Assembly (NCBI GenBank): GCA_026004195.1
Contig: BPIQ01000003.1
Location: 496,001-560,000, forward strand
DNA length: 64,000 bases
Direction: 5' to 3'
Source of the DNA: Candidatus Binatia bacterium
GTDB taxonomy: Bacteria; Desulfobacterota; Binatia; HRBIN30; BPIQ01
How positions within the stretch are numbered: position 1 is the stretch's first letter; every line of letters begins with the position of its first letter. The notes beneath the pieces are model-generated. The model was given only the letters and a program-made list of their open reading frames with translations. It searched no databases and was not told the origin of the DNA. Position numbers and translations under genes: made by a program. Below, piece after piece: positions 1 to 64,000 of the stretch.

Positions 1-1224
1 CTCGAGTCTCTCGTCCGAGCACTCGAAAAAGGGGCCCCTCGCGCGCGGATGGAGCCGCTCTTCGACGCTCACCCCGATGCGGACGGTCCCGCTCGAGCGC
101 ACCGAGAGGACGACGTGACGGAGCCCCACGGGATCGAACGTTTCCACCCGGCTCCGTCCGGGTGGAGCTACGTAGCGGACTCCCGCGCGATGTTCCTCCC
201 CGAGCCGGCGCGGCGGGGCTGCTTTTCCGAAGGCCGGGTCGAACTCGCTCCCCAGCACGTCGACGACGGCACCCCCGGCGGCGTCGACTTCGAGCGCCAG
301 GGTGCCGCAGACGACCTCCCCGAAGTCGAAATGGAGGAGCTCCGACCTGCCCTCGCGGCAGCGTAGCTCGAGTGGCCCTTCCGGGCTCTCGCGCCTTCGC
401 CGCACCACTCGGGCGCGCCCGAGCTCGTGCTCGACCTCCACGACGGGGTCCTGCGCTTCGGTCGCGCTCTCCCGCTCGCACGTCGCCTCCGCGCGGAGAC
501 GAGCCTTTTTTTCCACGCAGCCGAGCAGGGCCACGGGTCTCGGCAAAAGAGAGCCGTAGGGCGTGGACGGCGGCTCCGGCTCGCCCTGGTAGCCGAGAGA
601 GTACGTCTCGAGTTCCACGGCGTCGGACCATTCCGCGTCGTCGAAGCCGGGCGCCTGCCAGCCTTCGGGGACCGTACGGCCGTCCACGCACTCGGACCCC
701 CTGGCTCCGATTCCCGAGGGCTCGAGACACACCCAACCGTCGAAGGCCCGTGCCTTCCACGAGTGGTCCGAAAGGATCCACCGGCCCGGCCCGATTTTCG
801 CCTCGAACACGAATGCGCCTGCGCCGAGTTGCCCCGACGGCACCGCCGGCATCCACCAGGCGTTCGCCTCCCCGTAGAACCGGACGAGGACGGCAAGGAC
901 GTTCTCTCCTTCGACGAGGTAGGGAGCGAGATCCACGACGTCGTAGTGAAGCCGGGTCGGGTGGTCGCGGACGGGACCACGGGCCGCCTCCCGGCCGTTC
1001 ACCCAGAGGATGTAGCGCGAGTCGGCGGTGAGACGCGCCCACGCGTGGACGGGGCGCGCGTCGACCCGGAAGCGCTTTCGCAGCGCGCCCGTGCGGGGGG
1101 TTCGGACCTCCGCTTCGAGCACGGGAATGGGAAAAGCCCGCACGAGACGAAGCCGCGGCCCCTCGAACCAGATCCACCGGGCTTGCCATCGGCCTCGCGG
1201 AAACGTCTCCGTCGACCGTGCCAT
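1..1224 (-). CDS. alpha-L-rhamnosidase-like protein (GH78 family), N-terminal 408 residues, runs off the window
   Basis: The frame is open from ATG at 1224 to the left edge, so the C-terminal part, including the catalytic barrel, is not visible. Residues about 60-115 (TADSRYILWVNGREAARGP, then a D-T-R-x-x-Y-D-V-V-D-L-A-P-Y-L stretch) match the N-terminal jelly-roll of GH78 rhamnosidases, which normally ends in G-E-N-x-L-A-V. A second beta-rich region with L-H-F-D-F-G-E-V-V-C-G-T follows near residue 300. Known members hydrolyse terminal rhamnose from glycans or glycosides. No signal peptide is visible at this start. The specific substrate cannot be told. Family call fairly sure, activity inferred. 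Confidence 0.75.
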   Translation of the reverse strand, partial: MARSTETFPRGRWQARWIWFEGPRLRLVRAFPIPVLEAEVRTPRTGALRKRFRVDARPVHAWARLTADSRYILWVNGREAARGPVRDHPTRLHYDVVDLAPYLVEGENVLAVLVRFYGEANAWWMPAVPSGQLGAGAFVFEAKIGPGRWILSDHSWKARAFDGWVCLEPSGIGARGSECVDGRTVPEGWQAPGFDDAEWSDAVELETYSLGYQGEPEPPSTPYGSLLPRPVALLGCVEKKARLRAEATCERESATEAQDPVVEVEHELGRARVVRRRRESPEGPLELRCREGRSELLHFDFGEVVCGTLALEVDAAGGAVVDVLGSEFDPAFGKAAPPRRLGEEHRAGVRYVAPPGRSRVETFDPVGLRHVVLSVRSSGTVRIGVSVEERLHPRARGPFFECSDERLE

Positions 1225-1305
1225 CTCGTGCCTCCCGCTTCCGGCTCTGCTTTCCGGGCCCGCCGATCTCTGCCTCGACGAGCGGGTCACCGGGCCCGCC
1301 GAATT

Positions 1306-1325
1306 GCCCGCTTTCGCAAGCGGGC
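1306..1325. repeat. 8-bp perfect stem-loop between two minus-strand genes
   Basis: GCCCGCTT (1306-1313) and AAGCGGGC (1318-1325) form a perfect stem with loop TCGC. It lies between the end of the GNAT remnant and the start of the rhamnosidase gene. There is no T-run on either strand, so a terminator role is only possible. Confidence 0.4.
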
Positions 1326-1435
1326 CGCCGCCTTCGAAAACCCGAGGGGCGGCCCGGTCGCTCAGCCTTCGTTCTCTAGTTTTGTCGTCGGTCTTCTCGG
1401 TACGTCGGCTCTCCCCTGATGCGTCCAGGCCTTTT

Positions 1436-1861
1436 TTATCGCGCCATGAACGAGTTCGGAACCCCCAGGACGGCCGCCTCTGCCAGGACCTCGAAGCCGA
1501 ATCTCGCGCAGAAGCGGACGTTCTCGGGTTTCTCGGTTCGAGATAGCCACGCGCTCCGCTTTCGTCGAGTCGCCGGCACCAGGGCTCCATCATCCGCCCC
1601 CCGAGACCTCGGCCCTGGAGCCCCGCGTCGACCGCGGCGGGTCCCAGGTGCCAGTGAGAACAGACCGGGTCGCGAGAGCGGCCTCGCCGGCATGCCCGGG
1701 AGCAGAAGGGAGAAAAATCGGCTCAGCTTTCTTTCTCGCGCGGCAGGGTTCCGGCCGAGAACGGCGACGTGAAGCGGATTGTTTCGCATCCCGCGCGCGA
1801 GCACGGCCGAAGCCTCCGCGAGCTCCCGAGGCTCGGCCTCGGGAATCTCGATGGCCGCCAA
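1436..1861 (-). pseudogene. decayed GNAT-family N-acetyltransferase
   Basis: The N-terminus (LARGMRNNPLHVAVLGRNP) and the C-terminus (EKPENVRFCARFGFEVL, then LGVPNSFM) both match GNAT acetyltransferases and lie in one frame. The acetyl-CoA motif between them is found only in another frame: H-W-H-L-G-P-A-A-V-D-A-G-L-Q-G-R-G-L-G at about 1602-1658. The spacing between the N-terminal part and this motif is far too short, and the frame changes again near 1538. The gene therefore carries a deletion of several dozen codons plus at least one frameshift. It sits 13 bases downstream of the cyclase/ATPase gene on the same strand. Intact relatives acetylate small amines or antibiotics; this copy is probably dead. 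Confidence 0.7.
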
Positions 1862-1874
1862 CCGATGCCCTCCC

Positions 1875-4800
1875 TCAGCGAGCGGCGTCGAGCCAGCCTC
1901 CGATCTGCTCTACGCGGAAGCTGGCCCCGATCTTCTCGAAGCCCCGCGCGGCCTCGGTGAGAAGGGTTCTTTGGGTCGCCGCGTCGCCCTCGAGTTCGGC
2001 CAGAGCTGCCCGTTCGAGTAACGCAAGGAGCAGGTAGTTCACCGTCCCGGTCCGCCGCGCCATATCCTCCGCGCGCGAGAGCACCTCCCGGATTCGGTCG
2101 CCGTTCCGCCCTCCGCCGTCGAGCCGCAGCGCGCGAGCCTCGACCAGCGCCGCGCGCGGGGCCTGCATCCAGACTCCCCGCTTGCGGGCCACCTCGCTCG
2201 CTTCCGCTGCGACGAGGCACGCTCGACGGAAATCTCCCGTCACGATACAGGCTCCGGCAAGCGAGGCCAGGTGGTGAGCTTCGCCCTCGAGCGACGTGTT
2301 CCTTTCTCGCGCGAGAGCGACGCAGCGCTCCGCGAGTTCCAGCGAGTCTCGCTCGCCGGCGTGGGCCAGTACGCTCGCAAGCGCGTCGAGCGCCCAGATG
2401 ACGGAAAAGACGCTACCGATCTCTTCGGCGACTTCGAGCGCGCGCCGGCAGCGCGGCAGCGCTCGTGCGACGTCTCCGTCGATCCACTCGATCGTGCTGA
2501 GAGCGCTGCAGGCCCAGCCCTCGGATTCCAAGAGCCCCCGCTCGCGGGCGATCCGAAGCGCCTCGTCGGCCATGCGGTAAGCTCGCTCCACGCTGCCACC
2601 CACGGCCTCGAGCTGGGAGCGGAGCTGCGTCACGAGCGCCAGGATGGTCTCGCCTCCGAAAACGGCCGGCAGATCTCCGTGCTCCCGCGCCCGAGCGATG
2701 AGTTCGTCCATACGCTCGCACGCTTCCGACCACGGGCCGAGGTGATAGAGGTCGTAAGCTCCCTGGAATCGAACCATCGAGTAGAGGTTCGGGTCGGGCA
2801 GGCCTCGGGCCAGCTCCTCGGCAATCCGCGAATGCTCGAGGCCGCCCGCGCAGTCCCCGGTCACGGTCTTCGTGACGCACGCCATCGCCTCGAGTCGGAC
2901 GGCCCGTTCGACGCTGCCGGCGCGGTCTGCCCAGGTCTTCCCGGCTTCCAGGATCTCGGCGGCCTCCTCGGGAGAGAGGCCGAGGCGCCACCCGGCGCTG
3001 AGAAGCCCGAAACAAGCGTCGCTCACGAGCGCCGCCGTTTCCGCGTCGGCGACCTCTTCGGAGACGAGGTCCCGCACGCGCTGCCAGTGGTAACGAGAGG
3101 AACGGGCGTCGGTGCCGCCGATTCGCTCGGCTGCCCGCCGGTGCCAGCGGGCCGAGGCGACGGCTTCGCCGGCTTCCTCCCAGTGGTGGGCGAGAAGCGC
3201 GGAGTGCTCGTCGAGCTTGGTGGCGTGGAGTTCTTCGATGGCCCGCGCCACGGCCGCGTGGCGGGCGGAGCGCCGTTCGCGGAGCTGACTCCCGAGCGCG
3301 ACCTCTTGCGTGAGGGGGTGCTGGAATGCCCATTCGGAGACGGGATAGAGGGCCTCTTCGTAGAGGAACTCGGCCGCCTTGAGCGCCGCGAGCGACTCGG
3401 CGAGCTCGCGGGGCGGCAGGTCGACCACCCGCGCGAGGACCGGCTCGGCGAACTGCTTCCCGATCACGGCGGCGGAGTGCAGGACGTGCTTTTCGCGCTC
3501 CCCGAGCCGGTCGATGCGCGAGGCCAACAGAGGCTGGACCGCGGACGGAACCTCGAGCTGGTCGAGCTCCGTGGCGAGCCGGTAAGAGCCGTTTTCCCCC
3601 TGCAGGTGACCGGATTCGATCAGGGACCGCACGATCTCCTCCGTGAAAAAGGGATTTCCGGCCGCACGGGCGTGGATCGCTTCGCAGAGGCCTGCCGTGC
3701 CGGGGTCGTTTCCGAGCAGGTCCGCGATCAGCTCGCGAGTCGCGTCGAGGCCGAGCGGGGTGAGAGGAATCTGGCGGTAGTAGGACTTCTGCATCCACGA
3801 AGCTCGGTACTCGGGGCGGAAGTTGACGACCAGGAGCCGGGGGGCCGCCGCCATGGCGTCGACCCACTCGGCGAGAAAAGCTTCGCTCGCCGCGTCCATC
3901 CAGTGAAGGTCTTCCACGAGCGTGAGGTACTGCGTGCCCGAGGGGTCGTCGCGCTGCACGAGCTTTCGGAGGGCGGCGAAGAGAAATCGCTGCCGAGCGT
4001 CCGGGTCCATGCGGGGGGCGGGTCTTTCGGCGTCCGGTACCCCGAAGAAATCGAACAGCACCGGCAGCGCCTCCCGGAACTTCTCGTCGAGAAGCAGCAT
4101 GCGGCCTGCGATTTTCTCCCGGACCGTGCGGTCGTCGTCGGACTCGTCGATGCGGTAGTAGGCACGGAACACCTGGAGCATGGGCAGGAGCGGAAGGTGT
4201 TTCCCGTGGGCGAGTCCTTGCCCCTCGAGCACGACGAAGCCCCGGGCACGGCAGCGCTCCGCGAACTCGAAGCAGAGGCGACTCTTGCCCGCGCCCGCTT
4301 CCGCCACGATGCCCACGACCTGGCCGTGACCGCCCTGCGCTCGAGCCAGCGCGTCTTCGAGCGTCCGGAGGTCGTTTTCCCGGCCGACGAAGCGGGTCAG
4401 ACCTCGGGCCCGGGAAGCGTCGAAACGCGTCCGCACCGCGCCCACCCCGCGCAGAACGAAGACCCGGGCGGGCTCGGCCACGCCTTTGAGCGGGAACGTC
4501 CCGAGGTCCTCGAGCGCGAAGTACCCCCGGACGATCGCCGCCGTCGCGTGGCTCACGAAACAGGTGTTGGGTTCCGCCAGGCTCTCGAGGCGCTGGGCCA
4601 GGCCCACGGTCTGTCCTTGGGCGGTGTAGTCCATGCGGAGGTCGTCGCCGATGCTGCCCACCACGACCTCGCCCGAGTGGAGTCCGATACGAACGGCGAA
4701 GTCGACGGCGTAGGCACGCTTGACCTCGCGGGCGTAAGCCCGGACTTCCTGCAGCAAGTGGAGGGCCGCGTAGCACGCGCGCTGCGCATGGTCTTCGTGC

Positions 4801-5261
4801 GCGACGGGCGCGCCGAAAAGCGCCATGATGCCGTCGCCGGTGTACTGGTTCACCGTGCCTTCGAAACGGTGCACGCCCTCGGTGAGGATCGCGAAAAACC
4901 GGTCGAGGATGCGGTGCCAGTCCTCGGGATCGAGCCGGCCCGCGATTTCCATGGATCCCTTGACGTCGGCGAAGAGCACCGTCACCTGCTTCCGCTCGCC
5001 TTCGAGAGCGGACCGCGATCGCAGGATCTTCTCCGCGAGGTGTTTCGGCGTGTACGAGAGTGGCTCGGGATTCGGCCGGGCCGTCGTTCGCCCCTTGCGA
5101 CCTTCGGCTTTTCCGATGTTCTGCCCGCACTCGCCGCAGAAATTCGCCCCGGGTTCGTTCACGGCGCCGCACGAGGGACACGAAAGGTCCAGACGTGCGC
5201 CGCATTCGGCGCAAAATTTTCTGCCGGCGCGGTTCTCGCGCCGGCATGCGGGGCAGGTCAT
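1875..5261 (-). CDS. zinc-ribbon / class III nucleotide cyclase / AAA ATPase regulator with helical repeats
   Basis: The 1,128-residue protein has four blocks. Residues 1-48 hold two zinc ribbons (C-P-A-C..C-A-E-C and C-P-S-C..C-G-E-C). About 88-275 is a class III adenylate/guanylate cyclase domain with the metal aspartates in VLFADVKGS (D99) and YTGDGIMALFG (D143). About 290-560 is an AAA_16/MalT-like ATPase with Walker A EAGAGKS (321-327) and a Walker B region TLVEDLHWMD. The rest is a long helical, TPR-like tail rich in Ala, Glu and Leu. Proteins of this layout are soluble signalling ATPases; ligand and output are unknown. Cyclase activity is plausible but not proven. The start fits the zinc ribbon beginning at residue 3. 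Confidence 0.9.
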   Translation of the reverse strand: MTCPACRRENRAGRKFCAECGARLDLSCPSCGAVNEPGANFCGECGQNIGKAEGRKGRTTARPNPEPLSYTPKHLAEKILRSRSALEGERKQVTVLFADVKGSMEIAGRLDPEDWHRILDRFFAILTEGVHRFEGTVNQYTGDGIMALFGAPVAHEDHAQRACYAALHLLQEVRAYAREVKRAYAVDFAVRIGLHSGEVVVGSIGDDLRMDYTAQGQTVGLAQRLESLAEPNTCFVSHATAAIVRGYFALEDLGTFPLKGVAEPARVFVLRGVGAVRTRFDASRARGLTRFVGRENDLRTLEDALARAQGGHGQVVGIVAEAGAGKSRLCFEFAERCRARGFVVLEGQGLAHGKHLPLLPMLQVFRAYYRIDESDDDRTVREKIAGRMLLLDEKFREALPVLFDFFGVPDAERPAPRMDPDARQRFLFAALRKLVQRDDPSGTQYLTLVEDLHWMDAASEAFLAEWVDAMAAAPRLLVVNFRPEYRASWMQKSYYRQIPLTPLGLDATRELIADLLGNDPGTAGLCEAIHARAAGNPFFTEEIVRSLIESGHLQGENGSYRLATELDQLEVPSAVQPLLASRIDRLGEREKHVLHSAAVIGKQFAEPVLARVVDLPPRELAESLAALKAAEFLYEEALYPVSEWAFQHPLTQEVALGSQLRERRSARHAAVARAIEELHATKLDEHSALLAHHWEEAGEAVASARWHRRAAERIGGTDARSSRYHWQRVRDLVSEEVADAETAALVSDACFGLLSAGWRLGLSPEEAAEILEAGKTWADRAGSVERAVRLEAMACVTKTVTGDCAGGLEHSRIAEELARGLPDPNLYSMVRFQGAYDLYHLGPWSEACERMDELIARAREHGDLPAVFGGETILALVTQLRSQLEAVGGSVERAYRMADEALRIARERGLLESEGWACSALSTIEWIDGDVARALPRCRRALEVAEEIGSVFSVIWALDALASVLAHAGERDSLELAERCVALARERNTSLEGEAHHLASLAGACIVTGDFRRACLVAAEASEVARKRGVWMQAPRAALVEARALRLDGGGRNGDRIREVLSRAEDMARRTGTVNYLLLALLERAALAELEGDAATQRTLLTEAARGFEKIGASFRVEQIGGWLDAAR

Positions 5262-5464
5262 GCAGTTTCCTTCTAGCCTTTCCGGTACCCCGGGGGCAAA
5301 CGGGTGGTCGGGAGTGCCGCCGGACGCTACTTAGAATCCGGCACTTTCTGTTGCTGCCAATATGACCGGTCTTGTCGATGCGATAGGACGTTGGCGGACC
5401 GAGGGTCCGTGCAGCTTGTGCGTTTTAAACAGCGGCTCAGTTGAATTCTTGCGCTGCTGTCCGG

Positions 5465-5490
5465 ACGGGTTGACAGATCTCGCAACCCGT
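5465..5490. repeat. 8-bp inverted repeat with a central AGATCT
   Basis: ACGGGTTG (5465-5472) pairs with CAACCCGT (5483-5490), with ten bases between. The spacer contains AGATCT (5475-5480), itself a palindrome and the BglII-type target sequence. TTGACA (5470-5475) overlaps the left arm. It could be an operator; function is unknown. Confidence 0.4.
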
Positions 5491-5855
5491 TGTTACACGG
5501 TAGACAAGAGGATGCCTTCGTGAACTCGCTGAAGGTCTCTGCCAGGCCGACTTTTTATGGCATGCGGTCCTCGTTTCCCCCGCCCGCGACCCACTATCAG
5601 GCTGGCGACCTTAAGCCCCCTCTTTTAGCTCGTTTTCAACTTTGCCTTGCACCCCCAGTTCCGCAGCCGGCGTGCCAAAAGGACCTGCGTGCAGTGGCGT
5701 CGCCGCCTCGTCCTTTTTCACGTGGAGCGTGTCATGGCCCATGGCGTCCAGTTCTGCCTGTCGTAATTAGCTTCCCTGCTTTCCATGGAATACCTCCGCT
5801 CCGGCCGCACGAAATGGCTTCCTGCTGGAGCAACGTGATCATCAAGTACCGCAAA

Positions 5856-5879
5856 GGGGCTCCGCCCCGCGGGTTTTTT
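5856..5879 (+). terminator. possible rho-independent terminator
   Basis: GGGGC (5856-5860), loop TCC, GCCCC (5864-5868), then GCGGG and six T (5874-5879). The stem is short and five bases separate it from the T-run. No intact gene ends just before it, so it may belong to something lost. Confidence 0.3.
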
Positions 5880-6217
5880 GCCTGCAGTCAGCGAGCGACA
5901 GAGGTAATTGGGGCGAGGGTTCACAAGGGCAGCTCACCTCTCTCTCGGCGCCGGCATCCGAGCCGAGGCAACACACGGGACTACTACGTGAGCCAAGGAG
6001 GCACTACGAGAGCCGCATTCCTCTCGGCTTTTAGCCCGGAGGATACGGCAGTCTGCCCGTCGAAAGAACCGGAAGTTGCTCAGGGGGGCTCGGCTTTTTT
6101 TCGGCCAATCTCATGGGGCTGTATTAAAGTGTACCATGTGGGACCTCATTCGCAAGGCGGACGACGGTAAGCAACACGTCATCAACTGGTGCCTGGCTAC
6201 CCACCAACGAGGCTTCG

Positions 6218-6943
6218 GTGTTCGAAAGGCTAAAAAGAAGGGGTTTTCAAGTTCTGGCTTTGCATCATGCGGAAGCGATTGTAGCCCACGACTTGGCCGA
6301 TGCGGCAGCCGAGCTTGAGGACGTGCTGTTGGATATTCGCATCCCGGTCGAGGAGCTAGTTCGCGGTGGGGGAGGTGAGGGACAGGTGACGCAGCGGCTC
6401 CGTCGTGCCCTCGCGCGTCTCGGTTGGAAAAGGCACAGTTTTGAGGTGAGGAAGATCATCGATGGACAAGAAACGGAGTCCGTCTCGCACGAAGTCGACC
6501 ACGTGAAGAGATTTTCAGGCGGAGTATTTGCCTTGGAAATTGAATGGAACAACAAGGATCCCTTCTTCGATAGGGACCTCGAGAATTTCAAGAGGCTTCA
6601 CGCGGAAGGTGCGATTTCGGTTGGAGGCATCGTTACGCGAGGCGCTTCTCTGCAGGATTCATTACGATATTTGGTTGCGGAATTCGCCCGGAAAAAGTCG
6701 CTCAGCCAAATAAGCGCGCTGCGCAAGTACTACACGCCGACGCCAAGGCAGATAAAAATGATCGAGACGGCCGTCAGGTCGAGGAGGTCGTTTGAGGAGG
6801 GCTGGGCGCACGCATTCGTTTCAGACAAGTTCGGTGAGGCCACGACGCACTGGCGGAAGCTGGAAGAGCGTGTTCGTCGAGGGGTTGGCAGTCCTTGTCC
6901 TTTGTTGCTCCTTGGAATCCCGAAGGAGGTTGTTGTGCAATAA
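6218..6943 (+). CDS. type II restriction endonuclease, BglII/BstYI-like
   Basis: The 241-residue protein resembles the BglII/BstYI endonuclease family, which cuts at AGATCT or RGATCY. The predicted active site is D94 in SHEVDHVKRF and E107-x-E109 in FALEIEWNNKDPFFDRDL, the D-x(n)-E-x-E/Q variant of the PD-(D/E)XK fold. HHAEAI near the N-terminus and the C-terminal SPCPLLLLGIP block also look family-typical. I chose the GTG at 6218: the frame is open back only to 6128, and the family motif starts at once (VFERLKRRGFQVL). The DNA adenine methyltransferase follows after 10 bases, completing a restriction-modification pair. Target specificity is inferred only. Confidence 0.85.
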   Translation: MFERLKRRGFQVLALHHAEAIVAHDLADAAAELEDVLLDIRIPVEELVRGGGGEGQVTQRLRRALARLGWKRHSFEVRKIIDGQETESVSHEVDHVKRFSGGVFALEIEWNNKDPFFDRDLENFKRLHAEGAISVGGIVTRGASLQDSLRYLVAEFARKKSLSQISALRKYYTPTPRQIKMIETAVRSRRSFEEGWAHAFVSDKFGEATTHWRKLEERVRRGVGSPCPLLLLGIPKEVVVQ

Positions 6944-6953
6944 GGAGGCGGAC

Positions 6954-7682
6954 GTGAGCGGAAAAATCTTCAAGGTTGCAGAGCCGAATCCTGCTGAGGA
7001 TCTTTTAGCGAAAGTGTCGGGCCGTTACTCGACGATCCTGGCAGACCCGCCGTGGCAGTTTCAAAACCGGACCGGAAAAGTGGCCCCGGAGCACCGCCGA
7101 CTGCTTCGCTACCCGACCATGGAACTCAAGGAGATCATGGAGCTTCCTGTATCGCGGCTCGCGGCCGCTCAGTCGCATCTGTACCTTTGGGTTCCAAACG
7201 CGCTGCTTCAGGAGGGTCTCCGAGTGATGGAGGCATGGGGGTTCACTTATAAGACCAATCTCGTTTGGTACAAGGTTCGAAAAGACGGCGGGCCCGATGG
7301 ACGCGGCGTTGGTTTCTATTTCCGAAATGTAACGGAACTCGTTCTATTTGGGGTGCGTGGAAGCATGCGAACTCTACCGCCGGGCCGGAGGCAGGTTAAC
7401 ATCGTGACTGCTAGAAAGCGTGAGCATTCTCGGAAGCCGGACGAGATCTACGATATCATTGAAGCGTGTTCGCCTGGTCCCTACCTGGAGCTCTTCGCCC
7501 GGTTTCGACGACCTGGTTGGACGCAGTGGGGAAACGAAGACGTAGAGAAAAATTCCATATACGGCGTGGCCGCTCGTGGGCGACGCGTCGTTCCGCAACT
7601 TCTTCTTCTGGACGGGCAGGTCGGCTACACCTCGGAGAGTTCATGTTTGAGTAGGCGCGGAGCGCCGTTTTCAGGGGACTAG
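6954..7682 (+). CDS. MT-A70 family DNA N6-adenine methyltransferase
   Basis: The 242-residue protein carries DPPW at residues 31-34 after YSTILA, the catalytic motif of MT-A70/beta-class N6-adenine methyltransferases. Later hallmarks are HLYLWVPNALL, a W-G-F-x-Y-K-T-N-L-V-W-Y-K strand, the N-x-T-E-L-V-L-F-G-V-R-G motif and YLELFARFRRPGWTQWGNE. The GTG at 6954 is preceded by AAGGAGG (6942-6948), a strong ribosome site overlapping the stop of the nuclease gene, so the two are co-translated. It presumably protects the host from the preceding BglII/BstYI-like nuclease by methylating adenine in GATC-containing sites. The last 30 residues look non-conserved. Confidence 0.88.
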   Translation: MSGKIFKVAEPNPAEDLLAKVSGRYSTILADPPWQFQNRTGKVAPEHRRLLRYPTMELKEIMELPVSRLAAAQSHLYLWVPNALLQEGLRVMEAWGFTYKTNLVWYKVRKDGGPDGRGVGFYFRNVTELVLFGVRGSMRTLPPGRRQVNIVTARKREHSRKPDEIYDIIEACSPGPYLELFARFRRPGWTQWGNEDVEKNSIYGVAARGRRVVPQLLLLDGQVGYTSESSCLSRRGAPFSGD

Positions 7683-8040
7683 CCAGAAGGGTTCTGCCAT
7701 CACGCACGCAATGGCGGGACGCCCACGACGAGACGCGTCCCTGTCAGCTCCGAATTCCCGGAAGTTGACGCGGGTATTGGACATTGGGAAGCGGTTGTTC
7801 CCCTGATTTCCGATGTGCTAGCACGCTGCGCGTGCGACGGGGAACCCTCTTGAAAAAGCTCGTCGACCGGCGCGTCGGGCAACCGCCTTCGGTCGGCTTC
7901 GCCATAGAACGCGTAGCTGAAGAAATCGCTCGCGAGGCGCTGGCCGACCCCACCTTCGAGACGCACGATACGGGAACTGGTGCGGTCCCGTTCACGGAGC
8001 GTTGCTCGAGGGCACATACGCTGCTTATCGGTGCGACGGT
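7683..8040. other. gene-poor stretch inside the island
   Basis: Open frames on both strands here are short and overlap each other, and none shows a recognisable motif. A minus-strand stretch (about 7,840-7,970) reads as plausible protein with D-F-F-S-Y-A-F-Y-G-E-A-D-R-R but I could not assign it. I report no gene. Confidence 0.4.
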
Positions 8041-8381
8041 CCCACCCGTGTGTTGCTCACGCGGCAGGGCGTGCGTCCCTCTGGCCCGGACGTTTCGGGC
8101 GACGAATCAAAGTGCCTTTGGCGCCGGGCTCGGGGGTGGATTGACAACTTCCCCGGGTCGTTGGTACCCGTCGGTGGGCAAAGGTGCCCCGCGGAACCCC
8201 TGGAAGGTCTTCCGCACGCGGACTCGGCGCTGCCCACCTTCTCGAGGCCGGATGCGGGAGGCAAACGATGCATGAGCTCGTGGGTCACAAATGCGCGCGG
8301 ACGGCCCTCATATACACACGGGCACTGAATAGAGGCGACCGAGCGGTGAACAGGCCCGTAGACCCTCAGTTGCGCCTTTAG
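8041..8381 (+). pseudogene. shattered integron-type tyrosine recombinase
   Basis: Three recombinase fragments occur in the right order but in three frames. RVLLTRQGVR (about 8047-8076) resembles the V-V-L-T-R-x-E-V-R segment before the catalytic domain. SAFGAGLGGGLT (8111-8146) resembles the S-L-L-Y-G-A-G-L-R-L block. AHLLEAG, then MHELVGHK, ALIYTRALNRG and VNRPVD (8232-8365), ending at TAG 8379-8381, matches the C-terminus of IntI-like integrases. It keeps the Tyr of I-Y-T and the His of L-V-G-H-K but not the R-H-S-F-A-T motif. Much of the middle is missing. The remnant suggests that the neighbouring restriction genes arrived on a mobile element. Confidence 0.65.
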
Positions 8382-8499
8382 ATCTCGAGGCTTATCGAGA
8401 AAGGTACAGTCCGCGCTAACGGCCTTCGCGTTCTGCCGACATTTCGCGACGCCCGCAGCCGTTGCAAACCCCGGGATCCGATGGTACCTGGAAGGGACG

Positions 8500-9383
8500 A
8501 TGACCGACAGCTCATCCGCTAGAGGCACGGCGGCGGCTTGGAAGGCGGTGGCCCTGCCTTCACTGCTGTGGTGGGCGAGGGAGCTTCTTGCAGCGTTATT
8601 GTGGGGGGTAGCCCTCGCGCATCTTTTCGTCCTTGACGTGGGATACACGATTGAAAGCCGACTTCCGGCGGTAGCGGTTTTCGTGCGTTATCGGCTGTTT
8701 GTGTTGCTCGCGGTGGCCGCCCTTATTTGGTTGGCCTTCGGTGGCCGGTGGTTCCTGCGGAGCTTTGGGTACGTAATTGCCTATCCGTTGGTCTTGCTTT
8801 TTGGCAGTTCCCCAAGATTATGTTTCGCAACTCGGCCGCTGCGATTGCGTTCTCCCCCGCGATCTATCAGCTGCTAACCACGCTCCGAGCCAGCTTCGTC
8901 TTCGGTGTGGCTGCCGTGAGCGCGGGCTTCATCGCCTGCCTCGCACCCGCCGAGACGCGATTAATTGCGCCGGCCCTGGTGGTGGTCGGTATGTACCTGG
9001 GTTTCCACTCGCCGCCTCGAACGCTCGCGAGCCACGCGCGAGGTCGGCTAGGTACTCTGTTCGACGTGCCCGCGGCGAAGCTGGAGGGTGTCCGCTCGAA
9101 GTTCCGCAGGCAAGCCGGAGTGTGCACCTGTTCCGCCGATGCACTTCTGCAATTCGGGACTCGTGGCAAGCTTGTCGTCTACTTGTCGTTTAGTGGAAAC
9201 GCGATCGATATCCGTGCAGGGTGTACAAGGGTCGCTTGTGACAGACCCGAGTACAGTTTCTACTTGTCCAGCGTGACCCGATACGCTTTCGGCGGCGGCG
9301 AACTCGTCTTGTTCGTGGAACAGGAGACCGAATTTCGAGTTCTCGTGTCTCGTGTACCGGCAAGGTGGGGACGGAAACCGTAG
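8500..9383 (+). pseudogene. membrane protein interrupted by a one-base frameshift
   Basis: Two overlapping frames read as one membrane protein. From ATG 8500 the first frame gives hydrophobic helices (ARELLAALLWGVALAHLFVL, then RLFVLLAVAALIWLAF) up to YPLVLLF. The same protein appears to continue in the next frame with WQFPKIMFRNSAAAIAF, LIAPALVVVGMYLGF and a soluble tail ending at TAG 9381-9383. The switch lies at a run of five T (8798-8802); one more T would restore a protein of about 294 residues. About five transmembrane segments are visible. I do not recognise the family. It could be a mutation, a sequencing error or, less likely, slippage. Confidence 0.55.
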
Positions 9384-9407
9384 TTGACCGGCTGTGCCCG
9401 GCGATGA

Positions 9408-9642
9408 TTGGGGGGGCCGCCGCTTGACATCTCGCGGGGGTGGTCGTGGCTCGCCAAGTTCTGCCCTGGCTGCGGGGCTTCTCGTCGGGGCTTCCCGCCG
9501 TTCCACGGGGTCCGCTTCTGCCGGGAAGTGCGGACACGAATTCGCGTCCGTTCGGGGGGAGCTCGGTCGGGTCACCGGAGACCGACGGCCGGGGGAGCCC
9601 CGGCCCGGGCCGTTCCCCAAAGGAAACGAAAATTCTTATTGA
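9408..9642 (+). pseudogene. possible zinc-ribbon remnant with a frameshift
   Basis: The first part reads AKFCPGCGASRRGF then VRFCRE. In the next frame the sequence continues KCGHEFAS and runs to a stop at 9640-9642. Joined, C-P-G-C and C-x-x-C-G-H-E-F would form one zinc ribbon like those at the N-terminus of the cyclase gene at 1875-5261. One extra G near 9530 explains the break. The product would be about 75 residues. There is no clear ribosome site, so this may be chance. Confidence 0.3.
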
Positions 9643-9667
9643 CAACAAGCCCGCCGGGCGCTAAGTG
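9639..9667 (+). promoter_or_regulatory. promoter and possible operator of the catabolic run
   Basis: TTGACA (9639-9644) is a perfect -35 box, and TAAGTG (9662-9667) at a 17-base spacing is a weak -10. The spacer contains the 11-bp palindrome GCCCGCCGGGC (9649-9659), well placed for a repressor such as the XRE protein encoded 20 bases downstream. Confidence 0.45.
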
Positions 9668-9687
9668 TCGGCGCCAAGGGGGAGCCC

Positions 9688-10311
9688 ATGGCTCGGCGGG
9701 CCGAGGCGAAAAAGACGGTCGAGGCCGCGGCGGAAGACCGGCACCACATCTCGCTCCGCAAGGCGGCGGAGAAGTTCCGGCGCGCGCGCGAGGAGGCGGG
9801 GCTTTCGCTGCGGGAGCTCGGGGAGAAGGCCGGGCTCGCGCCGAGCACGATCCTGAAGGTCGAGCGCAGTCAGGTGATCCCGTCGCTCGCCGTCTGCATC
9901 CGGCTGGCCGACGCCCTCAACCGCAAGATCTCCTACTTCGTCGAGGAAGAGGACGCGACCGAGGACGTGCGGTTCGTCCCGCGCAACCGGGGCCGGCGGG
10001 CCTCGCCGCGCGGATCCCGCGTGGTGAGCGAGGTCGTGGCCGAGCCGCTCGTGAACCCCCGCATGGAGGCTTTTCTCTTGACGATCGCCCCCGGAGGGGA
10101 GAGCGGCCGGGAGGCGCCCATCGTCTACCGAGGGGAAGAGATCGTCTTCGGGCTCAAGGGCCGGGTCCACTTCGAGATCCGCGGCTCGCGCTACGTCGTG
10201 GGCCCCGGCGACACGCTCCACTTCAAGGGCGACATCCCCCACCGGTGGGAGAACCCGGGTCCGGGCGAAGCACGCATCCTGATGGTGTGTGCGTTCGGCT
10301 ACGAGAGGTGA
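9688..10311 (+). CDS. XRE-family transcriptional regulator with C-terminal cupin sensor
   Basis: The 207-residue protein has a helix-turn-helix at about residues 22-77 (EEAGLSLRELGEKAGLAPST, then ILKVERSQVIPSLA) and a cupin_2 barrel at about 125-203 (EIVFGLKGRVHFEI, then GPGDTLHFKGDIPHRWENPG). Such proteins bind DNA through the N-terminal domain and sense a small ligand in the cupin. It is the first gene of a 14-gene run and starts three bases before the crotonase gene ends its upstream spacer, so it probably controls that run. The upstream palindrome in the promoter spacer is a candidate autoregulatory site. The start has a purine-rich GGGGGAG site 5 bases upstream. Confidence 0.9.
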   Translation: MARRAEAKKTVEAAAEDRHHISLRKAAEKFRRAREEAGLSLRELGEKAGLAPSTILKVERSQVIPSLAVCIRLADALNRKISYFVEEEDATEDVRFVPRNRGRRASPRGSRVVSEVVAEPLVNPRMEAFLLTIAPGGESGREAPIVYRGEEIVFGLKGRVHFEIRGSRYVVGPGDTLHFKGDIPHRWENPGPGEARILMVCAFGYER

Positions 10312-10314
10312 CCG

Positions 10315-11115
10315 ATGGCCGAGTTCCCGCGGGTTCGCGTCGACCGGAGAGCGGACGGCGTCCGCCTGCTCGTCCTCGACGACCCCGAGCGGCGGAATGC
10401 CATGACCGCCCGCCTCCTTTCCGACTTCTCGGCGGCCGTGGCCGGCCTGGCTTCGGACCCGGAGGCCCGCGTTCTCGTCGTGACGGGAGCGGGAAAGCAC
10501 TTCTGCTCGGGCGCCGATTTTCGGGACCCGCCCGCGAGCGATCCGGAGCTACCGCCGGGGCTCCGCTTCCACGCGAGCGCCCGGGCCACGTACGGCGCCT
10601 TCCTCGGCCTTCTCGACCTCGAGATCCCCACGATTGCGGCCGTGAACGGCGCCGCGATCGGCGGCGGACTCGGGCTCGCGCTTCTCTGCGACCTTCGCGT
10701 GGTGGCCGAGGACGCCCGGCTCGGCGCCACCTTCGCGACGCTCGGGTTCCATCCGGGGATGGCGATTACCTATCTCCTGCCGCGGCTCGTCGGGCTTCCG
10801 CGCGCGGCCGAAATCCTTTTTACGGGCAGGGTCCTCGGGGGGCGCGAAGCTCTGGAGCTCGGGCTCGCCAATCGGTGCGTTCCTGCGGCGGAGCTTCTCG
10901 ATGCGGCGCTCGGGCTCGCCGGCGAAATCGCCGAGAAGGCCCCGCTTGCGATTCGTCTCATGAAGCGCGCCCTCTACCGGGCTCTCGACTTCGACCCGCG
11001 CGAGGCTGCCGAGTACGAAGCGCTGGCACAGGCGCTCACGCTCGAGAGCGAGGACGCGGGCGAAGGAATCCGCGCGCTTCTCGAAAAACGAAAACCCGTC
11101 TTCCGCGGAAGGTAG
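10315..11115 (+). CDS. enoyl-CoA hydratase/isomerase (crotonase) family protein
   Basis: The 266-residue length and the two oxyanion-hole segments, TGAGKHFCSGADF near residue 63 and NGAAIGGGLGLALLCDLR near 108, mark a crotonase. Enoyl-CoA hydratases use two glutamates, one in G-G-G-x-E-L and one in x-P-E-x-x-x-G. Here these positions read Gly (GGGLGLA) and a Phe-Ala-Thr stretch (ATFATLGFHPG), so neither is present. It is therefore more likely an isomerase, C-C bond lyase or thioesterase-type member than a simple hydratase. It begins 3 bases after the regulator gene. Confidence 0.85.
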   Translation: MAEFPRVRVDRRADGVRLLVLDDPERRNAMTARLLSDFSAAVAGLASDPEARVLVVTGAGKHFCSGADFRDPPASDPELPPGLRFHASARATYGAFLGLLDLEIPTIAAVNGAAIGGGLGLALLCDLRVVAEDARLGATFATLGFHPGMAITYLLPRLVGLPRAAEILFTGRVLGGREALELGLANRCVPAAELLDAALGLAGEIAEKAPLAIRLMKRALYRALDFDPREAAEYEALAQALTLESEDAGEGIRALLEKRKPVFRGR

Positions 11116-11183
11116 TAGCCGTGAGGAACATTCGGCCGACCGCTCTCGTGGGCTCCCGAAAAGGTAGGGAGGAGGTCTGAGCC

Positions 11184-12212
11184 GTGATCGATCTTCGCCT
11201 CGGACCCGAGGAGGAAATGATTCGCGAGACGGGGCAGGCCTTCGCGCGCGAAAGACTCCGGCCTGCGATGCGCGAACACGAGCGTCGCGGAAGCGTGGCG
11301 GCGGAAGTCGTCCGCGCGTACAGGGAACTCGGCTTCCCTACGATGGAAGCTCCGGAGTCTTTCGGCGGGCAGGGGGTCTCGCTTCTCTCGAAAGTGGTCC
11401 TCCTCGAGGAGATCGGCTGGGGAGACGCCGGGGCGGCCTTCGCCCTCGAGGGCGCGGGTCCGGGCCTGCGGGCGCTCGTGGAGCTGGGCGAGCGCGATCT
11501 TTGCGGCGATTTGCTCGCCGACCCGGCTTGCTACCTCGCGACGATCGTCGATTTCGCCGGGAGGATCGCGGTACGGGAGGGAAGGCTCGAGGGCAGGTTC
11601 CCCTTCGTGCCTGCATCGCCAAAGGGGCCCGTCGTCGTTCTTCTTCCCGAGGGGATTTTTCTCTGCCGCGAGGGAGTCCGCGTCTCGCGCGTCGAGGGGT
11701 GCGGCCTCGGGGCATCGGGGGCTTCGGAGGTCTCCTTCGACGGCACGCCCGCCGCCGCGACTTGCCGCGACCCGGCGGCGCTCGTCCGCTCCGTCGCCCA
11801 CGCGCGGCTCTTCGTCGCGGCCCTTCTCGTCGGAGTGGCCCGCGCGGCGACGGAGTACGCCATGCGCTACGCGCAGGAGCGCGTGGCTTTCGGGCGGCCG
11901 ATCGCCCATCACCAGGGGCTCGCCTTTCTCCTGACCGACATGGCGACGGCCGTGGACGCCGCCCGTCTTCTTCTCTGGCGCGCGGCGTTCGCCCCGGAAG
12001 CGGAGCTGGAGCGGCTCTCCGCGTGGGCGCTCGCCGAAGCCGCCGAAGCCGCGCTCTTCGTCGGCCCGAACGCCGTCCAGGTTCTCGGGGGCCACGGGTT
12101 CATGAAGGACCATCCGGTCGAGAAGTGGATGCGCGACATCCGCACCCTCGCCCAGCTCGCCGGAGGCCGGGACGAGGCGGAGCTCGTGGCAGCGGAGTGC
12201 GAGGCCCGATGA
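11184..12212 (+). CDS. acyl-CoA dehydrogenase-like subunit lacking the usual catalytic residue
   Basis: The 342-residue protein has the N-terminal helical domain (REL-G-F-P-T-M-E-A-P-E-S-F-G-G-Q-G) and the C-terminal helical domain (ERVAFGRPIAHHQGLAFLL, VQVLGGHGFMKDHPVEKWMR). The middle beta domain is short and lacks the T-E-P-x-A-G-S-D FAD motif. The catalytic Glu of Y-E-G-T-x-Q-I-Q is replaced by TLAQLAGG. It overlaps the next acyl-CoA dehydrogenase gene by four bases (ATGA). In known alpha2beta2 dehydrogenases of steroid catabolism one subunit has lost catalytic residues in this way, so this is probably the partner subunit of the next gene. Confidence 0.85.
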   Translation: MIDLRLGPEEEMIRETGQAFARERLRPAMREHERRGSVAAEVVRAYRELGFPTMEAPESFGGQGVSLLSKVVLLEEIGWGDAGAAFALEGAGPGLRALVELGERDLCGDLLADPACYLATIVDFAGRIAVREGRLEGRFPFVPASPKGPVVVLLPEGIFLCREGVRVSRVEGCGLGASGASEVSFDGTPAAATCRDPAALVRSVAHARLFVAALLVGVARAATEYAMRYAQERVAFGRPIAHHQGLAFLLTDMATAVDAARLLLWRAAFAPEAELERLSAWALAEAAEAALFVGPNAVQVLGGHGFMKDHPVEKWMRDIRTLAQLAGGRDEAELVAAECEAR

Positions 12213-13408
12213 TCTCCTTCGACGTCGACGAAAAGCTCGCGCAGCAGCTCGAGCGCGTGCGAACGCTCGGCAGGGAGTTCCTCCGTCCGCTCGGCATCGA
12301 AGCAGACCGGAAGGGCGAGGCCATCCCGGCCGATCACCCGTTCTTCGAGACGGCCTGGCGGCTCGGTATCGGAAGACTCGGTCCCGAGGAAGACGAAGAA
12401 GAGCGCCCCCGGTCGGGCGAGCGGACGGCGGCACGCCGGGGCGTCGTCCTCGGAGAAGAGCTGGCCTACTGGGACCGTGGAGCGGCGGTGGCCCTTCCGG
12501 GGCCGGGCCTCGGCGCGCCCCCCATCCGGAGGATGGGAACGCCGGAGCAGCGCGAGCGGTTTTTTGCTCCGTTCCGCGACCCTTCGCGTCCGCGCTGGGG
12601 TGCCTTCGCGATGACCGAGCCCGGCGCGGGGAGCGACGTGGCCGCGATCCGCACCCTCGCCCGCAAGGAGGGCGACGCGTGGGTCCTCGACGGGGCGAAA
12701 ACTTTCATCTCGAACGCCATCCGGGCCGAGTGGATCGTCGTGTGGGCCACGGTGGATCCCTCGGCCGGGCGCGCGGGGCACCGGGCCTTCGTGGTCGAAA
12801 AAGGCACCCCGGGTCTCGAAGACATGCGGGCCGAGCACAAGATGGGGCTCGTCGCTTACGAGAGCGCGTCGTTCACGCTGCGGCACTGCCGCGTGCCGGC
12901 CGAGAACCTCCTCGGCGGCGAGCGCTACTACGAGTCGAGAGCCGGCTTCAAAGGGGCGATGGAAAGCTTCAACGCGACCCGCCCCATGGTGGCCGCGATG
13001 GCCGTGGGCATCGCGCGGGCGGCTTACGACGCCGCGCGGGAGTTCGCGCGCGAGCACTTTCTTCTTTCGCGGCCTCTTCCCCGTCACCGCCGAGTGGCGG
13101 AAAAGCTCGCGCGGATGGCTCGGAAGATCGAGGCCGCGCGGCTTCTCTGCTGGAGAGCCGCCTCGCTCGCCGACGCGGAACGACCCAATCAGGTCGAGGC
13201 GTCGATGGCCAAGGCGTTCGCGCCCGCGATCGCGCAGGAAGCCGCGGGTCTCGCCGTCGAGGTGATGGCCGAGGCGGGCGTGCGGCAGGACCACTATGTC
13301 GAGAAGCTCTACCGGGACGTGAAAGCCATGGACATCGTCGAGGGGACGGGTCAGATCCAGCGCATCGTCGTCGCGCGCCGCCTCCTCGGGTATCCGGCGA
13401 GCGGTTGA
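12209..13408 (+). CDS. acyl-CoA dehydrogenase, catalytic subunit
   Basis: The 399-residue protein has a full acyl-CoA dehydrogenase layout. FAMTEPGAGSDVAAI near residue 135 binds FAD and substrate, WVLDGAKTFISNA follows, and the C-terminal DIVEGTGQIQRIVVARRLLG carries the catalytic Glu. It removes two hydrogens from an acyl-CoA to give a 2-enoyl-CoA, passing electrons to an electron-transfer flavoprotein not encoded in this window. The start ATG overlaps the stop of the preceding dehydrogenase-like gene, pointing to equimolar synthesis and a heteromeric enzyme. Confidence 0.93.
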   Translation: MISFDVDEKLAQQLERVRTLGREFLRPLGIEADRKGEAIPADHPFFETAWRLGIGRLGPEEDEEERPRSGERTAARRGVVLGEELAYWDRGAAVALPGPGLGAPPIRRMGTPEQRERFFAPFRDPSRPRWGAFAMTEPGAGSDVAAIRTLARKEGDAWVLDGAKTFISNAIRAEWIVVWATVDPSAGRAGHRAFVVEKGTPGLEDMRAEHKMGLVAYESASFTLRHCRVPAENLLGGERYYESRAGFKGAMESFNATRPMVAAMAVGIARAAYDAAREFAREHFLLSRPLPRHRRVAEKLARMARKIEAARLLCWRAASLADAERPNQVEASMAKAFAPAIAQEAAGLAVEVMAEAGVRQDHYVEKLYRDVKAMDIVEGTGQIQRIVVARRLLGYPASG

Positions 13409-13443
13409 GGGAATTTTCGGGCTCGAAGAAAGGAGGGAGAAAG

Positions 13444-14538
13444 ATGGCACTCAAGTTCGGAATGCTCCACCTCCTCGAAAACCCGGTCGGGAAGACCGAG
13501 GCGCAGGTCGTGGCCGAACAGATGGAAATCCTGGCGGCGGCGGAAGGCTACGGTTTCGACTCGGTGTGGCCGGCCGAGCATCACTTCTCCGAATACGGCT
13601 ACTGCGTCTCGACGGCGCTCATGCTGGCCGCGCTGGTGCCGATCACGAAAAAGATCCGGCTCGGCACGGGCATCGTGATCCTGCCCTTCCACAACCCCAT
13701 CCGTGTGGCCGAAGAATTCGCGCTCCTCGACATCATGAGCGGAGGGCGCGTCGACTTCGGCATAGGCCGCGGCTACCAGCCGCACGAGTTCCGGGGCTAC
13801 GGGGTCGACCAGACGAAGTCCCGGGAGCTCTTCCGGGAGTCCATCGACATCATCCTGCAGGCGTGGACCCGGGAGCGGGTGGACTACGAGGGGCAGCACT
13901 ACCGTTTCCACGACGTGATGGTGCGTCCCAAGCCTCTCCAGAAGCCGCACCCTCCCGTCTGGATGGCGGCGCTCACCCCGCCGAGCTTCGAGGAAGCGGG
14001 CCGGCGAGGGTTCAACCTGCTGTGCGCCCCGGTTTTCGGTTTCGGCGGCTCGAGCGCCGCCGAGCAGCTCGAGTCCTACCGCCGCGCGTTGCGCGCGGCC
14101 GGACACGATCCCGCGAAAAAAGAGATCGCCGCGCTCTGCATGATCTACTGCGCCGAGTCCACCGAAGAAGCGCAAAGGGATTTCGCGGAGCCCGTCATCT
14201 GGTACTACCGGACGTTCAGCAAGTACATCGCGCCGCCGCCGGGCGAGGCTCCCGTCCGGACCTACGAGCCCTATGCCGGCGTGCGCGACCTGGCGGCGAC
14301 CGTGACCTGGGAGACGCTGCTGCAGGCGGGGGCCGTCGTCTGCGGCGATCCGGACCACTGCGTCCGGCGGATCCGGGAGCTCCAGGAAATCTTCGGCTTC
14401 ACGACTCTTCTCTGCTGGACCCGGCTCGGCGGCTTCGATCACAAGAAAGTGCTCCGCAGCATGGAGCTCATGCAGCGCCACGTGATCCCGCATTTTCGGG
14501 ACGGTGCCGCCACCCGTACGGCTGCGGGAGCGGCGTGA
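13444..14538 (+). CDS. luciferase-like (LLM class) flavin-dependent monooxygenase
   Basis: The 364-residue protein is a bacterial-luciferase-type TIM barrel. Visible marks are GFDSVWPAEHHFSEYGY, IRLGTGIVILPFHNPIRVAE, SGGRVDFGIGRGYQPHE and RPKPLQKPHPPVW. These enzymes oxidise substrates with reduced FMN or F420. It closely resembles the gene at 19,318 in the same run, including the EHHF motif, so the two may act on successive intermediates or as a pair. ATG 13444 follows a GAAAGGAGG site. Confidence 0.9.
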   Translation: MALKFGMLHLLENPVGKTEAQVVAEQMEILAAAEGYGFDSVWPAEHHFSEYGYCVSTALMLAALVPITKKIRLGTGIVILPFHNPIRVAEEFALLDIMSGGRVDFGIGRGYQPHEFRGYGVDQTKSRELFRESIDIILQAWTRERVDYEGQHYRFHDVMVRPKPLQKPHPPVWMAALTPPSFEEAGRRGFNLLCAPVFGFGGSSAAEQLESYRRALRAAGHDPAKKEIAALCMIYCAESTEEAQRDFAEPVIWYYRTFSKYIAPPPGEAPVRTYEPYAGVRDLAATVTWETLLQAGAVVCGDPDHCVRRIRELQEIFGFTTLLCWTRLGGFDHKKVLRSMELMQRHVIPHFRDGAATRTAAGAA

Positions 14539-14539
14539 G

Positions 14540-15661
14540 ATGGATCGAGGCCGGGCGGCGGTTTTCCTCGGTCCGGGAAAGCCCTTCGAACTGCGGGAAT
14601 ACCCCCTCCCGGACCCGCCCGAACGCGGCCTCGTGGTTCGCGTCACCCAGGGCAACATCTGCGGCTCGGACCTCCACTTCTGGCGGGGAGACCTGGGCGA
14701 GCTCGGAAAGATCCCTCCGAGCATCCTCGGGCACGAGGGGACCGGGCGCATCGCGAGGCTCGGAGACGGGGTCCGAACCGACTCGCTCGGTGTTCCCGTC
14801 CGGGAAGGCGACCGCATCGTCTGGGTCTACTATCGTGCTTGCGATCGCTGCCGGCCGTGCCTTCGCGGACTTCCCAACGCTTGCGCGCAGGCGCTCCTTT
14901 CGGTCGTGCGTCCGTGCGACGAGCCGCCGCACTTCTTCGGGACCTTCGCCGATGCCTACTGCCTTCTCCCGGGCCAGAAGTTCTTCCGGGTCCCGGACGA
15001 CCTCGACGACCACGCGGTCGCGGGGGCCAACTGCGCGCTCGCTCAGGTCGTCTACGGCCTGGAAAAAGCGGGTCTCGGCTTCGGGGAGACCGTCGTCGTC
15101 CAGGGGGCGGGGGGGCTCGGTCTCTACGCGACGGCCGTCGCGCGGGAGATGGGGGCGGAGCGGATCGTCGTCGTGGACGCGATCCCGGAAAGGCTCGAGC
15201 TCGCGCGCGAGCTCGGAGCGGACCACGTGGTCGACGCCTCCGAGATCACGGACCCCCGCGCGCGGACGGCCCGCGTTCTCGAACTGACCGACGGCTGGGG
15301 AGCCGACGTCGTCGTGGAGGTCGTGGGGTCGCCGCACGTGATTCCCGAGGGGATCCGCATGCTCGCGCGCGGCGGGCGCTACCTCGAGATGGGAAGCATC
15401 GCCCCGAGGCAGACCTACAAGCAGGATCCCTCGATCCTGGTGGGCCCCAACCGGTCGATTCTCGGCGTTTCCCTCTACCCGGCCTGGGCCCTCAAAAAGG
15501 CGCTCGACTTTCTCTCGAGAACGCGCGGCCGCTTCCCCCTCGAGCGGATCGCTTCGACCGTCTATCCGCTCGAGAAAATCGACGAGGCTTTTCGGGTGGC
15601 CGACGCTTTCTCCCGGAGGCCCGCGGGCGTGACGCGGGTCGGGATTCGCCCGGAGGCTTGA
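14540..15661 (+). CDS. zinc-dependent alcohol dehydrogenase (MDR family)
   Basis: The 373-residue protein has the catalytic zinc site (NICGSDLHFWRGD and ILGHEGTGRI) and a structural zinc cluster in CDRCRPCLRGLPNAC. The nucleotide-binding Rossmann motif is VVVQGAGGLGLYATAVA. It should oxidise an alcohol or reduce a carbonyl with NAD(P). ATG 14540 lies one base after the previous stop; an in-frame start at 14504 would add 12 residues overlapping the monooxygenase gene. The aldehyde dehydrogenase that follows overlaps its stop by one base, suggesting an alcohol to aldehyde to acid sequence. Confidence 0.9.
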   Translation: MDRGRAAVFLGPGKPFELREYPLPDPPERGLVVRVTQGNICGSDLHFWRGDLGELGKIPPSILGHEGTGRIARLGDGVRTDSLGVPVREGDRIVWVYYRACDRCRPCLRGLPNACAQALLSVVRPCDEPPHFFGTFADAYCLLPGQKFFRVPDDLDDHAVAGANCALAQVVYGLEKAGLGFGETVVVQGAGGLGLYATAVAREMGAERIVVVDAIPERLELARELGADHVVDASEITDPRARTARVLELTDGWGADVVVEVVGSPHVIPEGIRMLARGGRYLEMGSIAPRQTYKQDPSILVGPNRSILGVSLYPAWALKKALDFLSRTRGRFPLERIASTVYPLEKIDEAFRVADAFSRRPAGVTRVGIRPEA

Positions 15662-17154
15662 TGGACCACGCGGGAGCACTCGCCCGGATGGGCCTTCCGA
15701 GAAGGTTCGGCTTCTGGATCGGCGGCGAGTTTCGCCAGGCGCAGAGGACCCTCGGGACGGTCGATCCCTCGACCGGAGAGGAAATCGCCGAGATCGGCGA
15801 CGCCACGCCCGCGGACGTGGATGCGGCCGTCCGTGCGGCCCGCGAAGCCTTCGAGAAGCGCTGGAGCCGCTCCTCGGCGTCGGAGCGCCGGCGGGTTCTT
15901 CTGCGGCTTGCGGAAGCCCTGGAACGCCACGCCGAAGAGCTCGCCACGCTCGAGAGCCTCGACGTCGGGATGCCGATCGTCTTCGCCCGGCGTTTTTCCG
16001 TGCGGGCTCTCGTTCGGAACCTCGAGTACTACGCCTCGTGGACGGACAAGATCTACGGCGAGGTGGTCCCGCTGCCCGGGAGCGAGAAGGCTCTCGACTA
16101 CGCGGTTCGCGAGCCCTTCGGCGTCGTGGCGGCCATCACCGCGTGGAACACGCCGAGCCTTTTTCTGGGCTCGAAGCTGGGTCCCGCCCTCGCCACCGGC
16201 AACACGGTCGTCGTGAAGCCCTCGGAGCTGGGGTCGCTCACGGCGCTTCGCTTCGCGGAGATCTGTCTCGAGGCGGACGTTCCGCAGGGTGTCGTGAACG
16301 TGATCACGGGAGGGCCCGAGGCGGGGTCGGCGCTCGTTTCGCACCCGGGGGTCGACAAGATCTCGTTCACCGGTGGAAGCGAGACGGGCAGGAAGGTGAT
16401 GGCTGCTGCGGCCTCCCACCTCGCCAAACCGACGCTCGAGCTCGGGGGAAAGTCGGCGCACATCGTCTTCGCGGACGCCGACCTCGAGCGTGCCGTCCCG
16501 GCGGCGGCCATGGGGGCTTTCTTGCTTTCCGGGCAGGCCTGCGCGGCCGGGAGCCGGCTTTTCGTCGAGGAACCTCTGTACGGGACGTTCCTCGAGCGAC
16601 TCGTGGAGTTCACGAAGAACCTCCCCCTGGGCGACCCGCTCGAAGAAAAGACGCTTCTCGGCCCCCTCGTCTCGGCCCGGCAACTCGAGAGGGCCCTGGG
16701 CTACGTCCGGAGCGGTCTCGAAGACGGGGCGCGGCTTCTCTCGGGGGGCGACCGCCCGGCGGAGCTCGGCCGCGGCTTTTTCCTGCGTCCGGCGATCTTC
16801 GACCGGGTACGCCCCGAGATGCGCATCGCCCGGGAAGAGATTTTCGGCCCGGTGCTTTGCGTTTTCCCTTTCCGGGCACTCGACGAAGTGCTGGAACGGG
16901 CGAACGACACGCCCTACGGGCTCGCCGCCGGAGTGTGGACCAGGGACCTGGGTCGTGCCCACCGCGTGGCCTCCGCGCTCCGAGCCGGCACCGTCTGGGT
17001 GAACACGTACGGGGTTCTTCCCTACACGGCTCCTTTCGGGGGATACAAGGAGAGCGGGATGGGACGCGAAGCGGGGAAAGAAGCGCTCCTGGAATACACG
17101 CAGGTGAAGAACGTCTACGTGGATCTTTCCGCCGGGAAACCCGGAAGCGGTTGA
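15661..17154 (+). CDS. NAD(P)-dependent aldehyde dehydrogenase
   Basis: The 497-residue protein has all usual landmarks of the family: PFGVVAAITAWNTPSLF, KPSELGSLTALRFAEI, FTGGSETGRKVM, the general base Glu in LELGGKSAHIV and the nucleophile Cys in SGQACAAGSRLF, then EEIFGPVLCVFPF and PFGGYKESGMGRE. It oxidises an aldehyde to the acid. The first A of its ATG is the last base of the preceding dehydrogenase stop, so the two are translationally coupled. Confidence 0.95.
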   Translation: MDHAGALARMGLPRRFGFWIGGEFRQAQRTLGTVDPSTGEEIAEIGDATPADVDAAVRAAREAFEKRWSRSSASERRRVLLRLAEALERHAEELATLESLDVGMPIVFARRFSVRALVRNLEYYASWTDKIYGEVVPLPGSEKALDYAVREPFGVVAAITAWNTPSLFLGSKLGPALATGNTVVVKPSELGSLTALRFAEICLEADVPQGVVNVITGGPEAGSALVSHPGVDKISFTGGSETGRKVMAAAASHLAKPTLELGGKSAHIVFADADLERAVPAAAMGAFLLSGQACAAGSRLFVEEPLYGTFLERLVEFTKNLPLGDPLEEKTLLGPLVSARQLERALGYVRSGLEDGARLLSGGDRPAELGRGFFLRPAIFDRVRPEMRIAREEIFGPVLCVFPFRALDEVLERANDTPYGLAAGVWTRDLGRAHRVASALRAGTVWVNTYGVLPYTAPFGGYKESGMGREAGKEALLEYTQVKNVYVDLSAGKPGSG

Positions 17155-17178
17155 ACCGGAAAGGAGGGGACACTCCGC

Positions 17179-18168
17179 ATGCTTTACAGCAAAATCTGCG
17201 ACCTTTTCGGAATCGAAGTGCCGATCGTGCTCGCGGGCATGGGCGGCGTGTCGATGGCGGAGCTCGTGGCGGCCGTATCGAACGCCGGCGGGCTCGGCGT
17301 CATCGGTGCGGCGACGCTCGACGCCGAAGGACTCCGCCGCGAGATCCGCAAGACGCGCGAGCTCACGGACCGACCCTTCGGGGTCGACCTTCTCGCCCCG
17401 ATCCCCGACATGATCCGCCCCCAGATGCAGGTGATTTTCGAGGAAAAGGTCCCGATCTTCGTGGCGGGCCTCGCCGTTCCGCGTGACTTCATCGAGGAGA
17501 TGCACGAGCGGGGCATGCTGGTGATGGTGATGGTGGGAAAGGTGCGCCACGCGCTCGCTGCCGAAGCGGCCGGCGCGGACGTCGTGGCCGCACAGGGCAC
17601 CGAAGCCGGCGGGCACACGGGCGAGATCGGGACCCTGGCGCTCGTGCCGCAGGTCGTCGACGCCGTGAAGATCCCCGTTCTGGCCGCCGGGGGAATCGCC
17701 GACGGGCGCGGCGTGGCCGCGGCGCTCGCGCTCGGTGCCCAGGGGGCCGTGATCGGCACGCGCTTCATCGCGACTCCCGAGGCGCAGGCCGCGCCGGCCT
17801 ACCGGGAGACGCTGGTTCGGGCGACCGGGGAGGACACCGTGCGCACGCGCTGCTACACGGGGAAGCCCGCCCGCGCCATCCGAAACCCGTACATCGCCGA
17901 GTGGGAGCGCCGTGCCCACGAGATCCAGCCCTTTCCGATGCAGGCCGTCCACTCCATGCAGGCCGGCGTCATGGACTACATGGGGGTGCGCGGCGACGCG
18001 GACCCGCAGCGCACGTTCATGCCCGCGGGGCAGGGCGTCGGTCTCGTTCACGAGGTGAAGCCGGCCGGCGAGGTGCTCCGCGACATCGTGGACGAGACCG
18101 TGCAGGTGCTTCGCGGAATGGGGAAGTTCCTCCGGGAAGAGAAGGCGGCGAGGGCCGCCCGCTCGTAG
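17179..18168 (+). CDS. nitronate monooxygenase-like flavoprotein (NPD family)
   Basis: The 329-residue FMN-binding TIM barrel shows GIEVPIVLAGMGGVSMAELV, a G-x-L-G-V-I-G-A-A segment, AQGTEAGGHTGE with the catalytic His, PVLAAGGIADGRGVAAALAL and GAVIGTRFIATPEA. Characterised members oxidise nitronates to carbonyl plus nitrite; related enzymes are enoyl reductases such as FabK. In this context, with acyl-CoA genes, an oxygenase or enoyl-reductase role is as likely as nitro-compound detoxification. A GGAAAGGAGGGG site precedes ATG 17179. Confidence 0.88.
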   Translation: MLYSKICDLFGIEVPIVLAGMGGVSMAELVAAVSNAGGLGVIGAATLDAEGLRREIRKTRELTDRPFGVDLLAPIPDMIRPQMQVIFEEKVPIFVAGLAVPRDFIEEMHERGMLVMVMVGKVRHALAAEAAGADVVAAQGTEAGGHTGEIGTLALVPQVVDAVKIPVLAAGGIADGRGVAAALALGAQGAVIGTRFIATPEAQAAPAYRETLVRATGEDTVRTRCYTGKPARAIRNPYIAEWERRAHEIQPFPMQAVHSMQAGVMDYMGVRGDADPQRTFMPAGQGVGLVHEVKPAGEVLRDIVDETVQVLRGMGKFLREEKAARAARS

Positions 18169-18191
18169 GGGCACGGAAAGCGAGCGTGTCC

Positions 18192-19295
18192 ATGCCCCGG
18201 AAAACGCGAGCGATCGTCCAGACGGCCCCGAGGAAGTTCGAACTTCGGGAGTTCCCGATTCCCGAGATCGACGACGAGAGCGCGATCCTGCGAGTGGAAG
18301 CGTGCGGCATCTGCGGGAGCGACGCCGAGCAGTACGCCGGGACTCTCCCGGTCCGCTATCCCGTCATCCCGGGCCACGAACCCGTCGGCGTGATCGAGAA
18401 GATCGGGGACAAGGCGGCCCGGCGCTGGGGCGTGGACGTCGGGGACCGTGTGGCGGTGGAGGTCCTGATTCCTTGCGGCCGCTGCCCCGCGTGCGTCTCC
18501 GGCCGCTATCAGGTCTGTCGCGGCCGCGGCGGGATGTTCGGCTACGGCTACGTTCCCGTGGATCACCCCCCTGGTCTCTGGGGCGCCTACGCCGACTACA
18601 TGTTTCTCGACCCCTTCTCCCTGGTCCACAAGGTTCGAAAAGACATCCCCGCCTCGCTGGCCGTGCTCTTCAACCCTCTCGGGGCCGGGTTCCGCTGGGC
18701 TGTCGAAATCCCCCGCACGGGCCCCGGGGACACGGTGCTCGTTCTCGGTCCCGGACAGCGGGGGCTTGCGAGCGTCGTGGCCGTGCGTGCCGCGGGAGCG
18801 GACACGGTCGTGGTGACGGGCCTTTCCCGCGACGCGCGCAAGCTCGAGCTCGCCCGCGAGCTCGGTGCGGATGACACGATCGACGTGGAGCGGGAAGACG
18901 CGCGGGCGCGTGTCCGGGAGATCACGCGCGGAAAAGGCGCGGACGTCGTGGTGGAGGTGTCGGCGAACTCGCCCGAGCCCGTGGCCGAGGCGCTCCACTA
19001 CGTGGCCGCCGGCGGGCGGATCGTGCTCGCGGGCGTCAAGGGGTTCAAGCCGGTCCCCGACTTCGTGAGCGACCTCGTCGTCGTGAAGGAGGCGACGATT
19101 TACGGGGCTTTCGGCGTCACGAGCCGGGCCTACCGCTCGGCCATCCGGCTTCTCGAGTCGGGTCGCGTGCCCCTCGAGAAGATGCACACCCACGACTTCG
19201 GACTCGAGGAGGCGGAGTACGCGGTGCGGCTTCTCGCCGGAGAAATCCCTGGAGAGCAGAGCATCCACTCCTGCCTTCTTCCCGCGAAAGGTTAG
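18192..19295 (+). CDS. zinc-binding dehydrogenase (MDR family), second copy in the run
   Basis: The 367-residue protein carries the catalytic zinc elements CGICGSDAEQY and VIPGHEPVGVIE, the structural Cys cluster CGRCPACVSGRYQVC, and the cofactor motif VLVLGPGQRGLASVVAVRAAGA. It differs clearly from the dehydrogenase at 14,540, so it probably acts on another intermediate. A GTG at 18186 is an alternative start adding two residues. Confidence 0.88.
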   Translation: MPRKTRAIVQTAPRKFELREFPIPEIDDESAILRVEACGICGSDAEQYAGTLPVRYPVIPGHEPVGVIEKIGDKAARRWGVDVGDRVAVEVLIPCGRCPACVSGRYQVCRGRGGMFGYGYVPVDHPPGLWGAYADYMFLDPFSLVHKVRKDIPASLAVLFNPLGAGFRWAVEIPRTGPGDTVLVLGPGQRGLASVVAVRAAGADTVVVTGLSRDARKLELARELGADDTIDVEREDARARVREITRGKGADVVVEVSANSPEPVAEALHYVAAGGRIVLAGVKGFKPVPDFVSDLVVVKEATIYGAFGVTSRAYRSAIRLLESGRVPLEKMHTHDFGLEEAEYAVRLLAGEIPGEQSIHSCLLPAKG

Positions 19296-19317
19296 GGCCT
19301 CGAAGGAGAAAAGAGCG

Positions 19318-20382
19318 ATGAAATTCGCCGTGTTCAGCCTCATGCAGTGGCCCGAGGATCGTTCCTCCCTGGACGTTTTCCGAAACGAGCTTTCCCAGCT
19401 CGTCCTCGCCGAAGAGCAGGGATACGACGCCGCCTGGCTCGCCGAGCACCACTTCTCCCGCTACGGCATCGCGCCTTCGATCCACCTGAACGCCGCCTAC
19501 CTGGCCGCCAGGACGAAAAAGCTGCGGATCGGAACGGCGGTCACGATCCTTCCCTTCTTTCACCCCCTCCGGGTGGCCGAGGAAATCGCGATGCTCGACC
19601 ATCTCTCGGAGGGTCGAATCGACTGGGGGGTGGGCCGCGGTTACCAGGGACACGAGTTCGCGGGCTTCGGCGTCGACATCACGCAAAGCCACCTTCTTTT
19701 TCGCGAGCAGCTCGAGATCGTCCGAGGGGCGTGGACGAACGAGCGCTTCGGTTACGAGGGGAAGTTCTTCCGCTTCGAGCCTCTCGAGGTTCTCCCCAAG
19801 CCGGTCCAGAAACCGCACCCCCCGATCCGGGTCGCCGCCATTTCCCCTTCGACGCTCGAGTGGGCCGCCGACCACGGCTATCCGGTCCTGACCGATCAGT
19901 TCTCGCCGACGGACCGGATCGCCGAAATGCGCGGCGTGTACTTCGAAAGGCTCCGGAAAGCCGGGATCGACCCCGGGTCTTTCGAGCTGCCCGTGCTGCG
20001 GCACGTCTACGTGGGAAAGACGTTCGCCCGCGCGAGAGAAGAAGCCCGGCCCGCGCTCCTCTGGTACTACCGGGCGCTCGCGCGCGTCGGCTCGCCGGGA
20101 GGCCCGAGCGGCAAGATTCCGGAGAATTACTCGTTTTACCGGCTGTTCGGCGAGGGGTACTTCGACCCGGACCGCGACCCCGACGGCTTTTGCGCTTTCC
20201 TTTTCGACCAGTGCACGATCGTGGGGGACGCGGCCTTCTGCCGGGAGAAGATCGCCGAGCTCCGGGAGCGCTGCCGTCTCGACTATCTCATCGCCTGGCA
20301 GAACTTCGGGTGCCTGCCCCACGAGGCGACGCTCGAATCGCAGAAGCGTCTGATCGAAGAAGTGGCGCCGGCTTTCCGGTAG
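19318..20382 (+). CDS. luciferase-like (LLM class) flavin-dependent monooxygenase, second copy
   Basis: The 354-residue barrel shows AAWLAEHHFSRYGIAPSIHL, KLRIGTAVTILPFFHPLRVA, EGRIDWGVGRGYQGHEFAGF and PKPVQKPHPPIRVAAISPS. These segments align with the monooxygenase at 13,444, showing the two are paralogues within one transcription unit. The flavin (FMN or F420) cannot be decided from sequence. It lies 22 bases after the dehydrogenase gene and 28 before the PhyH gene. Confidence 0.9.
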   Translation: MKFAVFSLMQWPEDRSSLDVFRNELSQLVLAEEQGYDAAWLAEHHFSRYGIAPSIHLNAAYLAARTKKLRIGTAVTILPFFHPLRVAEEIAMLDHLSEGRIDWGVGRGYQGHEFAGFGVDITQSHLLFREQLEIVRGAWTNERFGYEGKFFRFEPLEVLPKPVQKPHPPIRVAAISPSTLEWAADHGYPVLTDQFSPTDRIAEMRGVYFERLRKAGIDPGSFELPVLRHVYVGKTFARAREEARPALLWYYRALARVGSPGGPSGKIPENYSFYRLFGEGYFDPDRDPDGFCAFLFDQCTIVGDAAFCREKIAELRERCRLDYLIAWQNFGCLPHEATLESQKRLIEEVAPAFR

Positions 20383-20410
20383 TTCGGGCCTCGCAGCGGG
20401 AGAGACGGAA

Positions 20411-21184
20411 ATGGTGCTGTCCGAGGAACTACGAAGGGCCTTTGCGGAGGCGGGATTTTTCCGGCTCGAGCGCGTGTTCGACGAAAGCGAGCTCTCGGAG
20501 ATGCGCTCGGCCTACGACGAGATCCTGGCCCATCCCCTCCTTCTCGGAGAACAAGGCAAGGGAAAATTCCAGTACAGCCCCCTTCTTCACATCCAGAGTC
20601 CCGTGCTTTGCCGGTACGCCACTTCTCCGAAGCTCGTGGGGTTAGCCGTCGAGCTTCTCGGGCCCGACGTTCGGCTCTACTGGGACCAGGCGGTCTCGAA
20701 GCCCCCCGGCGCCACGTCGGACGTTCCGTGGCACCAGGACAACGGGTACACCGCCGTCGACCCGCCGGAGTACGTGACCTGTACCGTGGCTCTCGACGAC
20801 TCCACGGTCGAGAACGGCTGCCTCTGGATCCAGCCCGGGAGCCACCGCCACGGCGTCCTTGCGCATCGTCCGACGGACTTTTTCTTCCAGGTGGGCTACG
20901 AAGGTCCCGCGACCGGCGTTCCGGTCGAGGCCAGGGCGGGCGACGTCGTCGTGTTCTCGTCCTTGACGCTTCACAGGACCGGCCCGAACCTTTCCGATCG
21001 CCCGCGTCGCTCGTGGGTCGTGCAGTTCTGTCGAGCCGACGCGAAAAACGCCGAGACCGGAAAGCCGTTCGACGACCGGCTTCTCGTGGCGCGAGGAGGA
21101 AAGGTTCTGCGGGAGCCCCTTCGGGAAAGGCCGTTCGACCTCTCGGGGAGTTTTCGCGGGCGGTCGGGCCGCCTCCCGTCCTGA
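20411..21184 (+). CDS. phytanoyl-CoA dioxygenase (PhyH) family protein
   Basis: The 257-residue protein has the Fe(II)/2-oxoglutarate site of the PhyH family: VPWHQDNGY supplies His and Asp, SSLTLHRTGPN the second His, and the Arg-Ser of R-R-S-W-V-V-Q-F should bind 2-oxoglutarate. Other marks are CLWIQPGSHRHG and AGDVVVFSS. Family members hydroxylate phytanoyl-CoA or varied small molecules. Its place among acyl-CoA genes fits a hydroxylation of a branched or cyclic acyl chain, but the substrate is unknown. Confidence 0.88.
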   Translation: MVLSEELRRAFAEAGFFRLERVFDESELSEMRSAYDEILAHPLLLGEQGKGKFQYSPLLHIQSPVLCRYATSPKLVGLAVELLGPDVRLYWDQAVSKPPGATSDVPWHQDNGYTAVDPPEYVTCTVALDDSTVENGCLWIQPGSHRHGVLAHRPTDFFFQVGYEGPATGVPVEARAGDVVVFSSLTLHRTGPNLSDRPRRSWVVQFCRADAKNAETGKPFDDRLLVARGGKVLREPLRERPFDLSGSFRGRSGRLPS

Positions 21185-21192
21185 CTCGGGCC

Positions 21193-21954
21193 ATGCGGAT
21201 CGACCTCGGGACGCACGAGCTTCGCCTCCGGGAGGCCGGGCGCGGAGATCCGGTTTTTCTCTGCCTTCACGGCCTCGCCGACACCGGCGAGATCTGGTCG
21301 AAGCTCGTCCCGCATCTCGCGGCGCACGGGCGCGTTCTGTCGCTCGACCAGCGGGCTCACGGGTCTTCGGGGGCGCCGCCGGGCCCTTACCGGCGGGAAG
21401 ACCTCGCGGCCGACGTCGTCGCCGTGCTCGACCGTGTGGGAGTCCGGAAAGCCGTGCTCGTCGGTCACTCGATGGGCGGCGTCGTGGCGCTCACCACGGC
21501 GCTCGCGTATCCGGAGCGCGTGGCGGGGCTCCTTCTGCTCGGCACGACGAGCCAGTGCAGCCGGCAGGCCGCCGAGTGGTACGAGAAAATCGCGCGGGCT
21601 GCCGAAACCGACGGGATCGAGGGGTTCCGGAGGGCGATCTACGGCCGGGTGGAAAAGACGATCGAGGGCGACGCGCAGGGTCTCGCGCACGTGACCCGCT
21701 GCCTTCGGAGTCTCCACGGAGACCCCCTGACTCCGAGGCTCGGGGAGTTGCGATGTCCCGCCTGTTTTCTCGTCGGGTCGAAGGACCCCATGGGGACGAA
21801 AGCGTCGGAAATCGCGGCGGCCGCCGTCCCGGGCGCCGAGCTCGAGGTGCTCGAGGGTCACGGTCACTGGCTTCACGTCGAGGCGCCGGAGAAGGTGGCG
21901 CTCGCGGCGCTGAGACTTCTCCGAAGGATCGAGGGAAAAGGAGGAGAGGCATGA
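21193..21954 (+). CDS. alpha/beta hydrolase
   Basis: The 253-residue protein shows FLCLHGLADTGEIWSKLVPH with the oxyanion-hole HG, the nucleophile elbow GHSMGGVVALTTA, a likely acid in VGSKDPMG and the catalytic His in EGHGHWLHVEAPEKV. It may cleave an ester, lactone or C-C bond made by the upstream oxygenases, as in lactone hydrolysis after a Baeyer-Villiger step. It overlaps the following thioesterase gene by four bases. Confidence 0.9.
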   Translation: MRIDLGTHELRLREAGRGDPVFLCLHGLADTGEIWSKLVPHLAAHGRVLSLDQRAHGSSGAPPGPYRREDLAADVVAVLDRVGVRKAVLVGHSMGGVVALTTALAYPERVAGLLLLGTTSQCSRQAAEWYEKIARAAETDGIEGFRRAIYGRVEKTIEGDAQGLAHVTRCLRSLHGDPLTPRLGELRCPACFLVGSKDPMGTKASEIAAAAVPGAELEVLEGHGHWLHVEAPEKVALAALRLLRRIEGKGGEA

Positions 21955-22817
21955 GCGACGATCGCCGCGCGGACCCCGTGGAAAATCTCGAGCTTTCGCC
22001 CTACGCGTCGCGCCTCGGCGTCGTCGTCGAGGAAGTGAGGGCCGATTCCGCGAGGATTCGCATCCCGTACAAGGACGAGAACTCGAACCCCGGAAAAGCC
22101 CTCCACGGTGGTGTGGCGGCGTCGGCGATCGAGCTCGCCGGGTCTCTTGCCGCGGGGAGCTCCGGGGAGAAGGGGCGGGCGGTCGACCTCGCGGTTTCGT
22201 ACCTCGCCGCCGCGATCGGGGAGGACATCGTGGCGGAGGCGTCCGTTCTGCGCCGAGGCAAGAGCATCGTCTACACGGAGGTGGACGTGCGGAACGAGGG
22301 CGGGAAGAGGATCGCGAAAGGGCTTCTCACCTGGCGATCTCTCGGCTCTTCGTCCGAGGAGGCAGGGGAGCCGAAGAAACGGAGTAGCCGAGAGCTTTCG
22401 GTCGGAGAAGGTCGGGTCCCCGATCTCGCGAGGGCGCTCGTGCGGGTTCCTTTCATCGCTCGGCTGGGCCTCGTGATCGAGCACATGGAGGGAGGCGACT
22501 CCCGGATCCGGCTTCCGGCACGACCCGAGAACCTCGGCGAAGACGGGGCGGCGGACGAGGGTGCTCTCGCCGCGCTGCTGGATACGACCGGGGCCATGGC
22601 GGCGTGGTCCGTCGTGGGGCTCGACCTCCGTTACAAGGCTTCGACGGTGGGCATCCACGTGAGCTTCCACGAGCGGCTCCCCGGAGAAGAACTTCTGGCT
22701 TTCGGCCGCAACCTCTACCGCGAAGGGGTCATGTTTCTCGACGAAGTCGTCGTGGCGGGAGCGCGCAGCGGCGTCGTCGCGGCCACGGGCTCGGTGACCT
22801 ATCGCATCGTGACGTGA
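21951..22817 (+). CDS. double hotdog-fold thioesterase (PaaI-like), tandem fusion
   Basis: The 288-residue protein contains two hotdog domains. The first, residues about 15-135, has NPGKALHGGVAASAIELAGS, the H-G-G catalytic pattern of PaaI thioesterases, and AVDLAVSYLA. The second, about 155-288, has DEGALAALLDTTGAMAAW, VGIHVSFHERLPGEELLAFG and a terminal GSVTYRIVT strand but no H-G-G. Thus one half seems active and the other degenerate or modified. It should hydrolyse an acyl-CoA. The start overlaps the hydrolase stop (ATGA). Confidence 0.85.
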   Translation: MSDDRRADPVENLELSPYASRLGVVVEEVRADSARIRIPYKDENSNPGKALHGGVAASAIELAGSLAAGSSGEKGRAVDLAVSYLAAAIGEDIVAEASVLRRGKSIVYTEVDVRNEGGKRIAKGLLTWRSLGSSSEEAGEPKKRSSRELSVGEGRVPDLARALVRVPFIARLGLVIEHMEGGDSRIRLPARPENLGEDGAADEGALAALLDTTGAMAAWSVVGLDLRYKASTVGIHVSFHERLPGEELLAFGRNLYREGVMFLDEVVVAGARSGVVAATGSVTYRIVT

Positions 22818-22935
22818 GGGGACGGTCGTGCTTCGCGGGGTCTCGCGAGGTTTACCGTTCGGGCCGTGCGTCCGAGCTCGAGCCGGTTTTCCTCGCGGAA
22901 GAACCGGCCGGACGGCCCGGAGCTGAGGCGTTCGC

Positions 22936-24270
22936 GTGGAAAAGGCCGCCGACTGGAGAGCTCTTCTCGGACGGAAGCTCGTCACCCCCGACGAGGCCGT
23001 GCGGCACGTTCGCCCGGGGAGTCTCGTCCGTCTGCCGCTCGGGCCGGTTCCGCTGACCCTTCTCGAAGCGCTCGCCCGCCGTAAGGGCGAGCTCGAAGGC
23101 GTTCGCGTCCTGCAAGGTGCGACGGCGGCACCCCACCCCTGGACGCGGGAACCTTCCGCCTGGCACGGGATCGTGGATTACGTCACGGACTTCGCCTCCG
23201 TACTCGTCCGCGACGCGGTCGCGGGACGCTGGGCCGATTTCCTCGTGACGGACTATTCGATCGGCTCCAGGGTGCGCGAAGGCGGCCGGCGGGACAACTG
23301 GTCCGCCGACGCGTTTTTCGCCCTCGTCTCGGAACCGGACGAGACGGGAACGGTGGGCTTCGGCTACAGTCTCTGGCACTCCCGATCGCTTCTGCGCTCG
23401 GCGAAGCTCCGGGTCGCGGAAGTGGCCAGGGGCGTTCTCCGGACGTGCGGAGAGAACGCCGTCGCCCTCGACGAGTTCGACCTCGTCGTGGAGTCCACCG
23501 CGGCGCCCCGGGAGTCCCGCTCTCCCTACCCTGCTCTTTCGCCGGAACGGGTAGAGGTGACCGAAACGGTCGGCGCCTACGTTTCTACCCTCGTTTCCGA
23601 CGGGGACACGGTGCAGATCGGGACGGGCACGCTTTCTTCGTGCATGGGGGGTTATCTCGAGGGGAAGCGAGACCTCGGCATCGATTCGGAGATCCTCGTG
23701 GCCTCGGCGGTCGAGCTGGTGAAAAAGGGTGTCGCGACCGGGATCCACAAGACCTACCATCCCGGCGTCGCCACGGGTTCGTTCATCGTGCCGGGAGCGG
23801 ACTTTGCTTTCTGCCACCGAAATCCCCGGATTGCGCTCTACGACATCGAATGGGTGAATCACCTTCCGAGAATCGCGAGCATCCGGAACCTGGTCGCGAT
23901 CAACCAGGCGTCGGCGATCGACCTGACGGGACAGGTGGCCTCGGAGTCCATCGGGGCGACGATGTACACCGGCCCGGGCGGCCAGCTCGTCTGGACCATG
24001 GGGGCGCTTCTCGCACCGGGAGGCCGTGCGGTTCACGTTCTTCCTTCCACGGCCCGGCGCGGGCAGGTGTCCCGGATCGTTCCGGAACTCCCGGGCGGCA
24101 CCGTGGTCACGGTGCCTCGCACGTTCGTCGATTTCGTCGTGACGGAGTACGGGATCGCGAATCTCCAGGGACTCACGCAGCGCGAGCGGGCACTCGCCCT
24201 CGTGGACCTCGCGCACCCGAAGTTCCGGGCTTGGCTGCGGTCGGAGGCGCGGCGGCGGTTCTGGCCTTGA
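22936..24270 (+). CDS. acetyl-CoA hydrolase/transferase family CoA-transferase
   Basis: The 444-residue protein fits the 4-hydroxybutyrate CoA-transferase/acetyl-CoA hydrolase family: DGDTVQIGTGTLSSCMGGY, TYHPGVATGSFIVPGADFAF, SESIGATMYTGPGGQLVWTM and a C-terminal VTEYGIANLQGLTQRERALA. It would move CoA between acids, giving substrate activation or release. No AMP-forming ligase is in the run, so this may be the entry step. It stands 118 bases after the thioesterase gene and may have its own start. GTG 22936 is used as start. Confidence 0.85.
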   Translation: MEKAADWRALLGRKLVTPDEAVRHVRPGSLVRLPLGPVPLTLLEALARRKGELEGVRVLQGATAAPHPWTREPSAWHGIVDYVTDFASVLVRDAVAGRWADFLVTDYSIGSRVREGGRRDNWSADAFFALVSEPDETGTVGFGYSLWHSRSLLRSAKLRVAEVARGVLRTCGENAVALDEFDLVVESTAAPRESRSPYPALSPERVEVTETVGAYVSTLVSDGDTVQIGTGTLSSCMGGYLEGKRDLGIDSEILVASAVELVKKGVATGIHKTYHPGVATGSFIVPGADFAFCHRNPRIALYDIEWVNHLPRIASIRNLVAINQASAIDLTGQVASESIGATMYTGPGGQLVWTMGALLAPGGRAVHVLPSTARRGQVSRIVPELPGGTVVTVPRTFVDFVVTEYGIANLQGLTQRERALALVDLAHPKFRAWLRSEARRRFWP

Positions 24271-24545
24271 GACGGAAGCCGCTTCTTTTCCTCGGCGTTC
24301 GGACGGGGCGGTGCGTCCGAGCGGTGCCCGGCGCGCGAAGCCGCGGTGCGCGTGACCGAGCGCCGACGGCGAGCTTCGAGTCGCGGGGCTCCCCGTCCCT
24401 TCGGCACCCGCTCTCGGGCCCGCGCTCGCGGCCGGTCGGTCCCCCGCATCCGCGGACCGAGGCGTCCTGCGCGCCCGCGGACCGGAATGCGTGCCGGAGG
24501 CCGGAAGAGCCGGAGCCGACGTACGGGGGTGGCGGAAAGCCGCCT

Positions 24546-25037
24546 CTATTCTCCCCAGCGCGAGAAGACGAAATCGTTTTCCTTCTGGCTCGCGTGGCAC
24601 GAAAAGCAGGCGCCCTTCGCGTCGGGGACGAGACCGCCGCTTCCGTCCGGCTGGAAGACCGCGAAGCCCCACCCGCCCGTCTCGGCGTGGGCTTTTCGAT
24701 CTTTCACCATGGCCGCCGTGAACTTCCGCTTCCCGGCCACGTGGGCCCGGTCTTTCTCGGGCGACTCGAAGAGGTCGAACACGAAAACGGTGCCGTCCGG
24801 ATAGGGCCCGCCTCGTTTCGCGGCTTCGAGACCCTTGTCGTTGACGTAGACGTGGTGCATCCCCCCGAAGGAGTCCGCGAGCGGATGCCCGGGCAGGATC
24901 ACCATGCTCTTCACGTGGTTCCACTCGCGGAAGTTCTCGGGTCTCGCAACCCCTCCCTTGCCCTCTTCGGCCGAGGCCGTGTAGAGGAAAGCGGTGCCCA
25001 GCAGCACGACAACGGTCGAAAAAGCCGAACGTCTCAT
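24546..25037 (-). CDS. cytochrome P460 family protein, exported
   Basis: The 163-residue protein begins with a signal peptide (MRRSAFSTVVVLLGTAFLYT then ASAEEG). Near the C-terminus AKGACFSCHASQKENDFVFS gives the C-x-x-C-H haem c motif of cytochrome P460. Other marks are FREWNHVKSMVI and the HHVYVND strand. Known P460 enzymes oxidise hydroxylamine or bind NO in the periplasm; many homologues are uncharacterised. The start is set by the signal peptide and a GGAGGAAA site. The divergent regulator gene lies immediately opposite. Confidence 0.87.
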   Translation of the reverse strand: MRRSAFSTVVVLLGTAFLYTASAEEGKGGVARPENFREWNHVKSMVILPGHPLADSFGGMHHVYVNDKGLEAAKRGGPYPDGTVFVFDLFESPEKDRAHVAGKRKFTAAMVKDRKAHAETGGWGFAVFQPDGSGGLVPDAKGACFSCHASQKENDFVFSRWGE

Positions 25038-25707
25038 GTCGGTTTCCTCCTCCACGTTTTCCGCTAGCGCGCGGACGCCCGAGCGTCCAGATCGTACTTT
25101 TCGGTCTCCGGGTGCCCGAAAAGAAACCACGGGCTCGAGTCCTGCCCGACTTCTCGGGTGCAAGCGGACGCTCGAGATCCTCCGCGTGCTCTCCGAGGGG
25201 CCGGCTCGAACTTCCCGGATCCTCCGGCGGGTGCCCGGAATTCGAATGAAAGTGCTCACGGAGAGGCTGCGAGCGCTCGAGAAAGAAGGAATCGTCCGGC
25301 GACGGGAGAAGCCCGGCTACCCGCGCGAGGTCTGGTACTCGCTGAGTGCGCGCGCCCGCCGCTGGGTGGCGCTCGTGGACCTTTGTGTTTCCGAAAATCT
25401 CCTTCCCGACGTGGTGGAGATGGTCCTCAGGTGCCGCTGGACCGGCGAGATTCTCGTGGCGCTGGGCCGGGGGGAGCTGCGTCCCGTCGAGCTCCTCGGG
25501 CGACTCGACGGTGTCTCCAAGAGAAAGCTTTTCGAAAGGCTCCGCTGGCTCGAGGAGAGGGCTCTCGTCGCCCGACACGTCCTCGATTCCCGCCCGCCGG
25601 GTGCGGCTTACGGCCTCACGCCCGCGGGCCGGAAGCTCGCCCGCTTTCTCGGCGCGCGGCCGGAACTGGCCGGTTCTTTCGCCTCGCTCGGGGCGCGCTC
25701 GGCATGA
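25036..25707 (+). CDS. tandem HxlR-type winged-helix regulator
   Basis: Two HxlR-like winged-helix units occur in one chain. The first (LLGCKRTLEILRVLSEGPAR, KVLTERLRALEKEGIVRRRE) and the second (VLRCRWTGEILVALGRGELR, KLFERLRWLEERALVARHV) share the same layout, so the protein is an internal duplication. HxlR proteins normally act as dimers of single units. The start is uncertain: ATG 25036 overlaps the start codon of the divergent P460 gene, and the first 50 residues look non-conserved. It overlaps the next monooxygenase gene by four bases and probably regulates it or the P460 gene. Confidence 0.7.
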   Translation: MSVSSSTFSASARTPERPDRTFRSPGARKETTGSSPARLLGCKRTLEILRVLSEGPARTSRILRRVPGIRMKVLTERLRALEKEGIVRRREKPGYPREVWYSLSARARRWVALVDLCVSENLLPDVVEMVLRCRWTGEILVALGRGELRPVELLGRLDGVSKRKLFERLRWLEERALVARHVLDSRPPGAAYGLTPAGRKLARFLGARPELAGSFASLGARSA

Positions 25708-26612
25708 AGGTCGGGCTCTTGCTCGGAAGCCTCGACCATGCCGCGAGTCTCGGTGAGCTCGCGGCATTCGTCGAAGAGCTGGGCTTCGATTCGATCTGGG
25801 CGGGCGACCACGTTTCCTTTCCGGCGCCGATCCTCGACCCGCTCGAGGTGCTCGCCTGCTACGCCGTGCGGACGAGTCGGGTGCTTCTCGGGACCTGCGT
25901 CTATCTCCTTCCGCTGCGCCATCCCACGCCGGTGGCGAAAATGACGAGTTCCCTCGACTTCCTCGCGGGCGGAAGGTTCGTGTTCGGCGTCGGTGTGGGA
26001 GGCGAGTTCCCGGCGGAGTTCGCCGCCTGCGAGGTGTCCGTCCGCGAGCGCGGGGCGCGCGCCGACGAGGCGATCGACCTTCTTCGCCTCTTCTGGCGCG
26101 GAGAGAAAAGGCGATTCGAGGGCCGCTTTTTCCGTCTCGAAACCGTCCCCCTCGAACCGAGGTCCCCTCGGCCCGCGGGCCCGCCGGTCTGGGTGGGGGG
26201 GCGCTCGGACGCGGCCTTGCGCCGGGCGGCCCGGAGGGGGGACGGGTACGTGGGCTACCTCCTCGACCCTCCGAAGTTCCGCGCACGGATGGAGAAAATC
26301 CGCGAGATGGCGGGCGACCGTCCGGTGACGGGGGCGCTCCTTTGCTTTTCGTACGTGGACGACGATCGAGAGAGCGCTCTCGCGCACCTCGGCGCGGCGC
26401 TCGGGGCCATGTACGGAAGGCCGATGGAAGAAGCCGCGGCGCGGTACTGCGTCGCGGGTCCGCGGGAGGCCTTCCTGGCCACGCTCGAGGCTTACCGGGA
26501 CGCAGGCGTCGAGCACCTCGTTCTCGCTCCGATGGCCTCGGGAGCTCGGCTTCGGGAGCAGATCGAAAAAACGGCCGAGCTCGTGCGTAGCGCTCAGGGG
26601 GCGTCCGTTTGA
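25704..26612 (+). CDS. luciferase-like (LLM class) oxidoreductase
   Basis: The 302-residue barrel has FVEELGFDSIWAGDHVSFPA, VLLGTCVYLLPLRHPTPVAK, LAGGRFVFGVGVGGEFPAEF and WVGGRSDAALRRAARRGDGY. The D-H-V pattern in place of E-H-H-F places it in a different subgroup from the copies at 13,444 and 19,318 and nearer to F420-type members. It is co-translated with the double HxlR regulator and overlaps the convergent EamA gene by 19 bases. Confidence 0.88.
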   Translation: MKVGLLLGSLDHAASLGELAAFVEELGFDSIWAGDHVSFPAPILDPLEVLACYAVRTSRVLLGTCVYLLPLRHPTPVAKMTSSLDFLAGGRFVFGVGVGGEFPAEFAACEVSVRERGARADEAIDLLRLFWRGEKRRFEGRFFRLETVPLEPRSPRPAGPPVWVGGRSDAALRRAARRGDGYVGYLLDPPKFRARMEKIREMAGDRPVTGALLCFSYVDDDRESALAHLGAALGAMYGRPMEEAAARYCVAGPREAFLATLEAYRDAGVEHLVLAPMASGARLREQIEKTAELVRSAQGASV

Positions 26613-27547
26613 GCCGCGCTTTCGGCTTCGGCGCGGCCGAGGGCCACGAGAGTGCCGATGCTCCCGAGGACGAGGATCCCTCCGGCGACGTGCAGGAGCC
26701 CGAGGGGCTCTCCGAGAAGAAGGTAGGCCACGACCGAAGCGATCACGGGCACGGCGAGGAGGAACACCGAAAGAACGAAGGCGGGAACGTAGGGGTGCGC
26801 CCAGTTCGTGAGAAAGTGCCCGAGCGTACCGGGAAAGACGGCGAGGAAGAGGAGCAGAGGCCAGTCCCGTCCGTGCGGCGACGAAAGGTCCTGGCCGGTT
26901 GCGGCACAGACCAGCAGGATCCAGAGGGCCGCGACCGTCGTCATGCCGACCACGTACTCGGACGCCCCCACCCTCTCCCTGGCTCTCTTCGAGAAAAGAA
27001 AATAGCCCGTGAAAGCCCCGAGGTTGAGAAAGGCCAGCGCGTCGCCCTCCGGACTCCACCGCGGCGTCCCGGCCGAACCCAGGACCACCAGGATCGTGCC
27101 GAGGAAGGCCACCGCCGAGCAGCCCAATGCCGCGAGCGAGGTGCGCTCGCCGAAGAGCGACTCCGCCACGAGGAGAACGAGGGCGGGCTGCAGCGCTCCT
27201 ATGATCATCACGTTGGCCACGGTGGTGAGCTTGAGGCCCTGGAAAAAGAGGACCTGATGGAGGGCGAAAAGGCTCCCGCCCGCGAGGGAGGACCGGAGCC
27301 AGACAGGACCGAGTCTCGCGCGAAGCCGGGGCAGGAGCAGCACGGCGGCCCACAGAAGCGGAAGCGCGAGCCAGAGCCGGTAGAAGGAAGCCACGAGTCC
27401 CGTCGTCGAAACGACCTTGATCACGACGCCGCTGAGTCCCCAGGTGGAGACCGTGGCTGCCACGGCGAGGAGCGCGAGAGCCCGGCGGCCTCTCGGCTGC
27501 CCTGCCGCGATCCGGGTTTCGCCGCGTGCGGGGGCGGGGAGAGTCAC
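26594..27547 (-). CDS. EamA/DMT-superfamily transporter
   Basis: The 317-residue protein contains about ten hydrophobic segments in two EamA repeats. The first starts WGLSGVVIKVVSTTGLVASF and holds FQGLKLTTVANVMIIGALQP; the second includes NLGAFTGYFLFSKRARER and ends with AYLLLGEPLGLLHVAGGILV. Such proteins export amino acids or other metabolites across the inner membrane; the substrate is unknown. The GTG at 27547 overlaps the stop of the MgtC gene by four bases, so the two form an operon. Confidence 0.85.
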   Translation of the reverse strand: MTLPAPARGETRIAAGQPRGRRALALLAVAATVSTWGLSGVVIKVVSTTGLVASFYRLWLALPLLWAAVLLLPRLRARLGPVWLRSSLAGGSLFALHQVLFFQGLKLTTVANVMIIGALQPALVLLVAESLFGERTSLAALGCSAVAFLGTILVVLGSAGTPRWSPEGDALAFLNLGAFTGYFLFSKRARERVGASEYVVGMTTVAALWILLVCAATGQDLSSPHGRDWPLLLFLAVFPGTLGHFLTNWAHPYVPAFVLSVFLLAVPVIASVVAYLLLGEPLGLLHVAGGILVLGSIGTLVALGRAEAESAAQTDAP

Positions 27548-28212
27548 GTCGAGGAGAGGCTTTCGTCGAGCTCGGAGAGAAAGGAAGCGTGTTCGGGATG
27601 CCTCGTACAGTACCGGACGACGAGTTCGGTCTCGCCGTCGCCCTCCCGCACGTGTTCGAGCTTCGCTGTCCCGCCCGCGGCCAGGATGGCGGCCTCGGCC
27701 CGGGCCAGTTTCACGGGCTGGTTCCGGGGAACGCGGAAGACGAGCGTCCGGAGTTCGCATTTCCCCGCGAGCTGGAGTTCCCCGAAGAACACGAGCGTGA
27801 GCAGCGTGAGCGCCGTGGCGCTCGCACCGAGAAGCGGGAAGCCGAGACCGATGACGACGCCGATGGCCGCGACGAGCCAGATGGTCGCGGCGGTGGTGAG
27901 CCCCGTGATCCCGATCCCGCTCCGCAGAATCGCCCCCGCACCGATGAAGCCGACGCCCGTGACGACCTGCGCGGTGATGCGAGCCGATTCGATCGGTGCC
28001 TCGGCGACGAGCTTGGCGGAAAGCTCCGAGGCCATCGTGTAGATCGCGGCGCCGACGCAGATGAGCGTGTTCGTGCGGACTCCGGCCGGTTTTCCCGACC
28101 GACCGCGCTCGACGCCGATCAGAGCCCCGCACACGAAGGCGACGGCGAGCCGACCCAGCATCGGGACGACGACGCGGAAGAGATCCTCGCTGTGCTGGAA
28201 AGAGAACTCCAT
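27544..28212 (-). CDS. MgtC/SapB family membrane protein
   Basis: The 222-residue protein shows the MgtC block: AFVCGALIGVERGRSGKPAG, VRTNTLICVGAAIYTMAS, VVTGVGFIGAGAILRSG and LTTAATIWLVAAIGVVIGLG. Four or five membrane segments precede a soluble C-terminal domain of about 75 residues. Family members are linked to growth at low magnesium and to control of the F1F0 ATP synthase. Start and preceding GAGAGGTCGACC region are plausible. It is the first gene of a two-gene unit with the EamA transporter. Confidence 0.9.
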   Translation of the reverse strand: MEFSFQHSEDLFRVVVPMLGRLAVAFVCGALIGVERGRSGKPAGVRTNTLICVGAAIYTMASELSAKLVAEAPIESARITAQVVTGVGFIGAGAILRSGIGITGLTTAATIWLVAAIGVVIGLGFPLLGASATALTLLTLVFFGELQLAGKCELRTLVFRVPRNQPVKLARAEAAILAAGGTAKLEHVREGDGETELVVRYCTRHPEHASFLSELDESLSST

Positions 28213-28269
28213 GGTCGACCTCTCGTGGGTAGCGTCCGGCCCTCCGGGACGGGCCGGCGGCCTTCCATT

Positions 28270-29052
28270 CTACGCGCGCGCACGGGAGCGGAAAAACCGG
28301 GCGATGCAGACGCCGAGATTGGCGACGAGATCGGGCTCGCTGTTCGTGACGAAAAGCTTGTCGCCGCGGGAGAAGATTTCGCCTTGCACCCTCCGGAAGG
28401 GACCGCGGGCGTACGGTGCACGCCGCAGCTCGGCGCGGACGGCCGGGACGAGCTTGTCGAGCATGCGGAGTTGGGTGTCGTTCAGCAGGATGGCCGCGTC
28501 CGGCACGAGAGCGGCGATGCGGTCGACGAAAGCCGCGATCTGGCTGCGCTCGATGTTCCGCGGTGCCGACGATTTCACCTCGACGTAGACCAGCGCCCCG
28601 TCCGCGAGGGCGAGGACGTCGTAGTCGCCGCCCGCTCGGGTGCCCGAAGGGCGGAGGCCCGACGCGACGGCGAAGCCGAATTCACGCCGGAGGACTTCGG
28701 CCACGAACCACTCGAGCGTCGGGCCGAACGAAGCGATGTCCTGTCTTCGGAGCCGCACGAGCCCCTCCGGTGTCCGCCGCACCAGCCCGAGCCGCTCGAG
28801 CTCTCCCGTGTAACGCTCCGCGACCCGGGCCGAGCAGTAGCGGGCCAAGGCCGGAAGCGGGGCACCTTCCCGCAGCCGAATCAGGTCGCGCAGGTAGAGG
28901 CGGAACGAGTAATGGCGGAGGAGGTCGTAGAAGACGGACCGGCGCCGTTCGGAGTTCGGGAGGAGGATCGGTTCGGCGCGGCGGGACCGCGACGGGATTC
29001 CCCGCCTTCGGAGCGCGCAGAGTACTTCCCACTGCGGGTCGGGACGACGCAT
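28270..29052 (-). CDS. hypothetical protein with a PD-(D/E)XK nuclease-like domain
   Basis: I do not recognise a named family. The 260-residue protein has an N-terminal helical region that looks like a winged helix (YTGELERLGLVRRTPEGLVR) and a core reading GGDYDVLALADGALVYVEVK, a D-x(n)-E-x-K arrangement typical of restriction-endonuclease-fold proteins. A C-terminal region with DAAILLNDTQLRMLDKL follows. ATG 29052 is chosen because codons further upstream lie in the rpsU promoter and read as low-complexity. It might process nucleic acid, but that is inference. Confidence 0.65.
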   Translation of the reverse strand: MRRPDPQWEVLCALRRRGIPSRSRRAEPILLPNSERRRSVFYDLLRHYSFRLYLRDLIRLREGAPLPALARYCSARVAERYTGELERLGLVRRTPEGLVRLRRQDIASFGPTLEWFVAEVLRREFGFAVASGLRPSGTRAGGDYDVLALADGALVYVEVKSSAPRNIERSQIAAFVDRIAALVPDAAILLNDTQLRMLDKLVPAVRAELRRAPYARGPFRRVQGEIFSRGDKLFVTNSEPDLVANLGVCIARFFRSRARA

Positions 29053-29071
29053 TTTTCCGCCGCCGGGCAAC

Positions 29072-29100
29072 TGTACACCCGGGGGGCAGGCTGGTATAGC
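29072..29100 (+). promoter_or_regulatory. promoter of rpsU
   Basis: TGTACA (29072-29077) and TATAGC (29095-29100) are 17 bases apart, each matching the consensus at four of six positions. The predicted transcript would start about 20 bases before the rpsU ATG. Confidence 0.5.
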
Positions 29101-29126
29101 ATTTCGAGTCCCTTCGGGGCTCGACC

Positions 29127-29519
29127 ATGAGTGGAGGACCGGAAACCGACGCCAGTTCCGTGGCCGCGCGAGCGACGCCCGAGGAGCGCGTGGCGGAAGA
29201 CCGTGCCGGCGAAGACCGGGCGGCCGAGTCGGCGCCGGAAAAGCACGACGAAAAGCCCGCCGCGCCGGTGCAGAGTCGTCCGCCGCGCCCGGCGCCGCCA
29301 CCGAAACGTCCCGCTCTGGCCGTGGTCGTGGACGAGCGGGGTCTCGAGGCGGCCATCAAGCGCTTCAAGCGCCTCGTCATGGAGGAGGGCATCCTCAAGG
29401 AAATGAAGCGCCACGAATACTACGAGAAGCCGGGAGAGAGGAGACGGCGCAAGCGGCGAGAGGCCATCCGACGCCGTCGGAGGCAGGAAGCCAGGGCTCG
29501 GAGCCGCGAGTACGACTGA
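29127..29519 (+). CDS. rpsU: 30S ribosomal protein S21 with a long N-terminal extension
   Basis: The last 65 of 130 residues are S21: VVDERGLEAAIKRFKRLVME, GILKEMKRHEYYEKPGERRR and a Lys/Arg-rich tail. S21 binds the 30S subunit and takes part in initiation. The first 65 residues are an Ala/Glu/Pro-rich low-complexity extension (for instance VQSRPPRPAPPPKRPALA) not found in the usual protein of about 70 residues. No start codon lies just before the S21 core, and the promoter is placed for ATG 29127, so the extension is probably real. Confidence 0.85.
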   Translation: MSGGPETDASSVAARATPEERVAEDRAGEDRAAESAPEKHDEKPAAPVQSRPPRPAPPPKRPALAVVVDERGLEAAIKRFKRLVMEEGILKEMKRHEYYEKPGERRRRKRREAIRRRRRQEARARSREYD

Positions 29520-29521
29520 GA

Positions 29522-30157
29522 TCAGATGAAGTCGGCGAGCGGGGCGAGCCGCTGGACCCACTCGTCCGGTATGAGGGTCATCTTCTCGCCGAACTGCCGG
29601 CAGTAGAGGACGATCTTCGCCGTTTCTTCCAGGATCATGGCGCGAGTCGCTGCCTTGCGGAGCGACTCGCCCACCGTCATGAGCCCGTGGTTCTGGAGGA
29701 TCGCCCCCCGGCTTTTCCTGAGAGCTTCGCCCACTGCGTCGGCGAGCTCCTTCGAGCCCGGCATGTACCACGGCACCGTCACGGTGTCGCGCAGGAAAAT
29801 CGCGTCCGTGTTGATCGGAGGGAAGGTCAGGTTGCAGATCCCGAAGGCCGTCGCGATGGGAGCGTGCGTGTGGACCGCTCCCGTGCTGCCGGGACGCGCG
29901 CGGTAGGACGCCCAGTGCATTTGCCACTCGACGGAAGGATTCCGGGTTCCCTCCACGACGCTTCCGTCCTCGCGGATCCGCACCAGGTCCGAAGCCGTGA
30001 TTCCCCCCTTGTAGAGCTGGCTCGGCGTGATCCAGATGGTTTCTTCGTCCGCCGCGATCGCGCTGATGTTCCCCCCCGTGGCCGTGAGCAACCCCATGGA
30101 AAAGAGCTCGTTCGTGATCTGCACGACCTGGTCTTTCGCTTCGGCGTCGGTCCACAT
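29522..30157 (-). CDS. class II aldolase/adducin family protein
   Basis: The 211-residue protein has the zinc site of class II aldolases: TGAVHTHAPIATAFG gives two His, and AILQNHGLMTVGES the third; ATGGNISAIAADEETIWITP is the phosphate-binding region. Family members include fuculose-phosphate and rhamnulose-phosphate aldolases and sugar-acid decarboxylating enzymes. The substrate is not evident; a link with the rhamnosidase at the left edge is only speculation. ATG 30157 follows a GAGGAGA site. Confidence 0.88.
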   Translation of the reverse strand: MWTDAEAKDQVVQITNELFSMGLLTATGGNISAIAADEETIWITPSQLYKGGITASDLVRIREDGSVVEGTRNPSVEWQMHWASYRARPGSTGAVHTHAPIATAFGICNLTFPPINTDAIFLRDTVTVPWYMPGSKELADAVGEALRKSRGAILQNHGLMTVGESLRKAATRAMILEETAKIVLYCRQFGEKMTLIPDEWVQRLAPLADFI

Positions 30158-30296
30158 GGCCGGTCTCCTCGCTTCCCGGTTTCGACTTTTTCCGGATTGT
30201 TCCGGAATTGCAACCCGAGGCGGGCGGCGCGAAGTGCCGCCCGGGGCTTGCGGTCTTCGCGTGCGTCGGATTGAGTGGAGTCGGACGGAGGAAGGT
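30158..30296. promoter_or_regulatory. divergent intergenic region with repeats
   Basis: This 139-base gap lies between the divergent aldolase and ClpP-like genes. TTCCGGA occurs twice (30190-30206 region) as a direct repeat three bases apart, and GGGCGGC (30222-30228) pairs with GCCGCCC (30236-30242). Both could be regulatory; no strong -10 box was seen. Confidence 0.35.
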
Positions 30297-30890
30297 ATGA
30301 GCCCGGATCGAGAGCCGCGAAAGGACGACGAGGTGCGCCCCCGTCTCTGGCTCGCGGAACGCCTGTTCGAAGCGCGCACGATCTTGATCTCCGGCGAGAT
30401 CCACTCCGAGCTCGCTCGGGAGGTCGTCGCGCAGCTCCTTGCCATGGCCTCGGTGTCGAACGACGACATCACGATTTTTCTCCACTCGCCCGGAGGGCAC
30501 GTGGAGTCGGCGGACACGATCCACGACATGATCGGTTTCGTCGAGCCGAGGGTGATCATGGTCGGCACGGGCTGGGTCGCGAGCGCCGGGGCCCACATCT
30601 ACCTCGCGGTCCCGAAGGAAGACCGGTACTGTCTCCCGAACACGCGCTTTCTGCTTCACCAGCCCTGGGGAGGCGCGGGAGGGCGTGCGACCGACATCGG
30701 CATCGAAGCCGAGGAAATCCTGAAGATGCGCAACCGGCTGAACCGCATCATCGCCGAGCGGACCGGACAGCCGCTCAAAAAAGTCGAGCGGGATACGGAG
30801 CGCAATTTCTGGATGTCCGCGCAGGAGGCGCTCGAGTACGGGCTCGTGGGAAAGATCGTCACCTCGGCGGCCGAGCTGAAAAAGCGCTGA
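30297..30890 (+). CDS. ClpP-like serine protease family protein
   Basis: The 197-residue protein has the ClpP fold with all three triad positions: Ser in GTGWVASAGAHIYLAVP, His in RFLLHQPWGGAGG and Asp in KKVERDTERNFWMSAQEALEY. DDITIFLHSPGGHVESADTI is the oligomer and substrate region. Identity to true ClpP looks moderate, and no Clp ATPase or trigger factor gene lies nearby, so it may be a stand-alone or accessory peptidase. ATG 30297 follows a GGAGGAAGG site. Confidence 0.85.
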   Translation: MSPDREPRKDDEVRPRLWLAERLFEARTILISGEIHSELAREVVAQLLAMASVSNDDITIFLHSPGGHVESADTIHDMIGFVEPRVIMVGTGWVASAGAHIYLAVPKEDRYCLPNTRFLLHQPWGGAGGRATDIGIEAEEILKMRNRLNRIIAERTGQPLKKVERDTERNFWMSAQEALEYGLVGKIVTSAAELKKR

Positions 30891-30940
30891 CCGCACGCGG
30901 CCTCTCCGGGGGCCGTGGCGCAGCGTTCCGGCCCGTGCGG
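30891..30940 (+). repeat. inverted repeat after the ClpP-like gene
   Basis: CCGCACG (30891-30897) directly after the stop codon pairs with CGTGCGG (30934-30940). The enclosed loop is GC-rich and can fold further. A short T-run (30950-30953) follows ten bases later, so it may act as a weak terminator. Confidence 0.35.
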
Positions 30941-30980
30941 TGACGGGCCTTTTCGGCAAGCCAAAACGGACGCGGTCCGG

Positions 30981-31009
30981 TTGCAACGACGGAGACGGCG
31001 TTGTATGCA
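30981..31009 (+). promoter_or_regulatory. possible promoter of the glycan cluster
   Basis: TTGCAA (30981-30986) and TATGCA (31004-31009) are separated by 17 bases. The glycosyltransferase ATG lies 70 bases further on. Confidence 0.4.
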
Positions 31010-31078
31010 AGCCGGTCGCGGTTCTGGGGCGGCCCGTCGCCCGGCAGGCCCTTCCGACGAATCCATTCCCTACCCGTG

Positions 31079-32347
31079 ATGTCCAAGGAGCCACTGCGGA
31101 TCTGTCTTCTCTCCTACCGGGGGAACCCTCGGTCCGGCGGGCAGGGGATCTATCTGCGCCACCTGAGCCGCGCGCTCGCCTCGCTCGGGCACGAAGTCCA
31201 CGTCTGGAGCGGCCAGCCCTACCCGGAACTCGACGACGGCGTGCACTTCGACCCGCTGCCGAGTCTCGACCTCTGGAACGAGGAGGCCTTCTTTCGGATC
31301 CCGAGACCGTCGGAGCTCACCGATCCGATCAACGTCTTCGAGTGGCTCGCCACGATCACGGGCGGGTTTCCCGAACCCCGCACGTTCTGCTGGCGGGCGC
31401 TCAGGCGCTACCGTCGGTTGCCACCCGAGGGCCGGTTCGACGTCGTGCACGACAACCAGTCGCTCGGTACGGGGCTCCTCGAGCTGCGCAAGCTCGTGCC
31501 GGTCGTGGCCACGATCCACCACCCCATCACGGTGGACTACCGGCTCGGCCTGCGCGCCGAGCGGAGCTGGAAAAAACGCTGGGGCCTCCGGCGCTGGTAC
31601 ACGTTCATCCCGATGCAGAAGAGGGTGGCACGGGTGCTCGATCGGATCGTTACGGTGTCGGAGACCTCGGCCCGTGACATCGCCCGGGAGTTCGGCTTGC
31701 GGCCCGAGCGGCTCAGGGTCGTGCCGTGCGGTGTCGACCTCGACCTCTTCCGGCCCCTTCCCGGGATTCCGCGCCGCGGGGACCGCATCATCACGACCGT
31801 CTCGCACGACGCGCCGCTGAAAGGCATGGCCTTTCTGCTCGAAGCCTTCGCCGAACTTCTCCGCGAGCGTCCGGGTCTTTCGCTCACCGTGATCGGCGGC
31901 CGCAACGGCGACTCTCCGACCGCGAAAAAAGTGCGCGAGCTCGGGCTCGACGGTTCCGTCCGCCTCACGGGGCGCGTAGCCACCGAGGAAATCGTCCGGC
32001 TCTACGCGGAGTCCACGGTCGCCGTGGTTCCGTCGCTCTACGAAGGCTTCGGGCTTCCGGCCGCGGAAGCCATGGCGTGCGAGGTGCCCGTCGTCTCGAG
32101 CGACGCCGGTGCTCTACCGGAGGTGGTCGGACGCGACGGGTCGTCCGCGCTGCTCGTCCCTCCGGGAGATCCCCGGAGTCTCAAGGAGGCGATCTCGGCT
32201 CTCCTGGACGCCCCGGAACGCCGCGCCGAGATGGGAGCGGCCGGCCGAAAGAGGGTGGAGACGCTTTTCAGCTGGCGGCGAGCGGCCGAGCTCTGCGTGG
32301 AAATCTACCGGGAAGCGATCGAAGAACGGCGGGCGCTCGGGTGTTGA
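31079..32347 (+). CDS. glycosyltransferase family 4 protein
   Basis: The 422-residue protein is a GT-B glycosyltransferase. The N-terminal domain has SGGQGIYLRHLSRALASLGH and DVVHDNQSLGTGLLELRKL; the C-terminal Glycos_transf_1 domain has RIITTVSHDAPLKGMAFLLE, the nucleotide-sugar motif SLYEGFGLPAAEAMACEVPV and SDAGALPEVVG. It adds a sugar from an NDP-donor to a cell-surface glycan or glycolipid. It heads a run with a methyltransferase and an alpha/alpha-barrel protein and overlaps the methyltransferase start by seven bases. Confidence 0.92.
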   Translation: MSKEPLRICLLSYRGNPRSGGQGIYLRHLSRALASLGHEVHVWSGQPYPELDDGVHFDPLPSLDLWNEEAFFRIPRPSELTDPINVFEWLATITGGFPEPRTFCWRALRRYRRLPPEGRFDVVHDNQSLGTGLLELRKLVPVVATIHHPITVDYRLGLRAERSWKKRWGLRRWYTFIPMQKRVARVLDRIVTVSETSARDIAREFGLRPERLRVVPCGVDLDLFRPLPGIPRRGDRIITTVSHDAPLKGMAFLLEAFAELLRERPGLSLTVIGGRNGDSPTAKKVRELGLDGSVRLTGRVATEEIVRLYAESTVAVVPSLYEGFGLPAAEAMACEVPVVSSDAGALPEVVGRDGSSALLVPPGDPRSLKEAISALLDAPERRAEMGAAGRKRVETLFSWRRAAELCVEIYREAIEERRALGC

Positions 32348-33048
32348 CGGTCGACCTTTCTTTGCTTGCTCTCGAGCCCGGGAACACCGTGCTCGACCTG
32401 GGCTGCGGCACCGGCCGCCATGCGCGGGCGCTCCGGATGCTCGACGGGGTCCGGGCGGTGGCGCTCGACCTCTCCGAAAAGGAGATCGGAGCCGCGGCCG
32501 GTTCCCTCCGCGAGATGGACGGGAACGGGGCGCGGGGTCCGTGGCTCGCCGTGCGGGGCGACGCCTACGTGCTGCCGTTTCGCGACGCGTCTTTCGACTG
32601 CGTGGTCGCCTCGGAAATTTTCGAGCATCTCGACGAGGACGATCTGGCGTTCCGGGAAGTTACGAGGGTTCTTCGACCCGGCGGGATCCTGGCCCTTTCC
32701 GTGCCCCGGTTCGGTCCGGAGGCGGTTTGCTGGGCGCTCTCCTCTTCTTACCGGCACTCCGAGGGCGGGCACGTGCGCATTTACCGCGAACGGGAACTCC
32801 GCCGGAAGCTCTCGAGGCACGGTTACGACGTCTACGCGCGGCATTTCGCGCACGGGCTGCACTCGCCCTACTGGTGGCTCCGTTGCCTCGTCGGCCTCGA
32901 GAACGAAGACGCGTGGCTCGTCCGGCGCTACCACGACCTCCTCGTCCGCGACCTTTTCGAGAAACCCTGGTGGACCCGCGCGCTCGACCGGACGCTCACG
33001 CCGTTCGTCGGCAAGAGTCTCGTGCTCTACGCGCGGCGGGTCGTCTGA
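32341..33048 (+). CDS. class I SAM-dependent methyltransferase
   Basis: The 235-residue protein has motif I VLDLGCGTGRHARALRML, the acidic strand VRAVALDLSEKEI, VLPFRDASFDCVVASEIFEH and RVLRPGGILALSVPRFGPEA, a Methyltransf_11 layout. It probably methylates a sugar or lipid made by the preceding glycosyltransferase. The GTG at 32341 overlaps that gene's end; a TTG three bases later is an alternative. Confidence 0.87.
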   Translation: MLTVDLSLLALEPGNTVLDLGCGTGRHARALRMLDGVRAVALDLSEKEIGAAAGSLREMDGNGARGPWLAVRGDAYVLPFRDASFDCVVASEIFEHLDEDDLAFREVTRVLRPGGILALSVPRFGPEAVCWALSSSYRHSEGGHVRIYRERELRRKLSRHGYDVYARHFAHGLHSPYWWLRCLVGLENEDAWLVRRYHDLLVRDLFEKPWWTRALDRTLTPFVGKSLVLYARRVV

Positions 33049-33055
33049 GAGGCCG

Positions 33056-34138
33056 ATGGACCGGGCTCGGATGCGTCTCGGACGCCGGGAACTCGAACGC
33101 TCGGCGGACTGGGTGGCCGGACACCAGCGGAGGGACGGTGGCATTCCGTGGTTCCCGGGGGGCAAGCTCGACCCGTGGGACCACGTGCAGTGCGCGATGG
33201 GCCTGGCCTCGATGGGACGGCTCGAAGAAGCGAGGCGGGCGTACCGGTTCCTGGCGGAAACGCAGGACCGGGACGGAACGTGGCCGTCCGCGGCGACCGC
33301 GACCGAGGTTCTCGATGCGACGCGTGACTCGAACCATGCGGCCTACGTGGCCACGGGTCTCTGGCACTACTACCGTGCGAGCGGTGACGTCGCGTTCTTG
33401 CGGACCCTCTGGCCCGTGCTCGAGCGTGCCGTCGGGTTCGTGCTCCGGCTCCAGGACGAGTCCGGAGTCGTGGCCTGGGCCGCGGACCCGAACGGGGTCG
33501 TGTGGCCGGCGCCGCTCGTCGCGGGGTGTTCCTCCATCCACGGAAGCCTCCTCTGCGCGGTGCGGATCGCCGGAGTCCTGGGCTACGAGAGACCCGAGTG
33601 GGAGAGGGCTCGGCGGCGACTCGCCCGGGCCATGCGAGAACGTTACGAGCTTTTCCTCGAGGCACCCGTGCCCGCTCCTCCCGGCCAATTCTCCATGGAC
33701 TGGTACTACCCCGTCCTCGGCGGGATTCTCCGAGGGGAGGCCGGACGTCGCCGGCTGTTCGCCGGCAAGGACGTCTACCTCGACGAGGGGGCCGGCTGCC
33801 GCTGCGTCGTCGAGCGCCCGTGGTACACGGTAGCGGAAACGTGCGAGCTCGTTCTCGCGCTCGACGCCTGCGGGCTCGGGGATCGAGGGCTCGACCTTTT
33901 TTCGTGGGTCCACACGCTTCGCGAGGGCGACGGCGGCTACTGGACCGGGATCGCGTATCCCGAGATGCTCCTCTGGCCCGTGGAGCGTCCGTCGTGGACG
34001 ACCGCCACGGTTCTCCTCGCGGCGGATGCTCTTTTCGGCGAGGGCCCGACGAGCGGCTTTTTCCGCGAGCTCGGGGCCGAAGACCAGCCGCCGCGGAAGC
34101 GCGCCTCGTTCCGCGACCTCGATCTTCGGTTGGCCTAG
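33056..34138 (+). CDS. alpha/alpha-barrel protein (prenyltransferase/squalene-cyclase-like or six-hairpin fold), unknown function
   Basis: The 360-residue protein has repeated helical hairpins with small loops: SADWVAGHQRRDGGIPWFPG, FLAETQDRDGTWPSAATATE, AVGFVLRLQDESGVVAWAAD and HTLREGDGGYWTGIAYPEM. The Q-x-x-D-G-x-W pattern recalls prenyltransferase/squalene-oxidase repeats, while the barrel also resembles six-hairpin glycosidases. No DXDD cyclase motif is visible. Its position between two methyltransferases and after a glycosyltransferase suggests a glycan or glycolipid role. The stop overlaps the convergent methyltransferase stop. Confidence 0.75.
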   Translation: MDRARMRLGRRELERSADWVAGHQRRDGGIPWFPGGKLDPWDHVQCAMGLASMGRLEEARRAYRFLAETQDRDGTWPSAATATEVLDATRDSNHAAYVATGLWHYYRASGDVAFLRTLWPVLERAVGFVLRLQDESGVVAWAADPNGVVWPAPLVAGCSSIHGSLLCAVRIAGVLGYERPEWERARRRLARAMRERYELFLEAPVPAPPGQFSMDWYYPVLGGILRGEAGRRRLFAGKDVYLDEGAGCRCVVERPWYTVAETCELVLALDACGLGDRGLDLFSWVHTLREGDGGYWTGIAYPEMLLWPVERPSWTTATVLLAADALFGEGPTSGFFRELGAEDQPPRKRASFRDLDLRLA

Positions 34139-34764
34139 AGTCCGGGGAGTTTCTTGCGCAGGACGCCGAGCGTCTTCGTGGTGGGTAGCTCTTCGAAAAG
34201 GCCCGAAGCCAGGGCGCGCCGGTAGACTTCGATCGGGGCTTGCCCCCCGTCCCGAGGATCCGGGAAAAGGTCGTGGATGGCGAGGATCCCGCCCGGCGCC
34301 ACGAGCGGAGCCCACGCTTCGTAGTCCGAGTGGGCCGCCTCGTGCGTGTGGCCGCCGTCGATGAAGACGAGACCGAGGGGCACGCGCCAGAGGCGGGCCA
34401 CCTCGGTACTTCTCCCCACGACGAGAATGGCCGTGTCCTCGAGGCCCGCGCGGGCGAGCGTGCGCCGGAGCTCGAAGAGGCTTTCCATTTTGCCGACTTC
34501 GGGGTCGTAGAGGTCCGGGTCGTGGTAGAGCTGGCCGGGCTGGTGCTCCTCGGACCCCCGGTGGTGGTCCACGCAGACGAGGATGCCGCCGGCCTCGCGC
34601 GCGCCCGTTCCCAGGTACACGGAAGACTTCCCGCAGTAGCTCCCGATCTCGAGGACGGGGCCGAGTTCGGCGTATTCGCGTGCGAGGGCGTAGAGGCGGA
34701 GTCCTTCCTCGTCGTCGAGGAAGCCTTTGCACGCGAGTGCGACGGCGTGTGCGCGCGGGTCCAC
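34135..34764 (-). CDS. class I SAM-dependent methyltransferase (Methyltransf_24 type)
   Basis: The protein of about 209 residues shows GPVLEIGSYCGKSSVYLGTG as motif I, ILVCVDHHRGSEEHQPGQ, and GLVFIDGGHTHEAAHSDYEA followed by APGGILAIHDLF, the pattern of O-methyltransferases of family 24 and cephalosporin-hydroxylase-like proteins. GTG 34764 is chosen; a TTG at 34821 would add 19 residues without conservation. It is convergent with the alpha/alpha-barrel gene, their stops overlapping, and completes the small glycan-type cluster. Confidence 0.8.
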   Translation of the reverse strand: MDPRAHAVALACKGFLDDEEGLRLYALAREYAELGPVLEIGSYCGKSSVYLGTGAREAGGILVCVDHHRGSEEHQPGQLYHDPDLYDPEVGKMESLFELRRTLARAGLEDTAILVVGRSTEVARLWRVPLGLVFIDGGHTHEAAHSDYEAWAPLVAPGGILAIHDLFPDPRDGGQAPIEVYRRALASGLFEELPTTKTLGVLRKKLPGL

Positions 34765-34928
34765 GATCCTCGTTCGCCTGCTTCCAGCGCACAGAGGAAT
34801 GGACGCTCGGGTTCTTGTCAAGCCGGTACCCGCGCAGGAGACGGCCGCGCTCGCCCGGGGCGCTTCGTGCGGAGAAGGCCGGGCCGGCTGGACAAAGCGT
34901 CCCGGGACGCGTAAGCCCTTCGGCCACG

Positions 34929-37325
34929 GTGCCCCCTCGGTGGATCACGGCTCTCGGCGCCATTCTCCTCTGCGGCCTTCTTGCCGTGGCGACGGTGTGG
35001 TACTTCCGCCGCCCGGCGCGGCCGGAGAGGGCCGAGCTGGCCACGGCACTGGAGGTTTCGGAACGGCCTTTCGGGCGTTGGGTGCGGTTCGAAAGGCTCG
35101 GCGACCGGACGGAGCTTTTCGCCCGGTACTACGTGGACCTTCTTCTCGGGCATCGGGTTTTCAAGTTTCCCCCTCGCGACCTCCCTTCTTCGGTCTCGCA
35201 GTTCCTCTTCCTCGACGACGACGACGTTCTCCTGGCTTCGGGCGAGAAGCTCTGGGGAAAGGAAGTGCTCCCGTGGCCGGGCATGGTCGGGGAGTTCTGT
35301 TACGTGCATTCCAACTTCTGCCAGCGGCGCCTTTTCGAAGTCTTTTTCGTGGTGGACGGGGAGCCTGCCGTCGTCTACCAGAACTCTTTCGTCATCGAGC
35401 GTTTTCCGAGCCGGACCGTCGTGCGCTACCGCTTCGGGGGGCTCGACATCGACGAGCACAAGTACGTGACGGACGACGACCGGGCGGTCTCCACGTTCTA
35501 CGTGCAGTCGATCGACGGCCGCCGACACGAGTTGCGGCTGGTCCTGCAGGCCGAGCACCTCCCGGTGCCCTTCGCCAAAAAGGCGGCCTACCCCCTGCTG
35601 GCCCTGGGCGAATATCGCGGGCGCCCCCTCTATGTCTACCTCGACGCTCCGGGCTTCACGCGGAGCTCGCCCGGCTATCCTTACGTGCTCGAGCGTACGC
35701 TCGAGGTCGAATTCGGAACGCCGCGGCGCGCGCAGGTCGCGGTGGCTTTCGAGAGGGCGCCGCGCGAAGAGGCGCCTTCCCTTCCCGAAGACCTTCTCGA
35801 GCGGCACGTCGCCCGCTCGATGGGCTGGTTCGCCGAGAACGCTCCGTACTTCGACTGTCCGGACTTCGCCGTGAAAAAGCTCTGGAACTACCGCTGGTGG
35901 CTCGTGCGGTTCCACCGCATGCGGCCCGAGACGCCGGAGTTCGAGGGGTTCGTCTTCTACGAAGGGAGGCTCGGGTTCGACAATCTCGTTTCTTTCGCCG
36001 TCCCCGTGCAGCTCAAGGAACTCGCCTACCTGCGGGATCCGGTCTACGCCTTCGACCAGGTCCGTAACGCCTACCGCAACCGGGCCGAGAGCGGTGCCCT
36101 GCGCGACGCGCCGGGGAGCCCCTACTGGGGAGAGATGTTCTCGCACTGGACGACCGCTGCCGTCCGGGATCTCCACAAGGTCCACCCTCTCCCGGCGGAT
36201 CTGGTGCGCGAAGTGCTGCCCGCCATGGCCGAAGACGTGAGGGCGTGGCTCGGGGCTTTCGATCCCGATCACGACTTTCTTCCGAGTCGCGACGCGCCGA
36301 GGGTGACGGGCTACGACCTCGACATCTTCTCGTGGTGGCACTACAACGACTTCCGGGTCGAACTCGACCGGCGTCCTCCTCCGCTCGAGCGGGTGGACTT
36401 CGCGAGTTTCGTCTTCGCGAACGCCCGCGCCGTGGCGGAGTTCGCTTCCGAAGTGGACGAGCGCGAGCTGGCCGAAGAGTTCGCGGGAATCGCGGAAAAG
36501 GTTCGCAGCGCCGTTCTCCACGAGCTCTGGGATCCCTCCTCGGAGTTCTTCTACCCCCGTCGCGCGGAGGACCACGAACGGGTTCCGGTTCGGGAAATCC
36601 ACGGGTTTTTCCCCTTCGCCATGGGGCTCGTGCCGGACGATCCCGCGTATTACGGCGCGCTTCGAAAGCTCGTCGACCCGGAGGAGTTCTGGGGCCCCTA
36701 CCCGCCCGTGATCACGAGCCTCTACCACTACCGGCGGCAGCGCTGGGGCATGGAAGGGCTCACGCGGAACGTGGCCCCTCACCCCACGAGCATGGGCGGC
36801 TACACGATCGTGCGGCTTTTGCACGATTACCGACAGGACGTCGTGAAACCCGAGCACTTCATGGAGCTCCTGCGTCGCTACACGGAACTCCACTACCCGA
36901 GGGTCCATCCCGGGGACCCCACCTGGCGGCCGAACGCGCACGAGTACTACTCGGAGTGGGAACCCGGGGCGCGGCGTCGGGTCCCGAAGCCGTCGGAGAT
37001 TTCGCACGACTTCCACTCCATGTACAACGCGCTCGTGGTGGAAGGAGCGGTGGGACTTCGGCCGCGGGCCGACGACGTGGTCGAACTGTGCCCCGCGGCC
37101 CTCGGCTGGGAGTATTTTCTGCTCGACGGCCTGCGTTACCACGGCAGAGACCTGACGATCGTGTGGGACGAACCCGACGGTCATCCCCGCTACGAGGGGT
37201 TCCCGGAAGGGTTTTCGCTCTACGTCGACGGCGAGCGGGTCTCGTCCCGGCCCGAGCTCGGACCTCTTCGTTTCGACCTCTCGCGAGGGTTGGGGGGGCC
37301 CGAGGAGGCTTGCGGCGTCAACTGA
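34929..37325 (+). CDS. membrane-anchored GH63-like glycoside hydrolase (mannosylglycerate-hydrolase type)
   Basis: The 798-residue protein starts with a membrane anchor (WITALGAILLCGLLAVATVW), then a beta-rich domain, then an alpha/alpha barrel from about residue 300. The barrel shows NYRWWLVRFHRMRPETPEFE, YWGEMFSHWTTAAVRDLH, SWWHYNDFRVELDR and VAPHPTSMGGYTIVRLLHDY, resembling the MGH1/GH63 clan of glucosidases and trehalases. It probably cleaves or trims a glucoside in the periplasm. GTG 34929 puts the anchor at the very N-terminus. It overlaps hemG tail to tail by eight bases. Confidence 0.8.
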   Translation: MPPRWITALGAILLCGLLAVATVWYFRRPARPERAELATALEVSERPFGRWVRFERLGDRTELFARYYVDLLLGHRVFKFPPRDLPSSVSQFLFLDDDDVLLASGEKLWGKEVLPWPGMVGEFCYVHSNFCQRRLFEVFFVVDGEPAVVYQNSFVIERFPSRTVVRYRFGGLDIDEHKYVTDDDRAVSTFYVQSIDGRRHELRLVLQAEHLPVPFAKKAAYPLLALGEYRGRPLYVYLDAPGFTRSSPGYPYVLERTLEVEFGTPRRAQVAVAFERAPREEAPSLPEDLLERHVARSMGWFAENAPYFDCPDFAVKKLWNYRWWLVRFHRMRPETPEFEGFVFYEGRLGFDNLVSFAVPVQLKELAYLRDPVYAFDQVRNAYRNRAESGALRDAPGSPYWGEMFSHWTTAAVRDLHKVHPLPADLVREVLPAMAEDVRAWLGAFDPDHDFLPSRDAPRVTGYDLDIFSWWHYNDFRVELDRRPPPLERVDFASFVFANARAVAEFASEVDERELAEEFAGIAEKVRSAVLHELWDPSSEFFYPRRAEDHERVPVREIHGFFPFAMGLVPDDPAYYGALRKLVDPEEFWGPYPPVITSLYHYRRQRWGMEGLTRNVAPHPTSMGGYTIVRLLHDYRQDVVKPEHFMELLRRYTELHYPRVHPGDPTWRPNAHEYYSEWEPGARRRVPKPSEISHDFHSMYNALVVEGAVGLRPRADDVVELCPAALGWEYFLLDGLRYHGRDLTIVWDEPDGHPRYEGFPEGFSLYVDGERVSSRPELGPLRFDLSRGLGGPEEACGVN

Positions 37326-38712
37326 GGTCGGAGAGGACTCTCTCGGCTGCCGTCTCCCCGCTCCGGATGCAGTCCGGGACGCCCACCCCTCCGTAAGCGT
37401 TCCCCGCGAGCGCGAGCCCCCGGTGACGGCGCACGCTCCGCTGGATGCGCTCCAGGGTGGCGGGATACCCGGGCGGGTAGTGGGGAAGAGCCCGGGGGTG
37501 GCGGAAAGCGCGGGCGAGCGTAGGCTCGGACCGGATCCGGAGAATTCGCGCGAGTTCGTCGCGGACTTCGCCGACGAGACGATCTTCCTCGGGCAGTTCG
37601 CTGCCGCACACGAAAGCTCGCAGCAGCGCGTATCCCTCGGGAGCTCGTCCCGGATATTTCCGGTGGACGTAGGAGCACGCGGCTACCCTCTTCCGGTCGG
37701 ATCGCGCCACGACGAACCCGAACCCCGAGAGCTCCGCGCCGATCTCGCCTTCGGGTAGGGCCAGGTGCACGGTGGCGACGCCCCCGTAGGGCACTCCGGC
37801 AAGCTCTCGGGCCAGCGTGGCGTCGACGGGTTCGAGGATCCGTGCCGCCGCGAACGCCGGCACGGCCAGGACGACTCCGTCCGTCTCGACCACCGTGCCC
37901 TGGTCCGTCTCGAGACGCCACCGCGATCCCGACGGAGTCGCCGAGAGCACCCTCTCTCCGAGGTGGAGCGCCCCTTCGGGCATGCGCGCGACGAGTGCGT
38001 CGACGAGCGTGCGCATGCCTTCCCGGAAGCTCAGAAAGAGACTCCAGCGGGCACCGCTCGCCCCCGGGCCCACCCCGGCGATGCGTTTTCGCTCGCGGAG
38101 AATTCCGAGCGTGACGCTCCGGTATTTGCGCTCGAGCTCGAAGAACCGAGGCAGGGTGGCCCGGAGACTCAGTCGCTCCGCATCCGTGCCGTAGATGCCG
38201 GCCACCAGAGGGTCGGCGACTCGCTCGAGGGCTTCCCGGCCGAACCGGCGGAGGACGAAGTCGGCGACGCTTTCGTCGCGCGCTTCGGAACCCCGTGGCA
38301 GCAGGAGCTCCAACCCGAGCCGCAGTTTCCCGCGCCAGCTGAAGAGGGAGCTTCGCAGAACCGGCCCGGGTCTCGTCGGCGCCAGGAGGACGAAGCCCTC
38401 GGGCAGTGGGTGCAGGCGGCCGCTCGAGAGGACGAACGTGCGCCTCTCCTCCTCCCGCGTCCCCAGGATCTCCCCTTCGAGGCCCAGCCGCGTCGCCAGG
38501 TCCCGAGCCCACGGCTTCTCGGAAAGAAAGGAATCGGGCCCGGCCTCGAGGAGGAAGCTTCCGACCCGCTCCGTGCGGACCACGCCGCCCGCGCGCCTTT
38601 CGGCCTCGAACACGACGACATCGGCCGAAAGCCTTCGCTCGGCCGCGAGCTCGAGAAATCGATTCGCGCAAGCGAGCCCCGAAAGGCCCGCCCCTACGAC
38701 CGCTAGGCGCAC
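37318..38712 (-). CDS. hemG: protoporphyrinogen oxidase (oxygen-dependent, flavin type)
   Basis: The 464-residue FAD protein starts RLAVVGAGLSGLACANRFLE, a dinucleotide-binding motif, followed by GGVVRTERVGSFLLEAGPDS. Later come ADPLVAGIYGTDAERLSLRA, LSFREGMRTLVDAL and the C-terminal FAD block ALAGNAYGGVGVPDCIRSGE. It converts protoporphyrinogen IX to protoporphyrin IX, the step before ferrochelatase. The GTG at 38712 (or 38715) overlaps the end of hemH, so hemE, hemH and hemG form one operon. The oxygen-dependent type points to an aerobic or microaerobic host. The symbol hemY is also used for this family. Confidence 0.93.
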   Translation of the reverse strand: MRLAVVGAGLSGLACANRFLELAAERRLSADVVVFEAERRAGGVVRTERVGSFLLEAGPDSFLSEKPWARDLATRLGLEGEILGTREEERRTFVLSSGRLHPLPEGFVLLAPTRPGPVLRSSLFSWRGKLRLGLELLLPRGSEARDESVADFVLRRFGREALERVADPLVAGIYGTDAERLSLRATLPRFFELERKYRSVTLGILRERKRIAGVGPGASGARWSLFLSFREGMRTLVDALVARMPEGALHLGERVLSATPSGSRWRLETDQGTVVETDGVVLAVPAFAAARILEPVDATLARELAGVPYGGVATVHLALPEGEIGAELSGFGFVVARSDRKRVAACSYVHRKYPGRAPEGYALLRAFVCGSELPEEDRLVGEVRDELARILRIRSEPTLARAFRHPRALPHYPPGYPATLERIQRSVRRHRGLALAGNAYGGVGVPDCIRSGETAAERVLSDLS

Positions 38713-39623
38713 CACACGTCCCGTTCCCGCACGAGAGAGGCCAGAAGACCGACGAACCGCGGGTGCGACGCCACCGTCGGCACGCGGACGAACCGCATGT
38801 TCTTCGACTCGGCCACCGAACGGGCTTCGATGTCGAGGTCGTAGAGTACTTCCATGTGTTCGGTGACGAATCCTGCCGGCAAGACGACGACACAGCGAGT
38901 CCCCCTTTCGGCCAGTTCGGCGAGGCGGCGACCCACATCGGGTTCGAGCCACCGGTCGCCGGGGGAGCCGCTTCGGCTCTGGTAGGCGAGGGACCAGGCG
39001 AGGTCGGGGAAGCGCTGCATGACCCGAGCCGCGAGGTTCTCGAGCTGCTCGACGTAAGGGGAGCGCCTCGCGTCTTCCTCCGGGATGCTGTGCGCCGTGA
39101 AGACGACGTGGGTCGGAAGGCGGAGCGAGCGCTTTTCCCGGTCGAGGGTCGCGGCGAGAAGCTCCGAGAGGAGGTCGGCGAACCGGGGATGGAGGCCGAG
39201 CGGTCTCGCCGGGAAAATTTCGGGTGCGCCGGGCACGGCCGCGCGGCTTCGCGCGAGCGCTTCGAGATACCGATCCCAGCCGGGCGGACTTTGCTGGACC
39301 GACAGCACGATGGCGAGCGCCGCTTTCGAACCCCGCTGCGCCATCGCGCCGAGCGTTTCTTCGAGAAACGGATGCCAGTTCGTCATCCCGAAAAACACGG
39401 GCGTCTTTTCCGGTTCGAGCTCTCGTTCGAGGGAGCGCGCCAGCTCGTCGATCGAGCGGTAGAGGGGCGATCCGCCGAGTGCTTCGTAGCGGCGCCTCGC
39501 CTCCTCGACCCGGCGGTCGGGAAGAGAGCGGTGCCGCGCCAGGCGCTCGAGAAAAGGTCCGACCTCGTCGAGGCTTCTCGGCGCGCCGAAGGCCACGAGA
39601 AGCACCGAGTCGATGCCTGTCAT
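38703..39623 (-). CDS. hemH: ferrochelatase
   Basis: The 306-residue protein inserts Fe(II) into protoporphyrin. Visible marks are VLLVAFGAPRSLDEVGPFLE at the N-terminus, PVFFGMTNWHPFLEETL, the catalytic His in VVFTAHSIPEED, SLAYQSRSGSPGDRWLEPDV and the metal-binding Glu in GFVTEHMEVLYDLDIEA. ATG 39623 overlaps the hemE stop by four bases. No iron-sulphur Cys cluster is visible. Confidence 0.95.
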   Translation of the reverse strand: MTGIDSVLLVAFGAPRSLDEVGPFLERLARHRSLPDRRVEEARRRYEALGGSPLYRSIDELARSLERELEPEKTPVFFGMTNWHPFLEETLGAMAQRGSKAALAIVLSVQQSPPGWDRYLEALARSRAAVPGAPEIFPARPLGLHPRFADLLSELLAATLDREKRSLRLPTHVVFTAHSIPEEDARRSPYVEQLENLAARVMQRFPDLAWSLAYQSRSGSPGDRWLEPDVGRRLAELAERGTRCVVVLPAGFVTEHMEVLYDLDIEARSVAESKNMRFVRVPTVASHPRFVGLLASLVRERDVWCA

Positions 39624-40645
39624 GTCGGCCGCCAGCGGCGCACGGTCTCGACCAGCAGCCGCACGTGTTCCACGGGCGTGGCCGGCAGGACGCCGTGCCC
39701 CAGGTTGAAGATGTGTCCCCGGCGGCCCGCGAGGCTCCGCAAAAGCCGCGCAGCCGCGTCGCGGATGCGCTCCGGAGAGGCGAGAAGGACGGCAGGGTCG
39801 AGATTCCCCTGCACCGCGACCTGCGCCCCGAGGACGTCCCAGGCCCGGGCGAGGTCGAGCCGCCAGTCGAGGCCGATCACCTGCGCTCCCGTCTCGCGGA
39901 GTTCTCGCAGGAGCCCCGCCGTCCCGGTGGAGAAGAGAATCACGGGGACCCGGGTGCCGAGCGCTTCGACGACGCTCCTGGTGTGAGGCAGGACGAATTC
40001 GCGGTAGTCGTCCGGAGCGAGACAACCGGCCCAGCTGTCGAAGAGTTGGACCGCTTGGGCTCCGGCTTCGATCTGTCCCTCGAGGTACCGCACCGTGAGC
40101 CTGCCGAGGCACGCGAGAAGGTCGTGCCAGGCGTCCGGTTCCCGGTAGAGGAACTCCTTGGTCTCGAGATGGAGGCGGGAACCACGGCCCTCGACCAGGT
40201 AGGAAGCCACCGTGAAGGGTGCTCCGGCGAAGCCGATCAGCGCCACGTCGGGGGGCAGGGAAGCCCGGACGTTTCGGAGGATTTCGAAAACGTAGGAGAG
40301 CTCGCCGGCTACGTCGAACTCCCGGAGACGGGCGACGTCCTCGCCGGAGCGTACGGTCTTGCGCACTCTCGGGCCCTCCCCTTCGAGGAACGTCAGGCCG
40401 ACGTCGAGCGGCTCGAGCAAGAGCAGGATATCGGCGAACACGATGGCCGCATCGACCCGGAAGAGACGGACCGGCAGGAGCGTCACCTCCGTCGCCACCT
40501 CCACGTTCTTGCACATTTCGAGAAAGGAAAGCCGGTTCCGGATTTCCCGGTAGCGGGGGATGTACCGTCCCGCTTGCCGCATGAGCCAGACGGGCGTGTA
40601 GGGAGTGCTCTCCCTCCGGCAGGCCTGCAAGAAAACGCTCGCCAC
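39620..40645 (-). CDS. hemE: uroporphyrinogen decarboxylase
   Basis: The 341-residue protein has the diagnostic N-terminal VWLMRQAGRYIPRYREIR, then AAIVFADILLLLEPLDVGL, GFAGAPFTVASYLVEGRGS, LFDSWAGCLAPDDYREFVLP and a terminal IFNLGHGVLPATPVEHVR. It removes four carboxyl groups from uroporphyrinogen III to give coproporphyrinogen III. The GTG at 40645 is the likely start since the conserved region begins about 18 residues in. It leads the hemE-hemH-hemG operon. A coproporphyrinogen oxidase gene is not in the window. Confidence 0.95.
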   Translation of the reverse strand: MASVFLQACRRESTPYTPVWLMRQAGRYIPRYREIRNRLSFLEMCKNVEVATEVTLLPVRLFRVDAAIVFADILLLLEPLDVGLTFLEGEGPRVRKTVRSGEDVARLREFDVAGELSYVFEILRNVRASLPPDVALIGFAGAPFTVASYLVEGRGSRLHLETKEFLYREPDAWHDLLACLGRLTVRYLEGQIEAGAQAVQLFDSWAGCLAPDDYREFVLPHTRSVVEALGTRVPVILFSTGTAGLLRELRETGAQVIGLDWRLDLARAWDVLGAQVAVQGNLDPAVLLASPERIRDAAARLLRSLAGRRGHIFNLGHGVLPATPVEHVRLLVETVRRWRPT

Positions 40646-40765
40646 GGACCTGCCCCGTCCTTACGCGGAAGGCGCTCCCGGCTCGCGGAGGCGAGGATGC
40701 AGCGGAAGGCCGGCCATGGTTCCGGACGAGAGCCTATCCGCGGGGACGGGTGCCGAGCAAGAGAG

Positions 40766-41164
40766 TCACCCGGTGACGGGAATCTTTCGCGCGCGTGCTT
40801 TCTGCAGCTTCGGCAGGGTCAGGGTCAGAACCCCGTCCGCGACCCGGGCTTCGATCCGGTCCTGATCGATGAGCTCTCCGAGCTCGAACGCCCGGTGGTA
40901 CGGCCCCACGTAGTACTCGGTGTAGAGGGGTCTCAGGTTTTCGTACTCGGCCGGATCGACCACGGCGTCGATCGTGAGGCGGTGATCACGGAGTTCCACG
41001 TTGACGTGGGAGGCGTCGACGCCCGGAACGTCCGCCACGACGACGAGGGCGTCGTCGGTTTCGTAGATGTCGACGTCGGGGAGGAACGCCCGTGCCGGCC
41101 TCGTGCGTTCCGCACCTCCCCGCAGTTCCTGTTTTTCCCGGTGGCGAAGTTCGCGCTCGCTCAT
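40766..41164 (-). CDS. Hsp20/alpha-crystallin family chaperone
   Basis: The 132-residue protein has an alpha-crystallin domain from about residue 30: PDVDIYETDDALVVVADVPG, VDASHVNVELRDHRLTIDAV, FELGELIDQDRIEARVADGV and LTLTLPKLQKARARKIPVTG, which ends with the I-x-V tail motif. Small heat-shock proteins hold unfolding proteins in the cytoplasm. It lies 16 bases after a second hsp20 gene and shares its promoter. Confidence 0.93.
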   Translation of the reverse strand: MSERELRHREKQELRGGAERTRPARAFLPDVDIYETDDALVVVADVPGVDASHVNVELRDHRLTIDAVVDPAEYENLRPLYTEYYVGPYHRAFELGELIDQDRIEARVADGVLTLTLPKLQKARARKIPVTG

Positions 41165-41180
41165 GGCCTCCTCCTTGCCG

Positions 41181-41609
41181 TCAATCCCCCTGGACGGGGA
41201 TCTTCCTCGGTGCCGCTTCGGCGGGCTTGGGGATGGTGATGGTCAGGATGCCGTTTCGGTACGCGGCCGTGGCCCTCTCGTTGTCGAGCCGCGACGGGAG
41301 GCGGATCACCCGGCGGAAGCTCCCTTCCTCGCGCTCTCGGCGGTGGAAGCGGCACGACGGCGGATAGGAAAGCGAGCGGGTTCCACGGATCGTGACCTTG
41401 TCGTCCTCCACGACGACGTCGACGTCCTCGCGCCTCATCCCTGGAAGTTCCGCCTTGATCACGATCGCGGAATCGCTGTCGAAGATGTTGACGGCGGGAT
41501 AGACGCCCTTGCCCGAGGGCGCGAGGGACGCGCCGAACGTGCTGTCGAAAAAGCGGGCCAGCTCGTTCTGCAAGCGTGCGAGCTCCTGTTCGAGCTCCGC
41601 GAACGCCAT
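41181..41609 (-). CDS. Hsp20/alpha-crystallin family chaperone, first gene of a pair
   Basis: The 142-residue protein shows PAVNIFDSDSAIVIKAELPG, MRREDVDVVVEDDKVTIRGT, FRRVIRLPSRLDNERATAAY and RNGILTITIPKPAEAAPRKI plus PVQ, a standard alpha-crystallin domain. The N-terminal 40 residues are helical and Phe/Leu-rich as usual. ATG 41609 follows a perfect GGAGG site. The two adjacent copies differ in sequence and may form mixed oligomers. Confidence 0.93.
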   Translation of the reverse strand: MAFAELEQELARLQNELARFFDSTFGASLAPSGKGVYPAVNIFDSDSAIVIKAELPGMRREDVDVVVEDDKVTIRGTRSLSYPPSCRFHRREREEGSFRRVIRLPSRLDNERATAAYRNGILTITIPKPAEAAPRKIPVQGD

Positions 41610-41671
41610 GGGACACCTCCTTTCCCCGCCGCGGGACTTCCGGCGGGCCGACCGCCATGGGTACGCCCGTC

Positions 41672-41699
41672 GACGTAAGCACGGGCTCCACGATGTCAA
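41672..41699 (-). promoter_or_regulatory. promoter of the hsp20 pair
   Basis: Read on the minus strand, TTGACA (41699-41694) is a perfect -35 box and TACGTC (41677-41672) follows after 16 bases. No CIRCE element was seen. Confidence 0.4.
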
Positions 41700-41983
41700 G
41701 TACGCCGACGTCGCGCGCGCGGAACGATCCGCAGGGGCCCGGGCCCTGCGCCCGAGGGAGTCGGCTCCAGCGGGAACCTCTGGACTCGCACGAGGCGGCC
41801 CGGCGTCGCGAGGATCACGGCGGCTTCCCGCTCGGAGATAGGGCGGCCGAAGAGGCAGTACTGTCCCCGGTGGTCCGTTCGTTGGTTGGCCCAGCGGGCG
41901 AACTCCTCCGGCGTGGGGTCGTGCCCGAGTTCCGCCGAACACCGTCGAACCAGAAAGCCGAGCATGATCTTCGCCGTGGCCAT
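41696..41983 (-). CDS. small hypothetical protein
   Basis: The 95-residue protein is not recognised. It reads as real protein: MLGFLVRRCSAELGHDPTPE, FARWANQRTDHRGQYCLFGR, then ISEREAAVILATPGRLVRV, with an Arg-rich end. It has two Cys and no membrane segment. ATG 41983 follows a plausible GA-rich site. It lies between the pilA terminator and the hsp20 promoter and probably forms its own unit. Confidence 0.55.
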   Translation of the reverse strand: MATAKIMLGFLVRRCSAELGHDPTPEEFARWANQRTDHRGQYCLFGRPISEREAAVILATPGRLVRVQRFPLEPTPSGAGPGPLRIVPRARRRRT

Positions 41984-42028
41984 GGGAGCCGTTTTTCCTA
42001 GCGCAAGCGGGCCCCGGGCTCCAGGGCC

Positions 42029-42064
42029 AAAAAAAAGGCGCGACCCGAAGGCCGCGCCTTTTTT
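42029..42064. terminator. rho-independent terminator of pilA, probably bidirectional
   Basis: AAGGCGCG (42035-42042) pairs with CGCGCCTT (42053-42060) around a ten-base loop. An A-run (42029-42036) lies before it and a T-run (42059-42064) after it, so it can stop transcription from both strands. It begins 20 bases past the pilA stop. Confidence 0.85.
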
Positions 42065-42083
42065 CCCGAAGGACCGAAGCCCC

Positions 42084-42455
42084 TCAGTTCGTCATCCCGC
42101 CCGCGGCGCTGTCGTAGCTGAAGGTCTTGCCCGTGCCGCTCGGGTGCTTGGCCGTGCCGGTGAAGGACACGTTCGCGTTGTTCGTCATGGCCATGGTCAC
42201 ACCGTCCGAAGCCTGGAAACCCGGGAGCTTCGTCTCGCAGTCGCTGGCCGAGGTGCAGCTCTTGTAAGCCTGCTCGGTCGCGAAGTACGCCTCTTCGGAC
42301 GTGGCGGCGTTGCGGAGGTCCGAATTGGCGCGGGCGTCGAAGCCCCTCTGCCTGTAGGCGCTGAACTGCGGGATCGCGATCGCGGCCAGGATGCCGATGA
42401 TGGCCACCACCACGAGCAGCTCGATCAGGGTGAAACCTTCGTTGCGACGAATCAT
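42084..42455 (-). CDS. pilA: type IV pilin, Geobacter-like PilA
   Basis: The 123-residue prepilin has the short leader MIRRNEG and the class III cleavage site before FTLIELLVVVAIIGILAAIA, with the Glu at +5. The following IPQFSAYRQRGFDARANSDL RNA helix is very close to the N-terminal half of Geobacter PilA. The mature protein of about 116 residues is longer than the 61-residue Geobacter pilin and has a C-terminal globular part with one Cys pair (KSCTSASDCETK). It is exported and assembled into a pilus. Upstream lie a sigma-54 promoter and a tandem repeat; a strong terminator follows. Confidence 0.93.
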   Translation of the reverse strand: MIRRNEGFTLIELLVVVAIIGILAAIAIPQFSAYRQRGFDARANSDLRNAATSEEAYFATEQAYKSCTSASDCETKLPGFQASDGVTMAMTNNANVSFTGTAKHPSGTGKTFSYDSAAGGMTN

Positions 42456-42468
42456 CTCTTTTACCTCC

Positions 42469-42510
42469 TTCTTGCTCGTTCGTTCCGTGTTCTTGCTCGT
42501 TCGTTCCGTG
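42469..42510. repeat. two perfect 21-bp tandem repeats in the pilA leader
   Basis: Positions 42469-42489 and 42490-42510 are identical and directly abut. The unit contains CTTGCTCGTTCGTTCCGTG. They lie 14 bases upstream of the pilA start codon, next to the ribosome site, so they are transcribed as part of the leader. Confidence 0.85.
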
Positions 42511-42688
42511 CCGTGACCGGCTCCGGTCGACGAGTCACCTTTTCCCTGCTCCGGGTCCGTTCTCCTTTCTTCCGGCTCGCGGGGGCTCGCGGCTCCCGGG
42601 CCGCCTTCCGCTTTCGGGCAGCCTCGTGTCTTTCATTCCGCTTCCCTTTCTCCGTCGACCGCTGGTTGCGGCTCGGCTCGTGGTTCGA

Positions 42689-42703
42689 GCAACCCGTGTG
42701 CCA
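42689..42703 (-). promoter_or_regulatory. sigma-54 (-24/-12) promoter of pilA
   Basis: On the minus strand, TGGCAC (42703-42698), five bases, TTGC (42692-42689) match the sigma-54 consensus exactly, with the GG and GC pairs ten bases apart as required. A T follows TTGC and CC precedes TGG, as in the extended consensus. Transcription should start near 42677, leaving a leader of about 220 bases. In other bacteria pilA is activated by PilR with sigma-54. Confidence 0.75.
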
Positions 42704-42936
42704 GGTCGCCGTATCGACTCCCGGTTCGTCGAGACGGCTCGCAGTCGCTTGTCGGGCGAAGCCGGCCGACGAAGCAGCGGCGAGAGGTGCCGGAATTTGT
42801 CACCGAACGTCGAAAACGACACGCACGACGCGAGGTACGGGCCGCGTCAAGGTAAATCCGCACGTCACTTGCCCGGTCGTTCGCTCGGGCGAGTGCGGCC
42901 CGAGGCCGGATTCCCGGCGGTTGGCCGGACGGGACC

Positions 42937-43695
42937 CTAGTCGGTCGCGCCGACGCGGACGACGATCTGCCGGGCGGGGCCGAGGATACCGCTCGTATCG
43001 CGCACGCGTGCCGTGACGATCGTGTCGCCGGTGGGAAAAGCCATCCCTCTGGCTACGGTCGCGCAGAACTCCACTTCGGCGGTAGGATCCACGAAACGGA
43101 ATTCGCCGTCCGGGAAGAGCACGCAAGCCTCGTCGAGAAAGCGGCCGCGCGGGCTGCCCTGCCCGTCCACGAAGCGGCAGCCCAGGTCGTTGAGAGCATC
43201 CGAAATCCGTTGCGTGAGTTCGTAGCTCGGGGGATCGATACCCGGGACGCCCCCGAAGTTCTCGCGCTCGGCGTCGCACACCTCGGGACTTCCGTTTCCG
43301 ATGTCCCGATTCACCTGGACCTGGAGATCCGGTCGGACGGACGGGTCGCCGGGGTCGTGCTCGAAGGTCGAGAGGCCCGGTGGGGCTCCGTTGGACCCGC
43401 GACGTGCCTCCACGACCAGGACGAACCCGCTACCGATGGGTCGTTCGTAGATCGGCCGACCCTCTTCGTCGAAGCCCGACGGCTCGAGCAGGGTGTTGTC
43501 CGCCCGGAGAAGCCCCAGGTGGACGACGTTCGCCCCGGGAGCCGGCGTCGGTGTCGGGGTGGGCGTGGCGGTGGGCGTTCGGGTCGCGCTCGAGGTCGCC
43601 GTAGGGGGCGGCCGCAAGATCCCGGCCCGGTCGTCCCCCCCGCATCCAGCGAAGAAGCAGAGCAGCGCGAGACCCGTAATTTTCCTTGACGACAC
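42937..43695 (-). CDS. predicted lipoprotein with Thr/Pro-rich linker
   Basis: The 252-residue protein starts MSSRKITGLALLCFFAGCGG, a signal peptide with lipobox F-A-G-C. Residues about 30-55 are a Thr/Pro/Ala linker (TRTPTATPTPTPTPAPG), which should span the space from membrane to a folded domain. The rest holds several Cys (EVCDAERENFGG, LGCRFVDG, EACVLFPDG, EFCATVARG), suggesting disulphides. I do not recognise the domain. It is convergent in no sense with pilA but reads towards its promoter. Confidence 0.8.
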   Translation of the reverse strand: MSSRKITGLALLCFFAGCGGDDRAGILRPPPTATSSATRTPTATPTPTPTPAPGANVVHLGLLRADNTLLEPSGFDEEGRPIYERPIGSGFVLVVEARRGSNGAPPGLSTFEHDPGDPSVRPDLQVQVNRDIGNGSPEVCDAERENFGGVPGIDPPSYELTQRISDALNDLGCRFVDGQGSPRGRFLDEACVLFPDGEFRFVDPTAEVEFCATVARGMAFPTGDTIVTARVRDTSGILGPARQIVVRVGATD

Positions 43696-43707
43696 GCCCT
43701 GATTCTA

Positions 43708-45198
43708 CTACGCGGAGCGCCCTTCGCCTAGCGACGCGAGCAGGTCCCGGAGGCGCTTTTTCTCGACCTTGCCGGGACCCGTTTTCGGGAGCTCGGGGAG
43801 GAAAACGACGCGGCGCGGCACCTTGTACGGGGCGAGGATCCGGGCCGCGTGTGCGCGCAGTTCCTCTTCGGTGACGTCCCGTCCGAGGGGAACGACGACG
43901 GCCACGACTTCCTCTCCCCACTGCGGGTGCGGGAGGCCCAGGGCGGCGGCCTCGACGACGGCCGGGTGTTCGCGCAGGGCGTTTTCGACTTCCAAGGCGC
44001 TCACCCGGTAGGCACGTGTCTTGATGATGTCGAGCGAGCGCCGGCCGACGATCCCCACCATTCCGTCGGGCTCGCGGAAAGCCAGGTCGCCGGTCCGGAA
44101 AAATCCTCCCACGAAGCTCCGCCGGGTACCCTCCGGATCCCCCCAGTATCCCGAGAAAAGCCCGGGTCCGCGCACGAGGAGCTCTCCGACTTCGCCCACC
44201 GCCACCTCTCGGACCTTTCCCCGGTCGGCTTCGGCTTCGTCGGCGACGACGACCTCGGTTCCGGGTAAGGGGAGGCCTACGACGCCGGGCCTTCGAGGGC
44301 CCGCGAGCGGCGCGCTCAGGACGAAGCCGGTCTCCGACATTCCGTAGCGGTCGAGAAGCTCGACGCCGAAGCGCTCCGAGAACCTGCGGAACGTGGCGGG
44401 AGAGAGAGGGGCCGAGCCCGACACCCAGAGTCGCAGAGCGCGGGCGATTCGCCTTTCTCGAGGCCGTTCGGGCAGCCGCAAGAGTCGCTCGTAGAGAGGC
44501 GGTACGCCGAAAAAGAGCGTGCATTCGTACTTCTCGAGGCTCGGGAGGACTTCCCCGGGCTCGAACCGGGGCGCGAGGACCACGCTCCCGCCGGCGAGGA
44601 AAGTTCCGAGCAGACCCAGCCCGAGCCCGTGGAGGTGGCTGCAGGGGAGAACGAGGAGCAAGCGGTCTCGGGGTGACCATTCCCACGATGCGAGGACGGA
44701 ACGCAGGTTCGAGAGAAGAGCCCGGTGGGACAGGACGACGCCCTTCGGTTGGCCGGAGGTTCCCGAGGTGCGAAGGACGAGCGCTGCGTCATCTCCTCCC
44801 CCCTCCCGGGAGGTCTCGGGTTCCGCCGGCGCACGGGAGAGCGAAGCGAACGTTTCCGGGGTGCCGAGCGTCGGGCTCCGGGGCACGACGGACACCTTGG
44901 GCTCGAGCTCCCGCTGTGCCTCCAGGATCTCCCGCTCCGTGGCGGCGGCGTGCAGCGGCGCGTAGACGCCCCCGCAGGCGAGCGTGCCGAGAAGGAGGAA
45001 GACCAGGTCGGGGCCGTTGGGGAGCGTCGAGAGCACTCGATCCCCGGGCCGGACGCCGGCTCGTTCCAGACGGCGGGCCACGCGAGCGGCTTCGCTCACG
45101 AGCTGCCCGTAGCTCCAGGTCGATCCCCCGCAGAGGAGCGCCGGAGCGGCAGGCTGTCTTCGGGCGACGCCGAGAATTTCCTCCCAGAGGTGCGCCAT
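43708..45198 (-). CDS. AMP-binding acyl/aryl-CoA synthetase family protein
   Basis: The 496-residue protein has the adenylate-forming motifs: LVLRTSGTSGQPKGVVLSHR (P-loop), ELLDRYGMSETGF, GFFRTGDLAFREPDGMVGIV, GRRSLDIIKTRAYRVSALEV and the C-terminal PKTGPGKVEKKRL with the catalytic Lys. It activates a carboxylic acid with ATP and probably forms a CoA thioester. Its substrate is unknown; it lies far from the catabolic run. ATG 45198 sits five bases before the Nramp gene end. Confidence 0.92.
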   Translation of the reverse strand: MAHLWEEILGVARRQPAAPALLCGGSTWSYGQLVSEAARVARRLERAGVRPGDRVLSTLPNGPDLVFLLLGTLACGGVYAPLHAAATEREILEAQRELEPKVSVVPRSPTLGTPETFASLSRAPAEPETSREGGGDDAALVLRTSGTSGQPKGVVLSHRALLSNLRSVLASWEWSPRDRLLLVLPCSHLHGLGLGLLGTFLAGGSVVLAPRFEPGEVLPSLEKYECTLFFGVPPLYERLLRLPERPRERRIARALRLWVSGSAPLSPATFRRFSERFGVELLDRYGMSETGFVLSAPLAGPRRPGVVGLPLPGTEVVVADEAEADRGKVREVAVGEVGELLVRGPGLFSGYWGDPEGTRRSFVGGFFRTGDLAFREPDGMVGIVGRRSLDIIKTRAYRVSALEVENALREHPAVVEAAALGLPHPQWGEEVVAVVVPLGRDVTEEELRAHAARILAPYKVPRRVVFLPELPKTGPGKVEKKRLRDLLASLGEGRSA

Positions 45199-45203
45199 CG
45201 GCC

Positions 45204-46652
45204 TCAGAGCACGAAACGCCGTACGAGCTGGAACACGGAGATCCCGGCGAAAGCCACGTAGAAGGCGGCCACGGCGCCGACCGCCGCGGTCCGGAGGGGT
45301 CCGGGTCGCAACGGCTCCGGCAGGAACCTGCGGTTGAGGACGAGCGTGAGCGGAGCGTAGATCGCCATGGCGATGCCACCGAAAAAGCCCGCGCTCAGCA
45401 GGAAGAGGATGGCGGGGAGATGCTCGTAAAGGTAGGTGAGAACGATCCCCGCCAGGATCCAGAAGCCGGCGATGCCACCGTAGAGCGTGCCCAGCGGCAC
45501 GCGGTGGGCCCAGGCGAAGTTCGCGTGCAGGATGTCCGCGCAGCTGCGCGCCACACCGTCGACCAGCGTGAGCTGGGTGGAAAAAAGACACGCCACTCCG
45601 ACCAGCAAGAAGAGGTAGGAGCCGGCTTTCCCCCACGAGGCGCCGAGGATGACGGCTTCTTCCCAGACCAGGAGGTCCTGTGTCGGCACGATGCCCCGCG
45701 GGTGAAGGACGGCGAGTGCGCCCAGGATGAAAAGAAGGATCGTGAAACTGTTGAGCAACCAGAAAAAGCAAACCTGGTCGCGGACCAGAGAGCGGAACCA
45801 CCCGCGCCAGCGCTCGAGGTTTTCTCCCGTCGGGCGGACGCGGTAGCCGCCCTCCGGGCTTTTTTGTTCCCGTTTGCGCAGCGGATTGACGATCGCCGGA
45901 ACGTGCGCTCCCATGCCCCAACCCTTGTCGAGCAGGTAGAAGCAGTAGAAGAGATTCGCGGTCCCGCCCGCTCCCGCGAACACGATCGCCGAGAAGAGCT
46001 CGTAGGGGGGCATTTCGGGGTGTTTGCGGGGAAAATTCGCGATCCCTCGTACGAGCTGCGCCCAGACTTCGCGGCTTCCGACGGAGAACGCGACGAAGAG
46101 AAGGCCGAGCGTCATCAGGACGACCAGCGTCGACGTCGTGCGCTCGACGGACCGATAGACGAGGCGAGGACCGAAAAGGACGTACGCCACACCGGCGAAC
46201 GTGATGGCCGTCCACGTACCGGGGCTGCCCCACCCGTCCGGCCCCACCACGAGGACCTTCAGAGCACCGCCGCAAGCCCTCGCCCAACCGGGGACGATCC
46301 ATCCGAGGACGTTGAGCGCGAGGAAGACCCACGCGAAGACCTTCGCCATCCGGGCATAGCCCGCGTAGACGCTCTCCCCCGTGGCCAGCGTGTAGCGCCC
46401 GATCTCGATGTTGAGCCACATCTGCAGGAACACTCCCAGCAGCGCGGCCCACACCATTCCCGCGCCGTACTGCGCCGTGACTCTGGGCCAGATGATGAGC
46501 TCGCCCGCGCCGATGCTGAGGCCCACGAGAACCGCACCGGGCCCGACGAGTTTCCAGAAGCTCGTCGGCACGGGTGGAAGGTCCGCGGTGCGAAAAGGGC
46601 GGAGGAGGGTGGCGGTCCGCTCGGCGGCCGCGAAACCGGCCCGCGCTCGCAT
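45204..46652 (-). CDS. Nramp family divalent metal transporter
   Basis: The 482-residue protein has about eleven membrane segments. The first contains GPGAVLVGLSIGAGELIIWP, which stands where Nramp proteins carry D-P-G-N; here the metal-binding Asp-Pro-Gly-Asn is changed to S-I-G-A-G-E. Segment six shows TLVDGVARSCADILH. It therefore belongs to a divergent Nramp-related group that may move a different ion or solute. It is followed by the AMP-ligase after five bases and preceded by asd after seven. Confidence 0.75.
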   Translation of the reverse strand: MRARAGFAAAERTATLLRPFRTADLPPVPTSFWKLVGPGAVLVGLSIGAGELIIWPRVTAQYGAGMVWAALLGVFLQMWLNIEIGRYTLATGESVYAGYARMAKVFAWVFLALNVLGWIVPGWARACGGALKVLVVGPDGWGSPGTWTAITFAGVAYVLFGPRLVYRSVERTTSTLVVLMTLGLLFVAFSVGSREVWAQLVRGIANFPRKHPEMPPYELFSAIVFAGAGGTANLFYCFYLLDKGWGMGAHVPAIVNPLRKREQKSPEGGYRVRPTGENLERWRGWFRSLVRDQVCFFWLLNSFTILLFILGALAVLHPRGIVPTQDLLVWEEAVILGASWGKAGSYLFLLVGVACLFSTQLTLVDGVARSCADILHANFAWAHRVPLGTLYGGIAGFWILAGIVLTYLYEHLPAILFLLSAGFFGGIAMAIYAPLTLVLNRRFLPEPLRPGPLRTAAVGAVAAFYVAFAGISVFQLVRRFVL

Positions 46653-46659
46653 CGACCGT

Positions 46660-47739
46660 TCAGAGTGCGCCGGTGGCGAGGAGGTACTCCGCGACCAGAA
46701 CCGCGCCTTTGGCCGCCCCCATTTTCGTGTTGTGGGAAACCAGCACGTATTTGAGGCCGTTCTCGAGCGCCGGATCTTCGCGTACCCGCCCCACGCTCGT
46801 GGTCATGCCACCCCCGGCCTCCCGGTCGAGACGGGGCTGCGGCCGGAAGGGGTCGTCGTGAACGACGATCGTGTGCTCCGGGGCCGAGGGAAGCCCCAGG
46901 GAGCGGAGGCCGGGGTCGAAAGACCTCCAGAGCTCGGAGGCCTCCGCGGGCGTGCAGCGCCGGACCGTCGAAACGAAAACCGATTCCGTGTGGCCTTCGA
47001 GCACGGGGACCCGGGTGCACGTGGCGCTCACGGCGAAGTCGGCGGGCACGACGACTTCTCCTTCGACCCGCCCGAGAATCTTCGCCGTCTCTCGCGCCAC
47101 CTTTTCCTCCTCGCCGGGGATGTAGGGGACGAGGTTGTCGACGATGTCGAGCGCGATGACCCCCGGAGATCTCCCCGCCCCCGAGATGCCTTGCATGGAG
47201 GTCATGAGAACCCGCGCGAGCCCGTAGGCGTCGAACAGGGGCTTGAGCGTGATCACGAGACCCATCGTCGTGCAGTTCGGGAGCGGAACGACGAAACCCT
47301 TCCAGCCTCGCCGGCTGCGCTGGACGTCGAGCAGAGCACGGTGGTCCGGATTCACCCCCGGGACGAGCACGGGCACGTCGGGCTCGTAGCGGAACGCCGA
47401 GGCCGTGCTCACCACCGGGGTCGTCCGCGCGTACCGCGGTTCGAGTTCTCGTGCGGCGTCCGATTCCACCGCACTGAAGACGAGATCGACGGCCGAGGCA
47501 TCGAAACGGCTTGCATCCTGCACCTCGATGTCCAGGAACTCCGCGGGAGGTTCTTCCTGGCACCACCACCTTCTCGCCCCCGTCCGGGGATCCCGGATCG
47601 CGTCGGCGTACGGACGGCCGGCCGTGCGCTCGGAAGCCGCGAGGGCTGCGACTTCGAACCACGGATGGCCCGCCAGGGCCACGAGAAACTGCTGCCCGGC
47701 GATTCCCGTGGCACCGACGACGGCGACCTTTCGCTTCAT
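46660..47739 (-). CDS. asd: aspartate-semialdehyde dehydrogenase
   Basis: The 359-residue protein starts KRKVAVVGATGIAGQQFLVA, an NADP-binding motif, and has the nucleophile Cys in PLPNCTTMGLVITLKPLFDA, then MTSMQGISGAGRSPGV and the His-containing ATCTRVPVLEGHTESVFV. This pattern is that of the archaeal/fungal-type enzyme. It makes aspartate semialdehyde for lysine, threonine and methionine synthesis and for peptidoglycan diaminopimelate. The start has a GGGAGCC site. Seven bases separate it from the downstream transporter gene. Confidence 0.92.
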   Translation of the reverse strand: MKRKVAVVGATGIAGQQFLVALAGHPWFEVAALAASERTAGRPYADAIRDPRTGARRWWCQEEPPAEFLDIEVQDASRFDASAVDLVFSAVESDAARELEPRYARTTPVVSTASAFRYEPDVPVLVPGVNPDHRALLDVQRSRRGWKGFVVPLPNCTTMGLVITLKPLFDAYGLARVLMTSMQGISGAGRSPGVIALDIVDNLVPYIPGEEEKVARETAKILGRVEGEVVVPADFAVSATCTRVPVLEGHTESVFVSTVRRCTPAEASELWRSFDPGLRSLGLPSAPEHTIVVHDDPFRPQPRLDREAGGGMTTSVGRVREDPALENGLKYVLVSHNTKMGAAKGAVLVAEYLLATGAL

Positions 47740-47799
47740 GGCTCCCTGTCTACCCCCTCTTGCTAGGGCTAGGCAATCCGTGCTTTGTGTCCCACGCTC

Positions 47800-48564
47800 G
47801 TGGAACGAAGGGAAAGCGTCCGTGCTTTCGCGGGCCGTGTGGGGCTCGTGACCGGCGCCGCGTCGGGCATCGGTCGTGCGGTGAGCCGGGCCCTGGCCCA
47901 CCGGGGGGCCAGGCTCGTCCTGTTCGACCTCGAGCCGCTCGACGAGCTCGCCGGAGACCTGCACGCCGTCTCCGGAGAGGAGCCTCTTGCGGTGCGGGGG
48001 GACGTGTCGCGCTCGGAGGACGTCGAGCGGGCCGTCGAGCTCGTCGGCTCCTCCTGCGGGCGGCTCGACATGCTCGTCTGCGCAGCCGGGGTGGGTGGGG
48101 GCACGGGAGCGACCGCGGAGTATCCGACGCCCGACTTCGACCGCGTCGTCGAAGTCAACCTGAAAGGGACGTTTCTCTTTCTGAAGCACGCCCTCCCCCT
48201 CGTCGTCGAGTCCGGCGGGGGGAGCGTCGTCACGATGGGTTCGGTGCTCGCGCTCGTCGCTCTTCCCGGGACGCCGGCTTACGCCGCCTCGAAGGCGGGG
48301 GTCGTCCAGCTCACGCGTGCCGTGGCGTCGGCCTATGCTCGGCAGGGTGTCCGGGCGAATTGCATCTGTCCGGGCATGATCGACACGCCGATGGCTCGCA
48401 GAGCCACCCGGGAAGCGAGGCAGTTCTTCGTGGAGCGGCAGCCCCTCGGTCGGCTCGGGACGCCCGAGGAAGTCGCGGCACTGGCCGTGTTCCTGCTTTC
48501 GGACTCCGCCTCGTTCGTCACGGGCGCGGTGTTCCCCGTCGACGGTGGCTACACCGCGCAGTGA
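47800..48564 (+). CDS. short-chain dehydrogenase/reductase
   Basis: The 254-residue SDR shows [20 protein letters not shown] for cofactor binding, [12 protein letters not shown] (N-A-A-G equivalent), Ser in [15 protein letters not shown], the catalytic pair in [16 protein letters not shown] and [13 protein letters not shown]. The C-terminal [16 protein letters not shown] is classical. Cofactor choice and substrate are unclear. The GTG at 47800 is preferred; a TTG at 47785 would add five residues. It is divergent from asd. Confidence 0.88.
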
Positions 48565-48614
48565 GGCCGCGGGAGCGGGGCGAGAAGAGGTCGAGAAGAA
48601 CCGTGGGAGGCGCG

Positions 48615-49556
48615 ATGAGGAAACCGAGAAAAACGAAGGTAGGGCTGTTTTTTCCGCAGGTCGGTGTCCCCTTCCCGACCATGCGGGAAAGGGTCGTGTA
48701 CGCCGACCGGCTCGGTTACGACTCGGTATGGGTGGTCGATCACATGTGGGCGCGGGGAATTCCGGACGTGGACCACCTCGAGGCGTTCACCGTCATGACG
48801 GCGCTCGCCGCGGCGACGGAGCGAATTCGGGTGGGGGCGCTCGTGTTCTGCAACTCCTACCGGAACCCCGCACTGCTCGCGAAGATGCTCAGCAGTCTCG
48901 ACGTCGTCAGTGGCGGCAGAACTTACGTGGGCATCGGAGCCGGGTGGATGGAAGAAGAATACCGAGCGTACGGTTATCCGTTCCCGCCGGCGAGGGTACG
49001 GATCGAGCAGCTCGAGGAAGCGGTCACGATCCTGAAAAAGATGTTCACGGAACCCCGGGCGACCTTCGAGGGCAAGTACTACGCGGTTCAGGATGCCGCG
49101 AACAATCCGAAGCCGGTCCAGAAGCCCCACCCGCCCCTTCTGATCGGCGGGGCCGGGGAACGCCGGCTCCTGCGCGTCGTGGCGCAGCACGCCGACATCT
49201 GGAACTGCCCGAACAACGCCGCGCCGGAGTTCGAGAGGAAACTCGGAGCTCTACGGCGTCACTGCGACGCCGTAGGTCGGGACTTCGAGGAGATCGAGAT
49301 TTCCGAACAGTGCGTCGCCGTACTCGGCAAGGACGAGAAAGACTTCCGGCGACAGTGGGAAGCGGCTTCCGCCCTGCTCGGGTCCGTTTTCGACCTGGAG
49401 AAGACCGCTTTCCGCGGGACCCCCCCGCAGCTCGTCGAGCAGTTCCGCAGACGGCGCGAACAGGGAGTCACCTTTTTCACCGTCCTTTTTTCCGACTTCC
49501 ACTCGGCGGAAACCCTCGATCTTTTCGCCCGGGAAGTGCTCCCGCACCTCGACTAG
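48615..49556 (+). CDS. luciferase-like (LLM class) F420-type oxidoreductase
   Basis: The 313-residue barrel shows KVGLFFPQVGVPFPTMRERV, LGYDSVWVVDHMWARGIPD, IRVGALVFCNSYRNPALLAK, SGGRTYVGIGAGWMEEEYRA and NNPKPVQKPHPPLLIGGAGE. It is close in layout to the minus-strand copy at 55,110. These features suit F420-type members, but no F420 biosynthesis genes are in the window. GGGAGG precedes ATG 48615. Its end overlaps the convergent nagZ-like gene by four bases. Confidence 0.88.
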   Translation: MRKPRKTKVGLFFPQVGVPFPTMRERVVYADRLGYDSVWVVDHMWARGIPDVDHLEAFTVMTALAAATERIRVGALVFCNSYRNPALLAKMLSSLDVVSGGRTYVGIGAGWMEEEYRAYGYPFPPARVRIEQLEEAVTILKKMFTEPRATFEGKYYAVQDAANNPKPVQKPHPPLLIGGAGERRLLRVVAQHADIWNCPNNAAPEFERKLGALRRHCDAVGRDFEEIEISEQCVAVLGKDEKDFRRQWEAASALLGSVFDLEKTAFRGTPPQLVEQFRRRREQGVTFFTVLFSDFHSAETLDLFAREVLPHLD

Positions 49557-50617
49557 TCGCCGGCCGCCGCGCTCGCGGCGAGACGGCGATGTTCCTCCGA
49601 AAAAAGCCACCTCTCCTCGCCGGGCTCCGGGGCGCTCCGGGCGTACCTTTCGCGCAGTCGCGACCAACGCAGCAGAGCCCGGGCGAGCCGGCGCTCGAGC
49701 GAGGGGTGCTTCCGCAGCTCCCTTTCCACGACGGCGACGGCTTCGACCACCTGTCGGGGGTCCTGGCAGACGAGGAAATGGTCGCAGCCCGCCGCGAGTC
49801 CTTGCGCGGCGGCCTCGCCCACGGACCACGAATCGGCGACGGCCCGCATCGAGAGGTCGTCGGACACGACGACGCCCGCGAATCGGAGCCGCTCCCGCAG
49901 CACGGAGAGCACGGCGGGAGAAAGCGTCGCGGGCCGCCGGGAGTCGAGCGCGGGGTAGAGGACGTGGGCGGTCATGATGCTCGCCACGCCGGCACGAACG
50001 GCCGCTCGGAACGGCCGCAGCTCCACGCGTAGGAGTCGGGCCCGGTCGAGCTCGACGCGCGGGAGCGTTTCGTGGGAGTCCTCCGCCGCCTCCCCGTGGC
50101 CGGGAAAGTGCTTCCCGCAGGCCGCGACCCCGTTTTCCTGGAGCCCCCGGAGGAAGGCGACGCCGAGCCGCGCGACGACCCGCGCGTCGCCCGAGAAGGA
50201 TCGGTCGCCGATGACGGGGTTCCGGGGATTCGTGTCGACGTCGAGGACGGGGGCGAAATCGAGGTCGATTCCCACCGCGCGGAGCTCGCGGGCCACGAGT
50301 TCGCCGAGGATCCGGGCTTTCCGTTCTCCCTCGGCGGGATCGAGCTCTCCGAGTCGGCGCATGGCGGGCAGGGGAGCCCACGGGTCGCCGCGGAGGCGCG
50401 CGACGCGTCCTCCCTCCTGGTCGACGGAGACGACGAGCCTCCCGGGGGATTCTCGTTTGAGCCTCCGCACGGTGTGGAGCAGCCTCTCGGGGGTCGGTGC
50501 GTGGCGGGAGAAGAGGATCACGCCCCCGAGCCCTTTTCGTACGAGCTCCAGGATCGCCTCTCCCGGCTCTTCGGTGGGGAACGTCGTCGTGAAGAGCGAA
50601 AGGAGTTCCGCGCGCAC
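49553..50617 (-). CDS. nagZ: glycoside hydrolase family 3, beta-N-acetylhexosaminidase
   Basis: The 354-residue protein has [78 protein letters not shown] (the His/Asp acid-base pair of NagZ) and the nucleophile Asp in [14 protein letters not shown]. NagZ removes N-acetylglucosamine from peptidoglycan fragments for recycling in the cytoplasm. No signal peptide is visible, which fits. The GTG start at 50617 is 48 bases from the divergent thrH gene. Confidence 0.92.
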
Positions 50618-50665
50618 CGTTCCCTTACTTGCACAGCCCGGGGGGAACGGCTAGCGAAGTGGCCC

Positions 50666-51277
50666 ATGATCGCCTGTCTCGACCTCGAGGGCGTACTGGT
50701 CCCGGAGATCTGGATCCACGTCGCGGAGGGTACGGGCATTTCGGAGCTCAGGCGGACGACGCGCGACGAGCCGGACTACGACAAGCTCATGCGGTGGCGC
50801 CTCGGGATTCTCGACCGCCACGGGATCGGCCTGCCCGACATCCAGGCCGTCATCGCTCGCATGGGGCCGCTCGAGGGAGCGCGGGAGTTTCTCGACTGGC
50901 TGCGCCGGCGGGCGCAGGTCATCGTGCTTTCGGACACGTTCGACGAGTTCGCGGCGCCGCTCATGGAGCAGCTCGGGTTCCCCTGCCTTTTTTGCAATTC
51001 CCTCGTCGTCGACCCGGACGGGAAAATCCGAGACTACCGACTCCGGCTCCGGGACGGGAAGAGGAAGGCCGTCATGGCGCTCAAGCTCCTCAACTTCGAC
51101 GTGGTCGCCGCCGGGGATTCGTACAACGACATGACGATGCTGCAAGAAGCGGACGTGGGCATCCTTTTTCGCCCTCCCGAGAACGTCGTGCGCGAGTACC
51201 CTCAGTTTCCGGTGGCCCGCACGTACGAGGAGCTGCGCCGGGCGTTCGATGCGGCGGCCGCGCGCCTCGGGCGCTGA
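50666..51277 (+). CDS. thrH: phosphoserine phosphatase / homoserine phosphotransferase (ThrH type)
   Basis: The 203-residue HAD protein starts [20 protein letters not shown], with the D-x-E variant of the nucleophile motif seen in ThrH, then [20 protein letters not shown], the Lys of [17 protein letters not shown] and [20 protein letters not shown]. ThrH dephosphorylates phosphoserine and can pass the phosphate to homoserine, linking serine and threonine synthesis. ATG 50666 is the only start matching the family N-terminus. Confidence 0.92.
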
Positions 51278-51288
51278 AGCCAGGGCCC

Positions 51289-52599
51289 ATGGGCGAGATT
51301 TCCCGGAAGCTCTTTTCCGAGGCGCGACGGGTGATCCCGGGCGGGGTGAACAGCCCCGTGCGGGCATGGAAGGCCGTGGGCGGCGAGCCCGTTTTCCTCC
51401 AGAGGGGCCGGGGCTGCCACGTGACCGACGCCGACGGGCGCACGTACACGGACTACGTGTGTTCCTGGGGACCGCTCATTCTGGGGCACGCCCACCCGAG
51501 CGTGCTCCGCGCGGTACAGGACGCGCTGCGCGACGGGACGAGCTTCGGTGCGCCCACCGCGAGGGAGATCGAGCTCGCGCAGAAAATCGTGGGTGCCGTA
51601 CCGTCGGTCCGTTCCGTGCGACTCGTGAACTCCGGAACGGAAGCCACGATGAGCGCGCTCCGCCTCGCCCGGGCGTTCACCGGCCGGACGAAAGTCCTGA
51701 AGTTCGCGGGCTGTTACCACGGCCACGTGGACTCGCTTCTGGTCGCCGCCGGTTCGGGAGCCATGACCTTCGGAGTGCCCGAGAGTCCGGGCGTTCCGGA
51801 GGTTCTGGCGCGGGAAACCCTGGTTGCGAGGTTCAACGACCTCGAAAGCGTGGACCGCTGCTTCGAAGAAGCAGGGTCGGACCTCGCCGCCGTGATCGTG
51901 GAGCCCGTGCCGGCCAACATGGGAGTGGTGCCGCCGGAGCCGGGATTCCTCGAAAAACTGCAGGAGCGGACGAGGGCGCGGGGGGCGCTTTTGATCTTCG
52001 ACGAAGTCGTGACCGGCTTCCGGCTCGGGTGGGGCGGAGCTCAAGGTCGCTTCGGGCTCGAACCGGACCTCACGTGCCTCGGGAAAATCATCGGCGGCGG
52101 GCTTCCCGTCGGGGCGTTCGGGGGCCGGCGGGACGTCATGGCACAGCTCGCGCCGGTGGGCCCCGTCTACCAAGCCGGAACCCTCTCGGGAAATCCGTTG
52201 TCCGTCGCGGCGGGGATCGCGACGCTGCGAGCTCTCGAACAACCGCGTGTCTACGATCAGCTCGAGGAACTCTCCGCCCGGCTCGAGCAGGGGCTCCGCG
52301 GAGCGGCGAGGGAAGAGGGGGTGCCGGTTTGCATCAATCGCTTCGGCTCGATGTTCACCGTCTTTTTCGGCGTCGATCGCGTCCGGAACGCCGACGACGC
52401 GGCCAAGGCGGACACCCGAGCCTATGCGCGCTTTTTCCGCGGGATGCTGGAACGGGGCTTTTATTTTCCCCCCTCCCAGTTCGAGGCGGCGTTCGTTTCT
52501 CTCGCCCACTCGGCCGACGAAATCGAGCTGACGATCCGAGCTGCCCGGGATACGTTCGCCGAGATGCGTCGGGAGGTCACGCGAGATGGAACCGCGTAG
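51289..52599 (+). CDS. hemL: glutamate-1-semialdehyde 2,1-aminomutase
   Basis: The 436-residue PLP enzyme shows [94 protein letters not shown] and the PLP Lys in [18 protein letters not shown]. It makes 5-aminolevulinate by the C5 route, feeding hemE, hemH and hemG. It starts 11 bases after thrH and overlaps atpZ by 14 bases. Confidence 0.96.
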
Positions 52600-52798
52600 G
52601 GAGCCGCTCTGGGTTCGCGGGGGGCGGTTCGCGGCTCTCGGCCTGGAGTTCGGCTTCGCGGTAGCGGCCGGAGTCGTGGTGGGCTTCTACCTCGACCGGT
52701 GGGCGGGAACGGCGCCCTGGCTCACGCTCGTCTTCACGCTCGCCGCCTTCGCGGGGGCCGTCTACCGTCTCGTCTGGGCCCTCCGCCGGTTCGGCTGA
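52586..52798 (+). CDS. atpZ: AtpZ/AtpI family protein, F0-associated
   Basis: The 70-residue protein has two membrane helices: [20 protein letters not shown] followed by the D-R-W-x-G-T-A-P-W loop, and [20 protein letters not shown]. This is the usual AtpZ arrangement. It lies just before atpI and atpB, and is linked to ion supply and assembly of the F0 sector. The start overlaps hemL. Confidence 0.82.
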
Positions 52799-52803
52799 CT
52801 CGC

Positions 52804-53163
52804 GTGCTCGAGGCGATCCAGAAAGCGAACCTGCTCCTGGCCGCCGCCGTGGCCGCGGCCGGCTGGCTCGTGGGGCTTTTCGACCCGTGGAGCACGCTGC
52901 TCGGCGCGCTGGTGATGGGTGGCAACGTCTGGCTCATGGAAAGAGGGGTCCGGCTGGCTTTCCGGTCGAGCTCGGGCTTTTTCCGTTCGTTCGGGGCCGC
53001 TCTGGTGATAGCCAAGTTCGGCCTGCTGCTCGGCGCCGTCGCTCTCCTTTTCCGGTTCTTGCCCGTCGAAGCCGCGGGTTTCGCCGTGGGGGTGACGTCT
53101 TTTCTCGCGGCGACCGTTGTCGTAAGCGTGCGCTTCGGCCAAACTCGGGGCCGGGAGGGTTAG
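52804..53163 (+). CDS. atpI: ATP synthase subunit I-like membrane protein
   Basis: The 119-residue protein has four hydrophobic segments (NLLLAAAVAAAGWLVGLF; LLGALVMGGNVWLMERGV; GAALVIAKFGLLLGAVALLF; AAGFAVGVTSFLAATVVVSV). Size and place directly before atpB, with no gap, fit AtpI, an assembly helper for the c-ring. Sequence conservation in this family is low, so the call leans on context. GTG 52804 is the start. Confidence 0.78.
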   Translation: MLEAIQKANLLLAAAVAAAGWLVGLFDPWSTLLGALVMGGNVWLMERGVRLAFRSSSGFFRSFGAALVIAKFGLLLGAVALLFRFLPVEAAGFAVGVTSFLAATVVVSVRFGQTRGREG

Positions 53164-53847
53164 GTGGAACACGCGTTCACTTGGACGTCGCTCCTGCCTT
53201 TCGTGCCGGACCATACGGCGATGGCGACGCTCGTCGCCCTCCTTCTCGTGGGCGTGGCGTACGTGGCGCGGCGGCAACTCGCCTCCGTGGCGGATCCCGT
53301 GGTGCCGGACGGGACGCTCACGGTCCGGAACTGCTTGGAGATTTTCACCGAGCAGATCGCTTCCATCGTCGAGAGCATTCTCGGGCACCATGGGCGGCGC
53401 TACGTGCCGCTCTACGCGACCTTTTTTCTCTACATCCTGGTGGCCAATCTTTCCGGTCTCGTGCCCGGGTTTTCGCCCCCGACGAGCAACCTCAACGTCA
53501 CGTTGGGTCTCGGTATCTGTTCGTTCCTCCTCTACAACTACTACGCGTTCGCCCAGCAAGGTCTCGCGTACCTCAAGCACTTCGTCGGTCCGGTGTGGCC
53601 GCTCGCCGTCCTGATGGTTCCGGTCGAACTCGTGGACAACTTCGTGCGTCCCGTGTCGCTGGCGCTGCGGCTCTACGGAAACATGATGGGAGACCATCTC
53701 GTGCTCGAGATTTTCACGGATCTCACGAAGGTCGTCGTTCCGGTCGTGTTCTACATCCTGGGTGCCTTCGTGTCGCTCGTGCAGGCGTTCATTTTCACGC
53801 TTCTGAGTGTGGTCTACCTGGCACTCGCGACGGCGCACGACCATTGA
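53164..53847 (+). CDS. atpB: F0F1 ATP synthase subunit a
   Basis: The 227-residue membrane protein has the critical Arg in VRPVSLALRLYGNMMGDHLV, which faces the c-ring carboxylates. Other marks are FFLYILVANLSGLVPGFSPP and a C-terminal FVSLVQAFIFTLLSVVYLAL. It forms the proton half-channels in the inner membrane. GTG 53164 follows the atpI stop directly. Confidence 0.95.
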   Translation: MEHAFTWTSLLPFVPDHTAMATLVALLLVGVAYVARRQLASVADPVVPDGTLTVRNCLEIFTEQIASIVESILGHHGRRYVPLYATFFLYILVANLSGLVPGFSPPTSNLNVTLGLGICSFLLYNYYAFAQQGLAYLKHFVGPVWPLAVLMVPVELVDNFVRPVSLALRLYGNMMGDHLVLEIFTDLTKVVVPVVFYILGAFVSLVQAFIFTLLSVVYLALATAHDH

Positions 53848-53961
53848 GGCGTTAGGTTCCGCAAACGACGCGTCTTTTCCGCCCCGGGCGGAGGAGGAAA
53901 AGAGGAGAGGCGGCAACGGGGGCAGGAAGGACGCGAGAAAAACAAAAGGAGGGTCGAAGCC

Positions 53962-54279
53962 ATGAGGAAGTTGTTCTTCACCGTGGGTTGCACCGTGGCC
54001 GCCTTGCTCGGGAGCGGGCTCCCGGCATGGGCGGCGGAAGAGGGGGGCACGGGCCAGTCCGGTTGGGTCGCCATCGCTGCCGGTCTGGCCGTCGCCGTCG
54101 CGGCCGTGGGAGCGGCGTTCGGACAGGGACGCGCGGTGGCCGCGGCCATGGAGTCGATCGGAAGGAACCCGAACTCCGCGGATCGGATCCAGACGCCGAT
54201 GATCATCGGCCTCGCGTTCATGGAAGCGCTGGCGATCTACGGGCTCGTGATCGCGTTCTTCCTGCAGGGCAAGATCTGA
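53962..54279 (+). CDS. atpE: F0F1 ATP synthase subunit c with N-terminal signal-like leader
   Basis: The 105-residue protein contains the c-subunit hairpin: VAIAAGLAVAVAAVGAAFGQ, the polar loop GRAVAAAMESIGRNPNS and the ion-binding Glu in IIGLAFMEALAIYGLVIAFF. The Na+ ligands (Gln in helix 1, Glu-Ser/Thr in helix 2) are absent, so protons are the likely ion. Residues 1-25 form a signal-peptide-like leader ending A-W-A, which most subunit c proteins lack. AAAAGGAGGG precedes the start. Subunits b, delta and the F1 genes are not here, so the operon is split. Confidence 0.94.
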   Translation: MRKLFFTVGCTVAALLGSGLPAWAAEEGGTGQSGWVAIAAGLAVAVAAVGAAFGQGRAVAAAMESIGRNPNSADRIQTPMIIGLAFMEALAIYGLVIAFFLQGKI

Positions 54280-54311
54280 GTTCCCGTCCGGGACGCGTTC
54301 CCGCACGAACC

Positions 54312-54353
54312 GGGGGGCCGGGCCGACGCCCGCGCCCCCCTTTCGTTTTCGTT
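54312..54353 (+). terminator. rho-independent terminator after atpE
   Basis: GGGGGGCCGGGC (54312-54323) pairs with GCCCGCGCCCCCC (54328-54340) apart from one bulge, and TTTCGTTTTCGTT follows (54341-54353). It should end the F0 transcript. Confidence 0.7.
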
Positions 54354-54408
54354 GGGCGTGTTTGACTTGCGGGACGGCCCGGGTTAGGCGGGCGGCCAGG
54401 GGACCGCG

Positions 54409-55113
54409 ATGGGATCGGGGCTTCGACGGGCCGCGTGGACGCTCGCTTTTTTGTTCGTGGCAGGGCCTCTGGCCGCGCACTTCGAATGGATCCCCGCGCT
54501 CTGGGGCTTCGGGCTTTTCGGGCTCGCCGGTGTGGCGTCGGTCCTGCTCTCCGTGCTGGGCCTTCTCGCGTGGCTCCGGGGCCGGCGGGAACCCGTGGCT
54601 CTCGGCACGAGCGTCCTCGTGGCCCTCGTGTTCCTCGGTACGGCCGCGCCCGCCGGTCGCTACCCGCCCATCAACGACATCACGACGGACGTCGAGAACC
54701 CGCCGCGGTTCGTCGCCGCGGCCGATCTCGAAGCCAACCGGGGTCGTGACCTTTCGTATCCCGGAGAGGAATTCGCCCGGCAGCAGCGCACCGCCTACCC
54801 GGACCTCGAGCCGCTGCGGGCCGCCGAGTCCCCGGACGTCGTCTTCGAACGTGTCGTCGAGACGGCTCGGCAGATGCCGGGGTGGTCGCTCGTGCGGGTC
54901 GACGCAGGGCGGAAGGCCCTCGAAGGCACGGCCACGACATGGCTTTTCCGGTTCCGCGACGACTTCGTGATCGAAGTGCGGCCGACCGACGGCGGAAGCG
55001 TCGTGCACATGCGCTCGAAATCCCGCGACGGGCGTGGTGACATCGGAGCCAACGCCAAGCGCATCCGCGCCTTTTTCGCGAAGCTGGCCGAGCGGACCGG
55101 AAACCGCCCCTAG
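54409..55113 (+). CDS. DUF1499 family membrane protein
   Basis: The 234-residue protein has three membrane helices in the first 85 residues (AAWTLAFLFVAGPLAAHF; LWGFGLFGLAGVASVLLSVL; PVALGTSVLVALVFLGTAAP), then a DUF1499 domain: YPPINDITTDVENPPRFVAA, PDVVFERVVETARQMPGWSL and VHMRSKSRDGRGDIGANAKR. Function of DUF1499 is unknown. It overlaps the convergent monooxygenase gene by four bases. Confidence 0.85.
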   Translation: MGSGLRRAAWTLAFLFVAGPLAAHFEWIPALWGFGLFGLAGVASVLLSVLGLLAWLRGRREPVALGTSVLVALVFLGTAAPAGRYPPINDITTDVENPPRFVAAADLEANRGRDLSYPGEEFARQQRTAYPDLEPLRAAESPDVVFERVVETARQMPGWSLVRVDAGRKALEGTATTWLFRFRDDFVIEVRPTDGGSVVHMRSKSRDGRGDIGANAKRIRAFFAKLAERTGNRP

Positions 55114-56045
55114 TTTCGGAACGCCGGCATGACGCGCTCGGCGAAGAGCCGGGCCGGCACTCTGGTGTCCTTTCCGAAGAATTCGATGACGAACATCCGG
55201 CACCCGAGTTCCAGGTGCCGCCGGATTTTCTCGATGCAAACGTCCGGGGTGCCCGAAATGGCGAGCTCTCCCTGGCCCCCCATGTGTCCGCCGTAGATCC
55301 GCTGCGCCTTTTCGGCGTTGGCGGCCGCCTCCTTCTCGGTTTCCCCGAGGACGACCAGGCATTGCTGCGAGACCGTGAGCGTCGAAAAGTCGCGCCCGAC
55401 CTGCTCGCAATGCCGCCGGAGGCTCTCGACCTTTTTTCCGAGCTGGTCCTGCGTGACGGCGAGGTTGTTCCAGATGTCGGCGTGTCGGGCGGCGATGCGC
55501 AGAAGCACGCGTTCGCCACCTCCTCCGACCAGAAGCGGCGGATGGGGTTTCTGGACCGGCTTGGGTTCGCAGAACGTGGACTCGAGCCGGAAGTGTTTCC
55601 CCGCGAAGTTCGTCCGTTCCTGGGTCCAGAGGAGCTTGGAAAGAGCGAGGGCTTCTTCGAGTTGCTCGAGGCGCTCGCGGACGGACGGGAAAGGAAGCCC
55701 GTAGCCCCGGAATTCCGCGTCGTACCAACCGGCTCCGAATCCCGCGATCACCCGGCCTCCGGTGATGGTGTCGAGCGTCGCCCACGCTTTGGCGAACAGC
55801 GCGGGGGGTCGGAAGCCTACGGGCGAGACGAGGGTTCCGAGCCGGACGCGGGACGTCACGGCCCCCACGGCCGAAAGCGTGGTCCAGGCTTCGAGGATCG
55901 GGATGCCGGGGGCCGGGATACCGTAGAGGTGGTCGTTCAACCACACGGAGTCGTAGCCGAGCCGCTCGAATTCCAGAGCCGCGGCTCGAGTGTCCTCCCA
56001 GGACCGTTTGATCTGAGGCAGGGTGACACCGAAGTGAACGTTCAT
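55110..56045 (-). CDS. luciferase-like (LLM class) F420-type oxidoreductase
   Basis: The 311-residue barrel shows LGYDSVWLNDHLYGIPAPGI, VRLGTLVSPVGFRPPALFAK, ITGGRVIAGFGAGWYDAEFR and EPKPVQKPHPPLLVGGGGER. It shares these segments with the copy at 48,615. An added feature is the C-terminal GQGELAISGTPDVCIEKIRR. Substrate unknown. ATG 56045 follows a GGAGG site. It is divergent from the MFS gene, 70 bases apart. Confidence 0.88.
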   Translation of the reverse strand: MNVHFGVTLPQIKRSWEDTRAAALEFERLGYDSVWLNDHLYGIPAPGIPILEAWTTLSAVGAVTSRVRLGTLVSPVGFRPPALFAKAWATLDTITGGRVIAGFGAGWYDAEFRGYGLPFPSVRERLEQLEEALALSKLLWTQERTNFAGKHFRLESTFCEPKPVQKPHPPLLVGGGGERVLLRIAARHADIWNNLAVTQDQLGKKVESLRRHCEQVGRDFSTLTVSQQCLVVLGETEKEAAANAEKAQRIYGGHMGGQGELAISGTPDVCIEKIRRHLELGCRMFVIEFFGKDTRVPARLFAERVMPAFRN

Positions 56046-56115
56046 CGCGGGCCTCCTCCCGGTTGTTGCAGTGCTGCTAGCGTGGTAGCGGCTTCGAGTT
56101 CAAGCTTTTGCCGCC

Positions 56116-57279
56116 ATGTGGCCCCGCGGACTACCACCGGCATTCCTGCGCACGACCTTCGTGAATTTCTTTTTCTTCCTCAATTTCGCCTCCTTCTTCC
56201 TCCTCCCGCTGCACGTCCGGGCACTCGGTGGGAGCGAAGCCACGGTCGGTGCGGTGGTGGGAACCGCGGGGATTGCCTCCCTCCTCTCGCTCCCCTTCGT
56301 CGGTTCCGCCATCGACCGCATCGGAGCGCGGCGGTTTCTCCTCCTCGGCACGGGTACCATGGGACTCGCCGCGCTCGGGTATCTCTTCGTGGACGAGCTC
56401 GACGTGCGGATTTTCGTCTTGCGGGTCGTGCAAGGGGCGAGTTTTGCCGCCGCCTTCACCGCGGCCACGACGTTCGCGGCAGAGCTCGCGCCCCCCGGGC
56501 GGCGCGCGGCCGCTCTCGGCGTGTTCGGGCTCTCCACGCTGCTCACGCACGCGCTGGCTCCCGTTCTCGGCGAGGAACTGGTGCGTCGGGGGGGATTCGG
56601 TCGGCTTTTCGCCACGGCCGCCGGCTTTGCCTTTCTCGCTTTCGCCCTGGCCCTCGCCCTTCCGCGCCGCGAGGGCTCCGCGACGCGGCGACCCGAGTCG
56701 AAAGCCCGTTTCGCGCGCCTGCAGTGGGTTCTGGCGTTCACGATGGTGTTCGCGGGGATGGGTTTCGGTACCGTGGTCACCTTCGTCCCGACGTTCGTGC
56801 GCTCGGAAAACCTCGGCCGCGTGGGCGCTTTTTTCGCCGCCTACACCGCCACGGCCATTCTGGTGCGCGTCGTCGGAGCGGGTCTCTCCGACGCGGTCGG
56901 CCGCCGGGCCGTCATCCTCCCCACCCTCTTCGCGCTCGCGAGCTCGATTTTTCTCCTCGCCTTCGTACGCAGTCGTTTTGCCTTGACATTGACGGGCGGC
57001 CTCTTCGGGATTTCCCAGGGTCTCAGCTACCCCACCCTCCACGCCTTCCTGGTCGACCTGAGCGACGAGAACCAGCTCGGCAAGGCGCAGGCGCTTTTCA
57101 ACGGCTCGTTCAACTTCGGGGTGACCGCGGGGAGTTTCCTCTTCGGTTGGGTCGCCGAGCTCTACGGCCACAGACCCATGTTTCTCGCGGCTTCCCTCAC
57201 GCCCTTGCTCGGCTGGGCGATCCTCTACCGGTTCGGTCGTTCGTCTGCTCCCGTACGTCTTCCCTCGACGGTCGGCTGA
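56116..57279 (+). CDS. major facilitator superfamily transporter
   Basis: The 387-residue protein has twelve predicted membrane segments. Motif A-like sequence between helices 2 and 3 reads LPFVGSAIDRIGARRFLLLG, and the repeat in the second half reads GAGLSDAVGRRAVILPTLFA. A long-chain efflux or uptake role cannot be assigned. Its last 83 bases overlap the convergent symporter gene. Confidence 0.88.
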   Translation: MWPRGLPPAFLRTTFVNFFFFLNFASFFLLPLHVRALGGSEATVGAVVGTAGIASLLSLPFVGSAIDRIGARRFLLLGTGTMGLAALGYLFVDELDVRIFVLRVVQGASFAAAFTAATTFAAELAPPGRRAAALGVFGLSTLLTHALAPVLGEELVRRGGFGRLFATAAGFAFLAFALALALPRREGSATRRPESKARFARLQWVLAFTMVFAGMGFGTVVTFVPTFVRSENLGRVGAFFAAYTATAILVRVVGAGLSDAVGRRAVILPTLFALASSIFLLAFVRSRFALTLTGGLFGISQGLSYPTLHAFLVDLSDENQLGKAQALFNGSFNFGVTAGSFLFGWVAELYGHRPMFLAASLTPLLGWAILYRFGRSSAPVRLPSTVG

Positions 57280-58714
57280 CTCCCCGCCGCCTGCGGGCCC
57301 GTGCGATCGCGGCGTAGCAGAGCAGAGCGTTGCCGGCGCAGGCGAGGCTCCCCGTGTGGAAGCCTCCGAGCCGGTCGACCCCCCCGAGGAAGCCTCCGAG
57401 GGCCAAGCTCGTGCCCGTCCCGAGCGCCACGAGGGCCGCCTTGGCGGAGAGGTGGGGAGAACGAGCCCCGAAAATCACGATCGGGGCCACCTGCATGAGA
57501 AGCTCCATTTTGATTTCGATGAGCCGCCAGAGAGTGGTCGGGGGACGGACCGCGAGAAGGAAGAGGAACGCGATGATGCCCCAGGAGAACCATTTTCCCA
57601 GGGCCGCTGTCTCGGCCGAGGTCTTCTTCTCGCGCCGGACACCGTAGAAGTCCCAGGCCAGAATCGAGGAGAGCGTGAGCAGGGCCGAGTCGGCCGTCGA
57701 CATGATGGCCGCGAGGGCACCCACGAGGACGAGCGCGCTGCCGAGACTCGCGAGAGTTCCCTCCCGCGAGAGGGCATAGAGCAGTTCCGGCATGACGCGG
57801 TCCGCCGCGATGCCCGAGCGCCCGGGCAGGATTCCGTGAGCCAGAAGGCCCACGAGAAAGACGACGAAGGTCGTCGCAAGCGGCATCCACACCATGACCC
57901 GCAGCGCCCGTCGGAGCGCCGATGGATCGCGCGCCGCGTAGATCCTCTGGATGGCTTGCGGGTAGACGCAGCCACCGAGCCCGAGCAGGGCAACGGAGCT
58001 GACCCAGGTGGCGCAGGTTTCCCACGACGGCACCGCGACCAGAGGAGAGCCTTCCTCGACGAGAGGCCGGGTGACGGATTCCAGGCTTTCCACCTTCGAC
58101 CAGACGAGCAGGAGAACGGCCCCGAGCCCGACCAGCAGCATGGCTCCCTGCAGCACGTCGGTCCAGGCCACGCTGCGCATGCCTCCGAGGGTCTCGTAGA
58201 AGCCGATCACGACCGCGAGGACGAGAACGCCGGCCCAGAAGGGAACCGTGCCTCCCGAGAGGCTGACCGCGATGTGACCCATCGCGAGAAACTGCGCGTA
58301 GAGGTAGTTCAGCAGACTGAACGCCATGATGGCGCTCGCGAGCCAGCGCAGCCGCCGGTCGCCGAACCGATGTTCGATCCAGTCCCCCGGAGTCAGAAAC
58401 CCGTGCCGGTGAGCCTCGCGGTGGAGGACGGGGGCGAAGAGGAGATAGAGAAAGACGATCGACATCATCATCCCGACGCTCATCACCCACGCGAAACCGA
58501 TGCGGTAGGCCTGGCCGGTGTAGCCGAGAAACGTGTTGCCGCTGTACTGCGTCGCGTAGAGCGTGGCGAAAAGAACGACGACCCCGAGCTTTTTTCCGGC
58601 CAGATAGAAGTCGTCGGGCGAAGCCTCGACCCGCCGGCGATAGCCCATCCAGCCCAGCACGAAGAGAAGGACGAAGTAGACGCAGAGGACGGGAAAAAGA
58701 AGTCCCGATTCCAT
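57197..58714 (-). CDS. sodium:solute symporter family protein
   Basis: The 505-residue protein has about thirteen membrane segments of the SSS family: YLAGKKLGVVVLFATLYATQ, YSGNTFLGYTGQAYRIGFAW, PGDWIEHRFGDRRLRWLASA, YETLGGMRSVAWTDVLQGAM and AAIMSTADSALLTLSSILAW, the last being the Na+ site region. It is preceded by a small DUF3311-type protein gene with overlapping start and stop, a pairing common in this family. Substrate unknown. Confidence 0.9.
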   Translation of the reverse strand: MESGLLFPVLCVYFVLLFVLGWMGYRRRVEASPDDFYLAGKKLGVVVLFATLYATQYSGNTFLGYTGQAYRIGFAWVMSVGMMMSIVFLYLLFAPVLHREAHRHGFLTPGDWIEHRFGDRRLRWLASAIMAFSLLNYLYAQFLAMGHIAVSLSGGTVPFWAGVLVLAVVIGFYETLGGMRSVAWTDVLQGAMLLVGLGAVLLLVWSKVESLESVTRPLVEEGSPLVAVPSWETCATWVSSVALLGLGGCVYPQAIQRIYAARDPSALRRALRVMVWMPLATTFVVFLVGLLAHGILPGRSGIAADRVMPELLYALSREGTLASLGSALVLVGALAAIMSTADSALLTLSSILAWDFYGVRREKKTSAETAALGKWFSWGIIAFLFLLAVRPPTTLWRLIEIKMELLMQVAPIVIFGARSPHLSAKAALVALGTGTSLALGGFLGGVDRLGGFHTGSLACAGNALLCYAAIARARRRRGVSRPSREDVREQTNDRTGRGSPSRARA

Positions 58715-58941
58715 CAGGGTTCGCGGGACGTGCCGGCGGCTTTTTCGGTATCTTCCCAGAGCACGTCCAACGTCGAGCTCGCCAGTGCCGCGGCGAGCAC
58801 GTAGCAGCAGAGGGGAAGGAGGGACCAGAAGGGGAAGCCGAAGACCAGCGGTTCGACGAGCCCCGACGGCACGTACCAGGGAACGGAGGCCGCAAAGAGG
58901 AACCCGAAGGTCCACCAGAGGAGCCGAGCGCGCCGTTTCAC
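58714..58941 (-). CDS. small two-helix membrane protein, DUF3311-like, symporter partner
   Basis: The 75-residue protein has two hydrophobic helices (LWWTFGFLFAASVPWYVPSG; FWSLLPLCCYVLAAALASST) and a charged C-terminus. Size, the P-W-Y-x-P motif and position directly before the symporter fit DUF3311-type partners. Its stop overlaps the symporter ATG and its GTG start overlaps the thiD stop, so the three genes form one unit. Confidence 0.75.
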   Translation of the reverse strand: MKRRARLLWWTFGFLFAASVPWYVPSGLVEPLVFGFPFWSLLPLCCYVLAAALASSTLDVLWEDTEKAAGTSREP

Positions 58942-59732
58942 TCGCCTGCGAACCTCCAGAGTGGGTTCACGACCGCGACGCCGCTGCCCACGTCCTCGCG
59001 TGCTTCGATCGCCCGGGTCACGAACCTTTTCGCGTCGACGATCGCTTCGTTCAGAGGCTTGCCGAGGGCGAGCCCGGAGGCGACGGCCGCCGAGAGCACG
59101 CAGCCCGCACCATGGAGACGTCCCGCGGGCAACCGTGGCGCTCGGAGCTCTTGCGTGAGGCGACCGTCGTCGTAGAGGTCGACGGCGTCCCCCGAGTCGA
59201 GGTGCCCTCCCTTGAGGAGAACCGCGCGGATGCCGAGCGCGCGAAGAGCCTTCGCCGCTTCTCTCATGTCGGCGAGGGTGCGAATTTCGCCCCCGGTCAG
59301 AGCCCGTGCTTCCGAAAGATTGGGGGTGACGAGGCACGCGAGAGGGAAAAGCTCCCGCACGAGCGCTTCCGACGCCCTCTCCTCGAGCAGCCGCGCGCCG
59401 CTTCCGGCCACCATGACGGGGTCGACGACGAGAGCCCGGATTCTGCGGTCCCGCACCCAACGCGCGACTTCGAGAATCGCCTCTTCGCTCCAGAGCATCC
59501 CCGTTTTCGCCGCCCGCGGAGGAGCGGGAGAGGAGACGGCGCGGAGCTGCGCCCGGACGAACTCGGCTTCCACCGGGACGATGCCCAGCACTTCGGTGGC
59601 GTTCTGAGCGGTGAGCGCCGTGACCACCGTGGCTCCGGCGACGCCGAGCGCCGCGAAGGTTTTCAGGTCCGCCTGGATCCCCGCTCCCCCGCTGGAATCC
59701 GAACCCCCGATCGTGAGCACCCGCGGGACCAC
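58938..59732 (-). CDS. thiD: hydroxymethylpyrimidine/phosphomethylpyrimidine kinase
   Basis: The 264-residue ribokinase-fold protein shows VLTIGGSDSSGGAGIQADLK, TALTAQNATEVLGIVPV, KTGMLWSEEAILEVARW, VVDPVMVAGSGARLLEE, NLSEARALTGGEI and the anion hole LHGAGCVLSAAVASGLALGK. It phosphorylates HMP and HMP-phosphate for thiamine synthesis. The family motif has G-T-G-C-T/D-x-S near the end; here it reads HGAGCVLSAA. The GTG at 59732 is the likeliest start; GTG 59750 is possible. No thiamine riboswitch was seen. Its link with the symporter hints at uptake of a pyrimidine or thiamine precursor. Confidence 0.9.
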   Translation of the reverse strand: MVPRVLTIGGSDSSGGAGIQADLKTFAALGVAGATVVTALTAQNATEVLGIVPVEAEFVRAQLRAVSSPAPPRAAKTGMLWSEEAILEVARWVRDRRIRALVVDPVMVAGSGARLLEERASEALVRELFPLACLVTPNLSEARALTGGEIRTLADMREAAKALRALGIRAVLLKGGHLDSGDAVDLYDDGRLTQELRAPRLPAGRLHGAGCVLSAAVASGLALGKPLNEAIVDAKRFVTRAIEAREDVGSGVAVVNPLWRFAGE

Positions 59733-59778
59733 GACCGGGATGATTCCCACTCCGCCGAAGCGGGTCAACCGTACCGTT

Positions 59779-59806
59779 TTGTCCGTGACGCACCCCGTGC
59801 TACAAT
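59779..59806 (+). promoter_or_regulatory. promoter upstream of the 59,837 gene
   Basis: TTGTCC (59779-59784) and TACAAT (59801-59806) are 16 bases apart; the -10 box matches at five of six positions. Transcription would start about 25 bases before ATG 59837. Confidence 0.45.
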
Positions 59807-59836
59807 GCGCCCGACCGGCGGGAGAGGCGGCTGGGG

Positions 59837-60320
59837 ATGAAGGACACGGTGGTGGTCCAGATCCGCTGGGGCGACCCGTGGCGTCCGGGCCTTCGGACGC
59901 TGGCCGTGGAGAACGCATCCATCGACGACGTGTTCCGCACCCTCACCGCGGTTTTTTCCCGCTCCGACGGCCGGACGAGGTCCCTAACCCGAGTGGCCGA
60001 TACGGGGCGCGCTCGCGGTCAAGGGCGCCGGAGGGCCGAGCCGGCCCCGGAGGCCATGGAGAGCGCGGCGAACGGCTCGGGTCGCGTCGTATGGGCTCGG
60101 GAGCTCCGCGGAGGCACGGCGGGCGAGCGCGGCACGCTCGTGCAGATCGAGATGGGGGGAAAGACGCTTTCTTCTTCGGTTCGAAGGGCTCCGTGTCTTT
60201 CCTCTGGGCTCGCGCGTCGCGGTCGAGGGCGACCCGGGTAGTGGAGCGTTTTTTCTGGCCGAGGTCCTGCGCGCGGCCGGCGGGACGAGGATCGTTCGCC
60301 TCGTCGAGCGGATCGCCTGA
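59837..60320 (+). pseudogene. hypothetical protein with a frameshift at a run of six G
   Basis: From ATG 59837 the frame gives VVVQIRWGDPWRPGLRTLAV and continues to GERGTLVQIEMGG, then degenerates to a stop at 60241. In the next frame the sequence reads RRFLLRFEGLRVFPLGSRVA, then GDPGSGAFFLAEVLRAAGG and ends at TGA 60318-60320. Removing one G from the run at 60154-60159 joins the parts into about 160 residues. I do not recognise the family. The break may be a sequencing error in a homopolymer, a real mutation or slippage. Confidence 0.5.
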
Positions 60321-60355
60321 CACGCCCCGCTTGCGCCCCGTGCGGGGTTGTGTCA
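60318..60355 (+). repeat. inverted repeat after the 59,837 gene
   Basis: TGACAC (60318-60323) pairs with GTGTCA (60350-60355), and inside it CCCCGC (60325-60330) pairs with GCGGGG (60342-60347), with a small internal loop. The left arm includes the stop codon. There is no T-run; it could still terminate or protect the transcript. Confidence 0.45.
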
Positions 60356-60407
60356 ATCGGAGCTCTTCGAAAGCCTCCTAGTCATTTCTGCCGAGGCCTC
60401 CGGGTTT

Positions 60408-61412
60408 ATGAGGATCGCCGTGATCGGAGGCGGGAGCTGGGGTACTGCTCTGGCCAAGCTCCTCGCCGAAAACGACCATTCGGTCGCCCTCTGGGTGCAC
60501 AGTCCGGAGGTGTGCCGCGGAATCCAGGAAACCCGCGAAAATCGCGTTTACCTTCCGGGCTTCCTCCTGCCGGCGACGCTTCGTGCCACCTCTTCCATGC
60601 CCGAGGCGCTCGAGGGGGCGGAGCTCGCGGTGTGCGTGTGCCCCTCCCACGTCGTCCGCGAGGTCATGGCTCAGGCGGCCCCGTACCTGCCCTTTTCCGT
60701 CCCCGTGGTGAGCGCGACCAAGGGGATCGAGGAGGGAAGCCTCAAGAGGATGTCGGAGGTGATTGCCGAAGCTCTGGGACGGCCCGACGTGGCGACGATT
60801 GCCTGCCTTTCCGGGCCGAGCTTCGCGCGGGAGGTGGCAGCCGGGATGCCTACGGCCGTGACGGTCGCCGCGGTCGACGCACGGCTTGCCCAGCACGTTC
60901 AGAGGGTTTTTTCCGCTCCCTACTTCCGAGTCTACACGAACCCGGACCTGATCGGCGTCGAACTGGGCGGAGCCGCGAAGAACGTCATCGCGATCGCGGC
61001 GGGCGTCAGCGACGGCCTCGGATTCGGGGGAAATTCGCGAGCCGCCCTGATCACGCGGGGCGTCGCCGAGCTCGCAAGACTCGTCACGAAGCTCGGCGGC
61101 GACCCCCGTACGGCGTCGGGGCTTTCGGGCGTGGGGGACCTCGTCCTCACGTGTACCGGGGATCTGAGCCGCAATCGAACGCTCGGCTTGCGGCTCGGCC
61201 GCGGGGAAAAACTCTCCGACGTCCTCGGGGAGACGAGGATGGTCGCCGAAGGAGTGCGGAACAGTTTGAGCGTGTGCCTGCTCGCGAGACGGGCGGGTGT
61301 GGAGATGCCGATCGCCGAGCAGGTGCGAAAACTCCTCTACGAGGAAAAGCCGGCCCGGCAGGTCGTGGGCGAGCTCATGTCGCGGCAGGCCAAACCCGAG
61401 ATCTGGGAATGA
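60408..61412 (+). CDS. gpsA: glycerol-3-phosphate dehydrogenase [NAD(P)+]
   Basis: The 334-residue protein starts MRIAVIGGGSWGTALAKLLA, the NAD-binding motif, followed by VVSATKGIEEGSL, CLSGPSFAREVAAGMPTAVT, the catalytic Lys region LGGAAKNVIAIAAGVSDGLG and GLSGVGDLVLTCTGDLSRNR. It makes sn-glycerol 3-phosphate for phospholipids. ATG 60408 places the motif at residue 6 as usual, although the ribosome site is weak. Confidence 0.95.
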   Translation: MRIAVIGGGSWGTALAKLLAENDHSVALWVHSPEVCRGIQETRENRVYLPGFLLPATLRATSSMPEALEGAELAVCVCPSHVVREVMAQAAPYLPFSVPVVSATKGIEEGSLKRMSEVIAEALGRPDVATIACLSGPSFAREVAAGMPTAVTVAAVDARLAQHVQRVFSAPYFRVYTNPDLIGVELGGAAKNVIAIAAGVSDGLGFGGNSRAALITRGVAELARLVTKLGGDPRTASGLSGVGDLVLTCTGDLSRNRTLGLRLGRGEKLSDVLGETRMVAEGVRNSLSVCLLARRAGVEMPIAEQVRKLLYEEKPARQVVGELMSRQAKPEIWE

Positions 61413-61433
61413 CGGACCGAAGGAGGAAGCAGC

Positions 61434-61670
61434 GTGGGAACCAAAGGTACCTGCAAGGCCGAGGGGTGCGGAAAAGAAGTTCGCGCGAAGGGGTACTGCG
61501 AGCGTCACTACAGGCTCTGGAAGAAAGGGAAAATGCCCAAGCCGCGTTACAAGACCTGCGTGGCGGAGAACTGCCGTCGCCCCCGCCAACGCAGGGGACT
61601 GTGCGCGGAGCACTTCGCGCAGCAGTACCCGGGGAAGAAGGCTCTCGAGGCATCGGAGAGCGCCGCTTGA
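61434..61670 (+). CDS. small Cys/His-rich protein, probable zinc binding
   Basis: The 78-residue protein has two similar halves: CKAEGCGKEVRAKGYCERHY and CVAENCRRPRQRRGLCAEHF, each of the form C-x4-C-x(6-8)-C-x2-H. Each could hold one zinc ion. The linker is rich in Lys and Arg (RLWKKGKMPKPRYKT), which suggests nucleic-acid contact. I do not recognise a named family. The GTG at 61434 follows AAGGAGGA (61420-61427). It lies between gpsA and rpmH. Confidence 0.75.
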   Translation: MGTKGTCKAEGCGKEVRAKGYCERHYRLWKKGKMPKPRYKTCVAENCRRPRQRRGLCAEHFAQQYPGKKALEASESAA

Positions 61671-61678
61671 GGGCCGCG

Positions 61679-61710
61679 TTGACTTGACTCCGGGGGTGTG
61701 GTGGTATGCG
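61679..61710 (+). promoter_or_regulatory. promoter region of rpmH/rnpA
   Basis: TTGACT occurs twice, overlapping by one base (61679-61684 and 61684-61689). TATGCG (61705-61710) or TGGTAT (61702-61707, 17 bases from the first box) could serve as -10. The transcript would begin near 61717, before both the rnpA ATG at 61741 and the rpmH ATG at 61790. Confidence 0.4.
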
Positions 61711-61740
61711 GCCGCGTGACGGCCTTCCGCCCTTCGGACG

Positions 61741-62319
61741 ATGACGGGCATGGCAGCCAACCCACGGGCTCGGGGCCGGCGGAGGAGCGATGAAGCGAAC
61801 CTACCAGCCGCACAACAAGAGAAGGAAACGCACGCACGGGTTCCGGGCCAGAATGTCCACGCCCGGCGGCCGAGCCGTCCTCAAGCGGCGGCGGGCGAAG
61901 GGGCGCAAGCGCCTGGTCGTCACGATCCCCCCCAAAAGAAAGAAGTAGCCGGCCGGGAGAAGTTTCCCGCCCGGGTTCGGTTACGCAACCGAAGCGAGTT
62001 TCTCGCCGTGGAGCGCCGCGGCGTGCGCCGCGCGGGGCGCCATTTCGTGTTGCTCGCGGCACCGGCAGCCTCTCCCGAGGTGAGGCTCGGAGTCACGGTA
62101 AGCCGGCGCGTGGGCAACGCCGTGGTAAGAAATCGTTTGAAGCGGCTCGTGAGAGAGTTTTTCCGGCGGCAGGGGCGGTTTCTCCTGCGAGGGGTGGATT
62201 GTGTCGTCATCGCCCGCAAGAGTGCAGCCGGCCTGGATTTCTCGGAGGTCGAGAAGGATCTCGGCCGCCTGTTTCGGACCCTGGCCTCGTCCGGTGCGAC
62301 CCCTCATGAGGAGAGCTGA
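61741..62319 (+). CDS. rnpA: ribonuclease P protein component with a long N-terminal extension overlapping rpmH
   Basis: The C-terminal 118 residues are Rnp[41 protein letters not shown] and [11 protein letters not shown], the R-N-R-x-K-R signature. It binds RNase P RNA for tRNA 5' processing. After the rpmH stop the first in-frame ATG, GTG or TTG is GTG 62008, which would remove the conserved first helix region. The frame is open without a stop through all of rpmH to 61720, and the only upstream starts are ATG 61741 and ATG 61750. The product would be 192 or 189 residues with a basic extension of about 75. Thermus is known to have this arrangement. A -1 shift at the C-run 61927-61933 is an alternative. 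Confidence 0.8.
61790..61948 (+). CDS. rpmH: 50S ribosomal protein L34
   Basis: The 52-residue protein reads [20 protein letters not shown] then [20 protein letters not shown], the standard L34, with a slightly longer tail ([11 protein letters not shown]). It is part of the large ribosomal subunit. GGAGG at 61781-61785 is a good ribosome site. The gene lies wholly inside the rnpA frame in another phase. dnaA, often divergent here, is not present; gpsA and a small Cys/His protein gene lie upstream. Confidence 0.97.
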
Positions 62320-62566
62320 GTTCGAGGTTCTCGCCCCGCCCGCAGCCGGGGGGAGGCTCGCCCGCTTTCTCGCGGGGGCCGTTCGCTTCTACCAGCGTGC
62401 GCTGTCCCCCCTGGTCGGGCCCGCCTGTCGTTTCTACCCGAGCTGCTCCGAGTACGCCGTCGAGGCGCTGCTCCGTCACGGTGCGGCGCGCGGCACGATG
62501 CTCTCCGTTCGCCGGATTCTCCGGTGTCATCCTTGGAATCCGGGCGGATGGGATCCGGTGCCATGA
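62306..62566 (+). CDS. yidD: membrane protein insertion efficiency factor YidD
   Basis: The 86-residue protein has [20 protein letters not shown] then [20 protein letters not shown] and [15 protein letters not shown], the conserved YidD blocks with three Cys. It sits at the membrane and helps YidC-dependent insertion. ATG 62306 overlaps the rnpA end by 14 bases, and its stop overlaps the yidC start. Confidence 0.95.
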
Positions 62567-64000
62567 TGCAACACCGAGCTCTTCTGGCCGTCGCGCTCGC
62601 GCTCCTGATTCTCGTCCTCTATCAGGAGTTCGTACTGAAGCCCTACTACGGGAGCCCGAGGGGTGTCTCGCCGACCCCTTCGGAAGGGGTTCGCGCGCCG
62701 GAACGCGCCCCTGCCCCTCCTCCGCCCGAGCCGGAAACCGCTGCCGAGGAGGCGGAGCTACCCGCGGCCGAAGCCCGGGAAATCGAAATCGAAACCGAGC
62801 TTTTCCGCGCCGTTTTCACGAGCGCGGGGGGGCGCTTGAAAAGGTTCGACCTCAAGCACTACCGGCTCGACCCGACGCCCGGAAGCCCACCCGTTCCCAT
62901 GGTTCACCCTTCGGGCGGGGAGTACCCCCTGGGACTCGAGCTTCGGGGCCGGGGTCTCGAGCGGCCCCTGCGGGATCTCGGCGTGGCTTACGCCGTCCGG
63001 GGAGAGGCCAGGCGACTGCGCGGAGGCGAGGAGGCCACGCTCGCTTTTCTCTGGCGAGCTCCGGATATCGAGATCGAGAAGCGCTTTCGGTTCCGTGGCG
63101 ACCGCTATCCTTTTTCGCTCGAGATCGACGTGAGGAAGCTCCCGAAAGATGTGACGGAACTCGGGCTGCAATGGGTGGAGGCAGCCGAGCGCAAAGTGAG
63201 CGGATACTACAGTTTTCTCGGTGCCGTGGCCGTCGTGGACGGCAAGCTCGTCAAACTCCGGATGGCGGACCTCGAGCGCAAGGTCCAGCCCTACCGGGGC
63301 GTGGTGGAATGGGCGGGCTACGCGGACACGTACTTCCTCTCGGCGCTCCTCCCCGGGAGTCCCGAGTCCACCGACCTCTGGCTCTTCCGGAGAAACGGGA
63401 CGGCGGAAGCGCGCCTCGTGGTTCCCGTGCGTTCGGGGAGTCTCGTTTCGTTCCGTGTCTTCCTCGGCCCCAAGAACTTCGACGTTCTCGAGTCGGTGCA
63501 TCCGACTCTCCGCCGCGCGATCGACTTCGGTTATTTCGCGTTCGTGGCCATTCCCTTCTTGCACATCCTGAATTTCCTCCACCGGTTCACGGGCAACTAC
63601 GGCGTGGACATCATCCTGCTCACGGTGGCGATCAAGCTTCTCTTCTGGCCGCTCACGCAGAAGAGTTTCCGCTCGATGAAAGAGCTCCAGAAGCTCCAGC
63701 CGCAGATGCAGAAGATCCGCGAGAAATTCCGGGACGACCCCGAGAAGATGCAGCGCGAGATCATGGAGCTCTACCGCCGCCACAAGGTGAATCCGCTGAG
63801 CGGCTGCCTCCCGATGCTGCTGCAGCTGCCCGTGTTCATCGGCCTCTACAACACCCTGCTCAGTGCCATCGAGCTCCGCCACGCGCCTTTCGCGCTCTGG
63901 ATCCGGGACCTCTCGCAACCGGACCGACTCGGACACTTCGCCATCCCCTTCGTCTCCCCTCCCGGCATTCCGGTCCTCACCCTGCTCATGGGGGCCTCGA
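62563..64000 (+). CDS. yidC: membrane protein insertase YidC, N-terminal 479 residues, runs off the window
   Basis: The frame starts at ATG 62563 (a second ATG follows at 62566) and is open to the right edge. It has the N-terminal anchor [20 protein letters not shown], a Pro/Glu-rich linker, the large periplasmic beta domain, then the insertase core with [40 protein letters not shown] with the hydrophilic-groove Arg or Lys, [20 protein letters not shown] and [20 protein letters not shown]. It inserts membrane proteins alone or with SecYEG. The last membrane helices lie outside. Confidence 0.96.

Follow-up and report, generated by a model that had tools for sequence, protein, structure and literature searches.

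Operons of the chn type for cyclohexanol or cyclohexanone encode an alcohol dehydrogenase, a Baeyer-Villiger monooxygenase (BVMO), which is a type I flavoprotein, a lactone hydrolase, a second alcohol dehydrogenase and an aldehyde dehydrogenase. Luciferase-like monooxygenases (LLMs) have been described for the same chemistry: diketocamphane enzymes are classed with luciferases as type II (PMC8706424), and the Baeyer-Villiger oxidation of progesterone is performed by an LLM of Caenibius tardaugens, for which no reductase is assigned within its cluster (PMC12239570). In the steroid C/D-ring (HIP) pathway, IpdC, a FabK-like enzyme 30% identical to S. pneumoniae FabK, and the crotonase-family ring hydrolase EchA20 cooperate in ring cleavage, and the predicted CoA-transferase IpdAB is a ring hydrolase (PMC5380842). 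The acyl-CoA dehydrogenases (ACADs) of this pathway are heterotetrameric and, in steroid degraders, alpha2beta2 ACADs have the catalytic Glu in one chain only and FAD at the interface; in CasC, FAD requires the other domain (PMC8399759).

Here we describe, in a window of 64,000 nucleotides from a Candidatus Binatia bacterium, a run of 14 genes (9688-24270, Table 1) whose probable role is the breakdown of a bulky compound, either ring-shaped or branched. It shares with chn operons the alcohol dehydrogenase/BVMO/lactone hydrolase/alcohol dehydrogenase/aldehyde dehydrogenase logic, but LLMs would replace the type I BVMO, and an ACAD pair and a CoA-transferase are added. As with the type II diketocamphane and progesterone enzymes, a luciferase-like oxygenase stands in a catabolic cluster. 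Like the HIP pathway of the KstR2 regulon type, the run combines a FabK-like flavoenzyme, a crotonase-family protein, a CoA-transferase and paired ACADs, whereas its CoA-transferase is of the 4-hydroxybutyrate type and it further contains two LLMs, a PhyH protein, two zinc dehydrogenases and a hotdog thioesterase. Searches of CC-licensed PMC papers showed no such set, in line with the first-pass annotation, which knew of no described pathway with exactly these genes.

Table 1. Features of the 14-gene run and its flanks (positions in the window).
Feature	Position	Strand	Basis or remark
Promoter/operator-like block ATTGACAACA (suggestive only)	9630..9690	+	contains perfect TTGACA; ~50 bp upstream of regulator
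XRE-cupin transcription regulator	9688..10311	+	Pfam HTH_3 + Cupin_2
Crotonase-fold protein without both canonical catalytic Glu (GGGLGLAL, ATFATLGFHPG)	10315..11115	+	ECH_1, PDB alignments
ACADa, chain of acyl-CoA dehydrogenase type; FAD-contact residues present, catalytic Glu absent	11184..12212	+	Pfam, alignments
ACADb, chain of acyl-CoA dehydrogenase type; catalytic Glu378 present, several FAD-contact residues absent	12209..13408	+	Pfam, alignments
LLM1, luciferase-like (FMN-type) monooxygenase	13444..14538	+	Bac_luciferase; EHH, RG motifs
ZnA, zinc-dependent alcohol dehydrogenase	14540..15661	+	ADH_N/ADH_zinc_N; ORF extends to GTG 14504
Aldehyde dehydrogenase (ALDH)	15661..17154	+	Aldedh 577 bits; GQAC catalytic Cys motif
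NMO/FabK-like FMN enzyme	17179..18168	+	Pfam NMO; FabK model; PDB FabK
ZnB, zinc-dependent dehydrogenase	18192..19295	+	Pfam; elsewhere often separate module with HotD
LLM2, second luciferase-like monooxygenase	19318..20382	+	Bac_luciferase; EHH/RG motifs
PhyH-family Fe(II)/2-oxoglutarate oxygenase	20411..21184	+	Pfam PhyH; HxD + distal H present
Alpha/beta hydrolase (ABH), candidate lactone/ester hydrolase	21193..21954	+	Abhydrolase_1
HotD, double-hotdog (TesB-like) thioesterase	21951..22817	+	Pfam 4HBT, predicted structure
CoA-transferase, 4-hydroxybutyrate CoA-transferase type	22936..24270	+	PF13336; GTG start; loosest run member
Double HxlR regulator	24994..25707	+	possible extension of cluster
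LLM3, F420-type luciferase-like oxidoreductase	25704..26612	+	possible cluster extension; TIGR03619 above cut-off

All 14 open reading frames are present on the + strand, and their Pfam families (HTH plus cupin, ECH_1, two acyl-CoA dehydrogenases, two Bac_luciferase, two zinc ADH, Aldedh, NMO, PhyH, alpha/beta hydrolase, 4HBT and the acetyl-CoA hydrolase/transferase C-domain) bear out the families, strand and extent that had been read from the letters alone. The first 13 genes overlap or are spaced by 1-68 bp; the only larger gap, of 118 bp, precedes the CoA-transferase and holds no terminator-like site. ZnA likely starts at ATG 14540, 1 bp after LLM1, rather than at GTG 14504. The first-pass annotation had spoken of many overlapping starts and stops, which is too generous since overlap is certain at three junctions (ACADa/ACADb 4 bp, ZnA/ALDH 1 bp and ABH/HotD 4 bp). 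By Pfam, the 14 genes include no recognisable flavin reductase, thiolase or classical 3-hydroxyacyl-CoA dehydrogenase; in the search for a flavin reductase partner, PF01613 matched three times in the genome, on contigs C2 and C4.

The regulator heads the run, as had been proposed, and its orthologues (61-63% identical) occupy the head of the core operon in three relatives (G003, G006 and G010). Upstream of these orthologues, ATTGACAACA is the only 14-mer block recurring with ≤3 mismatches in all three genomes within 300 bp, which is only suggestive of a promoter/operator-like element; a generic sigma-70 scan of 9300-27500 gave no site. The XRE-cupin protein would sense the substrate or an intermediate.

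The two ACADs of the run are complementary. ACADa is predicted to adopt an ACAD fold (pLDDT 93.6, ACADs as Foldseek matches). In ACADb, Glu378 is kept in all 21 aligned rows, while the corresponding position of ACADa is non-acidic in 16 of 19, the exceptions (Glu in two, Asp in one) being the three most distant rows. Conversely, ACADa residues R233, F236, G237, Q244, Q299, G302, G303 and G305, which we take to be FAD contacts, are each kept in 19/19 rows, and the same residues are found at the aligned ACADb positions in 1, 0, 3, 6, 0, 18, 1 and 18 of 21 rows, respectively; two of the eight (G302 and G305) are thus mostly kept in both chains. At the level of sequence, such complementarity has been published as the hallmark of alpha2beta2 enzymes of the steroid type. 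The genes lie side by side here and are neighbours in 8 of 11 relative loci; in G003, G006 and G010, LLM1 is inserted between them. The arrangement of two adjacent (or fused) chains is that of ChsE4/ChsE5, ChsE1/ChsE2, Scd1AB, CasC and IpdE1/IpdE2 (PMC8399759), but the partner genes are different. ACADa itself scores far under the cut-off of the curated model for IpdE2, the partner of IpdE1 in the steroid HIP-CoA dehydrogenase (45.5 against 450 bits).

Regarding the LLMs, both proteins match PF00296 (252.5 and 244 bits for LLM1 and LLM2, which are 37% identical) and carry EHH and RG motifs, presumably marks of FMN-type luciferase-like oxygenases. The best PDB matches of LLM1 are an LLM and luciferase alpha chains, and for both proteins luciferase-alpha-type enzymes score best, not F420 enzymes. 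To 3,6-diketocamphane monooxygenase, LLM1 has only a distant sequence relation (57 bits). Of 11 same-class loci seen at length, 9 have an LLM within 5 kb of the ACAD pair, versus 1 of 20 controls; no LLM occurs within this distance in four of five pair loci of named MAG genomes, nor in the short flanks (~0.05-1.5 kb) of six further same-class genomes or in those of the second pair copies of G047 and G085. Among LLM1 orthologues (54-67%) of other families (L110-L115), 6/6 inspected stretches have no ACAD hit, and for LLM2 none of the other 117 genomes gives a match at E≤1e-80 (≤17 candidates scored per genome). LLM chemistry is too varied for homology to fix. SsuD/SfnG-type enzymes belong to this family (their models are matched), an LLM has been proposed as 4-mercaptobutyrate oxidiser in Rhodococcus (PMC5157978) and ACADb gives 150 bits with the 3-sulfinopropanoyl-CoA desulfinase model, in agreement with organosulfur catabolism, in which LLMs would cleave a C-S bond like alkanesulfonate or sulfone monooxygenases and the ACADs would be desulfinase-like. 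We regard this as very improbable: the desulfinase score is far under its cut-off of 600, ACADb retains the dehydrogenase Glu throughout, and it is not SsuD/SfnG that the two LLMs match best.

In the crotonase-fold protein, Gly and Phe replace the two residues which we take to be the canonical catalytic glutamates of enoyl-CoA hydratases; a similar LGFHxG pattern occurs in the crotonases adjoining the ACAD pair in G002 and G085. The enzyme previously called nitronate-monooxygenase-like does belong to Pfam NMO, but it is FabK-like: its best PDB match is an FMN enoyl-ACP reductase and the FabK model gives 275.6 bits, under the cut-off of 453.1. PhyH is closer to EvdO2/SnoK-type oxygenases (EvdO2, its best PDB match, 4.6e-19) than to phytanoyl-CoA dioxygenase (2a1x, 4.8e-12). 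The alpha/beta hydrolase scores 107-120 bits with PcaD-type enol-lactonase models, under their cut-offs, and the double hotdog thioesterase proposed earlier is supported by the predicted HotD structure (mean pLDDT 90.1) with thioesterase II/TesB-type proteins as best PDB matches. The best PDB relatives of the CoA-transferase are 4-hydroxybutyrate CoA-transferases (one aligned over 11-442); with the curated butyryl-CoA:acetate CoA-transferase model it reaches 163.2 bits, the cut-off being 674.8.

A run with alcohol dehydrogenase, aldehyde dehydrogenase, CoA-transferase and ACAD genes could also serve the catabolism of a linear or methyl-branched isoprenoid alcohol (e.g., phytol- or farnesol-like), oxidised to the acid by a Zn dehydrogenase and the aldehyde dehydrogenase, activated by the CoA-transferase and passed to beta-oxidation by the ACAD pair and the crotonase, with the LLMs oxidising an aldehyde or ketone end. 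Luciferase-type aldehyde oxidation is indeed part of the LLM repertoire. We judge this quite unlikely, given a crotonase devoid of both hydratase glutamates, the EvdO2/SnoK-like affinity of PhyH and, by Pfam, no alpha-oxidation lyase among the 14 genes. None of the steroid-pathway markers tested (the IpdE2 model, HsaD and IpdAB) was found. No IpdAB-type enzyme is present among the 14 genes, the sole CoA-transferase being PF13336, and the genome has 15 weak HsaD matches (best 60.7 bits), none above the cut-off of 400, in a search in which 13 of 14 control genomes match weakly and none above cut-off, hence one with no positive control.

Our tentative reading, at rather less than even confidence, is that the run is a catabolic operon of composite make-up whose substrate would be a bulky alcohol, ketone or acid, cyclic or branched and terpenoid-, steroid-fragment- or naphthenic-like. 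In the most likely chemistry, an LLM would open a ring by Baeyer-Villiger oxidation, and hydrolysis, oxidation and CoA-linked dehydrogenation would follow. PhyH would first hydroxylate a ring or chain carbon, one Zn dehydrogenase would then form the ketone, the alpha/beta hydrolase would open the Baeyer-Villiger product of the LLM, and the other Zn dehydrogenase with the aldehyde dehydrogenase would convert the freed alcohol to an acid. After thioester formation by the CoA-transferase, ACADa and ACADb, as an alpha/beta complex, would introduce a double bond, and the Glu-less crotonase and the FabK-like flavoenzyme may provide a hydrolytic or isomerising step plus a reduction, while the hotdog thioesterase would free stalled thioesters. 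This is compatible with the initial proposal of branched, cyclic or terpenoid acid breakdown, and the split ACAD pair is a further, specific reason to expect a bulky acyl-CoA as substrate, but the genes are partly scattered in relatives.

Such scattering had been named as the outcome speaking against a single unit. Six genes (the XRE-cupin regulator, ACADa, ACADb, LLM1, ZnA and the aldehyde dehydrogenase) form a core recurring in one neighbourhood, at 39-76% identity, in the three same-order genomes G003, G006 and G010; their CoA-transferase is on another contig than the core and, at the limits used, LLM2, PhyH and HotD are not matched in these genomes. The 14 genes thus do not necessarily belong to a single pathway. 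ZnB and HotD are a pair of their own elsewhere, being ≤300 bp apart and in the same orientation in 10 of 17 relative genomes and in 3 of 4 named MAG loci, and CoA-transferase orthologues (66-69%) occupy stretches without core-gene orthologues in eight genomes. Comparison of predicted genes thus shows a conserved core joined to separately occurring modules (ZnB with the double-hotdog thioesterase, the alpha/beta hydrolase, and the CoA-transferase): the run is real but mosaic, not one conserved block. These separate occurrences favour a chance end-to-end placement of short catabolic units, two or three in number and unrelated (the ACAD/LLM1/ZnA/ALDH core, ZnB/hotdog and the CoA-transferase), with no common substrate. 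We find this somewhat unlikely, seeing how tightly the first 13 genes, all on one strand, are spaced and that the gap before the last holds no terminator-like site. Moreover, G037 has the order LLM1-ACADa-ACADb-PhyH, and a lactone-type hydrolase is near the pair in G085, where a collinear crotonase-ACADa-ACADb-LLM array precedes a dienelactone hydrolase, and in G002, which has these gene kinds (crotonase, ACAD pair, LLM, lactone-type hydrolase) in divergent order; some accessory functions are therefore tied to the core. An aldehyde dehydrogenase (40%) also precedes ZnB-HotD in G030 and G037.

A wider proposal, which we consider unlikely, is a recurrent, undescribed type of ring-opening pathway, present in this class of bacteria and in some neighbouring ones, acting on (poly)cyclic terpenoid acids outside known steroid degraders, in which a type II Baeyer-Villiger LLM, a steroid-type split ACAD, a Glu-less crotonase as C-C hydrolase and a lactone-type hydrolase would act together. 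If right, this would give a gene signature (an LLM next to a split ACAD pair, together with a Glu-less crotonase and a lactone-type hydrolase) for recognising, in uncultured bacteria, the degradation of bulky natural products with rings, and would extend the split steroid-type dehydrogenase to other chemistry. Without proof, the run is not to be read as a single pathway; the pieces of the mosaic can be tested apart. Downstream, LLM3, a possible extension of the cluster, is nearer than LLM1 to the LLM of G085, and a relative of LLM3 adjoins ZnB-HotD-XRE at one further locus (L034).

The fourteen-gene run on one strand described in the first-pass annotation is real, and ORF and domain analysis of the window (C3:496001-560000 in a host genome of 3.63 Mb and 6 contigs) found all fourteen ORFs with the families then named (see table). 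Genes 1 to 13 overlap or are separated by gaps of 1-68 bp, with the start of the Zn dehydrogenase ZnA set at ATG 14540, and the terminal CoA-transferase is preceded by a gap of 118 bp in which a terminator scan listed no terminator-like site. The GC content of the run (~0.67-0.70) is similar to that of most of the window. Catalytic motifs are kept in the luciferase-like monooxygenases (LLMs), PhyH, the aldehyde dehydrogenase (ALDH), the CoA-transferase, the Zn dehydrogenases and the hydrolase. Most genes of the run are ordinary and their combination is unusual; no paper on this gene set was found in the CC-licensed PMC literature. The new findings that carry most weight are that the run is a mosaic, that it holds a split acyl-CoA dehydrogenase (ACAD) pair and that this pair recurs in the company of an LLM.

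Features of the window, with the percent identity of core proteins to their counterparts in G006, G010 and G003
Feature	Position	Strand	Identity
1128-residue protein	1875-5261
Endonuclease and methyltransferase ORFs	6218-7682
Fourteen-gene run	9688-24270	+
XRE-cupin		+	61-63%
Crotonase	10315-11115	+
ACADa		+	39-57%
ACADb		+	63-65%
LLM1		+	74-76%
ZnA		+	55-57%
ALDH		+	59-61%
Cytochrome P460	24546-25259	-
Two-HxlR-stretch protein and LLM3	24994-26612
Luciferase-like oxidoreductase	55110-56045	-

Regarding the proposal that all fourteen genes form one catabolic unit, synteny in relatives supports it in part: six core genes stand together in three genomes (G006, G010 and G003), whereas the other eight have no match in those stretches. 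The three genomes represent one genus of the same order as the window organism and share the gene order XRE-cupin, ACADa, LLM1, ACADb, ZnA, ALDH. PhyH (E<=1e-30), the double-hotdog thioesterase HotD (E<=1e-25) and LLM2 (E<=1e-80, 17 candidates scored) were unmatched in these genomes, and their CoA-transferase relative (67-69%) lies on a separate contig from the core; in such broad genome searches large families were scored for 4, 5, 17 or 18 candidates per genome, depending on the search, so that absences are tentative and counts are minimum values. In the core operon of G003 (L101, C3), ACADa is apparently interrupted by one TAA, and the matches in G006 and G010 are free of stops. In all three genomes the core is followed by a gene that looks EamA-like by eye, and another lies downstream in the window; an EamA transporter was rejected as a linked part, the window's gene not being similar beyond chance to those of the relatives (best E 0.047).

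Gene neighbourhoods indicate that the second Zn dehydrogenase, ZnB, and HotD are a second module of the run. Full-length HotD relatives of >=37% identity occur in 17 relative genomes, a count that excludes one weaker second copy as well as two genomes whose matches were weaker or partial. In 10 of the 17, ZnB lies within 300 bp of HotD on the same strand, in one more it lies within 5 kb, and in 6 it is in neither range. The pair is also found in three of the four named MAG loci located via HotD (L032, L033 and L034; not L031). The closest HotD relatives (50-59%; G047, G034 and G007) are without an adjacent ZnB, and in the window the two genes stand three genes apart. Other members of the run recur in relatives: a hydrolase (60%) 0.9 kb downstream of HotD and a crotonase (41%) upstream of ZnB in L032, a hydrolase (63%) adjoining the CoA-transferase in G034, and an aldehyde dehydrogenase (40%) ahead of ZnB-HotD in G030 and G037. 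By sequence comparison, the run is a mosaic.

Within the core, ACADa and ACADb resemble the two halves of a single enzyme. The catalytic Glu is present in all 21 rows of the ACADb alignment (20 relatives were picked from 28), and the same position of ACADa is non-acidic in 16 of 19 rows, the exceptions being the three most distant rows, two with Glu and one with Asp. The predicted structure of ACADa is a confident ACAD fold (pLDDT 93.6; Foldseek), and its residues R233, F236, G237, Q244, Q299, G302, G303 and G305 are invariant (19/19 rows); ACADb has the same residue at these aligned positions in 1, 0, 3, 6, 0, 18, 1 and 18 of 21 rows, respectively. A review on bile-acid degradation describes the alpha2beta2 ACADs of steroid degraders as having Glu in one subunit only and an interface that binds FAD, and the fused CasC as having Glu on one domain and requiring the other for FAD (PMC8399759). 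Judged by its residues, the window pair has the sequence characters of this alpha2beta2 type. The crotonase of the run has Gly (GGGLGLAL) and Phe (ATFATLGFHPG) at two positions where solved hydratases carry Glu, and the crotonases of G002 and G085 have the same GGGLG(L/V)AL and LGFHxG pattern. This crotonase subfamily, devoid of the canonical Glu, adjoins split ACAD pairs in three families (window, L107 and L108).

Several relatives place an LLM beside the ACAD pair. G085, from another family and with 8% contamination, has crotonase, ACADa, ACADb and LLM on one strand in the window's order, followed by a dienelactone hydrolase, its LLM being of the LLM3 rather than the LLM1 kind; G002 has the same gene kinds arranged divergently, with a weak LLM match (52 bits), and G037 combines LLM1, ACADa and ACADb with a PhyH-family gene. 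Longer neighbourhoods were compared for 11 of the 17 further genomes that gave an ACADa match. In 9 of these 11 same-class loci, from five families, the pair has an LLM no more than 5 kb away, the two others being G016 and G060 (a 3.65-kb contig). Among same-class control loci centred on HotD or the CoA-transferase, the frequency is 1/20 (Fisher p = 2.5e-5, kinship ignored); the ACAD loci were chosen non-blind, since G003, G006, G010 and G037 were already known to have LLM1 nearby, and several ACAD and control stretches stop less than 5 kb away at contig ends. The short flanks of the ACADa match in six further genomes (G011, G019, G054, G059, G075 and G081) contain no LLM, and the count over all 17 is therefore at least 9. 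The link is recurrent without being universal, because four named MAG genomes have an LLM near the pair in one of five loci (L199; not L200, L201, L202 or L203, and leaving out L204, in which no ACADa was matched) and because LLM1 orthologues (54-67%) stand apart from any ACAD match in 6/6 stretches (L110-L115). These six stretches, from families f12 and f15, also contain no homologue of the run's ADH or ALDH genes.

LLM1 and LLM2 are 37% identical and both keep the EHH and RG motifs, their top-scoring PDB relatives being an LLM (7bip) and luciferase alpha chains; LLM3, downstream of the run, passes the cut-off of a curated model and is of the F420 type. Flavin reductase has three matches in the genome, none of them on the window's contig. 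Type II Baeyer-Villiger activity has been shown on progesterone for an LLM of Caenibius tardaugens, where no reductase could be assigned within the cluster either (PMC12239570), and diketocamphane monooxygenases are classed with luciferases as type II (PMC8706424). Immediately ahead of LLM3 lies a two-HxlR-stretch protein, and a related LLM stands beside ZnB-HotD-XRE in L034. A cytochrome P460 gene separates the run from the HxlR-LLM3 pair, and the window has another luciferase-like oxidoreductase.

A block with ATTGACAACA precedes the window's regulator by ~50 bp and the regulator's orthologues in G006, G010 and G003 by ~41 bp, which hints at a shared promoter or operator. The sharing could be partly chance, because three of the four genomes are of one genus and there are thus two independent lineages; in a global alignment the window's copy is out of register, and a generic promoter scan found nothing.

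As for the substrate, the first-pass annotation proposed a branched, cyclic or terpenoid acid, and we favour a bulky cyclic or branched compound. The HIP pathway uses, one after another, the FabK-like flavoenzyme IpdC, the ring hydrolase EchA20 of the crotonase family, and IpdAB (PMC5380842). The window likewise encodes a FabK-like enzyme and a crotonase of atypical sequence; unlike this pathway with its IpdAB, it has a CoA-transferase of the 4-hydroxybutyrate type. By analogy, the run may work like a HIP-type steroid ring-cleavage pathway; by the tests made, it is not a member of one. Steroid degradation proper was rejected, leaving an analogy only: a profile search of the genome, run without a positive control, found no HsaD over the cut-off, and the IpdE2 model was not matched. 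Among plasmids, ZnB has one match (46%, Rhodococcus), LLM1 is at best 37% identical to a Rhodococcus gene and LLM2 39% to the same gene, and neither ACADb (E<=1e-90) nor ACADa (E<=1e-15) was matched. The Rhodococcus locus L117 has LLMs, a CoA ligase, a hydrolase, a flavin reductase and an ACAD, yet is a different cluster. The pNL2 stretch examined for the published Saro_3594 LLM has no annotated LLM.

Finally, upstream of the run, a BglII-type restriction endonuclease ORF (PF09195) and a type II methyltransferase ORF of the MT-A70 family overlap in a segment whose GC is lower (0.57); the two may be an acquired restriction-modification pair. A single protein there combines a zinc-ribbon, an adenylate-cyclase domain and an AAA ATPase.
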